From Salinimicrobium catena (GTDB taxonomy: Bacteria; Bacteroidota; Bacteroidia; Flavobacteriales; Flavobacteriaceae), in assembly GCF_900102915.1 (NCBI RefSeq), contig NZ_FNGG01000003.1, positions 244,295 through 308,294 of the forward strand: DNA of 64,000 nucleotides, read 5' to 3'. Positions within the stretch are counted from its first letter, which is position 1, and every line of letters begins with the position of its first letter. The position numbers and the translations under genes were made by a program. The notes beneath the pieces are model-generated. The model saw nothing but the letters and a program-made list of their open reading frames with translations, had not been told where the DNA came from and did no database searches. Shown piece by piece: positions 1-64,000 of this stretch.

Positions 1-1329
1 CTCTCCGTCACTAATGTTCTGAGTGGCAAAATATGTACCTACCACGGCAGGCACTCCCAGTTCACGGGCTACAATGGCGGCGTGGCTGGTTCTTCCGCCA
101 CGATCGGTAATGACACCAGCGACCCTTTTTAAGATGGGGTCCCAGTCCGGACTTGTGGTTTCGGTGATGAGGATGTCTCCCTCCTGCAGTTTGTCGGCTT
201 CACGGGGTGACTCTAAAATGCGGGCGGTACCTACCGCGATCTTTGATCCTATGGCATTGCCTTTTACCAGGATCTCTCCTTTGTCCTTTAGCCTGTACTC
301 GAACTGAAGCTCCTCTTTAAGAGTGTGATGAACGGTCTCGGGCCGGGCCTGGGTAATGAACAATTCATTGGAGATCCCGTCTTTTGCCCATTCAATATCC
401 ATAGCCTTTCCATAATGTTGTTCGATCAACAGGGCCCAACGGCCAAGGGTAAGAACTTCCTCATCATTCAGAACGTACTGGTCCTGTTTGGAGGCTTCTG
501 TCTCAATGTTTACAGTTGATGAATGTCCGTTAGAGGCGGCATAGACCATGGTTTTTTCCTTACGCCCCAGTTTTTTCTGAATAATGGCTTGTTTGTCCTT
601 TTGCAGGGTAGGCTTAAAAATGAAAAATTCATCGGGGTTTACCGTTCCCTGCACAATATTCTCCCCAAGTCCCCATACTCCCGATAGATGTATCACATCC
701 CTAAAACCAGATTCCGGTTCTATGGTAAAGCCCACGCCCGAGCAGCCACGGTCTGAGCGTACCATTTTCTGCACGCCTACCGAGAGTGCTACCTCGCTAT
801 GCTCAAATCCCTGATCTTCCCTATATTTTATGGCCCGGTCTGTATATAAAGAGGCGTAGCATTTCTGAACTGCCTGCAGCAGGGCCTCTTTTCCGGAAAT
901 ATTCAGATACGATTCATGCTGGCCTGCGAAACTGGCCTGGGGGAGATCCTCTGCCGTGGCACTGCTGCGAACGGCCACCTGGACGTCCTTTTGATCTCCC
1001 AGTTCATTGTAGGCAGCAACAATCGCCTTCGCAAGTTCTTCAGGAAGTCGGGCGTTCATTATAGTCTCCCTGGCTTTTTTTCCGGTTTCGGAAAGATTGG
1101 TATAATTCTCATGATCCAGTTGCTGCATGAGCTGCTTCAGGTTCTCTTCCAGGTCATTTTCCTTCAGGAATACCCAAAAAGCTTCAGAAGTGGTGGCGAA
1201 GCCGTTGGGCACCTGTACACCTTCCGAAGAAAGCTCATTATACATCTCTCCTAAAGAGGCATTTTTTCCTCCTACCAGGGGAACATCTTCTATAGATAAC
1301 TCTGAAAATTTTTTGATAAGGTCTTTCAT
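1..1329 (-). CDS. ppsA: Phosphoenolpyruvate synthase, N-terminal part (cut by window edge)
   Basis: Reverse-strand gene starting at the ATG at 1329 and running off the left edge, so about the first 443 residues are visible. PpsA makes phosphoenolpyruvate, AMP and phosphate from pyruvate, ATP and water, the entry step of gluconeogenesis from pyruvate. The N-terminal PPDK/PEP-synthase ATP-binding domain starts with VPLVGGKNASLGEM and contains AVRSSATAEDLPQASFAGQ and a conserved ITQARPETVH segment. The swivelling phosphohistidine domain follows, with GGRTSHAAIVARE; the catalytic His is residue 416 here (codon 82-84). The substrate-binding barrel lies outside the window. The gene follows 18 bp after the small membrane protein, so it is probably cotranscribed from the Fnr-like promoter at 1752-1794. 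Family assignment is firm. Confidence 0.95.
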   Translation of the reverse strand, partial: MKDLIKKFSELSIEDVPLVGGKNASLGEMYNELSSEGVQVPNGFATTSEAFWVFLKENDLEENLKQLMQQLDHENYTNLSETGKKARETIMNARLPEELAKAIVAAYNELGDQKDVQVAVRSSATAEDLPQASFAGQHESYLNISGKEALLQAVQKCYASLYTDRAIKYREDQGFEHSEVALSVGVQKMVRSDRGCSGVGFTIEPESGFRDVIHLSGVWGLGENIVQGTVNPDEFFIFKPTLQKDKQAIIQKKLGRKEKTMVYAASNGHSSTVNIETEASKQDQYVLNDEEVLTLGRWALLIEQHYGKAMDIEWAKDGISNELFITQARPETVHHTLKEELQFEYRLKDKGEILVKGNAIGSKIAVGTARILESPREADKLQEGDILITETTSPDWDPILKRVAGVITDRGGRTSHAAIVARELGVPAVVGTYFATQNISDGE

Positions 1330-1347
1330 TTTCGATCTTTTTTAATT

Positions 1348-1734
1348 CTAATACATCACGACCTGATAGCCTACATTGAGCAAGAAAACCCCCAGCAGGA
1401 ACAGTAAAAAGTAGAGGAGCTGGATTAGTTTCACGTTGATCACCGCCAATTTACGGCTGGTGTGGGTGGGAAAAATGAACAGCCCCAGTCCAGAGAAAAG
1501 GGCTATCCAGCCAAGCAGGGTTATAATGAATCGCCAGTCTGGCTCCCACACGTTGTGGAACAGAACATTCAAAAGGCCGATCACAATGGCTGTAAAAGCG
1601 ATAAGGATCTGGAATTTCTGGTCTTTAAGATCGGCATTGATCTGCTTGATCCTTTCCGGATTGAAACTAAGGATGAAAAAGAAGATCAGCAGATACCAAC
1701 CCCAGAATTTGGCTAAGAAATAGGAGATCTCCAT
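1348..1734 (-). CDS. Small four-helix integral membrane protein, unknown function
   Basis: A 128-residue hydrophobic protein with about four predicted membrane helices (near residues 8-25, 42-60, 66-86 and 102-125) joined by short polar loops. I recognise no family or catalytic motif. It lies directly upstream of ppsA on the same strand (18 bp gap) and is divergent from the ABC exporter operon. The shared 105-bp intergenic region holds one Fnr-like operator that is correctly spaced for a promoter in each direction, so expression is probably tied to oxygen or redox state. That it is a real gene is well supported by its length, start codon and promoter; its function is open. Confidence 0.8.
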   Translation of the reverse strand: MEISYFLAKFWGWYLLIFFFILSFNPERIKQINADLKDQKFQILIAFTAIVIGLLNVLFHNVWEPDWRFIITLLGWIALFSGLGLFIFPTHTSRKLAVINVKLIQLLYFLLFLLGVFLLNVGYQVVMY

Positions 1735-1751
1735 AGCTTTGAGACTTTGAT

Positions 1752-1825
1752 TAAATTTACTATGACCCAGCCATTTATAATATGATATATGTCATTCGGA
1801 AAGGGCTGAGTATCGGTTAATTTTG
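1752..1825. promoter_or_regulatory. Bidirectional promoter with shared Fnr/Crp-like operator
   Basis: The operator TGAT-ATAT-GTCA is at 1783-1794 (centre 1788.5). On the plus strand a perfect TAnnTTTG -7 element, TAATTTTG, begins at 1818, 29.5 bp from the operator centre. On the minus strand TAAATTTA begins at 1759, also exactly 29.5 bp away. This matches class II Crp/Fnr activation (operator near -41.5). It would drive the exporter operon to the right and the membrane protein and ppsA to the left. Confidence 0.7.
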
Positions 1826-1839
1826 GGAAAAGATTTTGT

Positions 1840-2925
1840 ATGGTTCGGTTGCTGCACGCAATTTTTCTAATGTTCCTGCTTATTTCCTGCGGAAATGAGC
1901 AGGAAAAGACCTATCCCGTTAAAACCGGAATTACAGAATCGGTCTATTCTTCGGTGACCATACAGCCCGATAGTCTTTACCAGGCTTACGCCCCGGTTAG
2001 CGGGCTGTTGGACGAAAACCTGGTAGAAGAGGGTGACCTGGTGGCCAAAGGGGAGGTGATCGCGCAGATCATCAACACCAGCCCAAAACTTGCCACAGAA
2101 AATGCCCGTGCCGCTCTGGACCTGGCTAAGAAAAATTATCGTGGAAGTTCAGGGATACTCAGCAGCATAGAAGAAGAACTGAAGGCAGCAAGGCTCAAGT
2201 ATAAAGATGATTCCATTAATTATTACCGGCAGGAGAAATTATGGGCACAGGGGATAGGGTCTAAAGCCACTTTTGAGTCCAGGAAGCTGGCTTACGAGCT
2301 TTCATCCAATTCGCTTGAGTTGCTTCAGAAAAAGTATTCACGAACCGAAGATGAACTGCAAACCCAACTGGAGCAGGCAGAGAACACTTACCGACTTGCC
2401 CTGGTAAACACCAGGGATTTTTCGGTGACCAGCAAGATAAACGGGAAAGTCTACGCTCTGCATAAAAATCCCGGCGAGTTGATCACTTCTTCCCAGCCCC
2501 TGGCATCAATAGGAAAAGAGGAGGATTTCGTGATTGAAATGCTGGTAGATGAAGTGGATATAGTGAGGGTAAAGGTAGGACAACCCGTTCTTCTCACCTT
2601 AGATGCCTACGGAGATCACGTTTTTGAGGCCGAGGTAAGCAAGATCTATCCTGAAAAAGATGAACGCAACCAGACCTTCCTGGTTGAAGCCCTTTTTACG
2701 GAAGCACCTGAGGTGTTGTACCCCGGCCTTTCTGGAGAGGCCAATATCCTGACTGCAAAAAAAGACAGCACTTTGGTGATTCCCAGGGCGTATCTGGTGG
2801 GGAAGAATAAAGTAAAGACCAAAGATGGAGAGGTACAGGTGACTGTCGGCCTGGAGAGCCTGGATTCCGTAGAGATCCTGGAAGGGATCACTGCAGAAAC
2901 CCTCATTTATAAGCCAAAGGAATGA
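1840..2925 (+). CDS. HlyD/MacA-type periplasmic adaptor lipoprotein of an ABC exporter
   Basis: A 361-residue membrane-fusion protein. The N-terminus is a lipoprotein signal (FLMFLLISC, Cys17 the likely lipidated residue), so it is anchored by lipid rather than by a helix. A beta-barrel/lipoyl region (DENLVEEGDLVAKGEVIAQI, about 55-75) is followed by a long alpha-hairpin coiled coil (about 80-185), a second lipoyl half (NGKVYALHKNPGELI) and a barrel domain to the end. Adaptors of this family link an inner-membrane transporter to an outer-membrane channel. It overlaps the permease gene by 4 bases (ATGA), so the two are translationally coupled. No TolC-like channel gene is nearby. The substrate cannot be told from the sequence. 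Confidence 0.88.
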   Translation: MVRLLHAIFLMFLLISCGNEQEKTYPVKTGITESVYSSVTIQPDSLYQAYAPVSGLLDENLVEEGDLVAKGEVIAQIINTSPKLATENARAALDLAKKNYRGSSGILSSIEEELKAARLKYKDDSINYYRQEKLWAQGIGSKATFESRKLAYELSSNSLELLQKKYSRTEDELQTQLEQAENTYRLALVNTRDFSVTSKINGKVYALHKNPGELITSSQPLASIGKEEDFVIEMLVDEVDIVRVKVGQPVLLTLDAYGDHVFEAEVSKIYPEKDERNQTFLVEALFTEAPEVLYPGLSGEANILTAKKDSTLVIPRAYLVGKNKVKTKDGEVQVTVGLESLDSVEILEGITAETLIYKPKE

Positions 2926-4184
2926 TTCAGAGGTCGGTCATAATGAGCATCGCCAAAACCCACCTGCTTAGCAAGCTGAAGCAGACGATAATCGCTGCCC
3001 TGGGTGTCACGTTTGGCATTGGTTCATATATCACGCTGGTGAGCTTTATGACCGGACTTAACAACATGCTGGACGACCTTATTTTAAATCAGACCCCACA
3101 CATCCATATTTATAATGAGATACAGCCGTCAAAGCAGCAGCCCGTAGATATTTATGAGGCTTTGAGCGGTTCTTTAAATATGGTGAGGTCCATCAAACCA
3201 AAGCAGACTCAAAAAAAGATCCACAATGCGCAACCGCTGATCGATCTTTTAGAGAAGGACCCTCGGGTGAGGGGCGCTTTGCCACAGGTGAAGACGCAGA
3301 TATTTTATATCGCCGGGCCCATAGACCTGGGAGGAAACCTAACCGGGGTAAATATTCTGCAGGAAGCGGAACTCTCAAATCTTGGTGACTACATAGTTGA
3401 GGGAAGTCCGCAAGACCTTGAAAATACCGCCAATGCGATCATTCTTGGTTCCGGCGTAGCAGAAAAGATGTCCCTTGAAATAGGGGAAAGGGTTCAGGTG
3501 AATACGGTGCAGGGAGAGCTTTTCCCGCTTAAAGTGGTCGGGATCTACCAGAGCGGAATTTCAGATATTGATAATATACAGAGCTATACCAACCTTAAAA
3601 CCGCGCAGAAGATCCTGGGGCAGCCTGAAAATTACATCACAGACATAAACGTTAAACTTTATGATACAGATGACGCTGTTGGTTTGGCAAAGAAGATAGA
3701 GGAACAATACGGGCTACGAGCTGTAGATGTGCAAACGGCCAATGCGCAGTTCGAAACGGGAAATACGGTAAGGAATCTCATTTCCTACTCGGTATCGGTG
3801 ACTTTGCTGCTGGTGGCAGGTTTTGGGATCTACAATATCCTGAATATGCTTATCTACGAAAAAATGAACGATATAGCCATTTTGAAGGCGACAGGTTTTA
3901 CGGGCAGGGATGTGCAATGGGTATTTATGAGCCAGGCTCTTATCATTGGGATCATTGGCGGGGTCACCGGGTTGTTGGTCGGGTACCTGCTTTCGGTGGT
4001 GATAAGCAATACACCTTTTGAGACAGAGGCATTGCCCACCATAGAGACCTATCCGGTGAATTTTGATCCGTGGTTCTATATCATCGGGATCAGTTTTGCA
4101 ATAGTTGCCACTTTCCTTGCCGGATATCTTCCCTCTAAAAGAGCGAAAAAAATAGATCCGGTTAGGATCATAAATCGATTATAA
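2922..4184 (+). CDS. FtsX/MacB-type ABC transporter permease
   Basis: A 420-residue permease of the FtsX/LolCE/MacB type. One membrane helix near residues 20-45 is followed by a large periplasmic domain (about 46-285) and three C-terminal helices (about 290-312, 335-360 and 385-408). It ends with the typical positively charged SKRAKKIDPVRIINRL tail. Its start overlaps the adaptor stop by 4 bases, and the ATPase gene follows 5 bases after its own stop. Such mechanotransmission permeases move lipids, lipoproteins, peptides or drugs out of the inner membrane. The MacA-like adaptor favours an exporter of MacAB type over lipoprotein sorting (LolCDE). Confidence 0.9.
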   Translation: MIQRSVIMSIAKTHLLSKLKQTIIAALGVTFGIGSYITLVSFMTGLNNMLDDLILNQTPHIHIYNEIQPSKQQPVDIYEALSGSLNMVRSIKPKQTQKKIHNAQPLIDLLEKDPRVRGALPQVKTQIFYIAGPIDLGGNLTGVNILQEAELSNLGDYIVEGSPQDLENTANAIILGSGVAEKMSLEIGERVQVNTVQGELFPLKVVGIYQSGISDIDNIQSYTNLKTAQKILGQPENYITDINVKLYDTDDAVGLAKKIEEQYGLRAVDVQTANAQFETGNTVRNLISYSVSVTLLLVAGFGIYNILNMLIYEKMNDIAILKATGFTGRDVQWVFMSQALIIGIIGGVTGLLVGYLLSVVISNTPFETEALPTIETYPVNFDPWFYIIGISFAIVATFLAGYLPSKRAKKIDPVRIINRL

Positions 4185-4189
4185 GCAGG

Positions 4190-4864
4190 ATGGAAAACAT
4201 ACTCGAAGCCAGGAATATCAACAAACATTTTAAAAAGCCGGTACTTTTTCACGTGCTGAAGGATATCTCTTTTTCGGTGAAAGAGGGGGAATTCGCCTCT
4301 ATTATGGGAAAATCTGGCTGTGGAAAGTCCACGTTGCTTTATGTGCTTTCTACCATGGATACAGATTATGAAGGCCAGCTGTTCCTGCACGGGGAACTTG
4401 TTTCGGGCCAGCCTGCAGACAAGCTTGCTTACATAAGGAACAAGCACATAGGTTTCGTGTTTCAGTTCCATTATCTTTTAGCTGAATTCACCGTACTGGA
4501 AAATGTGATGCTGCCGGCCCGGAAGCTGGCCGAAAGATCCTACGAGGAAATTGAGCAGAAGGCCATGGAGAAACTACAGATCCTTGGAATTGACAAACTC
4601 GCTCTGAAAAAGGCATCCCAAATTTCGGGCGGGGAGAAACAAAGGGTCGCCATCGCACGGGCACTTATCAACGATCCCGTCATTATCATGGGAGATGAGC
4701 CAACGGGGAACCTCGACAGTCATAATTCAGAGAACGTTTTCAATATTTTTAGAGAACTCAGCGATGAGCAGGGACTATCCCTGCTAATTGTAACTCACGA
4801 CCAGGATTTCGCCGACAAGACCGATCGCATCATTCAAATGGAAGACGGCAGGATCTTAGCCTGA
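4190..4864 (+). CDS. ABC transporter ATP-binding subunit (MacB/LolD family)
   Basis: A 224-residue cytoplasmic ATPase of normal length for the LolD/MacB-NBD family. Visible motifs in order: Walker [11 protein letters not shown]-loop [16 protein letters not shown] signature ISGGEKQR, Walker [14 protein letters not shown] and switch histidine LLIVTHD. It powers the permease encoded just upstream; adaptor, permease and ATPase form a compact three-gene operon. The ATG at 4190 is preceded by GCAGG. The stop codon TGA overlaps an Fnr-like operator (4862-4873) that appears to start a new promoter for the next gene. Confidence 0.93.
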
Positions 4865-4904
4865 TATTTGTCATTTTTATAACCCTTTGCATCAGCTATC
4901 TTTA
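4862..4904 (+). promoter_or_regulatory. Fnr/Crp-like operator and -7 element for the DUF6064 gene
   Basis: The operator TGAT-ATTT-GTCA is at 4862-4873 (centre 4867.5), overlapping the stop codon of the ABC ATPase gene. The -7 element TATCTTTA (TAnnTTTG with the last base changed) starts at 4897, exactly 29.5 bp from the operator centre. Transcription should begin near 4910, just ahead of the ATG at 4923. Confidence 0.65.
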
Positions 4905-4922
4905 AAAGGTAACTCTTTGGTC

Positions 4923-5633
4923 ATGCCTTTTACTTCAGATGAATTCCTCAACCTGTTCGAAGAATACAATCTTTCTTTGTGGCCGCTGCAAATGCTGCTT
5001 TATCTTCTCGGCATCTTTGCCATCACCTTTATTATGATAAGAAAAAGAACAGAAGGAGTGGCGGTCAATGTAGCATTGGCTATACTTTGGTTCTGGATGG
5101 GAGCTGTATATCACCTGCTATATTTTAGTACCATTAATTCCCTTGCCTTCCTGTTTGGAATTTTTTTCATTATTCAATCGGCAATATTTATCTGGAGCGG
5201 GGTTTTGGGAAAACAGCTGGTGTATAGGTGGAAACTGGATATTAAAGGCATCGTAGGATTTCTGTTCGTGATATTTTCATTCCTGGTTTATCCATTTTTA
5301 TCTGCTTTTTTCGGCCATTCCTATCCTCAGACTCCCACCTTCGGGCTTCCGTGCCCCACGACCATTTTTACCTTCGGAATTTTATTGTTCTCGGCAAAAA
5401 AGCTTCCGTGGTATATCTTTATTATTCCCTTGCTGTGGAGTTTCATCGGCTTTTCCGCAGCTCTTAATCTGGATATGAAAGAGGATTACAGCCTTCTGGT
5501 GGCCGGAATTACAGGGGCCTTGTTCCTTATCTTTTCGAAGTATCCGAAGAACAATGGGAGGGAAGTCAGCCTTAAAAAAAAGCTTTTTATTCTTCATCTT
5601 TTTCGTCTCCCTCTTCCTTACTATGCAGAATGA
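4923..5633 (+). CDS. DUF6064 family integral membrane protein
   Basis: A 236-residue polytopic membrane protein with about seven helices. The start MPFTSDEFLNLFEEYNLSLWPLQ matches the usual N-terminus of the DUF6064 family, so I chose the ATG at 4923 over the in-frame ATG at 4887; the predicted transcription start near 4910 also excludes the earlier one. A conserved PTFGLPCPTTIFTFGILL segment precedes the last helices. No function is established for the family as far as I know. The gene is convergent with the universal stress protein gene, and their 3' ends overlap by 47 bp (5587-5633). Confidence 0.85.
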   Translation: MPFTSDEFLNLFEEYNLSLWPLQMLLYLLGIFAITFIMIRKRTEGVAVNVALAILWFWMGAVYHLLYFSTINSLAFLFGIFFIIQSAIFIWSGVLGKQLVYRWKLDIKGIVGFLFVIFSFLVYPFLSAFFGHSYPQTPTFGLPCPTTIFTFGILLFSAKKLPWYIFIIPLLWSFIGFSAALNLDMKEDYSLLVAGITGALFLIFSKYPKNNGREVSLKKKLFILHLFRLPLPYYAE

Positions 5634-6450
5634 ATAGGGGAATCGTTGTGGAATAAATGATCTTTGAAAGATTCGAACCAAAAAGCCGCTCAAGGAATTC
5701 TTCTTTTTTGACAGGCAGAATATTCATGTCAATTTCCATGGACTGCACAAAGGTGTTGATGGCTTCATTGACGGGAACGTCGCTCACCTTATGGTAGGAA
5801 GGATTATAGATCTCAAAATGCTGTTTTAAAATCATCTCTTCCTCGGCTTCTGCTTCAGCATCGGCATCGGTTTTTGTGATCTTCAGAATGTGTAAACTGA
5901 AGGAATGGTTGCCGATCAGCTTCAATAATGGCTGAAGAGCTTCTTTTTCGAATTCAACCGTTTGGTCCAGGCTCAGCAATAATTGCCGAAGGGAATGGAA
6001 AGTGGCATTTTCGGGAATGATCAGCAAAGGCGAATCTACCTTCCTGATCACTCTAAGGGTGTGGCTTCCAAAGATCCTTTCCTGGGCATCAGAAACCCCA
6101 TCGGTGCCCATTGCAATAAGGTCGATATTTTCGGTTTCGATGAATTTATTGATGGAGTCGGTAAAAACATTGTAATCTGTTATAGCATCGTATTGAAAAT
6201 CTTCCCCGGCGCAATTTTTCTCCATTTTAGCAATGAGCTTGTCCAGTTTACGCTTGTTTTCTGAAATAAGGATGTCGTAGAGAGAGGCATCTGTAGAAGC
6301 CTGCATGAGATCTCCGCTGGTATAGCTGGAAGATTTGTAAACGCTTAAAAGATGAAAAGTACAGGAGGTGCCTTTGAAAAGGTTCAGCACATACAAAATG
6401 GCATTTGTGGAGCATTTTGAGAAATCGGTGGGCAAAAGGATGTTTTTCAT
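5587..6450 (-). CDS. Universal stress protein, tandem UspA domains
   Basis: A 287-residue cytoplasmic protein with two Usp-type domains. The first (1-150) starts MKNILLPTDFSKCSTNAI and carries an IDLIAMGTDGVSD...IFGSHTLRVIRKVDSPLLII nucleotide-binding-type segment. The second (about 150-280) is more diverged and lacks a clear G-x2-G-x9-G(S/T) motif. UspA proteins help cells survive starvation, hypoxia and oxidative stress. An Fnr-like operator lies 50 bp upstream, suggesting induction by low oxygen or redox change. The C-terminus is very acidic (EEGDEKDEE) and overlaps the 3' end of the convergent DUF6064 gene. Confidence 0.92.
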   Translation of the reverse strand: MKNILLPTDFSKCSTNAILYVLNLFKGTSCTFHLLSVYKSSSYTSGDLMQASTDASLYDILISENKRKLDKLIAKMEKNCAGEDFQYDAITDYNVFTDSINKFIETENIDLIAMGTDGVSDAQERIFGSHTLRVIRKVDSPLLIIPENATFHSLRQLLLSLDQTVEFEKEALQPLLKLIGNHSFSLHILKITKTDADAEAEAEEEMILKQHFEIYNPSYHKVSDVPVNEAINTFVQSMEIDMNILPVKKEEFLERLFGSNLSKIIYSTTIPLFILHSKEEGDEKDEE

Positions 6451-6469
6451 CGCTACAGGATTTATACCT

Positions 6470-6512
6470 TTAATTTAAGGAATACTCTTAAGTGCAGCAA
6501 TGACAGCCGTCA
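6470..6512 (-). promoter_or_regulatory. Fnr/Crp-like operator and -7 region for the universal stress protein gene
   Basis: The operator TGAC-AGCC-GTCA is at 6501-6512 (centre 6506.5) between rluE and the usp gene. On the minus strand TAAATTAA begins at 6477, again 29.5 bp from the operator centre. This -7 box is the weakest of the set (TTAA in place of TTTG). The start codon is at 6450. Confidence 0.55.
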
Positions 6513-6518
6513 ATTTTA

Positions 6519-7091
6519 TTAGTAGCTGAATTCTTCCACTTCCCTTACTTCTCCTGCATCCATATTATCAAGCAGTTCGTTGCCGACCCTTACCCTGACA
6601 AGCCGCAAGGTTGGAAAACCTACAGCGGCGGTCATCTTCTTTACCTGGCGGAATTTTCCTTCTGTAAGAGTCACACTTATCCAGCTGGTTGGGCCATGCC
6701 TTTCATCCCTTATCTTTTTGGCGCGTTCTGGAAAACTGGGAGAGGAGGAGAGTATGGAGGCTTTGCAGGGATTGGTCATGTATTTTTTCCCCTGGATCCC
6801 GATTTCCACTCCGCAGGTCATTTTCTCTATGGCCGTTTCATCTATGAGACCATCCACCTGAACATAGTATTCCTTTTCTACCTTCCTGCCGGTGATATCT
6901 GCGCTTACCTTGCCATCGGTGGTAAGTAAGAGGAGGCCTTCAGAATCCTGGTCAAGCCTTCCTATAGACATGGTGGCCTCAGGGAAATCAAATAGTTCCC
7001 CCAGTAACTTTTTGTTCTTCCGGGTCTTTTGATTGGTGATGAATTGACTAAGATAACCGTAGGGTTTGTATATCTTGAAATGTCGATGCAC
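6519..7091 (-). CDS. rluE: 23S rRNA pseudouridine synthase RluE-type
   Basis: A 190-residue pseudouridine synthase of the RsuA/RluB/RluE group without an S4 domain, as in RluE. It isomerises a uridine of 23S rRNA (U2457 in E. coli). The catalytic aspartate lies in GRLDQDSEGLLLLTTDG; the KIYKPYGYLSQF start and the GKFRQVKKMTAAVGFPTLRLVRVRVG segment are typical. No ATG is available: the reading frame opens at a TAG at about 7107-7109, so the start is probably the GTG at 7091. The gene stands alone, with the usp promoter between it and the next gene. Confidence 0.9.
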   Translation of the reverse strand: MHRHFKIYKPYGYLSQFITNQKTRKNKKLLGELFDFPEATMSIGRLDQDSEGLLLLTTDGKVSADITGRKVEKEYYVQVDGLIDETAIEKMTCGVEIGIQGKKYMTNPCKASILSSSPSFPERAKKIRDERHGPTSWISVTLTEGKFRQVKKMTAAVGFPTLRLVRVRVGNELLDNMDAGEVREVEEFSY

Positions 7092-7232
7092 TTTCTTGTT
7101 TTGCTGCTAAAATAAGAAAAGAGATGAGATTGGATTAAAGCAGTAAAACAGCAGATTATTTGAGAATTTATAAATGTAAAGTGTACAGATAATGCTGATT
7201 TTCAGTAAAAAAATGTAAAATTCTGAAAAAAT

Positions 7233-7248
7233 TCACCAAAAGTGGGTA
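7233..7248. promoter_or_regulatory. Inverted repeat resembling TACCCAnAAATGGGTA
   Basis: TCACCAAAAGTGGGTA matches 12 of 16 positions of the palindrome at 8106-8121. It lies between the stop of the first PAS-LuxR gene and the start of rluE. It is probably a binding site of one of the two adjacent regulators, but its target is unclear. Confidence 0.4.
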
Positions 7249-7276
7249 TTGTGTGAAGTCTCTTATTCCTCTATTT

Positions 7277-8026
7277 TTACAACATGAAATCGGGAAAAGA
7301 TGTAATGTTAGCCCGATGGATTAAAAAATCGGGGGTGTAGGGGCCCCGATTTTTTTTATATATCAGGTCGAAAGCGTGAGCATACTCCGTGAATTCGTAG
7401 GTAGTTTGAATACCCAATTTCCTTTTTATTATTTTTCGGTGAGTGTTTACAGTGTCCACTGTGATATTCAGCTCTTCTGAAATTTCAGCAGAACTTCTTC
7501 CTAATGCCACCAGGCGCAGAACTTCTTTCGCCCGGTCGCCCAGGCTGTGGAATTTTTCAAGGTTGTTCTTGTAGAAGGTATTTTCAGCCAAAAGGCGTTC
7601 CGCTTTATTAGGGATATGTTTCATTTGATCTACTGGAAAACTGACCGTAATGGTGTGGGTAGGGTTACCGTCATTGTCCTGGTGAAATATGCGAATGGAG
7701 CCTATGTGCCACACCCATTCATCCCTGTCCTTGAACTTTACCTGTTGAAAGAAGGTAAAGGTTTCCTTAGGATCCCTTTCCTTTAACAGCTTTTCGAGCT
7801 TTATCATGAAGCCTTCCATATCTTCATTGTTGAAGAACCGCTCATGGTACTTGCTGCCCATTTCTGAAAGTTCGCTCATGCTCACCCCCAACTGGTCCAG
7901 TCCTTTGGAACTCATATATACCGTTTTAAAGTCTGCAAAATCGACGATCTCATGGATCACGACCACCCCGGGTAGGAGTTCGGCAAAGGGTTCAAGATGT
8001 TTGATCTTGTCTTCTGCTGTTTCCAA
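7277..8026 (-). CDS. PAS domain LuxR-type transcriptional regulator (copy 1)
   Basis: A 249-residue regulator. The N-terminal PAS-like sensing domain (about 1-140) begins EPFAELLPGVVVIHEI and includes GLDQLGVSMSELSEMG. The C-terminal LuxR/GerE helix-turn-helix (about 160-225) reads LGDRAKEVLRLVALGRSSAEISEELNITVDTVNTHRK across its core, with a 20-residue tail. There is no receiver domain, so the signal probably binds the PAS fold. The reading frame opens only two codons before a TTG at 8026, and alignment with the neighbouring paralogue supports that TTG as the start. It is a tandem duplicate of the gene at 8136-8792. Confidence 0.85.
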   Translation of the reverse strand: METAEDKIKHLEPFAELLPGVVVIHEIVDFADFKTVYMSSKGLDQLGVSMSELSEMGSKYHERFFNNEDMEGFMIKLEKLLKERDPKETFTFFQQVKFKDRDEWVWHIGSIRIFHQDNDGNPTHTITVSFPVDQMKHIPNKAERLLAENTFYKNNLEKFHSLGDRAKEVLRLVALGRSSAEISEELNITVDTVNTHRKIIKRKLGIQTTYEFTEYAHAFDLIYKKNRGPYTPDFLIHRANITSFPDFML

Positions 8027-8105
8027 ATCTTAAAATTTTTGGTTAGACATAGCTGGCCACTACATCCTGCAGGAAAGTCGAGCTAGATTTAGGGGTAATG
8101 GTTAG

Positions 8106-8121
8106 TACCCAGAAATGGGTA
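8106..8121. promoter_or_regulatory. Palindromic operator TACCC-N6-GGGTA
   Basis: A perfect 5+5 inverted repeat (TACCC AGAAAT GGGTA) between the two PAS-LuxR genes, about 80 bp upstream of the start of copy 1. Related sequences occur at 7233-7248 and 8837-8856. It is a good candidate for the binding site of these regulators. Confidence 0.5.
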
Positions 8122-8135
8122 ATTGTTACAAAATT

Positions 8136-8792
8136 TTAAATAAGATCAAAAGATCGGGCGTACTTGGTAAACTGGTAGGTTGAAGTAATGCCAAGTTTTT
8201 GCTTTACGATCTTTCGGTGTGAATTCACTGTTTCAGTAGAAAGGTGGAGCTCTTCGGCAATTTCAGCAGAAGTTTTTCCAAGGGCTACCAGCCGCAAAAC
8301 CTCTTTTCCGCGGCTGCTCAGGCTGTGAAACTTCTGGCGGTTCCTTTTAAGAAAGAAACTTTCATCAAGCATTTTTTCTGCTTTCTGCGGAATATGTTCC
8401 AGATCGCCAAGGGGAAAAGCTATGGTGACAGAATGGGTGGGAAAGCCATTATCATCCTTGTAAAAGACTTTAATGGTGGAATTATACCAAACGTATTCTT
8501 CTCCTTCTTTTAGTTGAACCTGGTGAAAAAAATTATAGGTATGGTCATCACCTTTTTCCTTTATCATCTTCTTAAGAAACACCAGGTAATCATCCATAAA
8601 AGCTTCATTTAGAAACCTTTTATTGTAATCTTCCCCAACTTTCTTCAGTTCTTCAAGGTTCATCCCAATAAGGTCCAATCCCATTGAAGACATGTACAAT
8701 GGTGCAAATCCTTCGATTTTATGGATCACCACCACCCCGGGTAGATGTTCGGCTACCGGCGCAAATTGCTCGATTTTTTCTTCGATCGTCAT
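8136..8792 (-). CDS. PAS domain LuxR-type transcriptional regulator (copy 2)
   Basis: A 218-residue paralogue of the gene just downstream. The PAS-like domain (FAPVAEHLPGVVVIHKI..., residues 9-130) and the LuxR helix-turn-helix (SSRGKEVLRLVALGKTSAEI, then HLSTETVNSHRKIVKQKLGI) align along the whole length. It starts at a normal ATG and lacks the C-terminal extension of copy 1. The two genes are separated by about 110 bp containing a palindrome, so each probably has its own promoter. Tandem duplication suggests two related regulators that have diverged in signal or target. Confidence 0.88.
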   Translation of the reverse strand: MTIEEKIEQFAPVAEHLPGVVVIHKIEGFAPLYMSSMGLDLIGMNLEELKKVGEDYNKRFLNEAFMDDYLVFLKKMIKEKGDDHTYNFFHQVQLKEGEEYVWYNSTIKVFYKDDNGFPTHSVTIAFPLGDLEHIPQKAEKMLDESFFLKRNRQKFHSLSSRGKEVLRLVALGKTSAEIAEELHLSTETVNSHRKIVKQKLGITSTYQFTKYARSFDLI

Positions 8793-8836
8793 AGTAATGG
8801 CAAAGAAAGTAAATTCGTTCTTCCTGAAATCACTAA

Positions 8837-8856
8837 ACTGCCAAAAAATCGGTAGT
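8837..8856. promoter_or_regulatory. Inverted repeat ACTGCC-N8-GGTAGT upstream of PAS-LuxR copy 2
   Basis: ACTGCC AAAAAATC GGTAGT lies about 45 bp upstream of the ATG at 8792. Its core TGCCAAAAAATCGGTA matches the palindrome at 8106-8121 in 12 of 16 positions, in the same spacing. This suggests autoregulation by the PAS-LuxR family. Confidence 0.45.
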
Positions 8857-8894
8857 ATTCACGGGTTGAAAGGGGCAAGAGGATGTAACCGACT

Positions 8895-9575
8895 TCAGCC
8901 GAGTAGCTTGATGACCTCTTTTGCCGCTTTTTCTGCGGAAGCCGGATTTTGCCCTGTCACTAACCTTCCTGAAACCTTTACTTTCGAAGTGAAGGGAATG
9001 GTCGCAGAGGTATATTTGGCTCCCAAAGTTTTTAAACGGTCTTCAAGGCTAAAAGGGATGTTGTCTCTCAAGCCCACCATTTTTTCCTCGGCATTAGAAA
9101 AGGCGGTCACTTCTTTGTCTATCAGCAGCTCGGGTTCTTCTATGGCTGCCGTTAGAAGGGCAGCAGGGCCGTGACAAATGGCGCCGATAGGTTTCTGCTG
9201 GCGGTAAAAATCCACTACCAGGTGTGCCGTGATCTCATCAGTGGCCAGGTCACCCATTGGGCCGTGCCCGCCGGGAAAGAAAACAGCGTCAAAATCCTCT
9301 GCGTGCAGGTCTTCTAATTTATTAGTGAATTCAAAGTCTTTTTGTGCTTTTTCGTCCTTCTGAAACCTCCTGTTGGAGGAGGTAATATTTTCGGTGAGCT
9401 GGCTGCGCGGATCAACCGGTGGTTTTCCTCCCTTTGGGCTCGCCAGTGTCACTTCATATCCTTTATCTATGAATTCGTAGTAGGGGTCTGTAAATTCTCC
9501 CAGCCAAACTCCTGTTTTTGAATCGGTGTTTACCAGGTCGCTGTGCGAGGTAAGCACCATCAAGATCTTTTTCAT
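8895..9575 (-). CDS. DJ-1/PfpI family protein (Hsp31-like, type 1 glutamine amidotransferase fold)
   Basis: A 226-residue cytoplasmic protein of the DJ-1/PfpI superfamily, closest to the Hsp31/YhbO-type subgroup with the GPMGDLATDE...IGAICHGPAAL arrangement. The nucleophile Cys lies in the elbow AICHGPAAL, and an acidic residue (E in GEFTDPYYEF) is the likely partner. Family members act as glyoxalase-III/deglycase-like or chaperone-type stress proteins; the sequence alone does not choose between these. It starts at the ATG at 9575 and stands between sbcC and the PAS-LuxR pair on the same strand. Confidence 0.9.
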   Translation of the reverse strand: MKKILMVLTSHSDLVNTDSKTGVWLGEFTDPYYEFIDKGYEVTLASPKGGKPPVDPRSQLTENITSSNRRFQKDEKAQKDFEFTNKLEDLHAEDFDAVFFPGGHGPMGDLATDEITAHLVVDFYRQQKPIGAICHGPAALLTAAIEEPELLIDKEVTAFSNAEEKMVGLRDNIPFSLEDRLKTLGAKYTSATIPFTSKVKVSGRLVTGQNPASAEKAAKEVIKLLG

Positions 9576-9627
9576 CTCTTCAGTTTTGGTTAGTGGTTTG
9601 AATTTAAGAGTTTTAAATGAAACCGGG

Positions 9628-9672
9628 AAAGCCTCCTTTCATTTTATTATTTTATTAATAAAAAGAGGCTTT
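9628..9672 (-). other. Long inverted repeat downstream of sbcC, possible terminator
   Basis: AAAGCCTC at 9628-9635 pairs with GAGGCTTT at 9665-9672 around a 29-base AT-rich loop, just after the sbcC stop and before the DJ-1 gene. A transcript hairpin is likely. The loop is long and the T-tract poor, so termination is uncertain. Confidence 0.35.
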
Positions 9673-9676
9673 ATGT

Positions 9677-12600
9677 TCAGGAAGTCACCTCAAGGGAGCT
9701 GTAGCCCTGCCCGTTCCTTTTTAGCCTTACCTGCGTTGCGATACGTTCTTTTAATGAATCCACATGGCTGATGATCCCGATGGTCTTTGAAGATTCGGCC
9801 TGTAGTTTCTCCAGGGTGGTCAATGTTTGATCAAGCGTTTCGGGATCCAGGGTTCCAAAACCTTCATCTATGAAAAGGCTGTTGATCTCCACATTTTTGG
9901 AGGCCAGGTCAGACAGGGCCAGGGCCATCGACAAACTAAGGATAAAGGTCTCTCCTCCCGAAAGTGTCTTTACCGATCTTCGCTGCCCGCCCATGTGCTC
10001 GTCTATGGCTACGAGGCTGTCATCTTCGCCCGCTTCAGGCTTATCAATTTTGTATCGATCGCTAAGATCTTTTAATCGGATATTGGCCAGCCGCAACAAC
10101 TGGGAAAGGCTCAGGTCCTGCGCAAAATCGTTGAACTTCTTGCCGGTGGCATCGCCAATTAACTGGTTTAGTAATTCCCAGCGGCGAATGTGCTGTTTTT
10201 CTGATTGCAGACTCTGTTCGATCTTTTTGATCCTGGCCTGCAGTTTCTCATCGTTCCTTATCTTCCATCTTAGTTCTTCAAACTCTGCAGTGATATTTTT
10301 AAGGTTCGTTCGTTTCTCCTGCAGCTTTTGTTCCAGCTCTTCTGAAGTTGCTTCCACCTCATTCTCCCGAAGCTTTTCCAGCTGTGCGTTCAGAGTTTTC
10401 AAAGCAGATCGTATTTCTTTATTTCTGGAGTTTAGTTCTTCCCGTTGTCTTCGAAGCTCAACATATCGCGCTTCCGGGAGTAATCGCTCCAAGGCTTCAG
10501 AAATTGATCTGCAGCCCTTCTCTTTTATCTTTAACTCTAACTCCTTTTCAAGCTCCTGTAGTTGGCTGCGCCTGGTTATCAGTTTTTGTTCCAGGTCGGC
10601 TTTTTGTCTGGCCAGGCTCTTTTTATTATGCTGAAATTCGGTCCACCTGTTTTGCAGGTCGAGGCAATCCTTCTGAATATTATTTCCGGTATATAAAGAA
10701 TCCAGCTGTTCCTTTATTCCCTTGCCTTCTTCAAGCACCAGCTTAAGCTCTTCGATCAACGGAAGTCCCGCAGAAATGGCCTTTAGCTTTCTATCCTCTT
10801 GCTGATGGGTTTCCAGCTGCTGCATTTGTTCTTCATAACCTGCGCAAAGTTCTTCCCAATTCACTTCTTCCGCCGTCATGAATTCAGAAAATTCCTCTTT
10901 GAATTCACTTTTTTGAAGATCGAGCTCCTGTTCCATTCGTTGAGCCTCTTTTTGAAGCGCCGAGGTTCGCTGTTCATGGTGCTGTAAAGTGGTTTTTTCG
11001 GCGACTATTTTGCTTTGCAGGTCTTTCAGCCGGGTTTCGGTGGTTTTTAACTCTTCCCTTAGTCCGGTTTCCTGCTGCGGAAGGTCTGTCGCGAAGGGAT
11101 GTTCCAGCGCCCCGCAAAGCGGACAGGGTTCCCCGTCTTTTAAATGTGCCCGGTGCTCTTCTAAACTTGCCTGTAACACCTGGTTTTGGAGCTTTAACTG
11201 GAGCTTCTCCAATCTTTCTGAAAGTGTTGCGGCTTGCGCCTGTTTTAGCTCTAAGTCCTTCGGAAGGCTTTGCAGGTGGGGGAGAAGCTCTTCCTGTTCT
11301 TTGTGGTTTTTGAGAAGTTCAGCTGAAAGATTTTCAATTGCCCCGAACTTCTTATGAGCCAGGCGGGCTTTTTCCAGTTCTCTTTTCAGCCTCAATTTTT
11401 CTTCTCCCGCTTCCTCCAGGTCAATATTTTCCAGGCAGGAACTTAACCCTTCCAATTTCTTCCTGCTCAAAAACTGCATTTCCAGCAGTTTCTTTTCCGA
11501 AGCTTCAAGGTCCCCGTTCAGTTGAAAGGGCACCTCCCTCACTTCAAGATCGAACTGCCGCTTCAGGTTTTCATAAGAGCTCAATTTCTCCTTTCGTGCC
11601 TGCTGCAATTGCTGGATGTTCTTAAGAAAACGCTGCAGATTATCTTCCACTTCTTCGGCTGCAGAATTTGCCTGAATGAAATCGCTTACCTCTTTAAGGC
11701 AGTTGAAAATTCCTTTTTCGACCTCTTCTTCTTTTTGAACTGTTAGAGAGATCTCTTTTTGCAAGTCGTTCAGGGTTTCGGTATGGCTTCTCCAGGCCCG
11801 CAGCTCTTCGGCGAAAAGCTGTATTTCCTCATGCTTCTGCAAAAGGATATTTTCAGCTTCGAATTTTTTCCAGTCCTGCTCAACCTCCAACTTTAGTTTT
11901 TCCTGTTCGGCTATCTGTCTTTGCTGATCCCTGATGTTCTTTTTCAGGTCCAGGCTTTTTTCAAGTTCATTTATCTGCTTTTCAAGTGGCGAGATCTGTT
12001 CTTCCTTTTCCTGAAAGGACTTCCGCAGGACCTTTAGCTGCTCTTCATCCAGCAGCTCCTTCTGCAGCAGTTCTATTTCCTTGCGCCTGTCTTCTATCTG
12101 GGCATTCGCCTCCTTATACTTCTGAAAGGCCCTGATGCCCACCTGCCTGTAAATGCCGGTGCCGGTGATCTTTTCCAGAAGTTCTCCTCTTTCGTCTTTT
12201 TTGGCTCTGAGAAATTGAGCGAATTCCCCCTGGGCCAGCAAAACAGATTTGATGAACTGGTTATAGTTAAGCCCTATTAACTCCTCGTTCTTTGCAGGGA
12301 CATCAGATTTTTTCAGGTCCAGCGCTTTTCCTGTCGCAAGATCAAAGATCTGCATCTCGTAATCTCGCAGGTTGTTGTTGCTGTTGGTGGAAATGCTCCA
12401 CAGGGAAGCAAAAACACCGCTTCCTGATTCATAAGTGACCTGTGCAAAAGCTTCTTTTTGATTGCGGGTAAGAATAGCACCCTTGTTCAGGATCTCGTTC
12501 TTTGAGATCCTGCCCAGCCGTGGCACCTGGTTGAAAAGTGCCAGGGAGATGACATCCAGAATGGTACTTTTTCCACTGCCTGTGGGGCCGGTGATCGCGA

Positions 12601-12697
12601 AAAGAGAACTGGAGGTGAAGGGAGCTGCAGAAAAATCAATTTCGTGGGTCCCTTTCAAAGAATTTATATTCTGAAATTCGATTTTTAAGATCTTCAT
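9677..12697 (-). CDS. sbcC: Exonuclease SbcCD, ATPase subunit C (Rad50-like)
   Basis: A 1006-residue SMC/Rad50-type ATPase, normal length for SbcC. The N-terminal half has Walker A GPTGSGKST (about residue 37). Two long coiled coils flank a zinc hook CPLCGALEHPF (about residue 530). The C-terminal half has signature LSGGETF and Walker B NSLFIDEGFGTLD. With SbcD it opens hairpins and trims DNA ends during replication and repair. The gene follows sbcD with a 3-base gap on the same strand, the usual order. The forward-strand reading frames over this region are by-products of its biased Lys/Glu/Leu coding. Confidence 0.97.
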   Translation of the reverse strand: MKILKIEFQNINSLKGTHEIDFSAAPFTSSSLFAITGPTGSGKSTILDVISLALFNQVPRLGRISKNEILNKGAILTRNQKEAFAQVTYESGSGVFASLWSISTNSNNNLRDYEMQIFDLATGKALDLKKSDVPAKNEELIGLNYNQFIKSVLLAQGEFAQFLRAKKDERGELLEKITGTGIYRQVGIRAFQKYKEANAQIEDRRKEIELLQKELLDEEQLKVLRKSFQEKEEQISPLEKQINELEKSLDLKKNIRDQQRQIAEQEKLKLEVEQDWKKFEAENILLQKHEEIQLFAEELRAWRSHTETLNDLQKEISLTVQKEEEVEKGIFNCLKEVSDFIQANSAAEEVEDNLQRFLKNIQQLQQARKEKLSSYENLKRQFDLEVREVPFQLNGDLEASEKKLLEMQFLSRKKLEGLSSCLENIDLEEAGEEKLRLKRELEKARLAHKKFGAIENLSAELLKNHKEQEELLPHLQSLPKDLELKQAQAATLSERLEKLQLKLQNQVLQASLEEHRAHLKDGEPCPLCGALEHPFATDLPQQETGLREELKTTETRLKDLQSKIVAEKTTLQHHEQRTSALQKEAQRMEQELDLQKSEFKEEFSEFMTAEEVNWEELCAGYEEQMQQLETHQQEDRKLKAISAGLPLIEELKLVLEEGKGIKEQLDSLYTGNNIQKDCLDLQNRWTEFQHNKKSLARQKADLEQKLITRRSQLQELEKELELKIKEKGCRSISEALERLLPEARYVELRRQREELNSRNKEIRSALKTLNAQLEKLRENEVEATSEELEQKLQEKRTNLKNITAEFEELRWKIRNDEKLQARIKKIEQSLQSEKQHIRRWELLNQLIGDATGKKFNDFAQDLSLSQLLRLANIRLKDLSDRYKIDKPEAGEDDSLVAIDEHMGGQRRSVKTLSGGETFILSLSMALALSDLASKNVEINSLFIDEGFGTLDPETLDQTLTTLEKLQAESSKTIGIISHVDSLKERIATQVRLKRNGQGYSSLEVTS

Positions 12698-12700
12698 AAA

Positions 12701-13918
12701 CTACAGTTTTTCATCCTGGTTAACTTCCTCCATGATCTCGTCAAAGGCGCTGAGGATCTCCTGCCGTGTCTCCTCTTCATATTCATGGTTGGCGATAAGT
12801 TCCAGGAAAACATCTTTTGGTTTCAGGTCTTGCAGAGCAACGCCTGTTTCGTAGGCTTCAGAGGCGCCTTTTCTTTGTTTCTGAAAGGTGGCCCGGTGTT
12901 TTACGATGCGGTAACCCGGCTTGTTAAAATTAGAGACCAGCTCATCCAGATCGTAAAGCTTAACGGCGTCATATTGTTCTTCCAGCAATTCTACTTCAAT
13001 AAGGCTTTCCAGCTCTTTTTCTTCTGAAAGCTCTTGCAGCTTTTGGCGCAGTTCTTCCAGGTTTCCGCTTACCTTCAGAAGTTTTCTGAAAGAAGGGATG
13101 TTAATACTCCGTGGTTCCCAGCCGGTTTGAGTGTCGATCAACAACACCCTTTTTTCATCTTTTCTTTCGCTGAAAGACAGGGGCAGGGGAGAACCACTGT
13201 AGAAGGCGGGCACCGCAGCCGAAACCCGCTGGGGTTTATGGATGTGGCCCAGGGCGATATAGCTGAAGTGATCGCCAAAGCGAGAGGCTTCAAAGGCCGC
13301 CTGGTTGCCCAGCTGAATATCGCGCTCGCTCTCTGAAGTCTCTATTCCTGCGGCAAATAAATGGCCCATAGCCACCACGGGAATTCCCGGGTATTCTTTT
13401 CTGCAGAGATCTGCAGCTCCAATAAAGCAATTCTGGATACCTTTTCTGGTGGCCTCCAGCCGGTCTTCATAGGTGATGCCATCATTGGCACTCCGCAGGT
13501 CAGAATCCCTCAGGAAGGGCAAGGCAGCCACAAGCAGTTCGGGCTGGCCCTCTTTTCCGAAGACTGGAATAACGACCTCTTCCATACTTTCAGGCAATCC
13601 TCCAATGATGTGTATATCGAGTTCCCGAAGCACTTCTTTAGGAGCATCGAGCATGGCCGGGGAATCGTGGTTTCCGCCGGTCAAAATGATCTTGCAGTCG
13701 AACCGCTTCAGTTTTATGAGCGCCCGGTAGTATTGTTTCCTGGCTTCGGAAGAGGGGTTGGCAAGGTCAAAAACATCTCCCGAAATAAGCAGCAGCTCAA
13801 CCTGCTCCTTTTCAAGCAGCTCGCAGAGCCAGTCGATGAACAGGTCAAAATCTTCGGAAAGTTCAGTTTTATGCAGTTTTTTACCAATGTGCCAGTCTGC
13901 CGTATGGAGGATCTTCAT
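12701..13918 (-). CDS. sbcD: Exonuclease SbcCD, nuclease subunit D (Mre11-like)
   Basis: A 405-residue calcineurin-like phosphoesterase and the nuclease half of SbcCD. Metal-binding motifs are all present in order: HTADWHIGK, ISGDVFD, LTGGNHDS, MGHLF and ALGHIHKPQ. The C-terminal region (about 300-405) is the capping/SbcC-binding part. The ATG at 13918 heads the sbcDC operon, with sbcC 3 bases downstream. Confidence 0.96.
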   Translation of the reverse strand: MKILHTADWHIGKKLHKTELSEDFDLFIDWLCELLEKEQVELLLISGDVFDLANPSSEARKQYYRALIKLKRFDCKIILTGGNHDSPAMLDAPKEVLRELDIHIIGGLPESMEEVVIPVFGKEGQPELLVAALPFLRDSDLRSANDGITYEDRLEATRKGIQNCFIGAADLCRKEYPGIPVVAMGHLFAAGIETSESERDIQLGNQAAFEASRFGDHFSYIALGHIHKPQRVSAAVPAFYSGSPLPLSFSERKDEKRVLLIDTQTGWEPRSINIPSFRKLLKVSGNLEELRQKLQELSEEKELESLIEVELLEEQYDAVKLYDLDELVSNFNKPGYRIVKHRATFQKQRKGASEAYETGVALQDLKPKDVFLELIANHEYEEETRQEILSAFDEIMEEVNQDEKL

Positions 13919-14044
13919 GGATCAGAAATTTTGTTTTAATCAGGGGAAAGAGGCGGGTTCGAAAATACGATATAAGCTTCTTGTTTGCAAAGTAAAAAAA
14001 GGTCGGCGACAAAAGCTGTCGGTGAGCCAATTTTAATACAAAAA

Positions 14045-14064
14045 CCGCCGAATAGAATCGGCGG
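14045..14064 (-). terminator. Rho-independent terminator after the CarboxypepD_reg-like gene
   Basis: On the minus strand CCGCCGA pairs with TCGGCGG around a six-base loop and is followed by TTTTT. It lies about 65 bp after the stop of the gene at 14128-15408. Confidence 0.75.
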
Positions 14065-14127
14065 CTGTCAATGATTGCTCCAGGTCACCCGGGAGCTATT
14101 TTTTAGTTCTGCGAAAGAAGAAACTTG

Positions 14128-15408
14128 TTAGTTTTCTTCAAGCCTCTTCCTTATCTTATCTATGGCATTTTCAATAGATTTATCGGGTTCAATGATGTTG
14201 TTCTCACCCCAGAAACCTACATCGGCAAATCCCGATATGTCATCGGCCATTACCACTCTGTTGCTTAAAAATGTATTATCCTTCTTAACTTTACCTTCAG
14301 TATTGATCTTCCAGTCGGTAACTGCCAATTCACTGCTCACTTTGTACCGGGAATTGAAAAGGCGGCGTTTCCAGTTGACCACGAATTCCAGGTTTGTGTT
14401 GCCATAGCCGTAATACCACCTTCCGTCCCGCTCCCTATACTGAATATCGTAGTGAACCTCTACCGGATAGACTTTGGTGCCGCCGGGTTTCTTTTTCACG
14501 AAAAGATCGGTTGCCGCAGAGCGGTTGTCCACGTTTAAATTAAAAGAAGCTTTTACAAGGGTGAAGGAGCGTGCGTCAATATAGAGTTTCCCGTAATACC
14601 ATGGCATTCCCTGGTCTTCTTCTTTAAAGTTAACAACGTAGAGATACCGGTCGTTTATTTTGGTAGGTTGATCAAAACTGAACTCGAACCTTTCCAGTTC
14701 ATCCTGACCGAAGATGTACGTAGGATTTTTCATCAGGTCAATGCTTAGCGGGTTATAGGGTCCGCCTCTTAACTTCAGGGCTACTGTATCCAAACGGTCA
14801 TAATCGGCTGTTTTTCGTGCTTTTACCAAAGCAATGTCGTCATCACTCATTGAGTTGTAGGGAGTTTTGTGAATAGTTACCACGGCTTCAGAAAGGGAGA
14901 CGTTCTTTCTTCCGCGTTTGATGGTTTCACGGTAAAAGGCGGTCATGGTTGCCCTGTCCTCAAAGTAGTTGTTGCCGCGATTTTTCAGCATGTTTTCCAC
15001 CACAGCTCTCGGGTCGGTATAGCTAAGAATACTTACTTCGGAAAGCTCTTCCATGGTTTCCTGTAGTTCGATCACCACGTTTTCTGACTTGAAGAATTCA
15101 AGGGGAAGCGTCCTGCTCCTGTAGCCCAGATGGGAAACGGTGACAGAAACCTCCTGCATATCAGCAGGGATCTTCAGGGAAAAATATCCGTCACTGTTTG
15201 TAACGGTAGAAATGTTAGTGCCTTCAACAGCCAGGTAGGCGGAGTTGATAGGGTCACCGGATGAATTCACCACTTTTCCCTTGTACTCACTTACCTGGAA
15301 TAAAGAGTGTTCATCGCCTGTGGAAAGCCCCCAGGATACTTGTACAAACGTGAAGAAGACAATTAAAAAACTCAGTTTCCTGCAAAAAAAGATAGGTGCA
15401 TTATTCAT
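14128..15408 (-). CDS. Secreted protein with CarboxypepD_reg-like N-terminal domain
   Basis: A 426-residue exported protein. A signal sequence (about 1-28, hydrophobic FLIVFFTFVQVSWG) is followed by a CarboxypepD_reg-like beta-sandwich (about 40-115: YKGKVVNSSGDPINSAYLAV..., GYFSLKIP, VSHLGYRSRT), the domain found at the N-terminus of many Bacteroidota outer-membrane proteins. The remaining 300 residues are beta-rich and include a LYIDARSFTLVKASFNLN pattern typical of periplasmic or outer-membrane proteins related to the DUF5686 group. No TonB box, barrel or sorting domain is seen. Function unknown; probably periplasmic or cell envelope. Confidence 0.75.
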   Translation of the reverse strand: MNNAPIFFCRKLSFLIVFFTFVQVSWGLSTGDEHSLFQVSEYKGKVVNSSGDPINSAYLAVEGTNISTVTNSDGYFSLKIPADMQEVSVTVSHLGYRSRTLPLEFFKSENVVIELQETMEELSEVSILSYTDPRAVVENMLKNRGNNYFEDRATMTAFYRETIKRGRKNVSLSEAVVTIHKTPYNSMSDDDIALVKARKTADYDRLDTVALKLRGGPYNPLSIDLMKNPTYIFGQDELERFEFSFDQPTKINDRYLYVVNFKEEDQGMPWYYGKLYIDARSFTLVKASFNLNVDNRSAATDLFVKKKPGGTKVYPVEVHYDIQYRERDGRWYYGYGNTNLEFVVNWKRRLFNSRYKVSSELAVTDWKINTEGKVKKDNTFLSNRVVMADDISGFADVGFWGENNIIEPDKSIENAIDKIRKRLEEN

Positions 15409-15751
15409 GGTAGTAGAGATTAAAAGATAGTCTCCCTAATTTACTGAAAAATAGTTAATTATTTAAGCTCTGGGAAAAAGAATAGAAAGGATCAAATAAA
15501 GATAAAATGGTTTGTAGGGTATTACTTCTTCCGATGTTTTGATGCTTTTATCGAAAAATATGTATCACTTTTATTTTCAGTGGTTTAAATCGTTATATTT
15601 AAGTTGGAACTAAAAAGTATGTATTGCTATACCTGCTTTAATAGTCTTATTTATCACGTTTTTTTACAGCATCTTTCCACTTTCCCTAACCTGGAAAAGC
15701 TCATTCAATAACTTCTGCTTGTCCAAAAGCCCTACGATGGGGAAGCTATAA
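15409..15751. other. Divergent intergenic region, 343 bp
   Basis: AT-rich spacer between the reverse-strand CarboxypepD_reg gene and the forward-strand T9SS beta-helix gene; it must hold both promoters. I find no clear TAnnTTTG box or operator. A 32-codon open frame on the minus strand (15664-15762) looks protein-like at its C-terminus but has no other support. Confidence 0.5.
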
Positions 15752-18655
15752 ATGGTCAACATGGAAAAGTTTTACACGTCTTCAGGAAGGTTATTATGGA
15801 GGTCTATCTTTCAATTAAATGGAAAGATAAAGACTATTATTCTTACACCGCTAATTATCTTTTGTTTTTGCGTCAGCATGGTTGGACAGAATATCATTAT
15901 TGTAGAAAGTACTAATGATGATCCCGATACTGATCTTACAGATGGAATATGCGCTGACAGGAATGGAAAATGCACCTTACGTGCAGCTATAGAAACCGCA
16001 AACCAGACTTCTGAAATTGATAAAATTATTTTTGATCTTCAGGGTACATCTCCTTTCGTCTTTAATTTAACTCAAGACCTTCCTCCTATCAAAGAAACAA
16101 TTATTCTTGATGCGACCACTCAAAGTGGTTATTCCTGGTCTACACCTGTAATTGTGGTAGATGGCAAGGGAGTAGCCAGATTCGGATTTAAATTAGAGGG
16201 ACAGTCCTCTGGTAGTAAAATAAAGGGTTTTGTCATGGGTAACTTCAATATGATGGGAGAAGCCGATATCCTTCAGAATGGAACTGCGATATATGCTAAT
16301 TCTACAGGATCTCATCATTTTACAGGAAATTTTTTGGGTATTGCTTTTAATGGTATATCTGCATTTTCTAATACTTTCGGAATGGCATTGGTAAATAGTT
16401 CAGGAAATACAATTGGAGGGGAACAGGTAAGCGACAGAAATGTTATTTCCGGAAATTTTATACAAGATGGGTGGGGAATAGGTATTTACATTCACGGGGA
16501 AGAATCCTTTGAGAATAGGATACTGGGAAATTTTATAGGTACAGATGCAACAGGTACTCGGGCAGTTCCTAACCACTGGGGTATCGTAACGCACGTAGGA
16601 GCGAATAACACCTTCATTGGAGGTGCTACAGCGCAGGAAAGGAACGTAATTTCTGGAAATATAAGAACGGGTGTGTATGTTTTAAGTCCTGACAATGTTA
16701 TCTCCGGAAATTACATTGGTCTGAGCGTGGATGGTGAAATGCTTACTGATCTTGGAGAGTCACGGCAGCAGGGTATAAGACTGTGGACTTCGTCGGCCTC
16801 GGGAAATACAATAGGAGGGCTCAATCCGGGTGAAGGCAATGTCATTTCAGGAAATATTTATTTTAATGCTATTACGATTGGTGCGTCACCAGAATATCCT
16901 ATTGTTGGAAATAAGGTCCTTGGAAATTACATAGGAACTGACCCCTCTGGACAGCGGGCAATACCCAATTATAGAGGGATGTCAATAACCGCTCATGCAA
17001 CTACTATTGCAAACAACGTAATTTCCGGAAATGAAAGCATCGGATTAAGTTTTCACGCTTCCAAAGACACAAAAGTGTACAATAACCTTATAGGTACCAA
17101 AGTTGATGGGGTTTCTCCTTTGGGCAATGGTGAGAATGGGATCATGATTGTGAATGGTAGTGAAAATAATGAAATAGGAAGTTCTTCATTAGGGCAGAGT
17201 AATACAATAGCATTTAATACTGGTGCCGGGATTGTTATATATTATTCTGATTACATTGGATCTCAGGTCAAAACTCAGCCTTTACAGAATTCGCTTTGGG
17301 GAAACAGAATTTTTGGAAATTCAGACATTGGAATAGATCTGAATTCTGATGGAGTTACCCAGAATGACAGGAATGATGCAGATGACGGGGCCAATCATCT
17401 TCAAAATTATCCGGATTTGAGTGAAGGAGCTTCTTTGGAGGATGGAACCTTAAATGTAAGCTATACCATTTCTTCAGAGCCCGGATATTCCGCCTTTCCA
17501 TTGACCATTGATATCTACAAAAGTGATGGAAACCGGCAAGGAATAGAATATTTGGGGGAAATTATCTACACCGAGAATGATATTCCGAAAGGAAAGAATT
17601 CCGCTTCGGCTTCTTTGGTGACCCCGGCTACTAGCAGCTTACAACCGGGCAATTTAATTGTAGCCACCGCCACTGATGCTGCAGGAAATACCTCCGAATT
17701 CAGCACCGAAGTACAGGTCACTGGAAATTGTACTCTGCAAACCTGGTATGTTGATGCCGACAATGATACCTTTGGAGTAGATTCTGCGGCAACAAATATT
17801 TCATCCTGCACAAAACCTGAAGGGAATTATGTTATGATTGCCGGAGATTGCAATGATTCTGAACCGACTATAAACCCCGCTGCAGAAGACATTCCTGATG
17901 ACGGGGTTGACCAGGACTGTGATGGAGCAGACGCTACAAGCTCAATAGTGGATACAGACAAGGATGGAATTGCAGATTCTGTGGATAATTGTCCTGAGGT
18001 TTCTAATCCTGACCAACTGGATGCCGATGGAAACGGGATAGGTGATGCCTGTGAAAATGCAGTCTGTATAGGAACAGATTCTTTGATCATTACCGAATGT
18101 ACTTCCGGTTCAACTGTCTACTGGACCCTTTCTAACGAAGGCAGTTGTTCTACTACCGGGCGATGGGAGGTGCGTAAAAGCAATGAATCAGGAACATTTA
18201 CTTTAGGGGCCGGAGAAACCACCACCTTCACCACCCAGGCGGCCTCTAAAGGACAAACTCAGGTTTCTGTTTACTGGATGGACAGCTTTGGAGGTGAGAT
18301 GAAGTCTACTGTAAATGCATCAGGAACCGGTTGTAGTTCGCCTGCTTCAGTTTCTACCGTAAAAGCAGATACTTCTACTTTTCAAAATAGCGAGGAAGTA
18401 AGTGTATTTCCAAACCCCATCGATGAAACCGGATTTTACATATCCTTTCCAAATGCTCTCGGTGGACAGTCCTTTACTGCAGAGATCTATGATAACCTCG
18501 GAAGGGTCTTGGTTCAGACCATTTTTGAAGTTCCCTCAGAAGGTGGTAATATCTTCTGGAACATTGATCATAGTGGGTGGAGCGAGGGAATTTATATTCT
18601 TAATCTAATGGGACCTTATCAGCAATACCAGGTACAGCTTATGAAGGGGCTGTAG
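15752..18655 (+). CDS. T9SS-secreted right-handed beta-helix protein with MopE-like and thrombospondin type 3 repeats
   Basis: About 967 residues. The start is the ATG at 15752 or the one at 15761. A signal peptide lies near residues 25-47 (ending VSMVGQ). A CSLREA-type start (ICADRNGKCTLRAAIETAN) opens a parallel beta-helix built from repeats like GNVISGN, NYIGTD and NTIGG (about 50-560). Then follow a beta-sandwich region, a MopE-like metal-binding segment (GDCNDSEPTINPAAEDIPDD), a thrombospondin type 3 calcium repeat (DTDKDGIADSVDNCP), a small Cys-containing domain, and a C-terminal type A sorting domain (VFPNPIDETGF ... GIYILNL). The last is cleaved after export through type IX secretion. 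It is probably a cell-surface or released adhesin or polysaccharide-active protein; no catalytic residues were identified. Confidence 0.88.
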   Translation: MVNMEKFYTSSGRLLWRSIFQLNGKIKTIILTPLIIFCFCVSMVGQNIIIVESTNDDPDTDLTDGICADRNGKCTLRAAIETANQTSEIDKIIFDLQGTSPFVFNLTQDLPPIKETIILDATTQSGYSWSTPVIVVDGKGVARFGFKLEGQSSGSKIKGFVMGNFNMMGEADILQNGTAIYANSTGSHHFTGNFLGIAFNGISAFSNTFGMALVNSSGNTIGGEQVSDRNVISGNFIQDGWGIGIYIHGEESFENRILGNFIGTDATGTRAVPNHWGIVTHVGANNTFIGGATAQERNVISGNIRTGVYVLSPDNVISGNYIGLSVDGEMLTDLGESRQQGIRLWTSSASGNTIGGLNPGEGNVISGNIYFNAITIGASPEYPIVGNKVLGNYIGTDPSGQRAIPNYRGMSITAHATTIANNVISGNESIGLSFHASKDTKVYNNLIGTKVDGVSPLGNGENGIMIVNGSENNEIGSSSLGQSNTIAFNTGAGIVIYYSDYIGSQVKTQPLQNSLWGNRIFGNSDIGIDLNSDGVTQNDRNDADDGANHLQNYPDLSEGASLEDGTLNVSYTISSEPGYSAFPLTIDIYKSDGNRQGIEYLGEIIYTENDIPKGKNSASASLVTPATSSLQPGNLIVATATDAAGNTSEFSTEVQVTGNCTLQTWYVDADNDTFGVDSAATNISSCTKPEGNYVMIAGDCNDSEPTINPAAEDIPDDGVDQDCDGADATSSIVDTDKDGIADSVDNCPEVSNPDQLDADGNGIGDACENAVCIGTDSLIITECTSGSTVYWTLSNEGSCSTTGRWEVRKSNESGTFTLGAGETTTFTTQAASKGQTQVSVYWMDSFGGEMKSTVNASGTGCSSPASVSTVKADTSTFQNSEEVSVFPNPIDETGFYISFPNALGGQSFTAEIYDNLGRVLVQTIFEVPSEGGNIFWNIDHSGWSEGIYILNLMGPYQQYQVQLMKGL

Positions 18656-19007
18656 TAGACTCTCTTCAGGCTGTAGAAGAAAAAGGATATTGAGCATGTA
18701 TGAAATCCGTAGATGAAACGGTTAGTAAGGATCTGGATTTAACTGGTTTTGTAGCCAGAGAATGAAATTTCATATACCGACAAAGGACATCGATTTTCAG
18801 CTGAAGTGCCTATGCGTAGGGATGCTTAACATATCATTAACAATACGTTTTGATAGATTGTGATAACTTCACGCTTCTGAAAAAAGAATTTAGTTAATTT
18901 TTGTAAAACGTTAATCTTAATGGCAAAAGCGGCCAAGGGCTGGAGTTACATCCCTTATTTTTGGACATTTAGCATATTTTAATTTAAGTTATATCCCATA
19001 CATTCCC
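18656..19007. other. Intergenic region before the light-signalling operon, 352 bp
   Basis: Non-coding spacer between the T9SS gene and the CheB-CheR kinase gene. It must hold the operon promoter. AT-rich stretches near 18890-18920 and 18960-18990 are candidates, but neither gives a clean TTTG/TAnnTTTG pair. No operator matching the Fnr-like set is present, so this operon is outside that regulon. Confidence 0.45.
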
Positions 19008-22000
19008 ATGAGGAAAACCAATAATAATTCCCCTTCAACCCTTGCTGAGATCCCTCAAAAAGATTCTTCTGAAATAAAAGAAACCCGCATTGTGGCCATT
19101 GGTGCCAGTGCCGGTGGATTGGAGGCTTTAAAAGCATTTTTTGAGAACGTTCCCAATGACTCTCAAAATGCCTACGTAGTGATCCAGCATCTCTCTCCCG
19201 ATTATAAAAGTATGATGGGGGAATTGTTGAAAAGAAATACCCAGCTTCCCATTACCGAAATTTCGGACAAAATGGATGTGAAGCCGGGAACGATCTATTT
19301 GATCCCGCCTGTCAATAATCTAATTCTCAAGGAAGGAAAGCTGTTTCTTAAAGAAAAACCTAAAGACCAAACCCTCAATCTTCCCATAGACATGTTCTTT
19401 GAATCTTTGGCGAGGGAGAGAAAGGAAAAGGCGATAGGGGTGATATTGAGTGGCACCGGCAGCGATGGAACCCGTGGTGCACGCGCCATCAAAGAAAGTG
19501 ATGGAATGATCATGGTGCAGGAGCCTGATGAAGCGCAGTTCAACGGTATGCCTCAAAGTGCTATTAATACCGGCCTGGTAGATTATGTGATCCCGGTGAA
19601 GAAAATGGGAGGTGAACTTCAAAACTTCATATCTGCGCCTGAAGTTTTTCATTTTGAAGACGGAGACGTAGAGTTCGACCGATCTGAACTGATGAAGATC
19701 CTCAATTATGTCAATAAGGAAACAGGGCTGGATTTTAGGGAATACAAACGGTCCACCCTTGCCCGAAGAGTGGCGCGGCGTGTGAATGTCTGCAAATGCA
19801 GGTCTTTGGCCGAATATTATTCTTTCCTCACCTCCCGGGAAGGAGAGGTCGAGATCTTATACAGGGAATTTCTGATAGGGGTGACCAAATTTTTCAGAGA
19901 TGGAAAGGTTTGGGAGTTGCTTCAGGAAAACATCATTCCAGAACTGGTGAGAGATAAGAAGGATGGAGATATTTTGAAGTTGTGGAATGTAGCCTGTAGT
20001 ACCGGAGAGGAAGCCTATTCTTTTGCCATGTGCATCTTTGAGGAGATGGAAAAGCAGGAAAAGGATCTGGAGGTGAAGATCTTTGCTACAGATATCTCTG
20101 AAAAACATCTGGAAATTGGTAGTAAAGGAAAATATCCGGAAAGCATAGCCGCAGATGTACCGGCAGATTTCCTGGCAAAATATTTCATTAATAAACCCCA
20201 TTCTTACCGGGTGGTGGAAAAGCTCAGGAGATCAGTAGTTTTTTCCAGGCACAACGTTATTAAAAACCCTCCTTTCAGCAATATGGACCTGGTTTCCTGC
20301 CGGAACCTGCTGATCTATTTTCAGCCTGCCATTCAAAAGAAAGCTCTGGGAGTTTTGCATTACGCACTTAAGCAAAACGGCGTGCTGGTGTTGGGTACCA
20401 GTGAAAGCGTGCAAAGTCATCGTCAGCAATTCCAGGAAATAGACCGAAAGTGGAAGATCTATCGCAATGTTAATCCTTCAAAAAGGCTTACTTCTGGAAT
20501 CTCACACGCGGCAACCTCTTCTCTTCTTGAAAATATTGGCTCTAAGGAGTCGAATAAGGGAAGAACTCCAAACCGTCCCGTAAAGCAAAAGATGAACAAT
20601 GAGTTCAACGAAACTCTTCTGGAGCATTTTAACGGGGCCAGTGTTTTCATAGATGACGAATACAACATCCTGGAGGCGATAGGAGAATTCAGGAAATATG
20701 CCAACCTTCCAACCAGCGGGTTTTCGATCAACCTGCTTGAAATGCTGGAGTCTGACCTCAAATATCTGGTACAGAATACCCTGAAGAAAGCAGACAAACT
20801 TCAACAGAAAGTTTATTACAAAGATGCGGCATTTAGTCATGAGGGAAAGAAAAAGGGAGTAGACATTATTGTAAAACCTTTTGAGCAACAAAACCTTGAG
20901 GGAGGGACTCATTATGTGATCACTTTCATCGAAAAGGAGCTGAAACTTGACGGCGTTGAAGAAGTCGATAATATAACCCTTACCAAGAGAACCAAAGAAT
21001 ATGTTTCAAATCTTGAGGAAGAATTAAAGCAGACCAAAGAGGAGCTGCAGGCTTCCCTTGAAGAGATCGAGACCAGTAACGAAGAGTTGCAGGCGGCAAA
21101 CGAGGAATTACTGGCTTCTAACGAGGAGTTGCAAAGTACCAATGAGGAGCTGCAAAGTGTGAATGAGGAGATCAATACGGTCAACGCCGAGAATATTCAA
21201 AAGGTAGATGATCTCGCGGCCCTTAATGCAGATATGAACAACCTTTTGGAGAGTACTCAGATAGGTACGATCTTCCTGGATTCCTCATTGTCTATTAGAA
21301 GATTTACTCCTGCTATTAAAGAACACTTCAGTTTTCTCAATTCCGATATAGGAAGGCCTATTAGTCACTTTACCGGTAGTATGGGGAAAAATAACCTTGT
21401 AGACAGATGTAACAGGGTTTTGAACACAGGTAAGACTTTAGAAAAGGTGGTTGTCGCTAAAAATGGGAACCACTACTTAAGACGCCTGTCTCCATACATA
21501 GATTCCAACCAGAAAGTGAATGGGGTCGTGATCACCTTTATTGATGTTGAGCTTCTGCAAAAATCCAGAGAGAAGTTGCAGGCGAGTGAAAGAAGGTACA
21601 GGAGCTTCTATGAGGAAAATCCTATGATGCATATAAGTGTGGACCCTCAGAGTTCTTTGATCACCGAGTGCAATAAAATGGCGGTGAAACAACTTAAATA
21701 TAAATCTAAAGAAGAGCTTATAGGACGTCCTATCTTTGACCTGTACAGTGAAGAGGCACAGTTGGAGGCAATAAAATCTAACAAGCAATTCCAGACTGAC
21801 GGGAAACTGGTGAATCTGGAGCAAAAACTGCTTACCAAGAACGGCGATACCATTCCTGTTATTCTTAACGCGATAGCAGAGAGGGACGAGAATGACGCTG
21901 TGCTTTCCATCCGCTATACTTATGCTGATATTTCTGAACTTAAGGCAGTTGAAAAGAAACTACAGGAGCAGAAGGCAGATCTTGAGCGCGCCAACAGCGA

Positions 22001-22661
22001 CCTTGAGCAATTCGTGTCCATTTGTTCCCACGATCTACAGGAACCGCTCTCCACTATTAAGTTTGGAAGTGATGTGCTTGGGAAGATCTATTCAACCAGG
22101 CTTGATGATAAGGGCAAAAACTATATCAATTATATAGAAGATGCTTCTTCCAGGCTGTCCAGGCAGATCAAAGCCTTACTCGAACATTCCAGGATTGGCC
22201 GAAATGGAAAGAAAAAGAGTGTTGACACTAAAGAGCTGGTAGAGGTGGTGAAATACGACCTTGGAAAGAGCATCAAAGACAGTGGAGCAAAAATTCACTG
22301 CGGTGACCTTCCGAAGATCATGGGGTATGAAGTGGAGCTTAGGCTGCTCTTCCAGAACCTTATCAGCAATGCCATCAAATACACCCCCGAAGATCGTAAA
22401 CCTGAAGTGCGTATTTCGGCGTATAGAGAAGCAGACTACTGGATCTTTTCTGTAGTAGATAACGGGGTGGGGATCTCCAAAGAGGATCAATTAAACATAT
22501 TTACCATCTTTAACCGGGTGGAAAAAGAGAGTAAGAAAGACGGAACAGGGGTAGGCCTGGCGCATGTTGAGAAGATCGTACACCTTCACGAAGGAACCAT
22601 GTGGGTAGATTCACAGGTAGGTGTTGGAAGTTCCTTCTATTTCAAACTTAAAGCGGAATGA
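19008..22661 (+). CDS. CheB-CheR-PAS hybrid sensor histidine kinase
   Basis: A 1217-residue multidomain protein. CheB methylesterase (about 25-215) has its Ser34/His61 pair in GASAGGL and QHLSP and its Asp in LSGTGSDGTRGA. CheR methyltransferase (about 225-495) has SAM-binding WNVACSTGEEAYS and NPPFSNMDLVSCRNLLIYF. A diverged PAS-like part follows, then a coiled coil of repeated NEELQ units (about 675-735), two PAS domains (about 740-985), a HisKA domain (ICSHDLQEPLSTI) and an HATPase domain (NLISNAIKYT, DNGVGI, GTGVGLAHV). It heads an operon with a bacteriophytochrome kinase, 4 bp ahead. No chemoreceptor or other chemotaxis genes are in view, so the methylation target is unknown. Confidence 0.93.
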   Translation: MRKTNNNSPSTLAEIPQKDSSEIKETRIVAIGASAGGLEALKAFFENVPNDSQNAYVVIQHLSPDYKSMMGELLKRNTQLPITEISDKMDVKPGTIYLIPPVNNLILKEGKLFLKEKPKDQTLNLPIDMFFESLARERKEKAIGVILSGTGSDGTRGARAIKESDGMIMVQEPDEAQFNGMPQSAINTGLVDYVIPVKKMGGELQNFISAPEVFHFEDGDVEFDRSELMKILNYVNKETGLDFREYKRSTLARRVARRVNVCKCRSLAEYYSFLTSREGEVEILYREFLIGVTKFFRDGKVWELLQENIIPELVRDKKDGDILKLWNVACSTGEEAYSFAMCIFEEMEKQEKDLEVKIFATDISEKHLEIGSKGKYPESIAADVPADFLAKYFINKPHSYRVVEKLRRSVVFSRHNVIKNPPFSNMDLVSCRNLLIYFQPAIQKKALGVLHYALKQNGVLVLGTSESVQSHRQQFQEIDRKWKIYRNVNPSKRLTSGISHAATSSLLENIGSKESNKGRTPNRPVKQKMNNEFNETLLEHFNGASVFIDDEYNILEAIGEFRKYANLPTSGFSINLLEMLESDLKYLVQNTLKKADKLQQKVYYKDAAFSHEGKKKGVDIIVKPFEQQNLEGGTHYVITFIEKELKLDGVEEVDNITLTKRTKEYVSNLEEELKQTKEELQASLEEIETSNEELQAANEELLASNEELQSTNEELQSVNEEINTVNAENIQKVDDLAALNADMNNLLESTQIGTIFLDSSLSIRRFTPAIKEHFSFLNSDIGRPISHFTGSMGKNNLVDRCNRVLNTGKTLEKVVVAKNGNHYLRRLSPYIDSNQKVNGVVITFIDVELLQKSREKLQASERRYRSFYEENPMMHISVDPQSSLITECNKMAVKQLKYKSKEELIGRPIFDLYSEEAQLEAIKSNKQFQTDGKLVNLEQKLLTKNGDTIPVILNAIAERDENDAVLSIRYTYADISELKAVEKKLQEQKADLERANSDLEQFVSICSHDLQEPLSTIKFGSDVLGKIYSTRLDDKGKNYINYIEDASSRLSRQIKALLEHSRIGRNGKKKSVDTKELVEVVKYDLGKSIKDSGAKIHCGDLPKIMGYEVELRLLFQNLISNAIKYTPEDRKPEVRISAYREADYWIFSVVDNGVGISKEDQLNIFTIFNRVEKESKKDGTGVGLAHVEKIVHLHEGTMWVDSQVGVGSSFYFKLKAE

Positions 22662-22665
22662 TATA

Positions 22666-24897
22666 ATGGCCCTGACCTCTCGGAAGTATCCGGAAAAAAT
22701 AGATCTGGATAATTGTGCGAAAGAACCCATACATATTATAGGAAAAACGCAGGAGTATGGCGTGATCCTGGTGTGTGACCCGCTCAGTTTGAAGATCACC
22801 CAGGCAGGTGCCAATAGCCTGGAGTATTTTTCAATTGCAGGAAATGAACTTTTGGACGAGCCCCTTGCCAGGCTTCTTGGGGAGGAGCAGGTATCTTTTT
22901 TTAAGGATAAACTGGCTGTAAAAGATACAGCCCTTCCGCTGCAGGTCAAGGTGAACGGCAAAGATTTTCTTTTGCTGGCCCATTTTTCAGGAATAAATCT
23001 GGTGCTTGAATTTGAACCCCTTGAAGAGGTTTCAGATTCTTTTTTCTTTCAGAAGCACCTTACCAGGATACTTAACAAATTACAGGCCTCAGGCTCTATT
23101 GCTGAGCTTTGCCGGTCGGCGGCCCTGCTTACCCAGCAAATTTTCGGGTATGACAGGGTAATGATCTATAAATTTGATGAAGAATGGAACGGGGAGGTGG
23201 TTGCAGAGCGTAAAGCACCGGAAATGGAAAGCTGGCTGGGTCTAAAATATCCGGCTACCGACATTCCGCCGCAGTCACGCGCACTTTTTCTCAAGAATCG
23301 GGTAAGAATGATAGCCGATGTACATTATACACCTCAGGCGATCCTTCCCGAGATCTCTCCGCTTACAGAAAAACCCCTTGATCTTTCCCATTTGGACCTC
23401 AGGGCGGTTTCACCCATACATATCGAATATTTGATCAATATGGAGGTGGGAGCTTCTATGACCTCGGCCATTGTCGTGGGTGGCAAACTCTGGGGGCTTA
23501 TCGCATGCCATCACAGAACAGCGAAATTCATCAGTTACTATCAGCGGGAAAGCGCCCGATTTCTGGCAGAGATGTTCTCAACCAAGATCGCCCTGCAGGA
23601 GTCGAACAACTTCATTAAGAACACCGAGGTTTCAGAAAAGATCAGGAATCAGCTGGTAGAACAAATACGGGAAAGAAATGGCCTTTTTGAAGCCCTTGCG
23701 GAAGGACCGGTGAAATTTACCGATCTTATTTCCTGCAGTGGGGGAGCTCTGTATTTCCAGGGGGAATGGAAATTCTGCGGAAGTGTCCCGGAAAAGGAGA
23801 AAATGGACAGTCTTTTGCAGAATTTTATAGCAAGAAAAGAGGAAAACCTTTTTTTCACCCGAAAGTTATCAGAACTTTTTCCCGAAGCCGATTCTTATAA
23901 GAAGAAAATATCCGGATTACTAAGCCTTAGGCTGGCAGAAGATAAGTACATTCTTTGGCTAAGGCCCGAAGAGGTGGAGAACGTGAACTGGGGTGGTGAT
24001 CCTGCCAATAAAGCTTTTTACGATGAAGAGAAAAAGCGGTTGAGCCCCAGAAAATCCTTTTCCAAATGGAGCGAACAGGTCACCGGCGTCTCAAAGGCTT
24101 TTAAAGATTATGATATAAGCGTTGTAAAGACGCTTGGAGAGAACATTAGTCATATTTTACTGGCCCGACAAAGACATGAGATAGAGGCTCTTAACGAGAA
24201 ATTGCTGGAAGCCAATAAAGAGCTGGAGCTTTTTAGTTACGGACTTTCGCATGATCTTAGGGCCCCAATTAGGGGGCTGGAAGGTTACTTGCAGATCCTT
24301 ACAGAAGATTATGGGCATAGCCTGGATGAAGACGGTCAAAAACTGCTAAAAATGGGTTCAGACCTGATCCAGAAAACGCACAGCCTTATTGATGATATTC
24401 TTTCCTATTCCAGGATTTCCCAACTGGGCGCACTACGGCTTCAGGAAATTCCTGTGAAAGATCTTATTAATGAGTTTTTGGAAATGATCAATGTGAGGGC
24501 AAATTACCCACACACCCGGTTAATGGTGCAGGAAGATCTTCCGGCGATGAAAGGAGACCGCAGAATGCTCCTTCAGCTTTGGTCAAACCTTATTAGTAAT
24601 GCGCTTAAGTATTCAGCTCAAAAGGAAAATCCTGAAGTGCAGATAGGGATGACAATTAAAAACGAGGAACAGGTCTACTTTATTTCAGACAACGGGATTG
24701 GCATTGACGAAAAAGATTTTGGACAGATATTTGAAAGCTTTACCCGTGTGGCCGGCAAAGATTTTAAAGGCAGCGGCATAGGTCTTGCAATAGTAAAAAA
24801 GATTATAGATAAACATCGGGGAGAGATTTGGGTTGAAAGCGCCGGGAATGAAGGCACTACTTTTTACTTTTACACCAACCCCGGTGAAGGAAAATGA
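22666..24897 (+). CDS. Bacteriophytochrome histidine kinase
   Basis: A 743-residue red/far-red photoreceptor kinase. PAS domain (about 10-115): Cys17 in DNCAKEPIHIIGKTQEYG is the biliverdin attachment site. GAF domain (about 140-310) with KYPATDIPPQSRALFL and conserved CHHRTAKF. PHY domain (about 320-500) with tongue motifs NWGGDP and LSPRKSFSKW. HisKA (FSYGLSHDLRAPI) and HATPase (NLISNALKYS, SDNGIGID, GSGIGLAIVKKI). All key residues are intact, so it should be an active light-regulated kinase. I chose the ATG at 22666, 4 bp after the CheB-CheR stop, because it places Cys17 at the normal distance. It overlaps the response regulator by 4 bases (ATGA). Confidence 0.95.
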   Translation: MALTSRKYPEKIDLDNCAKEPIHIIGKTQEYGVILVCDPLSLKITQAGANSLEYFSIAGNELLDEPLARLLGEEQVSFFKDKLAVKDTALPLQVKVNGKDFLLLAHFSGINLVLEFEPLEEVSDSFFFQKHLTRILNKLQASGSIAELCRSAALLTQQIFGYDRVMIYKFDEEWNGEVVAERKAPEMESWLGLKYPATDIPPQSRALFLKNRVRMIADVHYTPQAILPEISPLTEKPLDLSHLDLRAVSPIHIEYLINMEVGASMTSAIVVGGKLWGLIACHHRTAKFISYYQRESARFLAEMFSTKIALQESNNFIKNTEVSEKIRNQLVEQIRERNGLFEALAEGPVKFTDLISCSGGALYFQGEWKFCGSVPEKEKMDSLLQNFIARKEENLFFTRKLSELFPEADSYKKKISGLLSLRLAEDKYILWLRPEEVENVNWGGDPANKAFYDEEKKRLSPRKSFSKWSEQVTGVSKAFKDYDISVVKTLGENISHILLARQRHEIEALNEKLLEANKELELFSYGLSHDLRAPIRGLEGYLQILTEDYGHSLDEDGQKLLKMGSDLIQKTHSLIDDILSYSRISQLGALRLQEIPVKDLINEFLEMINVRANYPHTRLMVQEDLPAMKGDRRMLLQLWSNLISNALKYSAQKENPEVQIGMTIKNEEQVYFISDNGIGIDEKDFGQIFESFTRVAGKDFKGSGIGLAIVKKIIDKHRGEIWVESAGNEGTTFYFYTNPGEGK

Positions 24898-25472
24898 AAC
24901 TGAACAGAATGATCACGATCCCATTACGAATATTGTTAGTTGAGGATAATGAGGCAGATGTGATCCTTACCAAAAGGACCATCAAAAAGATCGTAGAAAA
25001 GCCCGAGATAGCTGTGGTAGAAGATCTAACTGCCTGTAGAGAACGCATGGTGAACTTTGCGCCCGATGTGGTGATATCAGATTATAACCTGCCTTCCTGT
25101 ACAGGCCTTGATGTGCTGCAGCTGGTGCAGGAAATAGACGGCAGCGTACCTTTCATTTTCCTTACAGGGACCATCAATGATGAAGAACTTGCTGCAAATA
25201 CCATTTTGGCAGGAGCCTGGGGATATATTCTAAAGAAGGATATGAACGATCTTGAGGAAAGGCTAAAGCCTCTTCTCAAAAAAGTGGTTTTTAACCTCAG
25301 CTCCAAAGATGAGCTTAGGGAAAGGTTAAGGGAGAATCGTATTGCTGTTAACCAGATCTATGATTACCTGGAAAGTCTGAACAGCGACAACAAAGAACAG
25401 AAAGAAAACATTATCAGGATCAAGGAAAACCTGAGCAAATTTGATTTAGGAGATGAAGACGGAAAGGCTTAA
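24894..25472 (+). CDS. Single-domain response regulator, phytochrome partner (Rcp1-like)
   Basis: A 192-residue receiver protein. The domain (about 12-140) shows acidic residues in ILLVEDNEADVILTKR, phospho-acceptor Asp in PDVVISDYNLPS, Thr in FLTGT and the conserved Lys near GAWGYILKKD. The NEAD form is typical of regulators paired with phytochrome kinases (Rcp1 type). No DNA-binding domain follows; the last 50 residues are charged and probably helical. Its start overlaps the phytochrome stop by 4 bases and its 3' end overlaps the heme oxygenase gene by 20 bases, which makes coupled translation very likely. It probably passes the signal on by protein contact. Confidence 0.92.
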   Translation: MKLNRMITIPLRILLVEDNEADVILTKRTIKKIVEKPEIAVVEDLTACRERMVNFAPDVVISDYNLPSCTGLDVLQLVQEIDGSVPFIFLTGTINDEELAANTILAGAWGYILKKDMNDLEERLKPLLKKVVFNLSSKDELRERLRENRIAVNQIYDYLESLNSDNKEQKENIIRIKENLSKFDLGDEDGKA

Positions 25473-26010
25473 AGAAGCAACCAAAGACCTGCATCAACAG
25501 GTAGAGGAGGAGAACCTGGCAAGGTTCATAATGGACCATAGCATGGACGTGGAAACCTATAAGCTGCTTTTACTGCAGAATTTTCTGGCATACCAAAAGA
25601 CCGAAAATGCCATTGCGCCTTTTATCAAGGGTTATCAGGGACAAAAGCATAAACAACTGCAGAAGGACCTTGAACAGCTTAAGATCTCAAAGTTTGCTCC
25701 TGAGTTTGAGTTCAGCTGTAATTCCAGGGCAGAGGCGTTTGGCGCTGCTTACGTTGTGGAAGGTTCTGCGCTGGGAGGAATGGTCCTCGCCAGGAACATT
25801 AAAAAGTGTGCCGGACTATCTTCCATAGAAAAGCACCATTTCTTCAATGGGGACAAGGATAGCTTAAAGGCCTGGAACGATTTCAAAAATGAACTTTCTC
25901 AGCAGGATTTTTCAGAAAAGGAACAAGAGGAAGCTTTGGAAAAGGCAAAGGATACCTTCCGGTTCTTCCGGGAAGTCTTCAGGATGGAGAGAACTGTCCT
26001 GCATTCATGA
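25453..26010 (+). CDS. Biliverdin-producing heme oxygenase
   Basis: A 185-residue, mostly helical protein of the bacterial heme oxygenase (BphO/HemO) family. It opens heme to biliverdin, CO and iron using electrons from a reductase. The proximal heme ligand is His14 in KEATKDLHQQVE. The distal helix with the GxxxG-type turn is seen in AYVVEGSALGGMVLARNI. Biliverdin is the chromophore of the bacteriophytochrome encoded two genes upstream, so the operon makes receptor and pigment together. The ATG at 25453 lies inside the 3' end of the response regulator gene (20-base overlap). The stop abuts the convergent methyltransferase gene with no spacer. Confidence 0.93.
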   Translation: MKTERLKEATKDLHQQVEEENLARFIMDHSMDVETYKLLLLQNFLAYQKTENAIAPFIKGYQGQKHKQLQKDLEQLKISKFAPEFEFSCNSRAEAFGAAYVVEGSALGGMVLARNIKKCAGLSSIEKHHFFNGDKDSLKAWNDFKNELSQQDFSEKEQEEALEKAKDTFRFFREVFRMERTVLHS

Positions 26011-26640
26011 TCAGGCTTCATTTTCCAGGACCAGGGAGATCAATCTTGGAATGTTCTCCTTTTCACGGTCATCAAAATATTCTTTAAGATCGATCAATTT
26101 AAAGCCATTGGCTTTTGCTGCATTTAAGTAGTCTGAGATATGGTGAACAAAGGCGGTGGGTTTATGTACGCCGTCAGAAGTTTCAAACCGTGCCTGGCTT
26201 CCCGAATACTGCTTCCATGGATGCAGTTCGCAAATGTAAAAATTCCCCCTTCTTTTTAATACTCGTGCAGCCTCCCGAAAAATGAAATCCAGGTCTTCAA
26301 TATGCTCGAGTACCAGGCTGCAGGTAATAAGATTTGACCAACCCGGTTTTACCGGCCAGGGTGTGTTGATGTCTGTCTGGGTGAAAGTGATGTTATCTGC
26401 TTCTACCTTGGCCCTGGCTTTGGCGATCATTTCAGAAGAAAAATCAAGAGCATTAACATGATCGGCCTTTTGCGACAGCCAGCCGGTATTTTTACCGGTG
26501 CCGCAGCCCAACTCCAGGATGTTTCCATAATGCGGATTAAGAAAGGTCTCCCTCAGGACGACGGCCTCAAGGTCTCTTGTCTTATTTTCCATGGAATCAT
26601 AAGATTTTGCCCACGCGTTATATGATTCATTGATCTTCAT
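26011..26640 (-). CDS. Class I SAM-dependent methyltransferase (Methyltransf_11/25 type)
   Basis: A 209-residue cytoplasmic methyltransferase. SAM-binding motif I is NILELGCGTGKNTGWLSQKA, and motif II follows as VNALDFSSEMIAKARAK. Later segments are NLITCSLVLEHIEDL and VLKRRGNFYICELHP. The substrate is not evident; the fold resembles small-molecule and quinone-type methyltransferases. It ends exactly next to the stop of the convergent heme oxygenase gene and overlaps the SpoIIAA-like gene upstream by 14 bases, so those two form an operon. Confidence 0.88.
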   Translation of the reverse strand: MKINESYNAWAKSYDSMENKTRDLEAVVLRETFLNPHYGNILELGCGTGKNTGWLSQKADHVNALDFSSEMIAKARAKVEADNITFTQTDINTPWPVKPGWSNLITCSLVLEHIEDLDFIFREAARVLKRRGNFYICELHPWKQYSGSQARFETSDGVHKPTAFVHHISDYLNAAKANGFKLIDLKEYFDDREKENIPRLISLVLENEA

Positions 26641-26995
26641 CTGTAATCGCTTTTATCCAGTATCTGGCTTTCTCTCTATCCTCAGATTCATAGAATTTAA
26701 TTTCAGCTTCTGTAAAAGGCTTCATCAGCTGAGTGAGCTGTTTTTCCCAGGTTTTATCTCCAACCATGGCAACTCTTTCCAGGTTATTCCTGTTCTTCAC
26801 ATCAAACTTAAGATCTTTCCACATGGCACTAAAGGTCCAGCCTGTAAAGTCTTTCATTTCAAAATACCAGCGCACTTTTCCGAAGTTGTCTATCTTTTCC
26901 TTCAGCAGCGGAATGATGCGATTGTAATCTTCGTCATCCAGCTGACCTTCAGCAATGGTATAGACGATATTTTGATCGGTCTGAATAGATGTCAT
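26627..26995 (-). CDS. SpoIIAA/STAS-like protein
   Basis: A 122-residue soluble protein resembling the SpoIIAA-like (PF11964) family. It shows the alternating pattern VYTIAEGQLDDEDYNRIIPLL ending near FGKVRWYFEMKDFTGWT, then a helix and EAEIKFYESEDREKARYWI near the end. Proteins of this family are small STAS-fold modules, some thought to bind lipids or regulators; no phosphorylatable Ser in an anti-sigma-antagonist motif is obvious. It overlaps the methyltransferase gene by 14 bases and is probably cotranscribed with it. Confidence 0.8.
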   Translation of the reverse strand: MTSIQTDQNIVYTIAEGQLDDEDYNRIIPLLKEKIDNFGKVRWYFEMKDFTGWTFSAMWKDLKFDVKNRNNLERVAMVGDKTWEKQLTQLMKPFTEAEIKFYESEDREKARYWIKAITDEDQ

Positions 26996-27133
26996 ACCTC
27001 ACTTTTTGAAGTCCTTCTACAATTTCAGAATAAAACGAGATTTTGCCAAGCCCGGAAAGTTGCCCTTAGGTTAAGTTATTGTTAATGTTACCTAAGATCT
27101 TCGTAAAAAGATTCCTTCCGACTCCTCCGGTAC

Positions 27134-28069
27134 TTATTTTGACGGAAAGTCAGCTTTTATGATTTCTCTTATCGCCTGTTTGCAGGAGGTTGCCTGCCAG
27201 TCAAATCTCTCCCGAAATTTTGAGCTGTCGAAAACGTAGTCCCTGTTGTACTGGTACATCATTTCCACAGTTTCACGCATTATGGGCATGAACAAGCCCA
27301 TGAACCTTACAATCCATTTTGGAATGGACCAGTAGCCGGGTTTTCTGTTCATTTGTCTTGCGATCTCATTGATCCATTGTTTTCCGGTAAAAGGATTAGG
27401 AGCAGTAGGCAAATGCCAAACCTGGTTAAAAGCATCTTCTGTGTTGCCGAGTAAAGCCGTGGCTTTCCCTGCATCGGGCGTATAGGTAAAGGAGTGTTTA
27501 TACCTGGCAGAACCTAACCATATCGCCTTTTTCCCTTTGTAAATTGGCTTGAAAACCGTTTCTATAAGTAAACTGTTGTTCTCTATTCCCGGGCCATAAA
27601 AGTCAGCCGACCTGGCGATGAGGGCGGTGAGTTTTCCTGTCCATACTTCCTGCATGATCATTTCAGCTATCCTGGCCCTTACCTGTCCCTTTTTTGAAGA
27701 GGGATTTACCGGTGTGCTTTCTGTGATACAGTCCAGCTTGTCCTTATCATACATATAGGCATTATCAAAGAAGACCAGTTTGCAGTCGTGTTCTTTACAG
27801 GCTTTAATAACATCTGAGATCAGTTTGGGCCAGTTCCTTTCCCATACCTTATGATCATATGGAAAACCAATGGTTAGATAAACCACTTCAGATCCTTTGA
27901 CTGCTTCATCAACCACGGCATAATCCAGCAGGTCTCCGGCAAGAAGTTCATCTTCGGGATTTACCCTTTTGGGATTTCTGCTAACCAGCCTGATGTTGCC
28001 GGTATATACTGTTAATGCTTTTGCCAGTTCGGTACCAATAGGACCGCCTGCCCCTAAGATCGTCTGCAT
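27134..28069 (-). CDS. NAD(P)-dependent epimerase/dehydratase family protein
   Basis: A 311-residue Rossmann-fold protein of the extended/atypical SDR type. The dinucleotide-binding loop is at the N-terminus (MQTILGAGGPIGTELAKAL), followed by NIRLVSRNPKRV, which probably selects the cofactor. A middle segment FFDNAYMYDKDK includes a Tyr-x3-Lys-like pair (YMYDKDK), so the active site may be intact. The substrate-binding C-terminal part (about 190-311) is specific to this subgroup. Substrate unknown. Single gene with its own spacer on both sides. Confidence 0.85.
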   Translation of the reverse strand: MQTILGAGGPIGTELAKALTVYTGNIRLVSRNPKRVNPEDELLAGDLLDYAVVDEAVKGSEVVYLTIGFPYDHKVWERNWPKLISDVIKACKEHDCKLVFFDNAYMYDKDKLDCITESTPVNPSSKKGQVRARIAEMIMQEVWTGKLTALIARSADFYGPGIENNSLLIETVFKPIYKGKKAIWLGSARYKHSFTYTPDAGKATALLGNTEDAFNQVWHLPTAPNPFTGKQWINEIARQMNRKPGYWSIPKWIVRFMGLFMPIMRETVEMMYQYNRDYVFDSSKFRERFDWQATSCKQAIREIIKADFPSK

Positions 28070-28154
28070 GAGCTGTCAGGAATGTTTACTATTAAAGATA
28101 CTGAATATCCCAACAAATATTTGAACATTTTTCTTCGTGCAGATCTTTCTGTAT

Positions 28155-28646
28155 CTATTGCTGCCTACTTACCGGGTATCCCTTGTCTATCCAGTCTACC
28201 TTTATATTATCCCGAAGGTTGAGCAGTTTATGATTCTCAAAGCCCATTTCATTGAGTAAACTGAATGCAGGTCTCACGTTAGGGCAGTGTTCAAAGGGAC
28301 AGCAGCCGCAATAAATTACAAGGTCTGTATCTCTTGGAAGATCTTTAACCTCATTCCTCAAATTTTGAAGTCCCTCTTTTTCACCTGAAGGACCGGTATC
28401 CTTTGAATTCCCGATAATATTACCGGCACCAAGGCTTATTATGACGGGGATGTCCTGGTCATCAGCTTTTAAAGTTCCGGCAAGTTCTGCCGGTTCCATG
28501 AGCTGTTCTTCAGACCACGGTTCTTGTTTTTCCTGCTTTTGCTGTTCTTGCTTTTGTTGTTGCTGATTAGAAGGAGAATCCTGGCAGGCCTGGAAAACAG
28601 GTATGGCCATCAGGATCAAAAGGGCGATAAAGGTACGTTTGAACAT
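28155..28646 (-). CDS. Rhodanese-like lipoprotein
   Basis: A 163-residue lipoprotein: signal ALLILMAIPVFQAC, lipidated Cys at about residue 21, then a Gln/Lys/Glu-rich linker (about 25-45). The folded part is a rhodanese-like domain in which the catalytic Cys would be in LVIYCGCCPFEHCPNV, an unusually Cys-rich loop with four Cys in ten residues. Rhodanese domains transfer sulfur or act as redox/phosphatase-like modules. The placement suggests the periplasm. The Cys cluster could also bind metal. Confidence 0.82.
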   Translation of the reverse strand: MFKRTFIALLILMAIPVFQACQDSPSNQQQQKQEQQKQEKQEPWSEEQLMEPAELAGTLKADDQDIPVIISLGAGNIIGNSKDTGPSGEKEGLQNLRNEVKDLPRDTDLVIYCGCCPFEHCPNVRPAFSLLNEMGFENHKLLNLRDNIKVDWIDKGYPVSRQQ

Positions 28647-28771
28647 GGTCGAAAATTTATTGTCAAAAATAAGATTTTCACCCGGACTTTATCCTGTTCT
28701 CCCCCTGCTTTCTCTCTTGCTGCGGAAGTTGAATTTAATCCTTATCTTTTATAGGATAAAAAAATCTAAAA

Positions 28772-29269
28772 ATGCCAGAAAAGTATAAAGCTCCTTCTCA
28801 AACCACGATTGGCCATGTTCACCTGAAGGTTTCCAATCTTGAACGGGCCCTTAAGTTCTATCGTGACCTCTTAGGTTTTGAGGTGACCGAACGAATGGGA
28901 AATTCCGCAGTGTTTCTTTCGGCGGGCGGCTATCATCATCATATTGGTTTGAACACCTGGCACAGTGAAGATGCTCCCAAAGCGGCTCCAACCGGAGTGG
29001 GACTTTACCATGTTGCGATCCTTTATCCAACCCGGAAAGATCTTGCTGAAATTCTTCAGCGACTGCGCGACTCCAATTATCCACTTACCGGTGCTGCCGA
29101 TCACGGAGTTTCTGAAGCCATTTATCTTGATGATCCCGATGGTAACGGAGTGGAGTTGTACCACGATCGTCCCAGGGAACAGTGGCCTAAAAAGCCTGAC
29201 GGATCTCTGCAAATGTTTACCCGCAGGCTTGACCTGGAGGATCTGCTGAAAGAGATCAATAAGAAATAG
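28772..29269 (+). CDS. VOC family protein (glyoxalase/extradiol dioxygenase type, CatE-like)
   Basis: A 165-residue vicinal-oxygen-chelate protein. The first beta-alpha-beta module opens TTIGHVHLKVSNLERALKFY; the second carries GLYHVAILYPTRKDLAEIL. Metal-ligand-type residues are His in GHVHLKV, His in LYHVAIL and Glu in NGVELYHDRP. It resembles the half-length catechol-2,3-dioxygenase (CatE) subgroup. The substrate is not evident. It is cotranscribed with the DUF3140 gene, whose start is 4 bases after this stop. Confidence 0.88.
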   Translation: MPEKYKAPSQTTIGHVHLKVSNLERALKFYRDLLGFEVTERMGNSAVFLSAGGYHHHIGLNTWHSEDAPKAAPTGVGLYHVAILYPTRKDLAEILQRLRDSNYPLTGAADHGVSEAIYLDDPDGNGVELYHDRPREQWPKKPDGSLQMFTRRLDLEDLLKEINKK

Positions 29270-29273
29270 AACT

Positions 29274-29606
29274 ATGAAAGAAGAAGAAAAAGAGGAAGTT
29301 TACAAGGAGTTTAATGAGTTGGTGAATATGAGCCCTGGAGAAATTGAGGACTGGCTTGAAAAGGAAGAGTCAAAGGAAGTAGGGCTGGATAGCGGTGACG
29401 GGGAATCCATTGGCCGGAAAAGCGCCAAAAAGATCGTAAAGATAAAGCGTACCAAAAAAGCCGAACTCAGCACCTCAGATTACGAGCATATGCAAAAAGT
29501 GAATGGGTACATCAAAAGGCATAAAGCTCAGCGACCTGAAGGGGATGTAAAAAACACCCCCTGGAGGTACAGCTTAATGAACTGGGGCCATGACCCTGTA
29601 AAATAA
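29274..29606 (+). CDS. DUF3140 family protein
   Basis: A 110-residue, highly charged small protein. The pattern VYKEFNELVNMSPGEIEDWL at the start and the NWGHDPVK end are typical of DUF3140. The family is of unknown function and often encoded near stress genes, which is all that can be said. It lies 4 bases after the VOC gene, so one operon. Confidence 0.88.
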   Translation: MKEEEKEEVYKEFNELVNMSPGEIEDWLEKEESKEVGLDSGDGESIGRKSAKKIVKIKRTKKAELSTSDYEHMQKVNGYIKRHKAQRPEGDVKNTPWRYSLMNWGHDPVK

Positions 29607-29610
29607 TAAT

Positions 29611-30213
29611 TTACTCCTTTTCTTTGGATTTCGTGGGAGGAGTTACCATGATATGGGCCCTGTGGGTGCCGGGGTCCATGATCCAGGGCATTCCCGGGGC
29701 AAAGGGTTTGGTTGGTAAACCTGTGGACTCGGCGGTGGCATAAGGAATGTAGATCACATACCTGAAATTCGCGTCTTTCAATTCACCCGTATTACGATCA
29801 TAATTTTCTTCACTTCCGGATAAGATGTAGGTCATACTGGGAGCATCGGGCATTTGAAGTTCTCCCGATTCGGCCTCTCTTTGACGGATCTCCCTTTTCT
29901 CCATTTCGGATTTCCCTTCAGCGATGAGTTGTCTTCCGCGGGCCATAAATGGTTCCAGTTTTTTAGAATAACAGGAAACCGAAATACCCTTTTTGGCGGG
30001 ATCATCTGCAAGACACATGAGGTTATTGGTTCCTTCTCTGAGGACCACCATCTTTCCGGAATCATCATAGCCGTAGACCATTGCTCCGTCACGCAGGTCT
30101 TCGGGCGCGGCAAGCACGGCGGTTTTTATCTGTACCTCGGGTGAAGGAACATCGGCCTGCGCATAGATGCCTGCCGGTAATAGGAGGAGAAAAAAGAGCT
30201 TCAGCAATTTCAT
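29611..30213 (-). CDS. Secreted protein of unknown function
   Basis: A 200-residue exported protein. I chose the ATG at 30213, which gives a clean signal peptide (KLLKLFFLLLLPAGIYAQ). The upstream TTG at 30243 would add ten residues before it. The mature part contains DGAMVYGYDDSGKMVVLREG, a conserved-looking NLMCLADDPAKKGISVSCYSK segment with two Cys, and PFAPGMPWIMDPGTHRAHIM near the C-terminus. I recognise no named family. It is convergent with the DUF3140 gene (4 bp between stops). Confidence 0.75.
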   Translation of the reverse strand: MKLLKLFFLLLLPAGIYAQADVPSPEVQIKTAVLAAPEDLRDGAMVYGYDDSGKMVVLREGTNNLMCLADDPAKKGISVSCYSKKLEPFMARGRQLIAEGKSEMEKREIRQREAESGELQMPDAPSMTYILSGSEENYDRNTGELKDANFRYVIYIPYATAESTGLPTKPFAPGMPWIMDPGTHRAHIMVTPPTKSKEKE

Positions 30214-30309
30214 GTTTTTGAATTTTAATGGTTGATATTCCAATAAATGTACAAAAAAGCGGTCAGAGAAACCTGGTATACAGTCTCCTGAAGCTCTTGA
30301 ATCTTTATT

Positions 30310-31281
30310 TTAATTCCAGTCCAGCAACCTCTTTTCGCCTTCAATGTTCTTGATGTCGGTAATGTCCTGTGACATCTCGATCACGCCGCGATATTTCTTT
30401 TCTTTGTCCCGCACCGCGAAATACCTGATGTAGATCAACCGGCCCTTGTAATTGATCCAGAATGAAGATTCGTTCTTCGTTCCTTTCCTGAATTCTTCGA
30501 GGATCCTCAACACGGTGCCCACACTTTTTGGAGGGTGGCAGAATTTAACTTCACGGCCAATGATCCCGGCGCTTCGTGGGAATACCCGTTCCTCGCCCCG
30601 GTTGTAGAAGATCACTTTATCATTTTCATCAACATAGGTGAGGTCCAGCGGCATGGTCTTTAACAGCAGGTTCACCTGTTCCACCGTCATATACCCTTCA
30701 TCATAATGATGCCGGTCTTCAAGTGAAAAGGAGAGTTCCCGCTTGATATGGTCCTGGCTGGGGTGAACGTATTCTTCCTGTTCTTTGGGGAAAGCAGCGG
30801 GAGTTTCAGCCAGCATCCAGCCGATCTCTTCTTCGCCTTTGCGCACCTGTTTCCAGTCCTCTTCCGTCAGCATATTAAGGGCATTGGGAAAGAGCACATT
30901 TTGCTCTACCAGCAGCAGCCTGTAAATCCCGCTTATTAAATATTGCGAATCACGTTGCACCTCTTCGAAGTCCCTTGCTTCGATCTTCTTCCGAAGCAAT
31001 CTGAACTGCTCCCTCAGGTTATCTTGAAAAGACCACATTCCCTGAGAGGGCCCGTTCCATCCGCGTTTCTCCAAATACGGAAATAACTGATTCTCCTTTC
31101 GCTCAAACCGTCTTTCAATTCCCGACAGCTGATTGAAGATGTTATAGAATTTTTGGGCCTCGGCTTCAGGGTCTGTTTGCTGCAGTTCTTCGGCCAGTTT
31201 CTGGATCAGTGCCTTTTCCTCAAAATATATGCTCACAGGATGTCCCTGCGGAAGGTTCGAAATGTCTATGGTTTCTGTCAT
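30310..31281 (-). CDS. DUF438-type protein: degenerate hemerythrin domain plus PAS domain
   Basis: About 323 residues. The N-terminal half (about 1-160) is the hemerythrin-like part of DUF438 proteins (GHPVSIYFEEKALIQKL, RKENQLFPYLEKRGW, NVLFPNALNMLTEEDW). The C-terminal half (about 210-315) is the PAS domain (LDLTYVDENDKVIFYNRG, FCHPPKSVG, YIRYFAVRDKEKKYRGVIEM). Several expected iron-binding His are replaced: RRFERKEN where HYxRKEN is usual, and MWSFQD where MWxxHD is usual. Start chosen at the ATG at 31281 because the predicted -7 element (31306-31313) lies downstream of the alternative TTG. Such proteins sense O2, NO or redox state; the gene has its own Fnr-like promoter. Confidence 0.85.
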   Translation of the reverse strand: MTETIDISNLPQGHPVSIYFEEKALIQKLAEELQQTDPEAEAQKFYNIFNQLSGIERRFERKENQLFPYLEKRGWNGPSQGMWSFQDNLREQFRLLRKKIEARDFEEVQRDSQYLISGIYRLLLVEQNVLFPNALNMLTEEDWKQVRKGEEEIGWMLAETPAAFPKEQEEYVHPSQDHIKRELSFSLEDRHHYDEGYMTVEQVNLLLKTMPLDLTYVDENDKVIFYNRGEERVFPRSAGIIGREVKFCHPPKSVGTVLRILEEFRKGTKNESSFWINYKGRLIYIRYFAVRDKEKKYRGVIEMSQDITDIKNIEGEKRLLDWN

Positions 31282-31305
31282 TTTGATCTGATTTATTTTC
31301 AGGAA

Positions 31306-31348
31306 CAAAGAAAACAGAACCTTTTGGTCTGAATTATGACCCTGGTCA
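31306..31348 (-). promoter_or_regulatory. Fnr/Crp-like operator and -7 element for the DUF438 gene
   Basis: The operator TGAC-CCTG-GTCA is at 31337-31348 (centre 31342.5). On the minus strand TTTCTTTG (one mismatch to TAnnTTTG) begins at 31313, 29.5 bp from the centre. It points left to the DUF438 start at 31281. Confidence 0.65.
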
Positions 31349-31392
31349 CAAGTCAGTTTTGGCCCTGAACGAAAAGATCCATTTTCAAAATA

Positions 31393-31435
31393 TGATCTGT
31401 GTCATATTTTACCTTTTTCATAGTTTTTTTATTTG
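31393..31435 (+). promoter_or_regulatory. Fnr/Crp-like operator and -7 element for the U32/ferredoxin operon
   Basis: The operator TGAT-CTGT-GTCA is at 31393-31404 (centre 31398.5), inside a longer palindrome ATATGA-N6-TCATAT. On the plus strand TTTATTTG (one mismatch to TAnnTTTG) begins at 31428, 29.5 bp from the centre. It points right to the U32 gene at 31495. A separate operator for the divergent gene lies 56 bp away. Confidence 0.65.
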
Positions 31436-31494
31436 CAGCCTGAAAATTTTGCCCCGGAATTCACAACATCTACCGCGGCTTTTTTGCTTTAGAA

Positions 31495-32727
31495 ATGGAA
31501 AGAATGGAATTGATGGCCCCGGCGGGGAATTTTGAATCTTTACAGGCAGCCCTTGACAACGGGGCAGATTCGGTTTATTTTGGGGTAGAACAATTAAACA
31601 TGAGGGCGCGTGCCTCTATCAATTTTACCATAGATGACCTGGCGGAGATCGTAGAGCGCTGTGAAGCAAAAAAGGTTCGCACCTATCTTACCCTCAATAC
31701 CATTATCTACGACCACGATCTTTCCCTCATCAAGCACCTGCTCTCTAAAGCAAAGGAAGCGGGAGTGACTGCCGTGATCGCATCAGACCAGGCGGTGATC
31801 GCCTCGGCCAGGAGTATGGGCATAGATATTCACATTTCCACCCAGCTCAATATCACCAATGTGGAAACGGTGAAGTTCTACAGCCTTTTTGCCGAGACCA
31901 TGGTCTTGTCCAGGGAGCTTAGCCTTAGGCAGGTAAAAAAGATCACAGAGCAGATCCAAAAAGAGAATATTACAGGCCCTTCAGGAAAGCCGGTAAAGAT
32001 AGAGATCTTTGGCCACGGTGCGCTTTGCATGGCGGTCTCCGGAAAATGTTATCTAAGCCTTCATTCCCATAATTCTTCGGCCAATCGCGGCGCCTGCAAA
32101 CAAAACTGCCGGAAAAAATATATGGTCATTGACCAGGAATCTGGTTTTGAGATCGAGATCGACAACGAATACATGATGTCCCCAAAAGACCTGTGCACCA
32201 TCAATTTTTTGGATGAGGTCATGGAAGCGGGAGTGCAGGTGTTGAAAATTGAAGGAAGAGGGCGTGCCCCCGAATATGTGGCAACCGTTACCCGGGCCTA
32301 CAGGGAAGCCATTGATGCCTGGTATGAAGGAACTTATTCCGAAGAAAAGGTGGAAAAATGGATGGGAGAATTGAGTACCGTCTACAACCGCGGATTCTGG
32401 AGCGGATATTACCTGGGCCAGAAAATGGGGGAGTGGAGCAAAACTTCAGGCTCACAGGCCACTCAGAAAAAAGTATATGTGGGTAAGGGGATGCATTATT
32501 TTCCAAAAGCCGGAATTGCCGAATTCCAGATCGAGGCCTATGACATCAAAAAGGGCGACAGGATCCTGGTGACAGGTCCCACCACAGGGGCTAAGGAGTT
32601 TGACCTGGATGAAATGTTCGTGAACGACGCGGCTGCAGAAAAAGCATCTAAAGGGGATAGCTGTACCATAAAATTACCTTTTAGGGTAAGACTTTCAGAC
32701 AAACTATATAAACTTGTTGAGGCCTAA
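31495..32727 (+). CDS. Peptidase U32 family protein (Fe-S tRNA hydroxylase TrhP/YegQ-like)
   Basis: A 410-residue U32-family protein, close in length to the YegQ/TrhP and RlhA-type members. It starts MELMAPAGNFESLQAALDNG (the second ATG at 31504 is also possible). The conserved signature EIFGHGALCMAVSGKC is followed by further Cys in GACKQNCRKKY; these four Cys bind an Fe-S cluster in the family. Members hydroxylate tRNA or rRNA uridine/cytidine, or hydroxylate ubiquinone precursors, rather than acting as proteases. The C-terminal beta-barrel part (about 320-410) ends the protein. The gene shares an Fnr-like promoter with a ferredoxin it overlaps by one base (TAATG). Confidence 0.9.
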   Translation: MERMELMAPAGNFESLQAALDNGADSVYFGVEQLNMRARASINFTIDDLAEIVERCEAKKVRTYLTLNTIIYDHDLSLIKHLLSKAKEAGVTAVIASDQAVIASARSMGIDIHISTQLNITNVETVKFYSLFAETMVLSRELSLRQVKKITEQIQKENITGPSGKPVKIEIFGHGALCMAVSGKCYLSLHSHNSSANRGACKQNCRKKYMVIDQESGFEIEIDNEYMMSPKDLCTINFLDEVMEAGVQVLKIEGRGRAPEYVATVTRAYREAIDAWYEGTYSEEKVEKWMGELSTVYNRGFWSGYYLGQKMGEWSKTSGSQATQKKVYVGKGMHYFPKAGIAEFQIEAYDIKKGDRILVTGPTTGAKEFDLDEMFVNDAAAEKASKGDSCTIKLPFRVRLSDKLYKLVEA

Positions 32728-32957
32728 TGGTGGTCATTACCCTTCAACGGAACAAATGCATTGGCTGTAACTATTGCGTGGAGCTGGCACCCGAGCAATT
32801 CCGGATGTCCAAAAAGGACGGCAAATCGGTTCTGCTCAAAGCCACTGACAAGAAAGGCTTTCACACCCTCAAATCTCCCGATCATTCCATAGCCGAAGCT
32901 TCAGAAGCGGCCGCAAAAGCCTGCCCCGTCAAGATCATTTCAGTAAAAGAGATCTGA
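32727..32957 (+). CDS. Small ferredoxin, single Fe-S cluster
   Basis: A 76-residue ferredoxin. Cluster ligands are the CIGCNYC triplet near residues 11-17 and the Cys of KACPVKII near the C-terminus, the arrangement of a single-cluster [4Fe-4S] or [3Fe-4S] protein. The ATG overlaps the U32 stop by one base, so coupled translation is expected. A ferredoxin next to a U32 Fe-S hydroxylase is likely its electron donor. Confidence 0.9.
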   Translation: MVVITLQRNKCIGCNYCVELAPEQFRMSKKDGKSVLLKATDKKGFHTLKSPDHSIAEASEAAAKACPVKIISVKEI

Positions 32958-33283
32958 TTCGTTTTCAGTATAATCTGCTGTTACTCTTCCTTTTTTAGAT
33001 CAAATTTAACCGGAAAATTAAATCCGTTTAAAAGGATATTTTCAAAGCGAAATTTTCAGAAACTATTCTTTCTTTGCAGGTTGATCTTGAGCGACTATGA
33101 CAGAAATAAAAATTAGGAAATTTCCTACAATTTTGATTAAAAAATATTCCAATCAACGATAAAATGTAAATTTTACTGTTGATAAGTCCAAATTTCTTTC
33201 CTTTCTTTATGATTGTTTTATCAGCCATTTCAAATAAACCTTTGTAATTTTAAAACAGCTTTGTCTCAAAAACTGCCAACCTT
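32958..33283. other. AT-rich intergenic region, 326 bp
   Basis: Spacer between the ferredoxin and the PAS protein gene. It is AT-rich and contains a short palindrome AGGAAATTTCCT (about 33115-33126) and flanking imperfect inverted repeats. A 66-codon minus-strand frame (33028-33228) has low-complexity composition, and I do not call it. No clear promoter or operator. Confidence 0.45.
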
Positions 33284-35122
33284 ATGACCGACTTTTACCT
33301 GGAAATGTTTTCAAGTTTGCCTTTGCCTGCGGTTCTTTTAGAACCGGTAGAGGGAGGGTTGCGGATCAGGGATGTCAATAAAAAATATTTTGAGGTCACG
33401 GGAAAGAAGGAGGGAGAATTAATCGGAAAGAAAGTAAGGGAGGTCTTTCCTCAAACCACTCCGCAGGAAATCGAGGTGCTGGGTAAACTGGAAAACTCTG
33501 TTGAAAAAGTAAGAAGCTCGGCCAAACCTGATAAGGTTTCTTGTTTTAGGTTAGACCTTGTAAACCATGAGACGGGAGAGACAGAAGAAAAATACTGGGA
33601 GGCCGAAAACACTCCCATCTTTAGTAAAGATGAAACTGTAAAGTATATTCTTCATACTGCAACAGATCAAACAGCCGAGATCTTCAAAGAGAGGGCAAGA
33701 AAACAAATAGCGACAGAGCTTGAACAAAAGGAAAAAGAACTTTGGAAGCGGAAGAAACGTTATCAAGCCCTGGTGCAGGAAGCCTTTGATCTGGTAGGAA
33801 TTCTGGATATTGAGGGAAACTATAAATTCGTCAGTGAATCTTCTATTTCCATTCTGGGAATTCCACCGCAAGATTTCAATGAACAAAATGCCTTTGATTT
33901 TATTCACCCGGAGGACAAAGGACGGGTATTTGAAGAATTTTCACAGATAAAAGAAAAAAAGAAGCTTAGGATTGCACCCTTTCGGTACCGAGACGCAGAT
34001 GGGGTCTGGAGATGGTTTGAAACTAACGTCACCAACATGGTTGATGATCCTAATGTTGAAGGAGTGGTGATCAATTCCCGAGAGGTGACCGATCTTATTC
34101 AAAAGAACTGCGAATTACAGCAGCTGCATGAACGCTACGAATTGGCAGCCGCGGCAACCGGGGATCTTATTTACGACTGGGATCTTGTCACTGATTCTGT
34201 AAAACGCTTTTTTACAGGAAAGGAGAAACAGTTTGGCTATCAACGCGACGAGATAGATCAGCGGCGATTCTGGAAAGAACATGTTCATCCTGAAGAACTT
34301 GAAGACCTTCGGAAAATTCTAAAAAGCGCGCTGGCCGATACTAACAGGTCACAGATAAGAACCACTTACAGGATAAAAAGGGCCGATGGCAGTTACGCAC
34401 ATCTTATCGACCGCGGTATGATCCTGCGGGATGAAGCAGGGAAGGCAGTACGACTTATAGGCGCGACCAGTGATATCTCCGGCCTTGTAAACAGGCGTAA
34501 TGCCTTACGCTTGGCCAATAAGCGATTCACCTATGCCATGAAGGCCACCAAAGAGATGATCTGGGATTGGGACATCACGAAAGGTTATATTGATCGTGGT
34601 AAGGCATTTAAAAAGATGTTCGGGATCGAGGTGCATGAAAAATCTTCTGTAGAGAATTTTTGGTTTGAACGTATCGTGGAGAAAGACCGGTATCGTATCA
34701 AAGATTCTCTATACAAGACTCTTGAAGATCCTTCTCTTGATAAATGGAGGGAAGAGTATAAGATATGGAAGCCCAATGGCCAAAATGCCTACGTGATAGA
34801 CCGGGGGTACATCATTCGTGACCCTGAGGGGAAGGCGGTAAGAATGGTTGGCGCGACTCTTGATGTGACCGAATCGCGGCAGATGTTGAAGAAGATCAAA
34901 AAACAAAATAAGCTTTTAAAAGAAGTAGCCTGGGAGCAAGCCCACATTGTACGGGCACCCATTGCCCGTTTAAAAGGGCTACTCAACCTTTTTGATGAGG
35001 ACTACAATGGCGAATGGGAAAAAGAAGAGATCCTGCAGTTGATCAAAGATTCTGCAGAAGAACTGGACAGGATCGTTACAGGTATAATCAGGAAAACCGA
35101 AGGCATTAAAATTGAAAAATAG
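33284..35122 (+). CDS. Multi-PAS signalling protein with C-terminal HisKA-like segment and no ATPase domain
   Basis: A 612-residue cytoplasmic protein. Four PAS modules can be followed: about 5-130, 150-275 (SISILGIPPQDFNEQNAFDF), 280-405 (YDWDLVTDSVKRFF) and 410-535 (WDWDITKGYIDRGKAF). The last 70 residues start LLKEVAWEQAHIVRAPIARL and look like a HisKA dimerisation helix with a candidate phospho-His, then two helices, then the end. There is no HATPase domain, so it cannot autophosphorylate by the normal route. It overlaps the next gene, a response regulator, by 11 bases. It may act as a PAS-controlled phosphotransfer or dephosphorylating partner. Confidence 0.85.
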   Translation: MTDFYLEMFSSLPLPAVLLEPVEGGLRIRDVNKKYFEVTGKKEGELIGKKVREVFPQTTPQEIEVLGKLENSVEKVRSSAKPDKVSCFRLDLVNHETGETEEKYWEAENTPIFSKDETVKYILHTATDQTAEIFKERARKQIATELEQKEKELWKRKKRYQALVQEAFDLVGILDIEGNYKFVSESSISILGIPPQDFNEQNAFDFIHPEDKGRVFEEFSQIKEKKKLRIAPFRYRDADGVWRWFETNVTNMVDDPNVEGVVINSREVTDLIQKNCELQQLHERYELAAAATGDLIYDWDLVTDSVKRFFTGKEKQFGYQRDEIDQRRFWKEHVHPEELEDLRKILKSALADTNRSQIRTTYRIKRADGSYAHLIDRGMILRDEAGKAVRLIGATSDISGLVNRRNALRLANKRFTYAMKATKEMIWDWDITKGYIDRGKAFKKMFGIEVHEKSSVENFWFERIVEKDRYRIKDSLYKTLEDPSLDKWREEYKIWKPNGQNAYVIDRGYIIRDPEGKAVRMVGATLDVTESRQMLKKIKKQNKLLKEVAWEQAHIVRAPIARLKGLLNLFDEDYNGEWEKEEILQLIKDSAEELDRIVTGIIRKTEGIKIEK

Positions 35123-35537
35123 TTCGAGCCAAATACTTATTGCAGAAGATGACCAGGTGGTAGCGCGGATCCAGAAGTTCCTTCTGGAAAAGGCGGTCTC
35201 TCTGTCTCCTGTGATGTGCAAAAATGGCCGGGAAGCCCTGGAGTTTTTAGAGCGGAATGCAGGAGATTCAGAAAAGATCCTGGTAATTCTTGACCTGAAC
35301 ATGCCCGAAATGAACGGCTGGGATTTCCTGGAGGCCTGTAAGGATAGTACCTACGCAGAAAAAGTGAATGTGGTTGTGGTGACCTCTTCCCTTTTCTGGG
35401 AAGATGAAGAAAAAGCAGCCTCATATCAACAGGTGATAGGATACTATACCAAACCCATTACTCCCTCAGTGCTACAAGATATCCTACAACTGCCCGAAGT
35501 GTACGGGTACTTTGAACCTGTGCTTAAATCCCGGTAA
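35112..35537 (+). CDS. Single-domain response regulator
   Basis: A 141-residue receiver: acidic pair in ILIAEDDQVVARI, phospho-acceptor Asp in VILDLNMPEMNGWDFL, Thr in VVVTSS and Lys in YYTKPITP. There is no output domain. The only usable start is a TTG at 35112, inside the last codons of the PAS protein gene (11-base overlap), since the receiver fold begins right there. Translation probably depends on ribosomes terminating the upstream gene. The neighbour suggests that its phosphorylation is set by the multi-PAS protein. Confidence 0.9.
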   Translation: MKNSSSQILIAEDDQVVARIQKFLLEKAVSLSPVMCKNGREALEFLERNAGDSEKILVILDLNMPEMNGWDFLEACKDSTYAEKVNVVVVTSSLFWEDEEKAASYQQVIGYYTKPITPSVLQDILQLPEVYGYFEPVLKSR

Positions 35538-35625
35538 GAGATTTCCCTATTTTAAAAAAAGTCATAGTTTTGCCGGCTCATATGACGAGCAAGACAAAAT
35601 CATCCGTTTCCCCGGTTACTCCGCC

Positions 35626-35645
35626 CTGAAAAATACCTTTTTCAG
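35626..35645. terminator. Weak hairpin after the response regulator
   Basis: CTGAAAAA pairs with TTTTTCAG around a 4-base loop, followed by TCTTCT. It could end the PAS/regulator transcript before the sulP gene. The weak A-T stem makes this uncertain. Confidence 0.3.
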
Positions 35646-35709
35646 TCTTCTATATATCCTTGTACAAAGGATCAACATTTCCTATCTCTAATATTTAATC
35701 CATTTTTAG

Positions 35710-37251
35710 ATGAAGAAGATCTTCAATCTTTTCGATTTTAAACAAAAAGTAAATTACAGGACCGAGATCCTGGCAGGCCTAACGGTAGCTTTGGCTTTGA
35801 TCCCCGAAGCAGTGGCTTTTGCCATTATCGCAGGACTTTCCCCTTTGACCGGTCTTTACGCAGCTTTCATGATGGGGCTGGTTACGTCCATTTTAGGAGG
35901 AAGACCCGGAATGATCTCCGGTGCCACCGGTGCGGTTGCTGTGGTGATCGTTGCTTTGGCAGTTTCTCATGGTCCCGAATATGTTTTTGCCACAGTAGTT
36001 CTTGCGGGACTGATCCAGGTACTGGCCGGAGTGCTGCGTCTGGGAAAACTTATAAGACTTGTGCCTCATTCGGTGATATTCGGATTTGTAAACGGTCTTG
36101 CAATCATTATTTTCACCTCTCAATTGGATCAGTTCAAAACAGTGAACGAAGCCGGGGAACTTGTATGGATGACAGGAGAGCCCCTCTACATCTTGTTAGC
36201 CTTGGTATTGACCACTATGCTGATCATCTGGGGTCTCCCTAAGCTGACAAAAGTTTTTCCATCCTCTCTTGCTGCAATCCTTGTTATTTTTGGAGTTGTA
36301 GCCTTCTTAGGTATTGATACAAAAACGGTAGGAGATATTGCCTCTATACAGGGAGGATTTCCTCCGTTCCACATTCCAATGGTGCCTTTCACCTGGGAAA
36401 CATTTGCCTTAATACTTCCTTATGCCGCAATTATGGCAGGAGTAGGTCTTATTGAAAGTCTACTGACGTTGAATATTCTGGATGAAATAACCGAAACCCG
36501 CGGCCGTGGTAATAAAGAATGTGTGGCCCAGGGTACCGCAAATGTACTTTCAGGATTTTTCTCGGGAATGGGAGGATGTGCCATGCTTGGACAAAGTCTT
36601 ATCAATGTTTCTTCGGGAGCCCGCGCAAGGCTTTCGGGAATAGTGGCGGCTGTGATGCTGCTGGTCTTCATCATGTTCGCTGCCGATCTTATTGAACTTT
36701 TACCCATGGCTGCCCTTACGGGAGTGATGATCATGGTGGCCATAGGAACCTTTGAATGGGCGAGTTTAAGAACCTTCCGCAGAATGCCAAAGTCAGACGT
36801 GCTGGTGATGGTGCTGGTCACGCTGGTAACCATTTTCCTTCACAACCTGGCTCTTGCCGTGCTGGTTGGGGTGATCATTTCGGCGCTGGTCTTCGCGTGG
36901 GATAACGCCAAACGCATCCGTGCCCGAAAATATGTTGACGATAAAGGAGTAAAGCATTATGAGATCTATGGTCCGCTTTTCTTCGGAAGTGTGACCGCCT
37001 TCAATGAAAAGTTCGATGTGCTGAACGATCCTGAAGAGGTGATCATAGATTTTTCTGAAAGCAGGATAGTGGACATGTCCGGCATTGAAGCCGTCAATAA
37101 ACTCACCGAACGCTACCTGAAGCAGGGCAAAAAACTGCATTTAAGGCACCTTAGCCGCGACTGCCGTAACCTGCTGCAAAACGCCGATGAGATCATTGAG
37201 GTGAATATCCTGGAAGACCCTACCTGGAAAGTGGCTACAGATAAGGCTTAA
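35710..37251 (+). CDS. SulP family anion transporter with STAS domain
   Basis: A 513-residue SLC26/SulP permease. The transmembrane part (about 1-400) has the N-terminal NYRTEILAGLTVALALIPEA signature and GLYAAFMMGLVTSILGG. The cytoplasmic STAS domain (about 415-513) includes VIIDFSESRIVDMSGIEAVN. Family members carry sulfate, bicarbonate, chloride or other anions across the inner membrane, usually coupled to Na+ or H+. No carbonic anhydrase or sulfate assimilation gene is adjacent, so the ion is undecided. Confidence 0.93.
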   Translation: MKKIFNLFDFKQKVNYRTEILAGLTVALALIPEAVAFAIIAGLSPLTGLYAAFMMGLVTSILGGRPGMISGATGAVAVVIVALAVSHGPEYVFATVVLAGLIQVLAGVLRLGKLIRLVPHSVIFGFVNGLAIIIFTSQLDQFKTVNEAGELVWMTGEPLYILLALVLTTMLIIWGLPKLTKVFPSSLAAILVIFGVVAFLGIDTKTVGDIASIQGGFPPFHIPMVPFTWETFALILPYAAIMAGVGLIESLLTLNILDEITETRGRGNKECVAQGTANVLSGFFSGMGGCAMLGQSLINVSSGARARLSGIVAAVMLLVFIMFAADLIELLPMAALTGVMIMVAIGTFEWASLRTFRRMPKSDVLVMVLVTLVTIFLHNLALAVLVGVIISALVFAWDNAKRIRARKYVDDKGVKHYEIYGPLFFGSVTAFNEKFDVLNDPEEVIIDFSESRIVDMSGIEAVNKLTERYLKQGKKLHLRHLSRDCRNLLQNADEIIEVNILEDPTWKVATDKA

Positions 37252-37268
37252 CGCCAACTATATTTTTC

Positions 37269-37306
37269 AAAGGGTGCCAAAAATGTCCTTTTTGACACCC
37301 TTTTTT
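37269..37306. terminator. Bidirectional terminator between sulP and xseB
   Basis: AAAGGGTGCCAAAAA pairs with TTTTTGACACCCTTT (one mismatch) around a short loop, followed by a T-run. It ends the plus-strand sulP transcript; read from the other side it ends xseAB. The xseB stop codon lies within the T-run. Confidence 0.85.
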
Positions 37307-37520
37307 ATTTTCCTTCCACAGAATAATTCCTGATCTCTTCCAGGACTGCCGACACCTCTTTTTCGGTTTTGAAAAGCTTGTCCTTACAGATCTTTAGAAG
37401 CAGGGAAGCCCTTTTGATGCGGGTGTCCAGCTCATCGATCTGGATCTCTGAGTTTTCCATCTCGGTAACGATCTCCTGGAGCTCGTTATAGGCTTCGGTA
37501 TAGGTGATTTCTTCGTTCAT
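37305..37520 (-). CDS. xseB: Exodeoxyribonuclease VII small subunit
   Basis: A 71-residue helical protein of normal XseB length: YTEAYNELQEIVTEMENSEI and ELDTRIKRASLLLKICKDKL are the family pattern. It binds the large subunit XseA to form exonuclease VII, which degrades single-stranded DNA from both ends. It overlaps xseA by 4 bases and is translated after it. Confidence 0.95.
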   Translation of the reverse strand: MNEEITYTEAYNELQEIVTEMENSEIQIDELDTRIKRASLLLKICKDKLFKTEKEVSAVLEEIRNYSVEGK

Positions 37521-38830
37521 TTTTCTGTTTTTTCTATTCGGCTTATGATCTTTCCTTTGTAAAGGCTTATTTCCAAAGCTTTTTCGGGGTCTGCCTCCCG
37601 GGCATCCCTAAGGGCTTTTCCGTCCTGCCGGGTAATGCTGTAACCTCTTTTCAAGACATTTTCAGGAGAAAGCAGCCGCAGTTTTTCTTCTGAAAAATGT
37701 AATTTCTGAATGGCTTCTTTGAAGGGTGTTTTCGTGGCCTGAAGCAGATCCTTTTCGAGAAGGTTCAGTTCCGTTGTTTTACTTCGGAAGAGTTTTTTGC
37801 TGCCGCTCAGCAAAGACCGGGAAACTTCCTCTAAATTGGCTTTGTTCCGGTCCAGCGCTCTAATGCTAAGGGAATTGAATAGCCTTGCGCTCTCCTGCAG
37901 GCCCGACTTTTGGTCGCGGAATAACCAGTTCACTTCTTTGGTGATCTTTTCGGAAGCCTGCTGTACCGGCACCGCAAAATCATGAAATTTCTGCAACAAA
38001 AATTCCGCGATCTTTGTGGGCGTGATGAAACTTTGGTAACTGACCATTTCGCTCACCGTTTCATTGGTAGAGTGGCCAATTCCCGTTAGCACCGGAATTG
38101 GAAAGGTAGCGATCTTCCTTGCCAGGTCAAGATCGTCAAAACAGCTAAGACCTATCTCGCCGCCCCCGCCACGAATTATGGCCACGGCGTCAAAAACTTC
38201 GGAAAAACGTTTGATCTTCTCCAGCTGTTGACTTATGGTGGTTACGGCCCTATCTCCCTGCAAGATGGCCGGAAACAGCAGGTGATGGAATTTGTACCCT
38301 TGCGCATTACTGTTTATGACACTCAGAAAATCCTGGTAGCCTTTACTGCTTTCAACAGAGATCACAGCAATGGTCTTTGGCAAAAGCGGCAGGTCCTTTT
38401 CTTTATTGGTATGGATAATTCCTTCATTTTTCAACTTTTCCAGGGTCAGGGCTTTTTCCCTGGCCAGTTCTCCCAGTGTGAATTCGGGATCGATATCCAG
38501 GATGTTCAGAGCGAGACCATGAACAGGATGATAGGTCACCGATCCCTGCAGTACCACGGTCATATCATCTTTAAGCTCTTCTTTTAGTACCTTCCTGAAC
38601 TTCACATTTATATTCTCAAAGGTATCTTTCCAGATATTTCCTCTCATCTCTGCGATGACCTTGCCGTCTTTTTTTTCAACCAGAGCCGGGTAACAATGAC
38701 CTGATTTTGAATAATAATTCAGCTTTACGATCTCAGCCTTAAGCCATACCACCTTACTGCAATGAGCATTCATCACCTTTTGTATAGAGCGTGCCAGTTG
38801 AGAGAGGCTGTAGACAGTTTTTTCGATCAA
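37517..38830 (-). CDS. xseA: Exodeoxyribonuclease VII large subunit
   Basis: A 437-residue large subunit. The N-terminal OB fold (about 20-105) has VVWLKAEIVKLNYYSKSGHC. The catalytic region (about 120-320) has AIIRGGGGEIGLSCFDDLDL and VLTGIGHSTNETV. A long coiled coil (about 290-400) follows. No ATG fits: the first Met inside is at about residue 20, within the OB fold, so the start is probably the TTG at 38830. It forms an operon with xseB. Confidence 0.95.
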   Translation of the reverse strand: MIEKTVYSLSQLARSIQKVMNAHCSKVVWLKAEIVKLNYYSKSGHCYPALVEKKDGKVIAEMRGNIWKDTFENINVKFRKVLKEELKDDMTVVLQGSVTYHPVHGLALNILDIDPEFTLGELAREKALTLEKLKNEGIIHTNKEKDLPLLPKTIAVISVESSKGYQDFLSVINSNAQGYKFHHLLFPAILQGDRAVTTISQQLEKIKRFSEVFDAVAIIRGGGGEIGLSCFDDLDLARKIATFPIPVLTGIGHSTNETVSEMVSYQSFITPTKIAEFLLQKFHDFAVPVQQASEKITKEVNWLFRDQKSGLQESARLFNSLSIRALDRNKANLEEVSRSLLSGSKKLFRSKTTELNLLEKDLLQATKTPFKEAIQKLHFSEEKLRLLSPENVLKRGYSITRQDGKALRDAREADPEKALEISLYKGKIISRIEKTEK

Positions 38831-39049
38831 GGCGGAGAAATTACTTTTCCTGCTAAACTACGAATTTCCCTTTTACACTGCTGCCAACCATGCGTCCGAA
38901 AAAAAAATCAAAATGATTTTGGATGTTTGTAAAATTGGGAAGCCTTCCTACTTTTTTAATACATCTTTAACTTACTGAAATGCTGTTTGTTAGGTGTTAT
39001 TCAGCTATTTTCGAAGCCGGAAGAACAAGCTAATCTTAATCGTAAAATT

Positions 39050-40609
39050 ATGAACAATTTCCTCTTTGTCGCTTCAGAGAATGATGCAATTTCCAATTGT
39101 AAAGTAGGGGGTGTGGGTGATGTGATAAGAGATGTGCCGCGACAGATCTCAAAAAGGGGAGATCGGGTGCATGTGGTCACTCCGTCCTATTCAAGACTTC
39201 ACCAGGAAGGGACTTTGATCTCTAAATTGAATGTGCAATTACGGGAGGTAACTTACGTCACCTATCTGTATGAAGTCAAGGCAAAAGAGGAGGATGAGAA
39301 CATCAGCCATTATGTGATCCACCATCCAGAAATTGAGGCCGGAAATCTTGGGGGCATTTATCAGCACGATGCATTCGAGCCATTTTACACAGATGTGATC
39401 AAATTTACCATTTTCTGTACCGCGGTGGCCGAGGCCATAAAGCAGAAGAAATTCGGAAAATTGGATATTGTTCATTTGCATGACTGGCATTCCAGCACCT
39501 TGCTGTTCCTGAAAGAATATCATCCCGCTTATTCGGCTTTGGAAAAGTTGAGGTTTGTATACTGTATCCACAATCTTGCCCTGCAGGGAATTAGGCCATT
39601 CGAGAATAGTTATTCTTCCCTGAAGAACTGGTTTCCGAAGATAGATTTTGACAAGGATGCCCTGCGGGATCCAAGATATGCCGATTGTTATAACCTTATG
39701 GCCATTGGGATAAGGTTTGCAGATGCGGTTCATACCGTTTCGCCTTCCTATAAGCAGGATGTGCTATTGCCAAGCGAAGCTCCCGAATTTGTTGGCGGAG
39801 AAGGCCTGGAAAATGATCTGAGACAGGCTGATAAGGACGGACGCTTCCACGGAATCCTCAACGGATCGAATTATCACGACCTGAAAGAAACCAAGAAGAA
39901 CAAGTTATTTCCGAATATTGCCACCGGTATTTTTAAACAACTTCAAAAAGAACATAACCGACAAAAAGCTGAATTTTTGGCCCATACCGGTGAAAAGGTT
40001 GTGCCGTTCTTAAAAAAGAGGCCGAATTTTATCTGTGCCAGCGTGGCACGCCTTACTGAGCAGAAATTCTATTTCTTCAAACGGTCGCCCGAAGCCCTTA
40101 TACAGATCCTGGACAAGCTGGAAAGAGTGGGAGGGATCTATGTGTTACTGGGCACAGGCGCGCCAGATTATGAAGAACTGCTGCGGGACATCAGTTACAA
40201 GAAGAGAAATTTCATTTTTATAAATACCCAGAGCGAAGAAGTGGTGAATTCCATATACCGCGATTCTGACCTGTATTTCATGCCGAGTCTATTTGAACCC
40301 TGCGGAATAAGTCAGATGCTTGCGATGCGCCACGGGCAGCCCTGCCTGGTACACCACACCGGAGGCTTAAAGGATACCGTACAGCATGTTCACACCGGGT
40401 TTACTTTTGACGGTAAGACCTATGACGAAAAGGTCTACAACATGGTAGAAGGTTTCAAGGAGGCTTTGTACCTGTTCGAACATGAAAAGAGCACCTGGAA
40501 ACAGATCCAGCTCAATGCCCGTAAAATGAGGTTTACCTGGAAGAAATCTGTGGACGAGTATTATAAACTACTGTACACAGGCAACGCTATGGAAGTGGGT
40601 ATCGCTTAA
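39050..40609 (+). CDS. glgA: Glycogen/starch synthase (GT5)
   Basis: A 519-residue glycosyltransferase of family GT5, using the start MNNFLFVASENDAISNCKVGG at 39050; the longer frame from 38987 adds an unlikely N-terminus. It adds glucose from ADP- or UDP-glucose to an alpha-1,4-glucan. The donor-binding loop is KVGGVGDVIRD (KTGGLADV in E. coli GlgA). The C-terminal GT-B half has the conserved SLFEPCGISQMLAMRHG and TGGLKDTV. Glycogen phosphorylase is encoded 0.8 kb downstream, so storage and release of glucan are linked here. The branching enzyme and ADP-glucose pyrophosphorylase are not in the window. Confidence 0.92.
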   Translation: MNNFLFVASENDAISNCKVGGVGDVIRDVPRQISKRGDRVHVVTPSYSRLHQEGTLISKLNVQLREVTYVTYLYEVKAKEEDENISHYVIHHPEIEAGNLGGIYQHDAFEPFYTDVIKFTIFCTAVAEAIKQKKFGKLDIVHLHDWHSSTLLFLKEYHPAYSALEKLRFVYCIHNLALQGIRPFENSYSSLKNWFPKIDFDKDALRDPRYADCYNLMAIGIRFADAVHTVSPSYKQDVLLPSEAPEFVGGEGLENDLRQADKDGRFHGILNGSNYHDLKETKKNKLFPNIATGIFKQLQKEHNRQKAEFLAHTGEKVVPFLKKRPNFICASVARLTEQKFYFFKRSPEALIQILDKLERVGGIYVLLGTGAPDYEELLRDISYKKRNFIFINTQSEEVVNSIYRDSDLYFMPSLFEPCGISQMLAMRHGQPCLVHHTGGLKDTVQHVHTGFTFDGKTYDEKVYNMVEGFKEALYLFEHEKSTWKQIQLNARKMRFTWKKSVDEYYKLLYTGNAMEVGIA

Positions 40610-40667
40610 CAGGAATATAATGGGAAGCCCGCATTATGATCAACAGGCTTAGTAAATAAGCTTTGGA

Positions 40668-41153
40668 CTAGTTTTTCAATCGGTCTAGTAGGTGCTTCTC
40701 AATTTTCTCAGGTTTGGTTGTCGGTGAAAAGCGCTTCACCGGTCTGCCGGTACTATCGATCAGGAATTTGGTGAAATTCCATTTGATCTTTTTTCCCAGA
40801 AGCCCTGGCAATTCATTTTTGAGGAATTTGAATATCGGGTGGGCACCTTTTCCGTTGACCTCTACTTTTGAGAACATGGGAAAAGTTACGCCGTAATTGA
40901 CCACACATCCTTCGGCTATTGATCGTTCATCCCCCGGCTCCTGATTTGCGAACTGGTTGCAGGGAAATCCAAGGATCACTAGTCCCTTATCCTGGTATTT
41001 TTTATACAGTTTCTCAAGGCCTTCAAACTGCGGAGTAAAACCACAATTGGAAGCAGTATTGACTACAAGTACTGTTTTGCCTGTAAACTTATCCATCTTT
41101 ACTTCCTTTCCCTGAAGATCGAGAGCTGTAAGATCATAGAATTCACTGTTCAT
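40668..41153 (-). CDS. Glutathione peroxidase family thiol peroxidase
   Basis: A 161-residue peroxidase with Cys in place of selenocysteine. The catalytic tetrad is visible: Cys in [13 protein letters not shown], Gln in [13 protein letters not shown], Trp and Asn in [11 protein letters not shown]. The second Cys in FPCNQ is typical of thioredoxin-dependent members. I chose the ATG at 41153; an in-frame GTG at 41180 would add nine residues. It reduces hydrogen peroxide and lipid peroxides. Single gene, opposite in strand to the glycogen genes. Confidence 0.93.
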
Positions 41154-41366
41154 TTGGTTTTGCTTAAGGAAATTATTCACTGTACTACCCTGGAGGTGAT
41201 CAAAGCAAATATCGCCTTTTTTTTAGCTGTTAGGCAAAGACGACAAAATAGAAAAGGGAAATTCCCATAGCGGTTATATAAAAATCACTCTTAAAGTTTT
41301 CATATAGTGGGTTTTATGGTTTTAGGTTCGTGTAATATTTAGTAATTTCTTCTGAAAATTGACCCT

Positions 41367-43856
41367 ATGAAAACTCAAAACAAAAATATTGAAGACTATT
41401 TCACTTCCTCCAAACCTGGATCGGGTTTAGACCTTTCAAAGGAAGAGATAAAAAAGTCATTTTTAGAAAAGTTGTTTTACGGATTGGGACGAATCCCTAC
41501 AGTGGCTACAGATAACGATTACTATAGCGCGCTCGCGCTCGCGGTCCGCGATTGGGTATTTAGGCAATATGTACGTTCCCTTGAAGAATATGCCGAGCAG
41601 GATTCCCGCGGGGTCGCCTATCTTTCTGCGGAATATCTTCCCGGGCCGCACCTGGGGAATAATCTGCTTAATCTGAGCATTACAAAAACCACCCGTGAAG
41701 CCCTGGCCGATCTGGACCTTGATCTGGACAAGATCCTGGAGCAGGAAGTGGAACCGGGGCTTGGAAACGGGGGTCTGGGAAGGCTGGCTTCCTGTTACCT
41801 TGACTCAATGGCCACCCTGGGTGTGCCTTCTATTGGCTACGGCATACGCTACGAATTCGGGATCTTCAACCAGACCCTCAAAGACGGCTGGCAGGCCGAG
41901 GTGACCGATAAATGGTTGCATTACGGCAACCCGTGGGAAGTGGTACGGCCCGAGATCGCCTTTGAGGTGAAATTCGGAGGATATACCGAGCATAAGTATG
42001 ACTCGAATAATAAATTACAGGTTAACTGGATCCCCGATTCTGAAATTAGGGGAACAGCATACGACACGCCTATTCTGGGCTACAGGAGCAACGGGATCAT
42101 CATGCGCCTGTGGAGCGCCGAGGCTATAGAGTCTTTTGACTTTGCAGCCTATAATATGGGAGATTATTATCGGGCAGTGGAGAAGAAGATGCGTTCCGAG
42201 AATATTACCAAGGTTTTATATCCCAATGATGAAAATCTTTCAGGAAAAGAACTGAGGTTGAAACAGCAGTATTTTTTCGTGTCCTGTTCGCTGCAGGATA
42301 TCATTAGGTTGCACTTGCTGCAGGGGCGGGAACTGGAAAACTTCCATGAAAAGTTCAACATTCAGCTAAATGATACCCATCCTTCCATCGCAGTGGCCGA
42401 GCTGATGCGGATCCTGGTAGATATACATCAGATGGAATGGGATGAAGCCTGGCATGTCACCCGGCATACCTTCGCCTACACCAATCACACCCTGCTGCCC
42501 GAAGCTCTTGAAAAATGGTCTGTAAACCTGCTGGGAAGATTGCTGCCCCGACACCTCGAGATCATTTACGAGATCAACAGCCGTTTCCTGAACGAACTCC
42601 GCAAACAGAATTTCAGTACAGAACAGATCTCCAGGATGTCTTTGATCGATGACAGGGGAGAGCCAAGTATTCGAATGGCTCACTTGGCTACTGTGGGTAG
42701 TCACAAGGTGAATGGCGTATCGGCACTGCATTCCCGCTTGTTGAAAAGTATGGTCCTTCAGGATTTTGCCGAGCTCTGGCCTGAAAAATTCACCAATGTG
42801 ACCAATGGAGTTGCACATCGACGGTTCCTGGCGTTAAGCAATCCGGGACTGGCAGATCTCATCACCCGAAAGATAGGCAAAGAATGGCTTACAGATCTTT
42901 CGGCTTTGCGCAATCTTGAGAAATTTGCTGACGACAAAAGCTTTCAGGAAGAGTGGAGGAATATCAAATTTAAGAACAAGGAAAGATTAACAGCATTGAT
43001 CGAAGAGCGGACAGGGGTAAAACTAGATCCTTCAATGCTCTTTGACATCCATGTAAAACGTATCCACGAATACAAACGCCAGCACCTTAAAGTCCTGCAC
43101 ATTTTAAGTCTGTATCTGCGTCTCAAAAATGGAAAAGGAAAAGATATTTCGCCTACCTCTTTTATTTTTGGAGGTAAGGCCGCTCCCGGATATTTTATGG
43201 CCAAGAGGATCATTAAGCTCATCACTGCTGTTGCTGACCTGATCAATAATGATCCTGAAGTTAATAAGAAGTTGAAAGTGGTTTTCCTTCCTAATTTCAG
43301 CGTTAAACTGGCACAACAGGTATATCCCGCTGCCGATCTTTCTGAACAGATCTCCATGGCAGGGAAAGAGGCCTCGGGTACCGGAAATATGAAATTTTCG
43401 CTCAATGGAGCACTTACCATTGGAACCCTTGATGGCGCCAATGTGGAGATAAGAGAAGAGGTAGGGGAGAAGAATTTCTTTCTTTTCGGTCTTACTACCG
43501 AGGAGGTACAGGAAACAAAAAAAGCAGGTTATCATCCGTACAGGATCTATGAACAGAATAATGATTTGAGAGAGGTAATGGATTTTCTTATCTCAGGAAA
43601 ATTATCAAAAGGAGACAAGGAACTCTTCCGGCCCATATACGACAACCTGTTACAACAGGACCCATATCTGTTATTAAAGGATTACCAGTCCTACATAGAG
43701 GCTATGGATGAGGTCCATAAAACATGGAAGGACCAGAATGAATGGGCGAAAAGATCTATACTAAATGTGATCAATATGGGAAAATTTTCATCTGACAGGT
43801 CAATATCTGATTACTGTGAAGACATCTGGAAAGTGGAGACCGTAAAGGTGGTTTAA
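41367..43856 (+). CDS. glgP: Glycogen (alpha-glucan) phosphorylase (GT35)
   Basis: An 829-residue pyridoxal-phosphate enzyme of normal length. It releases glucose-1-phosphate from glycogen ends. Recognisable segments are PGLGNGGLGRLASCYLDSMA, HLQLNDTHPSIAVAEL-like NIQLNDTHPSIAVAELM, and the cofactor Lys in EASGTGNMKFSLNGALTIGT. Family-typical regions before it include FDIHVKRIHEYKRQHL. It lies downstream of glycogen synthase with the peroxidase gene (opposite strand) between. Stops of glgP and the HD gene are 2 bases apart (convergent). Confidence 0.96.
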   Translation: MKTQNKNIEDYFTSSKPGSGLDLSKEEIKKSFLEKLFYGLGRIPTVATDNDYYSALALAVRDWVFRQYVRSLEEYAEQDSRGVAYLSAEYLPGPHLGNNLLNLSITKTTREALADLDLDLDKILEQEVEPGLGNGGLGRLASCYLDSMATLGVPSIGYGIRYEFGIFNQTLKDGWQAEVTDKWLHYGNPWEVVRPEIAFEVKFGGYTEHKYDSNNKLQVNWIPDSEIRGTAYDTPILGYRSNGIIMRLWSAEAIESFDFAAYNMGDYYRAVEKKMRSENITKVLYPNDENLSGKELRLKQQYFFVSCSLQDIIRLHLLQGRELENFHEKFNIQLNDTHPSIAVAELMRILVDIHQMEWDEAWHVTRHTFAYTNHTLLPEALEKWSVNLLGRLLPRHLEIIYEINSRFLNELRKQNFSTEQISRMSLIDDRGEPSIRMAHLATVGSHKVNGVSALHSRLLKSMVLQDFAELWPEKFTNVTNGVAHRRFLALSNPGLADLITRKIGKEWLTDLSALRNLEKFADDKSFQEEWRNIKFKNKERLTALIEERTGVKLDPSMLFDIHVKRIHEYKRQHLKVLHILSLYLRLKNGKGKDISPTSFIFGGKAAPGYFMAKRIIKLITAVADLINNDPEVNKKLKVVFLPNFSVKLAQQVYPAADLSEQISMAGKEASGTGNMKFSLNGALTIGTLDGANVEIREEVGEKNFFLFGLTTEEVQETKKAGYHPYRIYEQNNDLREVMDFLISGKLSKGDKELFRPIYDNLLQQDPYLLLKDYQSYIEAMDEVHKTWKDQNEWAKRSILNVINMGKFSSDRSISDYCEDIWKVETVKVV

Positions 43857-43858
43857 AT

Positions 43859-44437
43859 CTATTGGTCGATCTCCTGTAGCAGGAGTCGCAGGTTTTCCTG
43901 TTTGATCGGCTCCCTGTAAGTCTTACAGAAGTTGGTGTGGTATTGATGGTTTGAAATGAATTCTACCTGTACCTTATTCCAGTCATCAAGGCTTAATCGC
44001 GGATCCAGGTGTAGACGCTCCTTGTAAAGGTCTTGCCCAAATTCTTCGAACTTGTCGGTCCCCAGGTATTCCAGGTCGGCATCTGCCAGGATCCTTTCGA
44101 GCCGGGTGTTCGGTTTTTGAGGAATGCGGGTGGCCATGATCATACCGCAGATCTTTTCTATATCCTTATTAGAGAGGTCATATTTCTGTAAGTCTTCAGC
44201 AGCGATCCTGCATCCTGTTCTTTCATGATCTTTTGGTCCTACCAGGAAACCGGCATCGTGGTACACCGCAGCGATCTTCAGCAGTAAAAGATCTTTTCCT
44301 GAAACACTTTCTTTTTCAGCCAGAAAGATCGCTTTTTCCAGAACATACCTGGTGTGATCGGGGCTGTGGTAATACAGCCAGGAGGGCAGACTCTTCTCGA
44401 GCCGTGACATCAATTTTTTATAAATCTTGTCGAACAT
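43859..44437 (-). CDS. HD domain phosphohydrolase-like protein
   Basis: A 192-residue protein with an HD-type metal site: His in LYYHSPDHTRYVLEKA, the HD pair in AAVYHDAGFLVGPKDHE, and a later Asp in RILADADLEYLGTD. HD proteins hydrolyse nucleotides or phosphodiesters; the substrate is not evident. The small size and single domain exclude RelA/SpoT-type enzymes. It follows the YitT gene by 5 bases on the same strand, forming an operon. Confidence 0.87.
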   Translation of the reverse strand: MFDKIYKKLMSRLEKSLPSWLYYHSPDHTRYVLEKAIFLAEKESVSGKDLLLLKIAAVYHDAGFLVGPKDHERTGCRIAAEDLQKYDLSNKDIEKICGMIMATRIPQKPNTRLERILADADLEYLGTDKFEEFGQDLYKERLHLDPRLSLDDWNKVQVEFISNHQYHTNFCKTYREPIKQENLRLLLQEIDQ

Positions 44438-44442
44438 GGTCT

Positions 44443-45354
44443 TTATAGGTTTTTTGAGGTGTGTTTTCCTATACCTCCTTTAACTTCTTTTATTCGCTGA
44501 ACGAAGAAAAAGGCATTGGGATCTATTTGAAGGGTAGCTTCTTTTATTCGGTGAATTTCCAGCCGGGTTACGATGGTCATTACGATATCACAATCATGCT
44601 TCACTTTGAATGAATTGGGAAGATAGCCTCTTTCGCCTTTATACACAGTTATTGCTTTTCCAAATTCATTTACAATTAAGGATTTTACTTCCTCACATTC
44701 ACCTGAAATGATGGTGAGCGCAGTGAATTCTTCAAAGCCATCCACCACATAATCTGTAGTGCGTGCAGCTGTGAAATATACTAAAAAAGAATACATCGCT
44801 GTTTCTATATCAAAAACAAAGGCTGCGCTCAAAAAGATAAGGGCATTGAATGCAATGATGATCTCTGCCGTTGAAAAAGCCGATTTTCGGGTGGTGTATA
44901 AGGCCATGATCTCAATTCCGTCGAGCACACCTCCCGCCTTGATCACCAGGCCAATTCCGAGGCCGATCAGGAATCCTCCAAAAACGGCAATGAGCACCTT
45001 GTCTTCAGTGACCGCAGGGATCTCTATGAAATGCATGAGGACGGTGAGCATTAGAATGGATAGGAGGGCCCTGAAGGCAAAAGTTTTTCCGATCCTTCGG
45101 TAGCCCAGGTAAAGAAAAGGCAGGTTAAAGACCACCAGCAGGTAGGTGAAAGGTACTTGCAGGATCTCTTCCACCAGGATGGAAATACCCGTTACTCCGC
45201 CATCAAGAAAGTGATTGGGCAGCATAAAACCCTCCAAAGCGATCATTGCTGAAAATACTCCCAGGATAGAATACAAGATCGATTGTATAGAAATAAGTGA
45301 GCCCCAGTCAATGCTTTTATGCCCGTTCTCCTGAAGTCGGTTTTTGGATTCCAA
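44443..45354 (-). CDS. YitT family membrane protein (DUF2179)
   Basis: A 303-residue protein with an N-terminal membrane part of five or six helices (about 20-210) including GFMLPNHFLDGGVTGISILV and GFLIGLGIGLVIKAGGVLDG, and a cytoplasmic DUF2179 domain (about 220-300: TIISGECEEVKSLIVNEFG, VYKGERGYLPN). No ATG is usable; the frame opens five codons before a TTG at 45354, the likely start. The function of YitT proteins is not settled. Operon with the HD gene. Confidence 0.88.
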   Translation of the reverse strand: MESKNRLQENGHKSIDWGSLISIQSILYSILGVFSAMIALEGFMLPNHFLDGGVTGISILVEEILQVPFTYLLVVFNLPFLYLGYRRIGKTFAFRALLSILMLTVLMHFIEIPAVTEDKVLIAVFGGFLIGLGIGLVIKAGGVLDGIEIMALYTTRKSAFSTAEIIIAFNALIFLSAAFVFDIETAMYSFLVYFTAARTTDYVVDGFEEFTALTIISGECEEVKSLIVNEFGKAITVYKGERGYLPNSFKVKHDCDIVMTIVTRLEIHRIKEATLQIDPNAFFFVQRIKEVKGGIGKHTSKNL

Positions 45355-45609
45355 ACTGAATTGATTTAGTTAAGAGTATCTTCTTTTAAAGTTTGATGGT
45401 TAAAAGAAATTGCTCTCTGGGGGAAGAACAAATGGATTCGGCTAAAGAGGGAGCTTCTTATAAATATAAGTTTTTTATTTAATTATCATAAGGAAGGCAG
45501 AAATTTAATGCAGTTGACAGCAGATATTTACCCTTTACCGAAAATTATTTAAAATCGATACAATCTTTATTATCTTAATTATCAGTTAATTAACCAAACT
45601 TTTTCAATT

Positions 45610-46020
45610 ATGGGACAAGATACTGATATCACTATGCAGGTCGATACCAAGAACATCAATAAGCACAATGTAGACAGCCATGTAACATTGACAGACAACC
45701 GCAGTAATAAACAACCTTCTAAGGATCCGAAAAATTTTACTTCTCAAATCAGTAAGGGTAAAAAAGTAACATGGTCTGGAAATGCCAGAGATGAATCTGA
45801 TGATACGATCCAAATAACCAATATTACCAAAAAGGAAACCCACGAACCCGAGTTATTGCAGTCACGTGGAAAAGGACCGGATTCTAATGGTAAATACAAG
45901 GCTAATGTTAAGGATGAATTTATTAAGGGAGTGGAGGGATATTATATCGAATTCACCATAAATCACAATAAACATTCTGTGTACAGGGTTGATCCTAAAC
46001 TTGCAATGGAAGAAAACTAA
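45610..46020 (+). CDS. Conserved-looking hydrophilic protein of unknown function
   Basis: A 136-residue soluble protein rich in Lys, Asp, Asn and Thr, without a signal peptide or membrane segment. The N-terminal half looks disordered (NNRSNKQPSKDPKNFT-like composition). The C-terminal half has a beta-rich pattern: KGVEGYYIEFTINHNKHSVY. I recognise no family. The adenylate cyclase gene starts 7 bases after its stop, so the two are almost certainly cotranscribed, and it may bind or modulate the cyclase. Confidence 0.7.
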   Translation: MGQDTDITMQVDTKNINKHNVDSHVTLTDNRSNKQPSKDPKNFTSQISKGKKVTWSGNARDESDDTIQITNITKKETHEPELLQSRGKGPDSNGKYKANVKDEFIKGVEGYYIEFTINHNKHSVYRVDPKLAMEEN

Positions 46021-46027
46021 TTTTTCG

Positions 46028-47872
46028 ATGTATACTTTACGAATCATCGTAATACTACTTTTCCTATTACCGGGCTTCCCGGGTATAGGTCAGGAGCGCT
46101 ATGATCTTGATAGTCTAAAACAAATATTTTACTCCACTCCTTCCCGCCAAAATGATCTGGAACTATTAAGAGCTATAAGTTATGGTTCGATGGCACCGGA
46201 TAGCATTGTTAAATTTTCTGATCTGCTTATAAAAGCCTCACTGGAAAGTTCCAACAGGTACTTCTTAATGAAAGGAAATCACAAAAGGGGAGTAGCCTGG
46301 CAAAGGAAGGGAGAATATGATAAGGCTTTGGAAGACCTTTTCAAAGCCGCGGAATTGGCTGACGCTATAGATAGTATTTCCAGCCTTGGAAATACCTATA
46401 TAGAAATTGCTAATGTTTACTCAGAGAGTGACAATTCTACTTTGGCCTTTTCTTATTATAACAGAGGGATCGAAGCTTTGAGAAGAGGAGGTGATTCTCT
46501 GGCTGTTGGCCTAACTCTTTATAATTTTGGAGATGACCTGTATGAAAGCGGAAAGTTAGATTCCGCTTTACTTGTGACCCGTCAGGCAAGAACGATCTTT
46601 AAAAAATACAAAAGGTCTGATTACGAAGCTTACAGTTTAGGGAATTTGGGCCGTATTTATGCTCGGCAGGGGCAAATGGACCGGGCAGAAGGTCTTTTAA
46701 ACAGGGCTATTGATACTCTTGAACAATATGAAGATTACATAGCTATCACAGATTTTGCCGGTACCCTTGCAGAAGTCGCCCTGGAAAGAGGCGATACGTT
46801 GGCAGCTATAAGATTCGCAGAAAGAAGCCTGGAGGCCGCTGAAAATTTTCAACTTAAGGAAGACCTTAAGAATGCCCATTTTCAGCTTTCCCAGCTGTAT
46901 GAATCTGTTGGGGATAGCGAGGAAGCCCTTAAGCATTACAAACAATTCGTCAGGTTCAAGGATAACCTGGAGAATGTGGAAGCCTATCGTAATATGGCCA
47001 ACCTGCGAACAGACTATGAACTGGCGAAGAAGCAGAATGAAGTTGACCTGCTCAATGAGCAGAGAAAGAATCAGCAGATCATCGTTGTGGCTTCTATCAT
47101 TGCCCTGGGATTGATCCTTCTGTTAGCCCTTGGTCTTTACCGGAGGAACAAATTCATTGGAAGGACAAAAAAGATCATTGAAAAGGAAAAAAATCGGTCT
47201 GAGCTGCTGTTGCTGAACATACTTCCGCAGGAGACCGCATTGGAATTAAAGGAGAAAGGAAGGGTAGCGGCAAAAAGGTTCGAATCGGCAACTATTTTGT
47301 TTACCGACTTTAAAAATTTCACTCATTATGCCGAAAATCTTTCCCCGGAAGAACTGGTAAAGAGTGTGGATTTCTATTTTTCTGAATTTGACAGGATCGT
47401 GGAAAAATTCGGGCTCGAAAAGATCAAAACAGTGGGAGATGCCTACATGTGCGCTTCGGGGGTCCCATTTCCATCTGAAGATCATGCAGAACGGGTAGTG
47501 GCTGCAGCCTGTGAAATGCTGGATTTTGTGAATGATGCAAAAAATCTTACTTCAGAAGTGGAAACCCGCTTTGACATCAGGATCGGGATCAACACGGGGC
47601 CGGTAGTGGCGGGGGTAGTGGGCAGTAAAAAGTTCGCCTATGACATTTGGGGAGATGCTGTGAATATCGCTTCACGAATGGAAACCACTTCAGAGAACGG
47701 GAAGATCAATATTTCAGAGAACACTTACCAACTCATAAAGGAAAAATTCCAGTGCAGCTTCCGCGGAGAAATTCCGGTCAAGCATAAAGGCATGATGAAA
47801 ATGTATTTTGTGGATTGTATGAAAGATCCTGCTTCCTGGCCTCAGAATGAGATGCAGCTTTCAGGAAAATGA
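46028..47872 (+). CDS. TPR-containing membrane adenylate cyclase (class III)
   Basis: A 614-residue protein starting at the ATG at 46028. A signal/anchor (RIIVILLFLLPGFPGIGQ) precedes about six TPR repeats (about 40-340), one membrane helix (about 355-378), a short coiled linker and a class III cyclase domain (about 405-595). Metal-binding Asp residues are in TILFTDFKNFT and TVGDAYM. The substrate-selecting pair is Lys in EKIKTVGDAY and Asp in FAYDIWGDAVN, the form for ATP rather than GTP, so cAMP is the predicted product. The TPRs lie outside the inner membrane and may sense an envelope partner. This could supply cAMP to Crp-type regulators. Confidence 0.92.
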   Translation: MYTLRIIVILLFLLPGFPGIGQERYDLDSLKQIFYSTPSRQNDLELLRAISYGSMAPDSIVKFSDLLIKASLESSNRYFLMKGNHKRGVAWQRKGEYDKALEDLFKAAELADAIDSISSLGNTYIEIANVYSESDNSTLAFSYYNRGIEALRRGGDSLAVGLTLYNFGDDLYESGKLDSALLVTRQARTIFKKYKRSDYEAYSLGNLGRIYARQGQMDRAEGLLNRAIDTLEQYEDYIAITDFAGTLAEVALERGDTLAAIRFAERSLEAAENFQLKEDLKNAHFQLSQLYESVGDSEEALKHYKQFVRFKDNLENVEAYRNMANLRTDYELAKKQNEVDLLNEQRKNQQIIVVASIIALGLILLLALGLYRRNKFIGRTKKIIEKEKNRSELLLLNILPQETALELKEKGRVAAKRFESATILFTDFKNFTHYAENLSPEELVKSVDFYFSEFDRIVEKFGLEKIKTVGDAYMCASGVPFPSEDHAERVVAAACEMLDFVNDAKNLTSEVETRFDIRIGINTGPVVAGVVGSKKFAYDIWGDAVNIASRMETTSENGKINISENTYQLIKEKFQCSFRGEIPVKHKGMMKMYFVDCMKDPASWPQNEMQLSGK

Positions 47873-47942
47873 TACAGGGCTACATGTTTTTTCAATAAGT
47901 AGGTAAAGCTGCTGTCTATCTAAAAATGAGGGATATTTGCAT

Positions 47943-48401
47943 TTATTTAGTTGGAGACGACTGATACCTACGTGCCAGCTGGGTTTTTGATGATTTGACG
48001 TAAGATTGCCACTCCTTATTGATCTCTTCGGCTTTCTCAGGGCTTCCGGCAAGTTCATGGAAGGCTTTTCCCCACTTAACATCTTCTGGACTTATTTCCC
48101 AATTCAGAGCTTCCGGTCCATCTTTTAAGTGCCAGGTTATCATCATATCCCATTCCCCGGTTACAAGATCCAGCATCATGGCAGGTCCCGGAATACCTGC
48201 ATTTTCTCCTGCAGCCGCAAAATAATCCTTTATAATCTTCTTTGCCGATTGGGTTTTTCCGGTATCGAACTTCAGATATGTGATTACATAATATTCGGGA
48301 TTATCATATTTCTTGGGCTTCATCTCCTCTTCCTGAGCAGAAATGGAATGAAAACAAAAAAGAAAGGCCAGGACGGTGAATGATAGTTTGAATAATTTCA
48401 T
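47943..48401 (-). CDS. Small secreted protein of unknown function
   Basis: A 152-residue exported protein: signal peptide KLFKLSFTVLAFLFCFHSISAQ, then a single domain. It contains YYVITYLKFDTGKTQSAKKII and GEWDMMITWHLKDGPEAL, a pattern that resembles dimeric alpha-beta-barrel or NIPSNAP-like stress proteins, though I cannot assign it. Single gene, convergent with the adenylate cyclase. Confidence 0.75.
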   Translation of the reverse strand: MKLFKLSFTVLAFLFCFHSISAQEEEMKPKKYDNPEYYVITYLKFDTGKTQSAKKIIKDYFAAAGENAGIPGPAMMLDLVTGEWDMMITWHLKDGPEALNWEISPEDVKWGKAFHELAGSPEKAEEINKEWQSYVKSSKTQLARRYQSSPTK

Positions 48402-48696
48402 GACTTCTGGTTTTTAGATAGTTAAAAAATGATATTAATTACTTTTAATTTACTGATTTTTAAGAATATGGGTTCTTATAGGGAGCGGATTTTCGTTGAA
48501 AGCGGCCTATTCATCGATCTAAGACCGGAACCAAGTTGTAGGTCATTTTGGATGATCAGAGGTTCAGCAGGATCAAAAAAAAATTTTATATTAGAGTGGT
48601 AATAGGTTGTAAATCTGTTTTTTACCTCACCCCGGTTCTACCCCCTGCGATTTTAACCTTTTGATAAAAAGAATAACCAACCTAAATATACACGTT

Positions 48697-50175
48697 ATGA
48701 AAGCAAGGAAAAATCACATTTCCAGGAAACTATTTTTACAGCAGCTCAGTATCGGAATTGGTGCTTTGGGAACCGGAATTTTCTTTCCAGGGAGTCTCAG
48801 CGCGGCAGAGTTTCTTTCGGGTAAGACTAATAACCCCAGGAAAGTTCTGGTGATCGGTGCAGGACTTGCCGGGCTTGGAGCTGCCTGGGAGTTAAAGAAA
48901 GCCGGGCATGACGTTACCGTGCTGGAGGCTAGAAACCGTTCCGGCGGCAGGGTTTCTACTCTTAGAAAACCTTTTTCAGAGGGATTATATGCCGAGGAGG
49001 GAGCAGCCGCCTATGGAGCTACCTACACTGTCGCGAAAAACCTGATCGAGGAGTTTGGACTGGAAACAATGCCTTATCCCATGCCGGAAAAGACGGTTTA
49101 TCATCTTAATGGAAAACGCATCACCTATAGTCCTGGGGAACAGGTAGTCTGGCCTTATGAGCTCAATGAGAAAGAGCAGGGAATGGATCCAATGGCTCTG
49201 GTCAAGATGTATATAATAGACACATTGCCCCAAGAAGTTGGAGAACCCGATTTGTGGAAGAAAGAACCAGTGGTTAATCTGGATCACCAATCTCTGGAAG
49301 AATATTTAATAAAACAAGGGGCCAGTGAGGGCGCCATCAAGCTCATTCGAAACACCCAGTGGTTTGCCGCAGTGCCCGGAGAAACTTCGGCCTTGTCTAC
49401 AGGAGTTTCAGACTTCGGGCTTTTCATGATGGGCGGTGTTCCCTTTATCCTGAAAGGTGGAAACGATAAGTTGCCCCAGATTATGGCTGATAAAATGAAA
49501 GATAATATAGAATATGGAGTGGAAGTGGCTCAGGTCAAAGATAACGGAAGAGGGGTAGTTGTGAGAGATAAAAATGGTAAGGAATACACAGCCGATGAGG
49601 CGATCGTGGCCGTTCCTTTAAAGGTAACCCAGAAAATTGCTTTTGAGCCGCAGCTTTCTGCAGCAAAAAGGTCGGCACTTGAAAATATGCCGGTAATGCA
49701 CCTAACGCGAACTTTCTTAAAAGTGGATAATCCTTACTGGCTTGAGGAAGGCCTATCTGGCGCTGCTCATACAGATCTTGCAGTAGGGCAGGTTAATCCT
49801 TATTTCCATTCTCAGGATCCACAGAATAATCCGGCTGTACTTGAAGGATATGTGGCCGGACCGAAAGCAGAAAGCCTTGCCCGTCTGCCAGAAGAGGAGG
49901 TGATCAAGGAGATTAAGACTCAGATGGAAAAAGTATATCCTGGAATTGAAGACCATTTTCAGAAAGGTCATGTGAAGGCGTGGAGTACTGATCCATATGC
50001 TTTAGGCGGCCCCAGCTGGCCAGCTCCCGGAGATGTTACTGCATACCTGGAAGACCTGCAGTCTTCCCATGGCCGTATACATTTTGCCGGGGAACACACC
50101 AGCGTGCTTAGAAGTACCATGGAGGGTGCCCTTAGATCTGGGATGCGTGCTGCACAAAAAATAGCTGTCACCTAA
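48697..50175 (+). CDS. Exported flavin amine oxidase (NAD(P)-binding Rossmann, FAD)
   Basis: A 492-residue FAD enzyme. Start ATG at 48697 (an in-frame TTG at 48661 is upstream). The FAD-binding motif is VLVIGAGLAGLGAAWELKK and VTVLEARNRSGGRVSTLR; the C-terminal FAD motif is HFAGEHTSVLRSTMEGAL. The N-terminus SRKLFLQQLSIGIGALGTG looks like a twin-arginine signal with Arg-Lys instead of Arg-Arg, so the enzyme is probably folded with FAD and then exported. Monoamine-oxidase-type proteins oxidise amines or amino acids; the substrate is unknown. No dedicated partner gene is adjacent. Confidence 0.9.
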   Translation: MKARKNHISRKLFLQQLSIGIGALGTGIFFPGSLSAAEFLSGKTNNPRKVLVIGAGLAGLGAAWELKKAGHDVTVLEARNRSGGRVSTLRKPFSEGLYAEEGAAAYGATYTVAKNLIEEFGLETMPYPMPEKTVYHLNGKRITYSPGEQVVWPYELNEKEQGMDPMALVKMYIIDTLPQEVGEPDLWKKEPVVNLDHQSLEEYLIKQGASEGAIKLIRNTQWFAAVPGETSALSTGVSDFGLFMMGGVPFILKGGNDKLPQIMADKMKDNIEYGVEVAQVKDNGRGVVVRDKNGKEYTADEAIVAVPLKVTQKIAFEPQLSAAKRSALENMPVMHLTRTFLKVDNPYWLEEGLSGAAHTDLAVGQVNPYFHSQDPQNNPAVLEGYVAGPKAESLARLPEEEVIKEIKTQMEKVYPGIEDHFQKGHVKAWSTDPYALGGPSWPAPGDVTAYLEDLQSSHGRIHFAGEHTSVLRSTMEGALRSGMRAAQKIAVT

Positions 50176-50248
50176 AGTATTATTAACATATTCTTATGAT
50201 TGGTTCGATATTGGAAGGATTAACCGGTACAGGTTAAAATCGTTCGTT

Positions 50249-50407
50249 ATGAAACCAATCAATAATGAAAATGAGAATGAGCTTTTAGAGCATTTCGAGA
50301 AGGATTATCAGATCAACTGGAATTGGCTGTACCTAAGGAGCCACCTGGTATTTGCCATCCTGGTATTTGTAGGGATGTTGGTTTTTGTGTGGTGGATCAC
50401 CACCTGA
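50249..50407 (+). CDS. Small single-helix membrane protein with INWNWL motif
   Basis: A 52-residue protein. An acidic N-terminal part (ENENELLEHFEKDY) is followed by INWNWLYLRSH and one membrane helix (about residues 32-50: LVFAILVFVGMLVFVWW). It shares the layout and motif with the gene at 59677-59832 (INWDWLFF then a helix). It has a proper ATG, 73 bp after the amine oxidase stop. Function unknown; possibly a small subunit of a membrane complex. Confidence 0.65.
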   Translation: MKPINNENENELLEHFEKDYQINWNWLYLRSHLVFAILVFVGMLVFVWWITT

Positions 50408-50527
50408 TATCTGGTTCGTGAAACATTTCTCCAACTGCAAAAAAGGATCTTTGGCATCAAAATGCGTGAGAATTTTTTCCCCAGATTTGTGGAAAATGCT
50501 GGGGAGAAATTTCGCTGTTTCTTTGAA

Positions 50528-52798
50528 TCAATGCACTTCTGCATTGGGAAAATAAATTATAAAAGTGGTACCCTCATTGAGTCTGCTACTAACTTTAATG
50601 GGAGCGTCATGTTCCTCTAAAATGCTTTTTACCGAGCTCATTCCAATCCCCATTCCGGTTTCTTTATTGGAGTAGAAAGCTTCAAAGATATGATCTATCT
50701 GGTCCTGGGTCATCCCCTGTCCGTTGTCGGAAATACGCAGCATGAAATCGGTCTTATGTTTTTTGATCTCGATCTCTATTCTCCCTTCTTCGGGAGTGGT
50801 CGCTTCGCTGGCATTGACTATCAGGTTTAGAAGGGCGATCTCTAACTTTTCCTTGTCAGCCAGTACAGGGAATTTCCCTTTATAGTTCTTTTCCACTTTG
50901 ATCCCTGAAAGATAGATCCTGTCAGCGGCTTTATGTATGGTATTGTCCATCATTATGGCCAGATCTTCTTCTTTTAATACCGCGGGGCTGTAATTCGAAG
51001 CATTCAAAAGGTTATTTACAAGGTCGTTCAGGGTTTTGGTACTTCTCTTCAGGATCTTGAAGTAGTTACTGTAGTTCTCTCCAACGGAATCTTTTAATTT
51101 TCGGCTAAGCACTTCTCCGACCATACCAATGCTGGCCAGCGGATTGCGGAGCTCATGTGCAAAAGTTCGGGCTATCTCCCCCTGAATCGAAAGTTTTTCA
51201 GCCTTCAGCAAAGCTTTCTGAGTATACTTTTGTTCATGAATGTTCCTGATCAAAAGCACATATTCATCTACCCACGCTGCGTCACGTCTTTTAAAGATCT
51301 TTCCGCGGAGGTTAAACCACTCCCAGGCAGATCCTTTTAACTTAAGACGGATCTCTTCTTCAATAATATCCTCTGCAGATGATTTGAGAAGATTCCGGTG
51401 AAACTGCATGATCTTTTCCCGGTCGCGCGGATGGATGTAAGGAAGAACCTGCTGCAGTTCTCTTCCAACGACATTATCTTTGATTAACCCGGCTTCAGGG
51501 GCCAGGTCTTTGTTCATGTACCTTATAGTATATGAGTTCAGGTTAATGATCATGATCACCTCGGGCGTTGCCCTTACCAGCTCCTGTTTGAAACGCATGG
51601 TTTCTTCCAGTTCTTTGGCTTCTGCTTTTCTCTGGCTAATGTCTTCTATAGTAGCTATCAACAGGTCATTCTGCGCTCTTGCCGTTAATCTAAACCAGTG
51701 GTTATAACCTTCCTTGTCAAAATAAACCTCGTCATCAAGAGGCTCGCCTGTGGTCATTACCTGTTTATAAGCATCAAAGGTTCCCATTTCAACCCCGTGC
51801 TTAGTGGTTTCAAGATAGGTTCGGCCAATGATCTCCTCTTGCAGGTACATTTCCTGCAACACCTTATTCGTTCTAAGGAAAATAAAATCTTTGATCCTCC
51901 CTTCTTCGTCATAGATGGCTCTTAGAACAGCAATAGCCAGGTTGGTGGTGTCGAAAACGCTTTGCAGCAGATCCCTTGACTCCTGCAGGTCTTTATGGTG
52001 ACGTTCCAGCCTGTTTTGAAGTTCTTCCTCCTGTTTCTTTTCTCCGGTAATATTTCTGAAAAGGATCCCGATCCTACGGCTGTCCTTTTCCCCAACCTTA
52101 AAAGCATAAAGATCCAGCCAGGTATCCCCCAAATTGGCATTATACTCTTTAAATCGGACGGGTTCCCCGGTTTCTGCGACTTTGGCAAAAGCATTGAGCC
52201 ATTTCTCATTGGGTTGTTTTACCAGTTCCCTCACCGTTTTCCCTGTCACGTTCTTGAAGTCTACATGTTTCTGAAATGCAGGATTGGTCTTTAAATAAAA
52301 ATAATCAAGTGGAATTCCGTCTTTACCATAGATCATTTCGACGATAGCAAACCCGTCGTGAAGAGAATTGATCAGGTGCTCGTATTCTGTTTGCAACGAA
52401 TTATAACCTGGATTCTGCGACTCTTCTATGGAATTATCCCCGGCAGGAGAAGCAAGGGAAAGTACCTGTTGTTTCTTTTCGGTCTGCGGCTGGTAAAGAC
52501 GATCCTTAAAGATAAAGGTCTCCCATTTATCGTTCTTACCTTTCAGGCGTAAGGGGTATATAGTGTCTCCCTCACTGTTGATCTGCTTCAGGTGTTTTAA
52601 ATATCCGTTATAATCTTCGGGATGAACGAATTCCTTATAAAAGCAAAGCTCTTTTTTCTGAAGAGCAGAAAGATCCATGCCACAGTATTGCTCACCGACA
52701 TCATTCAGAAATTTCACATGGGCATTATCAGGATCTACAAGTAAAATGAGTTGTTGCGTAGGCAGTATATTTAATTCAGAAGCGGTTTTCTGGGACAT
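50528..52798 (-). CDS. Multi-PAS sensor histidine kinase
   Basis: A 756-residue kinase without membrane segments. PAS modules cover about residues 10-115, 130-255, 270-390 and 400-525. The HisKA domain has phospho-His in RTFAHELRNPLASIG; the HATPase domain has Asn in LLNLIVNASEATT, G1 in SDNGQGMT and G2 in GMGIGMSSVKSIL. The module resembles cytoplasmic sensors for small molecules, redox state or light. No response regulator is adjacent, so the partner is elsewhere. Confidence 0.92.
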   Translation of the reverse strand: MSQKTASELNILPTQQLILLVDPDNAHVKFLNDVGEQYCGMDLSALQKKELCFYKEFVHPEDYNGYLKHLKQINSEGDTIYPLRLKGKNDKWETFIFKDRLYQPQTEKKQQVLSLASPAGDNSIEESQNPGYNSLQTEYEHLINSLHDGFAIVEMIYGKDGIPLDYFYLKTNPAFQKHVDFKNVTGKTVRELVKQPNEKWLNAFAKVAETGEPVRFKEYNANLGDTWLDLYAFKVGEKDSRRIGILFRNITGEKKQEEELQNRLERHHKDLQESRDLLQSVFDTTNLAIAVLRAIYDEEGRIKDFIFLRTNKVLQEMYLQEEIIGRTYLETTKHGVEMGTFDAYKQVMTTGEPLDDEVYFDKEGYNHWFRLTARAQNDLLIATIEDISQRKAEAKELEETMRFKQELVRATPEVIMIINLNSYTIRYMNKDLAPEAGLIKDNVVGRELQQVLPYIHPRDREKIMQFHRNLLKSSAEDIIEEEIRLKLKGSAWEWFNLRGKIFKRRDAAWVDEYVLLIRNIHEQKYTQKALLKAEKLSIQGEIARTFAHELRNPLASIGMVGEVLSRKLKDSVGENYSNYFKILKRSTKTLNDLVNNLLNASNYSPAVLKEEDLAIMMDNTIHKAADRIYLSGIKVEKNYKGKFPVLADKEKLEIALLNLIVNASEATTPEEGRIEIEIKKHKTDFMLRISDNGQGMTQDQIDHIFEAFYSNKETGMGIGMSSVKSILEEHDAPIKVSSRLNEGTTFIIYFPNAEVH

Positions 52799-52917
52799 AT
52801 AAATTTACTTTAATTGGGGTTTTGCTGTAATTTCTGAAGCTTCAGAATTGAACAGCCGATCAATTTACAACCTTAAAACTTAATTCTAAGTTAAAACTGA
52901 CTTTTTTGGAAAGCAAA

Positions 52918-52936
52918 AGCCGGAGGGTCTCCGGCT
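52918..52936 (-). terminator. Hairpin terminator after the Met-rich lipoprotein gene
   Basis: AGCCGGAG pairs with CTCCGGCT around a 3-base loop, followed on the minus strand by TTT. It lies 28 bp after the stop of the gene at 52964-53437 and probably separates it from the downstream kinase. Confidence 0.65.
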
Positions 52937-52963
52937 ATAAAAATCAAATACCCACGAACTTAC

Positions 52964-53437
52964 CTACTGCGGGGTGTTGTTCCTTTGTCTTTGCTGCATT
53001 CTTTCCTGCATTTGCCTGTACATGCTGGTATCGCGTTCCATCATCACCATAATGTGCTGCAGCATGCGTCTGTGAAGCTCTGGATTTCTGCGGAACATGG
53101 TAGTATCCTGCTCCATCACCATCATCATTCCCTGCATCATGGTGTCTACCACCTGCGGATTGTTCATCATCATTCTTCTCATCTGGTTCCTTCCGTACAT
53201 ATTGCGCATCATAGGTCTGTTGGCAGCCATCATCTCCATGGCCTGATCGCTATTGCGCATTTCGGTAAGGAATTCCTGTAACAGCTCGTCATCGTTGATG
53301 ATCTGCTGGTATACTTCCTGTCTCTCTTCGGGATCTTCGGTAAGGTCAATTCTGTCATCAGCATCACAACCTATGATGAGCAATGAAAATAGGAAAAGAA
53401 TACCTAGTTGCAGCTTTGTCTTTAGAGTTTCCATCAT
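52964..53437 (-). CDS. Methionine-rich lipoprotein, unknown function
   Basis: A 157-residue lipoprotein: signal ILFLFSLLIIGC, Cys at about residue 24, a short acidic part (DADDRIDLTEDPEERQE), then a helical region with more than 30 Met and many Arg and Gln (for example MRNMYGRNQMRRMMMNN and MMQGMMMVMEQDTTMF). Met-rich helices of this kind can bind Cu(I) or Ag(I) or act as oxidation-sensitive surfaces; neither is shown. No Cys or His cluster is present. Single gene with a terminator. Confidence 0.78.
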   Translation of the reverse strand: MMETLKTKLQLGILFLFSLLIIGCDADDRIDLTEDPEERQEVYQQIINDDELLQEFLTEMRNSDQAMEMMAANRPMMRNMYGRNQMRRMMMNNPQVVDTMMQGMMMVMEQDTTMFRRNPELHRRMLQHIMVMMERDTSMYRQMQERMQQRQRNNTPQ

Positions 53438-53564
53438 TTTTAGGTTTGGTTATACTATTTAAATTACTAAATATTGATGGGATATTTGTATTCTTAAGTT
53501 ATTCTTAACTAATAAGTTAAGTGTAGTGGTGAAAATTGAAAGAAAACTGGAAAAGAAAAAAGGA

Positions 53565-54623
53565 TTATCTTCCTTTTTCGATCTTTTCCTCTGCCCATTC
53601 TTCCTCTTCCCTGTCGGCCTGTTCGGGTTCATCATTGAGCTTTTCGGCGATGGAAACATGGTTGAGCTCGATGTAAATAGGAAAATGGTCAGATCCTATA
53701 TTTGGCAGTCTTTTAAGTTTAAGCAGGGCGAAATCCTTACTGTGAAAAACATGGTCCAGGGGCCATCTAAAAACCGGGATTCCCGCGTGGTAGGTATTGT
53801 AAAATCCGCGGCCTATCCTGGGATCCACGAGTCCGCTTATTTGCTGAAAGAGCCTGGTAGTGCGAGACCATGCCACGTCATTAAGGTCACCAAAAACCAG
53901 GGTGGAGTCCTGTTCTTTTACTTCTTTTCCAATGAGCAGTAATTCGGCATCCCTGTTGGTGGAAGTGGCATCTTCACTGGGGCTGGGAGGCTTGGGGTGC
54001 AGGCAGTGGATGTTCACTTTCTCCCCGTTGCGCAGGAGGACATAGCCGTGAATAGAAGGGATCTCATCCGAAATAAGGAATTTCACTTCAATATTTTCCA
54101 GCTCCAGTTTAGAGAACAGGTGCATTCCGTAGAGATTGTCCTGGGGAATTTTTACCGTATAGGGATAATCGTTTTCGAGCACTTCAAGTTTTTCTTCCCA
54201 CGTCTTGTCGGTTTCAAGCGTTAGGAGAATATCCGGATCCCAATATTTCACCAGCTTTAAGAGCCTGTCATATTTTTTGTTCGGGGTAAGCACATTGCTT
54301 ACCAGGATAGAGAGGCGGGTATCAGAACCTCTTCCTTCCAGCCTATAGACCTGTTTACGGGCCAGAATGGTATATGGGTAGATCTTTACCGCCTGATACA
54401 GAAAACTTATAGAGAGGAGGGAAGCAAGTACCACCTGCCAGGTACCCCACATAGGAAAGACCAATATCACAAGACCCAAAATAAAAAGGGTAAGCACAGA
54501 TATTTGTAAGCGCGGGAAATCAAATCCTCGCACCCACCACTGGTCAAATCTTGTAAGAGAAGCTAATGTAGGCACCAGAGCCAGTACAGCGAATATTAGT
54601 ACGGCTATTTCTAAAATGCTCAT
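53565..54623 (-). CDS. Endonuclease/exonuclease/phosphatase family protein with membrane anchor
   Basis: A 352-residue protein. Three N-terminal membrane helices (about 1-22, 40-58, 62-82) are followed by an EEP domain (about 105-330). Active-site patterns visible: N in LSILVSNVLT, E in DILLTLETDKTWEE, H in NIHCLHPKPPSP, DxN in FGDLNDVAWSRTT and SDH in LPNIGSDHFPIYIEL. The helices and catalytic set match the family of envelope-bound EEP phosphodiesterases/phosphatases of unknown substrate. The C-terminus is acidic. Confidence 0.9.
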   Translation of the reverse strand: MSILEIAVLIFAVLALVPTLASLTRFDQWWVRGFDFPRLQISVLTLFILGLVILVFPMWGTWQVVLASLLSISFLYQAVKIYPYTILARKQVYRLEGRGSDTRLSILVSNVLTPNKKYDRLLKLVKYWDPDILLTLETDKTWEEKLEVLENDYPYTVKIPQDNLYGMHLFSKLELENIEVKFLISDEIPSIHGYVLLRNGEKVNIHCLHPKPPSPSEDATSTNRDAELLLIGKEVKEQDSTLVFGDLNDVAWSRTTRLFQQISGLVDPRIGRGFYNTYHAGIPVFRWPLDHVFHSKDFALLKLKRLPNIGSDHFPIYIELNHVSIAEKLNDEPEQADREEEEWAEEKIEKGR

Positions 54624-54753
54624 AAAATTGGGGTTCTAAAAGACATTATAAATATAAAAATACCAATTGGTTTAACAGGCTTTTTCGCATGGCTTAATCG
54701 CGGTTGGGTTTTGATTCTTCTGAAAGTCAGTAACATAAAACTGAATTAAAATA

Positions 54754-54780
54754 AAAACGGCTTTTGATAAAAGCCGTTTT
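54754..54780. terminator. Terminator after the SYLF gene
   Basis: AAAACGGCTTTT pairs perfectly with AAAAGCCGTTTT around a 3-base loop; T-runs exist in both directions. It directly follows the stop of the SYLF lipoprotein gene at 54793. Confidence 0.85.
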
Positions 54781-54792
54781 CTTTGGCTGGTT

Positions 54793-55332
54793 TTATAAGG
54801 GCCTGAAATCGAATTTTTGACCTCCTACCGAAATTCCTGCCATAGCGCCGGCTTTTGGAACAGTGACTATGGCTATACCGTCCTGAAATTCTATGTCTCC
54901 CGAAACCCCTTCGTCCAGCAGTACTGCCGATGCATTTGCCGAAAGTTCAAAGTTCCCATCCTTGAACCGCTGCAAAGCCGATGCACTTTCGAAAAAAAGG
55001 ATCTCCACAAAGGCCTTCCCGCCTAATTGAAATCCCACATCTACCTGTTTTAGATCGGCATAACCAATATGCCTGCCGTTCTCATATACGGCCCCGTTAC
55101 CCGAGGCGCCGCCCACTATGTAAGCTCCTTTTCCCACATTCGGAAAAATGGCATATCCCTGGGCTTCATCAAACATTCTTGCCGCGTTGGGATATTTTTC
55201 CCTTATCATTTCTCTTTCTTCGCGAACATCGTTCATTAGATCATCTCCGGTCTTTCCGGAGCCACATCCTGCCAGCCCTACGAACAGCAGGAACAGGAAC
55301 ACCGGGAGCATCTTTTGGCTTAAATTTTTCAT
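54793..55332 (-). CDS. SYLF (YSC84-type) domain lipoprotein
   Basis: A 179-residue lipoprotein: signal FLFLLFVGLAGC, then a lipid-binding SYLF domain covering the rest (AQGYAIFPNVGKGAYIVGGASGNG in two parts, VGFQLGGKAFVEILFF). SYLF domains bind phosphoinositides in eukaryotes; bacterial members are envelope proteins of unknown use. Single gene, ending at a strong hairpin. Confidence 0.92.
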   Translation of the reverse strand: MKNLSQKMLPVFLFLLFVGLAGCGSGKTGDDLMNDVREEREMIREKYPNAARMFDEAQGYAIFPNVGKGAYIVGGASGNGAVYENGRHIGYADLKQVDVGFQLGGKAFVEILFFESASALQRFKDGNFELSANASAVLLDEGVSGDIEFQDGIAIVTVPKAGAMAGISVGGQKFDFRPL

Positions 55333-55457
55333 CTCTAAAGCTGGTTTTGATTAGTACCCTTGAAGTTACTTACAGATGAGAAGAACCTTAGTTAAACAAA
55401 TGTTATTTTGAGAGGAAATATTGCCGATATTCTGCCGGAAAGGGTTAATGGACAAGG

Positions 55458-55595
55458 CTAAAGCCCTTTCTTCTTTTTCTCTTCTTTTTTCCTGGTTTTT
55501 CGCACCTGCTTTCGCAGCTGGATCACAGTAAATATGATCACTGCCAGCAGCACTGCACCACTTACTATCGCGTATCCTAACATGCTTCCAGTCAT
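55458..55595 (-). CDS. Small single-helix membrane protein with basic tail
   Basis: A 45-residue protein: one helix (about 5-27, MLGYAIVSGAVLLAVIIFTV) and a strongly basic cytoplasmic tail (RKQVRKTRKKEEKKKKGL). It starts at the ATG at 55595. It lies downstream of the DUF3307 gene on the same strand (28 bp after its stop), so it may belong to the SatD/DUF3307 operon. Confidence 0.55.
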   Translation of the reverse strand: MTGSMLGYAIVSGAVLLAVIIFTVIQLRKQVRKTRKKEEKKKKGL

Positions 55596-55623
55596 AGTTT
55601 CAAGTTATGAAAATAAGTACAGA

Positions 55624-56343
55624 TCAGCGCAGCAGGTTTTTGATGAAAAGGTAAAAAAGCCCTGTGGCTATTGCCAGACCAAAGCTCAGCAGAGTGCCGA
55701 TAAGCACGTATTCTGTTAATTTGCGGTCTTTTGCACGGGAAAGGTCACTGAACCTGAGAATGGATTTTGCCGCTATAAGCCAGCCAATGGCCGCCCACTG
55801 CTGCAGTACGATGAACCCGAAAACCAGGAGCCTTTCCAGCATCCCAATATATTTTCCCGCTTTGGGCAGGGAATCCTCTTCATTGTCTTCAGGAAGCTGC
55901 CAGCGGTCCATTAGCAGGCGCATGGCAATAGCCGAAACCGAGGTCACACTCAAAATCGACAACAGCAAGAGGAGGGAGGCCGGGGAAAAAATGAACCCGG
56001 TATTTATTTCAAAAGGATAATAAAAATAAACCACTCCACACAGTACGAGGACATGAGCAAGCTGGTCCAGCAGGAAGAGAAGATTATTGTTGTACCTGCC
56101 TTCCAGGTGTAGTTTGCCAAGGTCAATCAAAAAATGAGTGACAAGGATCCCTAAAAGACCTAACCAGTAAGTAAGATCGAACTGTAACAGGAGGAGCAAA
56201 GCAAGAGCATGGACTCCCAGGTGCAGGTACAGAGAGGCCGATCTTATTTTGCGCTGTCTTTTATCGCGTATCCAGCGGTCCGGTTGCAGCACAAAGTCTC
56301 CAAGAATATGAGCTAACAGTAGTTTTAGGGCAAAAGTGATCAT
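55624..56343 (-). CDS. DUF3307 membrane protein, partner of SatD
   Basis: A 239-residue membrane protein with about six helices. The N-terminus KLLLAHILGDFVLQPDRWIR is the DUF3307 signature; the family usually covers about 120 residues, so the second half (about 125-239, three helices) is an extension. The gene starts within the SatD stop (4-base overlap), meaning tight translational coupling. The function of DUF3307 is not known to me. Context suggests a membrane component controlled by SatD. Confidence 0.88.
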   Translation of the reverse strand: MITFALKLLLAHILGDFVLQPDRWIRDKRQRKIRSASLYLHLGVHALALLLLLQFDLTYWLGLLGILVTHFLIDLGKLHLEGRYNNNLLFLLDQLAHVLVLCGVVYFYYPFEINTGFIFSPASLLLLLSILSVTSVSAIAMRLLMDRWQLPEDNEEDSLPKAGKYIGMLERLLVFGFIVLQQWAAIGWLIAAKSILRFSDLSRAKDRKLTEYVLIGTLLSFGLAIATGLFYLFIKNLLR

Positions 56344-56939
56344 AAGCGGTTTATTCTTTTTTGGTAAAATTCTTCCAGTCGGGAAATCTCATCATAGGCT
56401 CCTCTTTTGAGGGCTTCACTCAGGCTGCTCTGAGATTTTCCCAGCATCTCTGCCAGTTCTGTCTGGTTTTTTGCAGGGTTTTCCAGGGCGGCCTGTATAG
56501 CTTCGGCTACTGTGGTACTCCAGTTGTTCATGGAGAGCAGCGCCAGGTCTAGCAGTAGGTTGAACAATTCGTCCTCTTCAGGATTGCCGGTAAAGATGCC
56601 CATGTTCTGCTTTTTTAGGGTATCAAATCCCTCCCCCGATCGTACAAAAGCAGAGCCGTTCGACTCGCTCACCTTCTTCGCCTTATGCTCGAGCTCTCCT
56701 AGGCCAATGGCGATGCGTACATCAAGGTTTTTTATTTTTTTTATGCCAGCCTTGATATGGACTGCTGCAAGAAGAGCTTTATCTGGGGAAATAGTGAGCT
56801 GAAAACTGTCACCACGATAGATCTCCCATTGCGAAGGATTATTCCCGTAGTGGGAAAGTATTTTCTTGAGTAAAGGCAACCATTGGGTAGCCGGTTGTTT
56901 TCGGGAGTTGACGATATCTCCTGTAATTACTGCTATCAT
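56340..56939 (-). CDS. SatD family protein: cyclase-like domain plus helix-turn-helix
   Basis: A 199-residue cytoplasmic protein of the SatD family. The N-terminal part (about 1-125) has the strand pattern MIAVITGDIVNSRK, WEIYRGDSFQLTI and VRIAIGLGELEHK. These line up in order with the metal-binding core of class III cyclases (FTDF, VGDAYM, RIGINTG), which suggests a palm-type nucleotide-binding fold. The C-terminal part (about 150-199) is a helix-turn-helix: NQTELAEMLGKSQSSLSEAL. It is coupled by a 4-base overlap to the DUF3307 membrane gene. TATCGG half-sites just upstream suggest autoregulation. The cyclase comparison is my inference. Confidence 0.85.
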   Translation of the reverse strand: MIAVITGDIVNSRKQPATQWLPLLKKILSHYGNNPSQWEIYRGDSFQLTISPDKALLAAVHIKAGIKKIKNLDVRIAIGLGELEHKAKKVSESNGSAFVRSGEGFDTLKKQNMGIFTGNPEEDELFNLLLDLALLSMNNWSTTVAEAIQAALENPAKNQTELAEMLGKSQSSLSEALKRGAYDEISRLEEFYQKRINRL

Positions 56940-56946
56940 GTGCTTA

Positions 56947-57023
56947 ATATCGGGTTTTTAAACGATATGAGCAAATATCGGAAAATTTTCAGATAAACAA
57001 ATTAATAGGATAAAAAGCCGATA
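56947..57023. promoter_or_regulatory. Repeated TATCGG/CCGATA half-sites before satD
   Basis: Half-sites ATATCGG at 56947-56953, CGATAT at 56963-56968, ATATCGG at 56975-56981 and CCGATA at 57018-57023. The middle pair forms a perfect inverted repeat CGATAT-N6-ATATCG. They sit directly upstream of the satD start codon (56939) and are a good candidate for the operator of SatD's own helix-turn-helix. Confidence 0.5.
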
Positions 57024-57119
57024 ATATAAGGCTTCGTGTGGATTAGGCGCCCTACAGCCGCCAATAAAAAATATTCAAAAAACACCCTGAAAATTTAATT
57101 TAACAGCAGTATTTTTTGT

Positions 57120-57127
57120 TAATTTTG
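57120..57127 (+). promoter_or_regulatory. -7 element next to the TPR histidine kinase start
   Basis: TAATTTTG is a perfect TAnnTTTG box, ending 4 bp before the ATG at 57132. Transcription would start at or very near the ATG, giving a leaderless or nearly leaderless mRNA. No clear -33 TTTG is seen. Confidence 0.45.
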
Positions 57128-57131
57128 TGTT

Positions 57132-59057
57132 ATGAATTTCCTAAGACACCCTATTTTCCTGGTTCTCAGTCTCCTTTTTTTTGTTACAGGCGGATGTGAG
57201 GAGCAAATTGAAGTGCAAGATCCTGAAAATGCGCCCTTAGAACCTGGTACTGCCGGTTATTATTACGAGCAGGGAATCAATACTTCAGACCTTGAAGAGA
57301 AACTACGCCTTTACAATGCGGGACTCGATGCGGTGAAGAGCAAAAAAGACACAAACTTTGTGGCACTCCTGGAGGGAAAGGTCTATGCATTGCAGGCAAT
57401 GGGCGATTATGAACGCAGTGAAAAATGGATCAAGGAGCTCATCAAAGCGGCAGAATTTCAGAAAGACACCTACTTTCTGGCCATGGGCTACTACCGCAAT
57501 TATAGAGTAGATCTAAAGCGGAACGATCTGGAACAGGCTTTTAAAAATGCATTTATTGCCCGGCAATTGAACCTTAGCATGGGAGATACAGCCCCGGCAG
57601 CGAGGCGCAGTTTTGACCTGGCTCACGTGCAGATCGATATGGGAGACTATCCGGGCTCACAGGAATCTGCGGCCGAGGCGCTACAGTATCTTAATCCGCG
57701 AAAAGACTCTATATTTATCAGTGCAGCTCATAATCTTATCGGCCTGGCCTATATGGACCAGGGGTTTAATGAAGATGCCATAAAAGAATTCAGGAACGCC
57801 CTTAGTTTCGCTGCCAGAAAAAGGGATAGCCTTACATTTCTTCACAATATTGCCATAGCTTACAAGAACCAGGAAAAATATGACGATGCCATCGAGATCC
57901 TCGAGGAATTGGCCTCTTCAAAAATTCCTGACACTGCCTCAAAAAGCCGATTCATAGATAATCTTGCTTACACCCGATGGCTGAGAGATTCCACAGAGCG
58001 GGTTGATTCCCTTTTCTTTCAGGCTTTAGCAATGAGGGAGCAGATCAAAGATACTTTAGGATTAAATACCAATTATTCTCACCTTACTCATTATTTTGAG
58101 AATAAGAACAAAGACCAGGCCCTAAAATATGCCCGGGCAAGTCTGGAAATGGCCGAAGCAACTTCGGTGGTTTCAGAAGTAAGCGCCTTAAAGAAATTGA
58201 TCTCCCTTACCAAAGGAAAAGAGAGAGAAAATTACGTGGAGAGATATATGTTTCTGCACGATAGTATCGACGAGGCAAACCTTAAGGCAAAGAACTATTT
58301 TGCCAAAATAAGGTTGGATGAAAAAAAGAAGCAGCAGGAGATCAACACTCTTGAAGAGATCAATTATAAGCAGGCGCTGGAGGCACAAAAACTGGAAAAC
58401 AGAAATTTGTTGAGTTCTTTTCTCGCTATTTTCATTGCACTTTCAGCCGCCATTCTTTTCTATTTCTTAAAGCAGAGGAGCAAAAGAGAAAGGATCAAGG
58501 GGATATACCTCACAGAAAGACGCATCTCCAAACGTATTCACGATGAGCTGGCCAATGACATGTACGATCTAATGAGCAGCATGGAGCAGGAAGCTTCTCG
58601 CGAAACAAAAGACAAACTGGCCAGGATCTACTATCGTACCCGTGATATTTCAAGGGAGAACAGCAGCATTGATACCGGCGCGGAATATATAGACAGCCTG
58701 GTGGCCATCATCAGCAGTCTTGCCGGCAAAGCCAGGATCATTTTGAAAGGGGAAAGATCGGTCAACTGGCAGCGACTGGAGGAGGAAAAGAAGATCGTGA
58801 TCTATCGGGTTTTGCAGGAGCTCATGGTCAACATGAAAAAGCACAGCGACGCACAATTCGTAGCCATCAGTTTTTCTACGGAAGGCAAATGGCTCAATAT
58901 TGATTATAAGGATAACGGGAAAGGCTGTGACGGCAGTTTGAAAAACGGGAACGGATTGATCAATGTAAGGAACCGGATCTCTTCGGTAGACGGAAAGATC
59001 GAGATAGGATCTGAAAAAGGAAAAGGCTTTAAGGTGAACATGCGCATCCCAGTCTAA
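57132..59057 (+). CDS. TPR sensor histidine kinase (NarX/DesK-type, HisKA_3)
   Basis: A 641-residue kinase. It has an N-terminal lipoprotein-like or signal segment (FLVLSLLFFVTGGC), TPR repeats (about 35-385), a coiled part, one membrane helix (about 432-450) and a cytoplasmic kinase. The phospho-His is in RRISKRIHDELANDMYDL; the HATPase part has NMKKHSDA, DNGKGCDGS and NGLINVRNRI. Kinases of this form usually signal to a LuxR-type response regulator, which is not adjacent. The TPR region lies outside the inner membrane and may bind peptides or proteins. Confidence 0.9.
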   Translation: MNFLRHPIFLVLSLLFFVTGGCEEQIEVQDPENAPLEPGTAGYYYEQGINTSDLEEKLRLYNAGLDAVKSKKDTNFVALLEGKVYALQAMGDYERSEKWIKELIKAAEFQKDTYFLAMGYYRNYRVDLKRNDLEQAFKNAFIARQLNLSMGDTAPAARRSFDLAHVQIDMGDYPGSQESAAEALQYLNPRKDSIFISAAHNLIGLAYMDQGFNEDAIKEFRNALSFAARKRDSLTFLHNIAIAYKNQEKYDDAIEILEELASSKIPDTASKSRFIDNLAYTRWLRDSTERVDSLFFQALAMREQIKDTLGLNTNYSHLTHYFENKNKDQALKYARASLEMAEATSVVSEVSALKKLISLTKGKERENYVERYMFLHDSIDEANLKAKNYFAKIRLDEKKKQQEINTLEEINYKQALEAQKLENRNLLSSFLAIFIALSAAILFYFLKQRSKRERIKGIYLTERRISKRIHDELANDMYDLMSSMEQEASRETKDKLARIYYRTRDISRENSSIDTGAEYIDSLVAIISSLAGKARIILKGERSVNWQRLEEEKKIVIYRVLQELMVNMKKHSDAQFVAISFSTEGKWLNIDYKDNGKGCDGSLKNGNGLINVRNRISSVDGKIEIGSEKGKGFKVNMRIPV

Positions 59058-59125
59058 ATCCTGATAGGTCTGCTTAATTGTCATTCATTTTTCTTATTTT
59101 CATTTTCATTAAAAATCATCTTCCT

Positions 59126-59674
59126 ATGCCTGTTATTTTACCTGTTAAGGGAATTGAGCCCAACATTGCTAAAAGTTGTTTTATAGCCGAAAATGCTACC
59201 ATTGTTGGTGATGTGGTGCTGGAAGAAGATTGTTCGGTATGGTTCACGGCAGTGATTCGCGGGGACGTGAATTCCATTCGCATTGGTAGTAAGAGTAACA
59301 TTCAGGACGGGGCGGTAATTCATTGCACTTATGAAAAAGCCGCCACTACGATTGGAAATAATGTTTCCATCGGCCACAGGGCCATTGTGCACGGGTGCAC
59401 CGTTCACGACAATGCCTTAATAGGAATGGGAGCCATAGTGATGGATCATGCCGAGGTTCAGGAAAATTGCATCATTGCAGCAGGGGCAGTGGTGCTCGAA
59501 AATACTGTTTGTGAAGCCGGCCATATTTATGCCGGGATCCCGGCTAAAAAGGTAAAGGAACTTTCCCCTCAGCAAATATCCAATCTCCAAAAGACCGCTC
59601 AAAATTACGTGATGTACAGCGAGTGGTTCGAAAATAGCGGGAAAGAGGATAATATTGATTACCTGAATTCCTGA
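59126..59674 (+). CDS. Gamma-carbonic-anhydrase-like hexapeptide protein
   Basis: A 182-residue left-handed beta-helix protein (PaaY/YrdA/CaiE type). Start chosen at the ATG at 59126; the longer frame from the TTG at 59078 adds a run unlike the family. Three putative zinc His lie in IQDGAVIHC, VSIGHRAI and VHGCTVHD, as in gamma-class carbonic anhydrases. Members are trimeric; some are active carbonic anhydrases, others thioesterase-like. Its stop is followed 2 bases later by the stop of a convergent small gene. Confidence 0.93.
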   Translation: MPVILPVKGIEPNIAKSCFIAENATIVGDVVLEEDCSVWFTAVIRGDVNSIRIGSKSNIQDGAVIHCTYEKAATTIGNNVSIGHRAIVHGCTVHDNALIGMGAIVMDHAEVQENCIIAAGAVVLENTVCEAGHIYAGIPAKKVKELSPQQISNLQKTAQNYVMYSEWFENSGKEDNIDYLNS

Positions 59675-59676
59675 AA

Positions 59677-59832
59677 TTACCGGGCGAACCAGAACAGGAA
59701 AACGACCAGTCCCAGGATCAGGATCCCGCCAAAAATAGACTGGCCCTTAAAGAACAACCAGTCCCAATTGATGTGAGCCATGTAAGTCTCAAGAACGTCT
59801 TTTCCTTTTAAGTGTTTTTCTCTTGCTTTCAT
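59677..59832 (-). CDS. Small single-helix membrane protein with INWDWL motif
   Basis: A 51-residue protein. A charged N-terminal part (KAREKHLKGKDVLETYMAH) is followed by INWDWLFFKGQS and one membrane helix (about 33-50: FGGILILGLVVFLFWF). It shares the INW(N/D)WL motif, its position before the helix and total length with the gene at 50249-50407, so I regard the two as paralogues. Convergent with the gamma-carbonic-anhydrase gene. Confidence 0.65.
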   Translation of the reverse strand: MKAREKHLKGKDVLETYMAHINWDWLFFKGQSIFGGILILGLVVFLFWFAR

Positions 59833-60157
59833 AATTTATGGTTGTTTGGTTGTAAGCAGAGAAAAACAATAATAATTCCGTTTTATTTCCCAAAAAATAT
59901 CTGGTCTTATATAAATATTAAGGTAATACTAATTATATAGCAATAAATTCAGGTCTGAAGCGGTTTATGCAGGTAAATTCCTGCATTGGGAATTACCAAC
60001 TTTTTAACACCCATGCATTAGTGCCGCGAGAATCCGGCTTTATTTTTCCACAGTTATGGGGAGGAATTATTGGATAAAAGTGTAGAAAATATCCACGATC
60101 TGCATAATATCCGGGTTGAAATTTTTTAAATTTTGCTCCAATTAAATTAGGATAAGA
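59833..60157. other. Intergenic region, 325 bp
   Basis: AT-rich spacer holding the promoter of the small INWDWL gene (minus strand). An imperfect inverted repeat, GGTAAATTCC-N6-GGGAATTACC, lies at 59972-59997. The Fnr-like promoter of the usp gene begins at 60158. No other gene is seen. Confidence 0.45.
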
Positions 60158-60200
60158 TGATCTTAATCATGATTCTCCTGCTTCTATTCGTATAGTTTCG
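60158..60200 (+). promoter_or_regulatory. Fnr/Crp-like operator and -7 element for the second usp gene
   Basis: The operator TGAT-CTTA-ATCA is at 60158-60169 (centre 60163.5). The -7 box TAGTTTCG (one mismatch to TAnnTTTG) begins at 60193, exactly 29.5 bp from the centre. The gene starts at 60229. Confidence 0.65.
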
Positions 60201-60228
60201 CAGCTTTAACTGAAGTGAAACCGGAGAT

Positions 60229-61032
60229 ATGAATGTTTTAGTATTGACCGACCTTTCCCGGGTGGCCAAAAATGCGGGAACTTATGCCGTGCAGTTTCTT
60301 GCAGATGTCCCCGCGCATTTTTACCTGCTCAATATAAAGCTGTTCCACCCTGAGCATCCGCCGGAATTCCCGGAGAACCACCCCCGGGACCTCGCCATAA
60401 ACCTACTGCAACAGCGGGTGTTGGAGCTGCAGGAACTCTCCACATGCAAGGAGCACAAATTTTCTGTGCTTTATTCTGAAAATGACCTGGTGGGAGCGGC
60501 CCGAAAATTCGTGCTCGAGAAGAACATCGACCTTATCGTAATGGGAGCAGCTAATAAACTGCATTCCCCAAATACCATTATTGGCAATCACACCTTTGAG
60601 GTGATCACCAAAGTGAAGTGCAACATACTGGCTGTAGCCGAGAACAGCAGGTATCGAACTCCGCGTCGCATGCTCTTTCCAATAGACTATGGGGTTTCCC
60701 TGCCCCAGGAAAATCTAAAATTTTTGCAGCGTCCGCAGATCGCGAACAATGCAGGGATCACTGTAATGGAAGTAGGTTATGAAACCCGTCCAGAATCAGG
60801 GGGATCTGTGAACCTCTTCTTTGAACCTTTGCAGGACCGGCAGATCGAAACCAGGAAGATCCCTATTGCCGAAGCCTTTTCTGAAGAACAGCTTGAGGCC
60901 CTTCAACAGGAGTTCGATCTTATTGTGCTTTTAGGAAAGAACATTAATATATGCAGTGAACTCTTGCACAAAGAAAAAGGATTATATGCCAGGGTAACAA
61001 ATGAGCTGCCTATCCTGGTCCTCCACCAGTAA
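60229..61032 (+). CDS. Universal stress protein, tandem UspA-like domains
   Basis: A 267-residue cytoplasmic protein. The first Usp domain (1-140) starts MNVLVLTDLSRVAKNAGTY and has a nucleotide-binding-type segment NIDLIVMGAANKLHSPNTIIGNHTFEVITKVKCNILAV. The second domain (about 145-267) is more diverged. It is a distant paralogue of the Usp at 5587-6450, and both are preceded by the same Fnr-like promoter. A role in survival at low oxygen or in starvation fits the family and the promoter. Confidence 0.9.
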   Translation: MNVLVLTDLSRVAKNAGTYAVQFLADVPAHFYLLNIKLFHPEHPPEFPENHPRDLAINLLQQRVLELQELSTCKEHKFSVLYSENDLVGAARKFVLEKNIDLIVMGAANKLHSPNTIIGNHTFEVITKVKCNILAVAENSRYRTPRRMLFPIDYGVSLPQENLKFLQRPQIANNAGITVMEVGYETRPESGGSVNLFFEPLQDRQIETRKIPIAEAFSEEQLEALQQEFDLIVLLGKNINICSELLHKEKGLYARVTNELPILVLHQ

Positions 61033-61054
61033 TTTATAAACAGTGTAAAAAAAT

Positions 61055-61076
61055 GCAGCACCCCGAGAGATGCTGC
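61055..61076. terminator. Bidirectional terminator between usp and the TTHB210-like gene
   Basis: GCAGCA pairs with TGCTGC around a 10-base loop. T-runs follow on both strands (TTCTTTT on plus, ATTTTTTT on minus), so it can end both convergent transcripts. Confidence 0.75.
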
Positions 61077-61089
61077 CTTCTTTTAGATT

Positions 61090-61914
61090 TTACCTCAGTA
61101 CAAAATCGCTGAGGGTAACATGGATATCCTGGGTCTCGGGGTCCTCGTAAATGTTGTAAACTGTAGGGTAATAGGTGGACTCCTGGAAATATTCGGGTTG
61201 GGCAAAGCTGTCGCTAAAGTCAGGACTGGACATGAGCATGTCGACCGTCATCATGGGTTCAATAAAAGTGAACTCGCCATTATAACTTCCCAGCACCATG
61301 ATACTGGTAAACGGCAAATAATTCTCAAGAGGCATAGGCAGCCAGTGTTTTCCCATCTGCGGGTACACAGATCCTTCTCCTGGGGGAGTTACATAATTTT
61401 CGGGCATGTAACCTGCGGGCGGGTAATTGTTGAACAAGGCATCTGTTTCAGGAGAATACTCAGGAATTGCTAATCGCTCCTCATTGGTGATCATGTAAAA
61501 ATGCAGGTCAAAATGCGGCACGAGAAAGACGGGTAAGTGGCCGTGAGGCGACCAGTTGACCCCAATGTGTTCAAAAGGTGTAACTTCCCTGGCTTTTTGA
61601 TGTAAAGGCAGTACCGTGGCTGTAGGCGATAGCGATTCTAGGTCATCAAAAACTTCCTGGGTGAACGTGAGGGCGATCTCAACAGGTTTTCCTTCAGCAT
61701 CTATGCTTATCCATGACCTGGCTTTGCCGGCACCATACTGCACCTGCGGACCTTTAAAAACATTGATTTTTTCCTTCTCTTTTTTTGCGACAGCATTTTC
61801 CAGCACCAAATTTGCTTCCGAAGAGACTTCCGCTTCCTCGTTTGTGGAACAGGAGGAGATCATCCCACCCAGAAATAGTAAAAAGGCGCAATGGTAGAAT
61901 AATGGCTTTTTCAT
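61090..61914 (-). CDS. TTHB210/DUF5602-like lipoprotein
   Basis: A 274-residue lipoprotein: signal LFLGGMISSC, Cys at about residue 22. The mature domain resembles the TTHB210/DUF5602 family: VQYGAGKARSWISIDAEGKP, then NWSPHGHLPVFLVPHFDLHFYMI with a cluster of His that could bind metal, then a Pro/Tyr-rich region. The function of these envelope proteins is not known. Single gene ending at the shared terminator. Confidence 0.78.
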   Translation of the reverse strand: MKKPLFYHCAFLLFLGGMISSCSTNEEAEVSSEANLVLENAVAKKEKEKINVFKGPQVQYGAGKARSWISIDAEGKPVEIALTFTQEVFDDLESLSPTATVLPLHQKAREVTPFEHIGVNWSPHGHLPVFLVPHFDLHFYMITNEERLAIPEYSPETDALFNNYPPAGYMPENYVTPPGEGSVYPQMGKHWLPMPLENYLPFTSIMVLGSYNGEFTFIEPMMTVDMLMSSPDFSDSFAQPEYFQESTYYPTVYNIYEDPETQDIHVTLSDFVLR

Positions 61915-62209
61915 AACAGTGAATTTTTAATGGTTTCTTTAAAATTAGATCAAATAGCTTCTGAAAAATCGAATCGCACATATTGGATAATATTATGAAG
62001 ACAAATGACCGGGTTCCAACGGGTTACACCTTAAACAGATAAATTCTGCTGTTGAGGGTCAGAAATTGGTTTTTCGTCATCTTATTTCACTTATTCATAT
62101 TTAGCTGATTTTTAATAGGTTAGATATTGCCGATGTGTTTAACAACAGTATATTTGTAGAGGGGAGAAGTACGCCTTATAGAATGGCGAGTACTTTTAAA
62201 ATTGCAGCT

Positions 62210-62896
62210 ATGCGGTACCAGGCTTTAATAGTAGATGATGACCCCCTGGCCCGAAAGGTGTTGCACCGTTATCTTGAATCTGTGCCGCAGGTCGAGACGA
62301 TGGGGAATTGCTGCAATGCCTTGCAGGCAATTGACTTTCTGGGAAAGAAAAAGGCCGATCTTATTTTCCTGGATGTAGAAATGCCTTCATTAGCAGGAAC
62401 AGACTTTGTTAAAACCCTGCAACCTGCACCAAAGATCATATTTACCACCGCGCATCCAGAATTCGCTGCGGAAGCCTTTGATCTTGGCGCCATAGATTTT
62501 CTCATTAAACCTTATTCTTTTGAGCGTTTTTTAAAAGCCATTAACCGGTTCTATAATGGCAGCCGCCAGGAAGATAATGTATCCTTATCTGATTTTCTGT
62601 ACTTCAGGACCGAGAGAAAAACGGTACGGGTGCCCCTCGAAAGTATACTTTACATTGAAAGCTTTAAAGATCACATTGTCATTCATCGGCACAACGAACC
62701 CGATCTTAGGGTAAAACAGGCTATTAACGCAGTGGAACTAATGCTGTCAAAAGACAGATTTATAAGGATCCACCGGTCCTTTATCGTTTCGGTAAAAAAG
62801 ATCACGGCCTACTCTAACAATCATGTAGAGTTGGGAAAGGTGGAGATCCCCATCGGCCGCAAATACAAAGGCACATTTCCCGGTTGGGAGGTTTAG
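62210..62896 (+). CDS. LytTR response regulator
   Basis: A 228-residue regulator. The receiver domain begins MRYQALIVDDDPLARK, which fixes the start at the ATG at 62210 (upstream GTG and ATG candidates at 62135 and 62183 would add non-family residues). The phospho-acceptor Asp is in DLIFLDVEMPSLAG, Thr in IIFTTAH and Lys in DFLIKPYSFERF. The C-terminal LytTR DNA-binding domain (about 130-228) has VPLESILYIESFKDHIVI and FIRIHRSFIVSVKKI. Its sensor (usually a membrane HPK7-type kinase) is not adjacent. Confidence 0.93.
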   Translation: MRYQALIVDDDPLARKVLHRYLESVPQVETMGNCCNALQAIDFLGKKKADLIFLDVEMPSLAGTDFVKTLQPAPKIIFTTAHPEFAAEAFDLGAIDFLIKPYSFERFLKAINRFYNGSRQEDNVSLSDFLYFRTERKTVRVPLESILYIESFKDHIVIHRHNEPDLRVKQAINAVELMLSKDRFIRIHRSFIVSVKKITAYSNNHVELGKVEIPIGRKYKGTFPGWEV

Positions 62897-63013
62897 AAGA
62901 GAAGTTGGTTTTATTGGGCTAAGGTATAGCTACTTAACAAACTTTTAGGGCTTAAAATTCTTTACATTTCTGCACTTAAACCTAACTTAGAGATCTAACT
63001 CAACCAGGGAAGC

Positions 63014-64000
63014 ATGCAGCGAACTATTTCTATACTTCCGGCCCTCATTTTTTTACTACTTGGTTTGTTCTCCACCGCACAGGAATCTCCCGAAGTGGAC
63101 CTTGGTGGCGCCCTTCGTTTCAACTACAATCTTTCTTCCTGGAAACCCGAACAAAAGAACAGGGGAGGGGATTTTGGATATGACATGTTTCGAATCAATG
63201 CGGTGGCGGCTTACAAGGGCGTCTACGTAAATGCCGAATTCCGCCACTATTCCGAATCCTTTGGTGGAGGGATGCTAAAGCAGGGCTGGTTCGGTTATAA
63301 GTTCAATGAGCAGGATGAGCTGCAGCTGGGACTTACCCAGGTGCCTTTTGGCATTCAGCAATACAATTCCCACAACTGGTTCTTCAACCTTGGCTATTAT
63401 ATGGGGCTGGAAGATGATCACGATATGGGGTTAAAACTTATTCACCTGGGCGAGAACATTGAGTATCATCTGGCCTATTTCAAGAATGCGGAAGAGCTGA
63501 ATTTTGGAAATACTTCAGCTGTCTCCCCCAGCAGGTATTCTTATGATGTGGCAGGTAACAATAAAGAGGTGCACCAGGGAAATATAAAGTTCGTCTATAA
63601 GGTTGGTGACAGCCTGCAGTCGCGCTTCGGGATTTCTGCGCAATATGGCGGACTTTACAACATCAATACCAAAGAAACCGGAGATCATTACGCGCTGGCC
63701 CTCCACTACGAAGCCTTTTATAAATCATGGAATCTAAAATCTGAAGCCATGTTGGTGGCCCACAATCCTCAAAATGAATTTGGAAATTCAGAAAAAATCA
63801 TTACAATGGCTGCTTATGGCGCTCCCTATGAGGTCGCAGCCGATTTTAAACTATATACCCTGGCCGTTTCCCGGGATGTTCCCGTAGACTGGGGACCGAT
63901 ATCGAACCTGCAGTTCTACAATGATTTTGGGTGGATGCAGAAAAAGGAAGCTGCTTTTGAAGATTCCTTTATGAACGTAACCGGCGTGCTGGTAACCGCA
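63014..64000 (+). CDS. Outer-membrane porin-like protein, N-terminal part (cut by window edge)
   Basis: An open frame from the ATG at 63014 to the right edge (329 residues, no stop). Signal peptide RTISILPALIFLLLGLFSTAQ, then repeated amphipathic strands (ALRFNYNLSSW, VYVNAEFRHYSE, WFGYKFNEQDELQLGLTQV, SRFGISAQYGGLYN), the pattern of a phosphate-selective porin O/P-like beta-barrel. Substrate unknown; the C-terminal barrel closure lies outside the window. Confidence 0.82.
   Translation, partial: MQRTISILPALIFLLLGLFSTAQESPEVDLGGALRFNYNLSSWKPEQKNRGGDFGYDMFRINAVAAYKGVYVNAEFRHYSESFGGGMLKQGWFGYKFNEQDELQLGLTQVPFGIQQYNSHNWFFNLGYYMGLEDDHDMGLKLIHLGENIEYHLAYFKNAEELNFGNTSAVSPSRYSYDVAGNNKEVHQGNIKFVYKVGDSLQSRFGISAQYGGLYNINTKETGDHYALALHYEAFYKSWNLKSEAMLVAHNPQNEFGNSEKIITMAAYGAPYEVAADFKLYTLAVSRDVPVDWGPISNLQFYNDFGWMQKKEAAFEDSFMNVTGVLVTA

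Follow-up and report, generated by a model that had tools for sequence, protein, structure and literature searches.

Crp/Fnr-type operators in a fixed promoter register point to a probable low-oxygen and stress regulon of receiver–Crp/Fnr fusion proteins in Flavobacteriaceae

Promoters of Salinimicrobium catena carry Crp/Fnr-type operators that stand in one fixed register to the −7 element, an observation confirmed both in a 64,000-nucleotide window (the whole stretch of DNA analysed) of contig NZ_FNGG01000003.1 (C5) and outside it. We propose that these sites probably mark a low-oxygen and stress regulon, run by a heme-PAS kinase and receiver–Crp/Fnr fusion proteins (REC-CRP) at class II operators. 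Oxygen would be the signal, and REC-CRP would bind the operators directly.

An initial annotation of this DNA had located six 12-mers of the form TGA(T/C)-N4-(A/G)TCA in promoter regions and assigned them an identical geometry. All six are present, and in 7 of 7 promoter directions an 8-base element starts exactly 23 nt past the 12-mer, 29.5 bp from its centre. The features are listed below, with scores from a profile (R1) trained on relatives' sites only.

1–1329, − strand: ppsA (PPDK_N, PEP-utilizers), continuing past the left window end
1348–1734, − strand: 128-aa protein, no Pfam match
1752–1759, − strand: −7 element TAAATTTA, gap 23 nt; drives the gene of the 128-aa protein and probably ppsA behind it
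1783–1794: operator TGATATATGTCA, bidirectional in this genome; R1 25.6 bits (−), 17.9 bits (+)
1818–1825, + strand: −7 element TAATTTTG, gap 23 nt; drives the HlyD/FtsX/ABC genes
1840–2925, + strand: HlyD-type membrane fusion protein
2943–4184, + strand: MacB/FtsX-type ABC permease
4190–4864, + strand: ABC transporter ATPase
4862–4873, + strand: operator TGATATTTGTCA; R1 23.1 bits, E 6.8e-6 in the window
4897–4904, + strand: −7 element TATCTTTA, gap 23 nt; drives DUF6064
4923–5633, + strand: DUF6064 protein
5587–6450, − strand: universal stress protein (Usp)
6470–6477, − strand: −7 element TAAATTAA, gap 23 nt; drives the Usp gene
6501–6512, − strand: operator TGACGGCTGTCA; R1 10.8 bits, weak
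30310–31308, − strand: hemerythrin-PAS protein
31306–31313, − strand: −7 element TTTCTTTG, gap 23 nt
31337–31348, − strand: operator TGACCAGGGTCA; no R1 match
31393–31404, + strand: operator TGATCTGTGTCA; R1 14.2 bits, model positions 2–41 only
31428–31435, + strand: −7 element TTTATTTG, gap 23 nt; drives the U32 gene
31495–32727, + strand: U32 protein; nearest NCBIfam models TrhP and UbiU, below their cut-offs
60158–60169, + strand: operator TGATCTTAATCA; R1 13.2 bits
60193–60200, + strand: −7 element TAGTTTCG, gap 23 nt; drives a Usp gene
60229–61032, + strand: universal stress protein

The promoter direction of TAAATTTA is the top R1 match in the entire genome; at the other end of the scale, positions 48412–48439, which hold no 12-mer, score 11.3 bits, above the operator at 6501. 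The window holds eight 12-mers rather than the six first tallied, the further two (30426 and 51547) being intragenic with no element at gap 23. The −7 element had been described as TAnnTTTG-like, which is borne out as TAnnTT in five of the seven directions, whereas at 31337 and 31393 the element starts with TT.

Could common 12-mers and AT-rich −7 look-alikes have met by chance? The count alone is weak evidence against this, being borderline (shuffled windows hold 3.85 12-mers on average, and 4 of 100 shuffles reach at least 8), and the 12-mer is frequent in genomes lacking REC-CRP, too. The original argument against chance stands instead on the register. At the TAnnTT frequency of the window, five fits in 16 directions would arise by chance with a probability of ~2e-8; with 12 directions and the frequency of the intergenic stretches, the value is ~3e-7. 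In 164 kb of the contig (C5:184295–348294), picked by 12-mers only and tallied for gaps 0–59, TAnnTT follows the 12-mer 16 times at gap 23 and 0–3 times at each other gap, which makes the register decisive.

Across the genome, 42 copies of the 12-mer are followed by TAnnTT at gap 23, whereas the reversed control pattern turns up 0 times; by our own gene calls, 39 of the 42 lie between genes. Of the 12-mers in the 164 kb, 11 fall in coding DNA, and not one of these is in register. The operator core is TGAY-N4-RTCA, usually followed by T (14/14 sites of the C5 island and 21/28 others; nearly invariant at 93 in-register sites of relatives), and most half-sites have A as their outer base. The sites at 31337 and 31393 have GC-richer cores, which are commoner outside the C5 island. 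The regulon proposed for 58 kb is supported as real, of Crp/Fnr type and with a fixed class II-like geometry, and extends far beyond that span.

Class II promoters of Escherichia coli Crp and Fnr have the operator centred at −41.5. Taking the −7 box to span −12 to −5, as described for Flavobacterium psychrophilum (PMC9723704), the 29.5 bp measured here would also put the centre at −41.5 and suggest a class II Crp/Fnr promoter, with the proviso that the spacing is measured and the box position, being that of F. psychrophilum, may not be the host's. Beyond this position, the arrangement shares with E. coli the dimer symmetry and a recognition helix in which Glu and Arg are four residues apart; it differs in its half-site, ATGAY, in the Bacteroidota −7 box TAnnTTTG, and in that no cAMP or iron–sulphur input is expected.

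Orthologous promoters, inspected over 330 bases upstream, conserve the arrangement within the genus. The hemerythrin-PAS gene has an in-register operator in 9/9 same-genus orthologues found, with TTTCTTTG or TTTATTTG at the −7 position in all nine, and the 31337 operator is kept while its inner bases vary; a second operator oriented comparably to 31393 lies within 330 bases in 1/9, and two more distant orthologues have no in-register operator in that span. For HlyD, the operator is in register in 4/4 same-genus orthologues and recurs with one mismatch in two other family members; upstream of a 32%-identical HlyD no in-register operator was found in the 330 bases, and the reverse-side register of the 1783 operator occurs in 0/4 of the same-genus orthologues.

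A plain Crp/Fnr regulator had been expected elsewhere in the genome. The Crp/Fnr-type regulon, its geometry and its targets survive from that interpretation, but it is two receiver–Crp/Fnr fusions that map with the operators. One, an orphan, lies on C5, 21 kb left of the window and within the operator cluster, with no kinase alongside; the other, on contig C24, adjoins a kinase, with denitrification and cbb3 genes nearby. Both match PF00027 (cNMP-type) and PF13545 (HTH_Crp) above the cut-offs, which places them in the Crp/Fnr superfamily, and their PF00072 receiver makes them response regulators. The phospho-acceptor Asp D53 and the Lys K105 of the receiver, together with E313 and R317, are invariant in 22 REC-CRP sequences. 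The fold is that of the Crp family, and the 50 Foldseek matches listed are Crp/Fnr-family proteins, FixK2 among them. They are not FixJ proteins, since the output half is Crp-type with no GerE match, and the FixJ model NF006900 covers the receiver only, scoring below its cut-off.

Fnr proper holds a 4Fe-4S cluster with four cysteines and recognizes TTGAT-N4-ATCAA. A canonical oxygen-sensing Fnr would suit the similar core and geometry and the redox-type targets, but reading the five HTH_Crp_2 proteins found in the genome revealed the Fnr-type cysteine set in none, and the outer half-site base is mostly A, against the T of TTGAT; such a regulator, already disfavoured, is very improbable. As an operator type, too, the Fnr site is unmatched by TGAY-N4-RTCA followed mostly by T.

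In relatives, the same register surrounds REC-CRP genes. The 400 kb of 20 REC-CRP loci from 16 relatives contain 127 12-mers, 93 of them in register at gap 23, with other gaps averaging 3.5 (largest 19, at gap 0); 20 stretches of 20 kb taken arbitrarily from those genomes contain 18, with three at gap 23 and other gaps averaging 0.4 (largest 2). At 20 of 22 REC-CRP genes an in-register operator starts 19–83 bases past the matched REC-CRP frame. The next same-strand gene matched in this genome encodes Usp at 16 and Hsp20 at two of the 18 such loci of relatives, one Hsp20 gene lying 770 bases off; in S. catena it is Usp on C24 and Hsp20 on C5. In G110, G038 and G025, proteins resembling the 128-aa protein are encoded close to REC-CRP and Usp genes. 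Eight loci taken as outside Flavobacteriia yielded one operator at gap 23 in 98,950 bases. Single-gap histograms in the C5 stretch, at the REC-CRP loci of relatives and at further Flavobacteriia loci, together with the conserved orthologous promoters, refute chance, to which we give practically no weight.

REC-CRP occurs in 54 of 120 family genomes (E 1e-40). In statistics that ignore kinship and score at most 50 candidates per genome by profile, profile hits in held-out genomes have a median of 31 in 35 with REC-CRP versus 21 in 39 without (p 1.8e-5), and an excess of AATGAY-N4-RTCATT tracks REC-CRP (p 0.001); the TATGAY palindrome excess has no significant link to REC-CRP (p 0.08), and raw 12-mer counts bear no visible relation to its presence. 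Genomes without REC-CRP also give strong profile matches (G059 has the top match of all 120, E 6.8e-6), so the operator is one that other Crp/Fnr proteins share.

One such protein, a short Crp/Fnr-type protein of 198 aa (C24:155388–155984), might mainly bind the window sites and leave REC-CRP a local role. It lies in the C24 respiration cluster with several in-register operators around it, the cores at 31337 and 31393 resemble sites outside the C5 island, and, compared by coordinates, TATGAY-N4-RTCATA coincides with its start or precedes it by a few bases in five of seven short-Crp genomes with sites listed (G102, G026, G093, G036 and G119). However, it occurs in only 26 of the 120 genomes (E 1e-20), dense in-register operators surround REC-CRP even without it (for example in G110, G108, G056 and G028), and neither palindrome excess follows it (AATGAY p 0.59, TATGAY p 0.996). 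We regard this reading as unlikely, at perhaps one chance in several, and favour REC-CRP. Given the third paralogue in the respiration cluster and those GC-richer cores, more than one regulator may act here, and which of the three binds each window site is something we infer.

A kinase adjoins REC-CRP in 18 of 20 loci of relatives. The C24 kinase has PAS, HisKA and HATPase domains and no membrane-spanning-like stretch, and its PAS matches DosP and FixL (E 1e-14 to 5e-12) with an aligned His that we take to be the heme ligand; 13 of the 15 PDB sequences matching it are named FixL, DosP or heme-PAS/YddU. Of 32 kinase rows, 30 have this His and 23 the distal Arg. The PAS may bind heme, of which similarity is no proof, and the kinase usually paired with REC-CRP is probably a heme oxygen sensor.

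The targets support the oxygen/redox-type set originally proposed. C5 operators serve several Usp genes, Hsp20, a P-type cation ATPase, a phosphoribosyltransferase operon, Mla genes, the ABC exporter and ppsA. Beside one stands a row of PfkB, ATPase, trehalose phosphatase and GH65 genes that departs from the strict register: its forward element is TATTCTTA, and the distance from the operator is 12 bases for the called start and 99 for a second in-frame ATG. In F. psychrophilum, cbb3 oxidase is raised when oxygen is limited (PMC9723704). In the two-component mechanism we envisage, a soluble kinase would sense oxygen through a FixL/DosP-type heme-PAS and phosphorylate REC-CRP, which would then bind the operator and activate transcription; its Crp/Fnr half probably needs no small-molecule effector, and the FixJ and FixK steps of rhizobia would be one protein here.

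In rhizobia, FixL senses through a heme-PAS and the output of FixJ is a NarL-type HTH. Their cascade comprises an oxygen-responsive kinase, a receiver protein that turns on a separate fixK2 gene, and a Crp/Fnr-type activator of cbb3 and denitrification targets, FixK2, which is active in vitro with no effector identified in the account used here and whose box is TTG(A/C)-N6-(T/G)CAA (PMC9104804). The kinase, receiver, Crp/Fnr-type half and cbb3 and denitrification genes recur in S. catena, but receiver and Crp/Fnr half are fused, and the outer base of the sites differs from that of the FixK2 box, so they are not FixK2 boxes. In Mycobacterium tuberculosis, DosR is NarL-type and DosS/T sense through a GAF heme. 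The heme-containing kinases DosS/DosT and their regulator are listed there with Usp, HspX, PfkB, CtpF, OtsB1 and ferredoxin (PMC4090907, PMC4082495). Pfam counterparts of Usp, alpha-crystallin, PfkB, CtpF, OtsB1 and ferredoxin, alike by domains only, lie in the C5 island or under C24 operators, whereas regulator type, phylum and DNA site differ. The lxa locus of Burkholderia cenocepacia is controlled by an Anr/Fnr-type protein. It is likewise a stress gene island tied to limited oxygen, with six Usp genes, a heat shock protein, phosphofructokinase and reductases, and the portion of PMC6127331 drawn on here describes no receiver fusion for it.

Because the operators precede stress and respiration genes and cluster round REC-CRP and a probable heme sensor, the bacterium seems to start a dormancy-like programme at low oxygen. 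More broadly, we lean slightly towards a Bacteroidota route to hypoxic survival in which a heme-PAS kinase acts on a one-piece FixJ–FixK (REC-CRP) at −41.5 and a DosR-like set was reached independently, with one operator in Flavobacteriia, apparently a tandem pair (−63.5 and −41.5) in sister classes, and a regulator duplicated in this genus, its orphan copy in the stress island. If so, Flavobacteriaceae and other Bacteroidota would gain an oxygen regulon with regulator, sensor, operator and promoter geometry, the mycobacterial dormancy stress set would recur under another type of regulator, and a three-step cascade would be reducible to a kinase and a single DNA-binding protein.

All six Fnr/Crp-type operators that the initial annotation had read as a hidden regulon, each a copy of the 12-mer TGAY-N4-RTCA, are present exactly where it placed them, and the promoter geometry is shared by all seven directions: an 8-base element starts 23 nt past the 12-mer, which puts the operator centre 29.5 bp from the element. 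The −7 rule TAnnTT holds at this gap in five directions but not at 31337 and 31393, where the elements are TTTCTTTG and TTTATTTG and the TA rule is broken. The tally was incomplete, with two more 12-mers, both intragenic and lacking a −7 element, at 30426 and 51547. The argument from density is weak: the window holds 8 12-mers against a shuffle mean of 3.85, and 8 were reached in 4 of 100 dinucleotide shuffles. Unlike density, register is a strong argument, because TAnnTT stands at gap 23 in 5 of the window's 16 directions (P ~2e-8 at its own hexamer frequency).

This register extends across the Salinimicrobium catena genome (3.26 Mb, 26 contigs), where the window occupies C5:244295–308294. 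The genome has 42 copies of the 12-mer with TAnnTT at gap 23 and not one of a reversed control pattern; 39 of the 42 sites are intergenic by our own gene calls, which are rough within 5-kb stretches. In an unbiased spacing test, gaps 0 to 59 were scanned across C5:184295–348294 (contig C5), a region picked by 12-mers alone. Its 30 12-mers gave 16 matches at gap 23 and 0 to 3 at any other gap; all 16 are intergenic, and none of the 11 coding 12-mers is in register. The 42 sites include 14 within C5:215–251 kb and 7 within C24:132–168 kb. Crp and Fnr occupy position −41.5 at class II promoters. The sigma-A −7 box of Flavobacterium psychrophilum, TAnnTTTG, is described as spanning −12 to −5 (PMC9723704). 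Because the operators are centred 29.5 bp upstream of the box, this borrowed span would put their centres at −41.5, the class II position.

The regulon is real, but its regulator is probably not the plain Fnr/Crp protein of the earlier reading. Searching the genome with HTH_Crp_2 recovered five genes, none of them a canonical iron–sulphur Fnr; two encode a receiver domain fused to a complete Crp/Fnr module (REC-CRP).

Candidate regulators in S. catena
C5:222326–223369, REC-CRP, 347 aa, within the operator cluster and 21 kb to the left of the window
C24:131018–132073, REC-CRP, 351 aa, start overlapping the end of a histidine kinase gene
C24:155388, short Crp, 198 aa, third candidate

Four residues are invariant in 22 REC-CRP sequences: Asp53, the expected phospho-acceptor, Lys105, and Glu313 and Arg317 in the recognition helix. 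In the AlphaFold model (mean pLDDT 83.9, pTM 0.46) the receiver precedes a Crp fold, and the low pTM makes the modelled placement of the halves relative to each other uncertain. All 50 Foldseek matches listed are Crp/Fnr-family proteins, FixK2 included. NCBIfam returned no full-length family (the best 25 of 99 and of 110 matches were all under the cut-offs), and no PDB chain spans receiver and Crp half among the 60 best of 379 profile matches. We found no report of such a fusion in open-access titles and abstract openings; an earlier description may exist, for example in the published censuses of response regulators.

REC-CRP is encoded in 54 of 120 family genomes (E 1e-40), compared with 26 for the short Crp (E 1e-20); 17 genomes encode both. 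In-register operators are concentrated around the fusion gene: the 20 kb surrounding each of 20 REC-CRP genes in 16 relatives contain 127 12-mers, with 93 matches at gap 23 against a mean of 3.5 at other gaps. The largest count at another gap (19) is for gap 0, with TAnnTT immediately next to the operator. For comparison, 20 stretches of 20 kb taken arbitrarily from these 16 genomes contain 18 12-mers, with 3 matches at gap 23 and a mean of 0.4 (maximum 2) elsewhere. In 20 of 22 genes (all but those at loci L073 and L077) an in-register operator begins 19–83 bases past the end of the match to REC-CRP. Among the 18 relatives' loci with such an operator, the next same-strand gene matched in S. 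catena encodes Usp at 16 and Hsp20 at 2, although at L064 this Hsp20 gene is 770 bases off and unmatched frames may intervene; in S. catena itself, the operator is followed by Usp on C24 and by Hsp20 on C5.

A kinase gene adjoins REC-CRP in 18 of the 20 relatives' loci. The two loci without it, L062 and L064, carry copies that form one clade with the C5 copy (support 100/100), and the C5-type REC-CRP is accordingly an orphan duplicate. Duplication is seen in S. catena (C5 and C24) and in two relatives, G007 and G031, the C5-type copy lacking a neighbouring kinase and forming its own clade. The kinase has a PAS–HisKA–HATPase architecture, and in the S. catena protein no hydrophobic stretch of membrane-spanning appearance was found. 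With E limited to 0.001, 15 PDB sequences resemble the PAS domain of the kinase. Of these, 13 are named FixL, DosP or heme-PAS/YddU; the others are a multi-sensor kinase and, weakly, a light-receptor/FixL chimaera. A histidine aligns with the position that we take to be the heme ligand in FixL and DosP in 30 of 32 kinase rows (it is missing in L073 and in a non-adjacent match at L064), and the distal arginine is present in 23 of 32. We infer that this PAS domain binds heme and responds to oxygen. The G007 kinase gene (L063:10828–12095) seems to run over two frames, its first part matching in a different frame from the rest.

We scored the window with R1, a profile built from the relatives' 93 in-register promoters that includes no S. 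catena sequence. The best matches were 1783, in both directions, and 4862 (E 1e-6 to 3e-4), followed by 31393 (partial matches of 14.5 and 14.2 bits), 60158 (13.2) and 6501 (10.8); a match at 48412–48439 (11.3 bits), amid these weaker sites, has no 12-mer, and 31337 was not matched. Genome-wide, R1 gave 47 matches with E no higher than 1, and window positions 1751–1796 scored best.

Orthologous promoters were compared over 330 bases upstream of each start. For the hemerythrin–PAS gene, not counting the window's own copy, all nine same-genus orthologues carry an operator with variable inner bases that has TTTCTTTG or TTTATTTG at gap 23, and neither of two more distant ones does; this conservation rescues the 31337 site missed by R1. 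A second operator comparable to 31393 occurs in one of the nine, judged by operator alone whatever the neighbouring gene. The TTG start called for this gene (30310–31308) overlaps the −7 element, and orthologue matches begin at residues 2–16; the true start is probably further in. For HlyD, all four same-genus orthologues have an in-register operator. Elsewhere in the family, two orthologues carry an operator that deviates at a single base and is followed at gap 23 by TTATTTTG or TTACTTTG; 96–99 bases further upstream both also have a perfect operator in the opposite direction. No operator is seen in an orthologue of 32% identity. The divergent direction of the 1783 site is absent from the four same-genus orthologues. 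The window's U32 protein (31495–32727) is nearest to TrhP/UbiU, under both cut-offs; we take these to be enzymes tied to oxygen-independent hydroxylation.

Across the family, raw 12-mer counts were dropped as evidence because they did not visibly separate REC-CRP genomes among the 120 and because the reversed pattern controls poorly for coding bias. With R1, median matches were 31 in 35 held-out REC-CRP genomes versus 21 in 39 without (p 1.8e-5, uncorrected for kinship; minimum completeness 90%, minimum size 2.6 Mb, 16 training genomes removed, at most 50 candidates scored per genome). The excess of AATGAY-N4-RTCATT over control averaged +1.4 in REC-CRP genomes versus −1.1 in others (p 0.001), and that of TATGAY-N4-RTCATA did not differ significantly (p 0.08), again with kinship uncorrected; neither palindrome tracks the short Crp. 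Exclusive ownership of the operator by REC-CRP is rejected, as R1 shifts the median and does not cleanly separate genomes. Good R1 matches, including the top one among the 120 genomes, also occur where REC-CRP is absent, so this promoter design must serve further Crp/Fnr proteins as well.

Which S. catena paralogue binds which site was judged from two features. In-register cores are AT-rich in the C5 island and GC-richer elsewhere (Fisher p 0.008, groups set after looking), a contrast confounded with base composition between genomes. TATGAY-N4-RTCATA lies at or just before the short Crp start in five relatives (G102, G026, G093, G036 and G119), which suggests that the short Crp represses its own gene. 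On these grounds we assign 1783, 4862 and 6501 to REC-CRP with fair confidence; 31337 and 31393 may be sites of the short Crp or shared ones, and 60158 is assigned to no single paralogue. The outer base (TCATT versus TCATA) was rejected as a marker of the regulator: its split within S. catena is significant (Fisher p 0.008, groups chosen after looking), but relatives' REC-CRP loci divide 38 versus 35.

Near full-length REC-CRP relatives occur at at least 14 further loci, including those of Chitinophaga, Mucilaginibacter, Arcticibacter, Sphingobacterium and Jiulongibacter; 66 of at least 80 loci (L096–L161), matching mainly in the receiver part, were left out. The 8 loci taken as outside Flavobacteriia (two named only Bacteroidetes) gave one match at gap 23 and six at gap 45, other gaps averaging 0.4 (maximum 3). 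Four of the six gap-45 operators have a second, imperfect TGAY-starting site exactly 22 bp downstream; loci with this mostly imperfect second site are L089, L092, L093 and L095 (and L081). The arrangement, seen after the fact and taken as a lead only, could be a tandem pair, with sites at −63.5 and −41.5. It is found directly behind the REC-CRP gene, ahead of a hemN-like gene, in Arcticibacter, Mucilaginibacter and Sphingobacterium.

In the C5 island, in-register operators precede Usp genes followed by an Mrr-like and a beta-CASP nuclease gene; Hsp20; an alpha/beta hydrolase with a phosphoribosyltransferase; an SDR; a PepSY-like protein; one P-type cation ATPase; a small protein followed by MlaE, an ABC ATPase and MlaD; another small protein followed by ppsA; an HlyD/FtsX/ABC exporter; and DUF6064. 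A row encoding PfkB, a second P-type ATPase, a HAD-trehalose phosphatase and GH65 (C5:234570–242288) lies beside the operator at C5:234558. Control of this row is uncertain because the forward element, TATTCTTA, does not fit TAnnTT and only 12 bases separate the operator from the called start (another ATG in the same frame follows at 99); in the relative G108 a PfkB gene adjoins an in-register operator. Other S. catena operators, not all in register, lie near genes for NorB, a CcoI-type ATPase, a copper nitrite reductase with a cytochrome c part, cbb3 oxidase, YceI, HemN, ferredoxin, pyruvate:ferredoxin oxidoreductase, Rrf2, cytochrome c, citrate synthase, hemerythrin and Usp. In F. psychrophilum, cbb3 oxidase and heme synthesis are described as rising under oxygen limitation (PMC9723704). 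The Burkholderia lxa locus is described as encoding a heat shock protein and a phosphofructokinase alongside six Usp genes (PMC6127331), and a table of the Mycobacterium tuberculosis DosR regulon includes Usp genes, pfkB, hspX, ctpF, otsB1 and fdxA (PMC4090907); the PfkB row of C5 resembles several of these DosR targets. Taken together, our data point to a receiver–Crp fusion as the regulator of this regulon, acting with a kinase that is probably a heme-PAS sensor.
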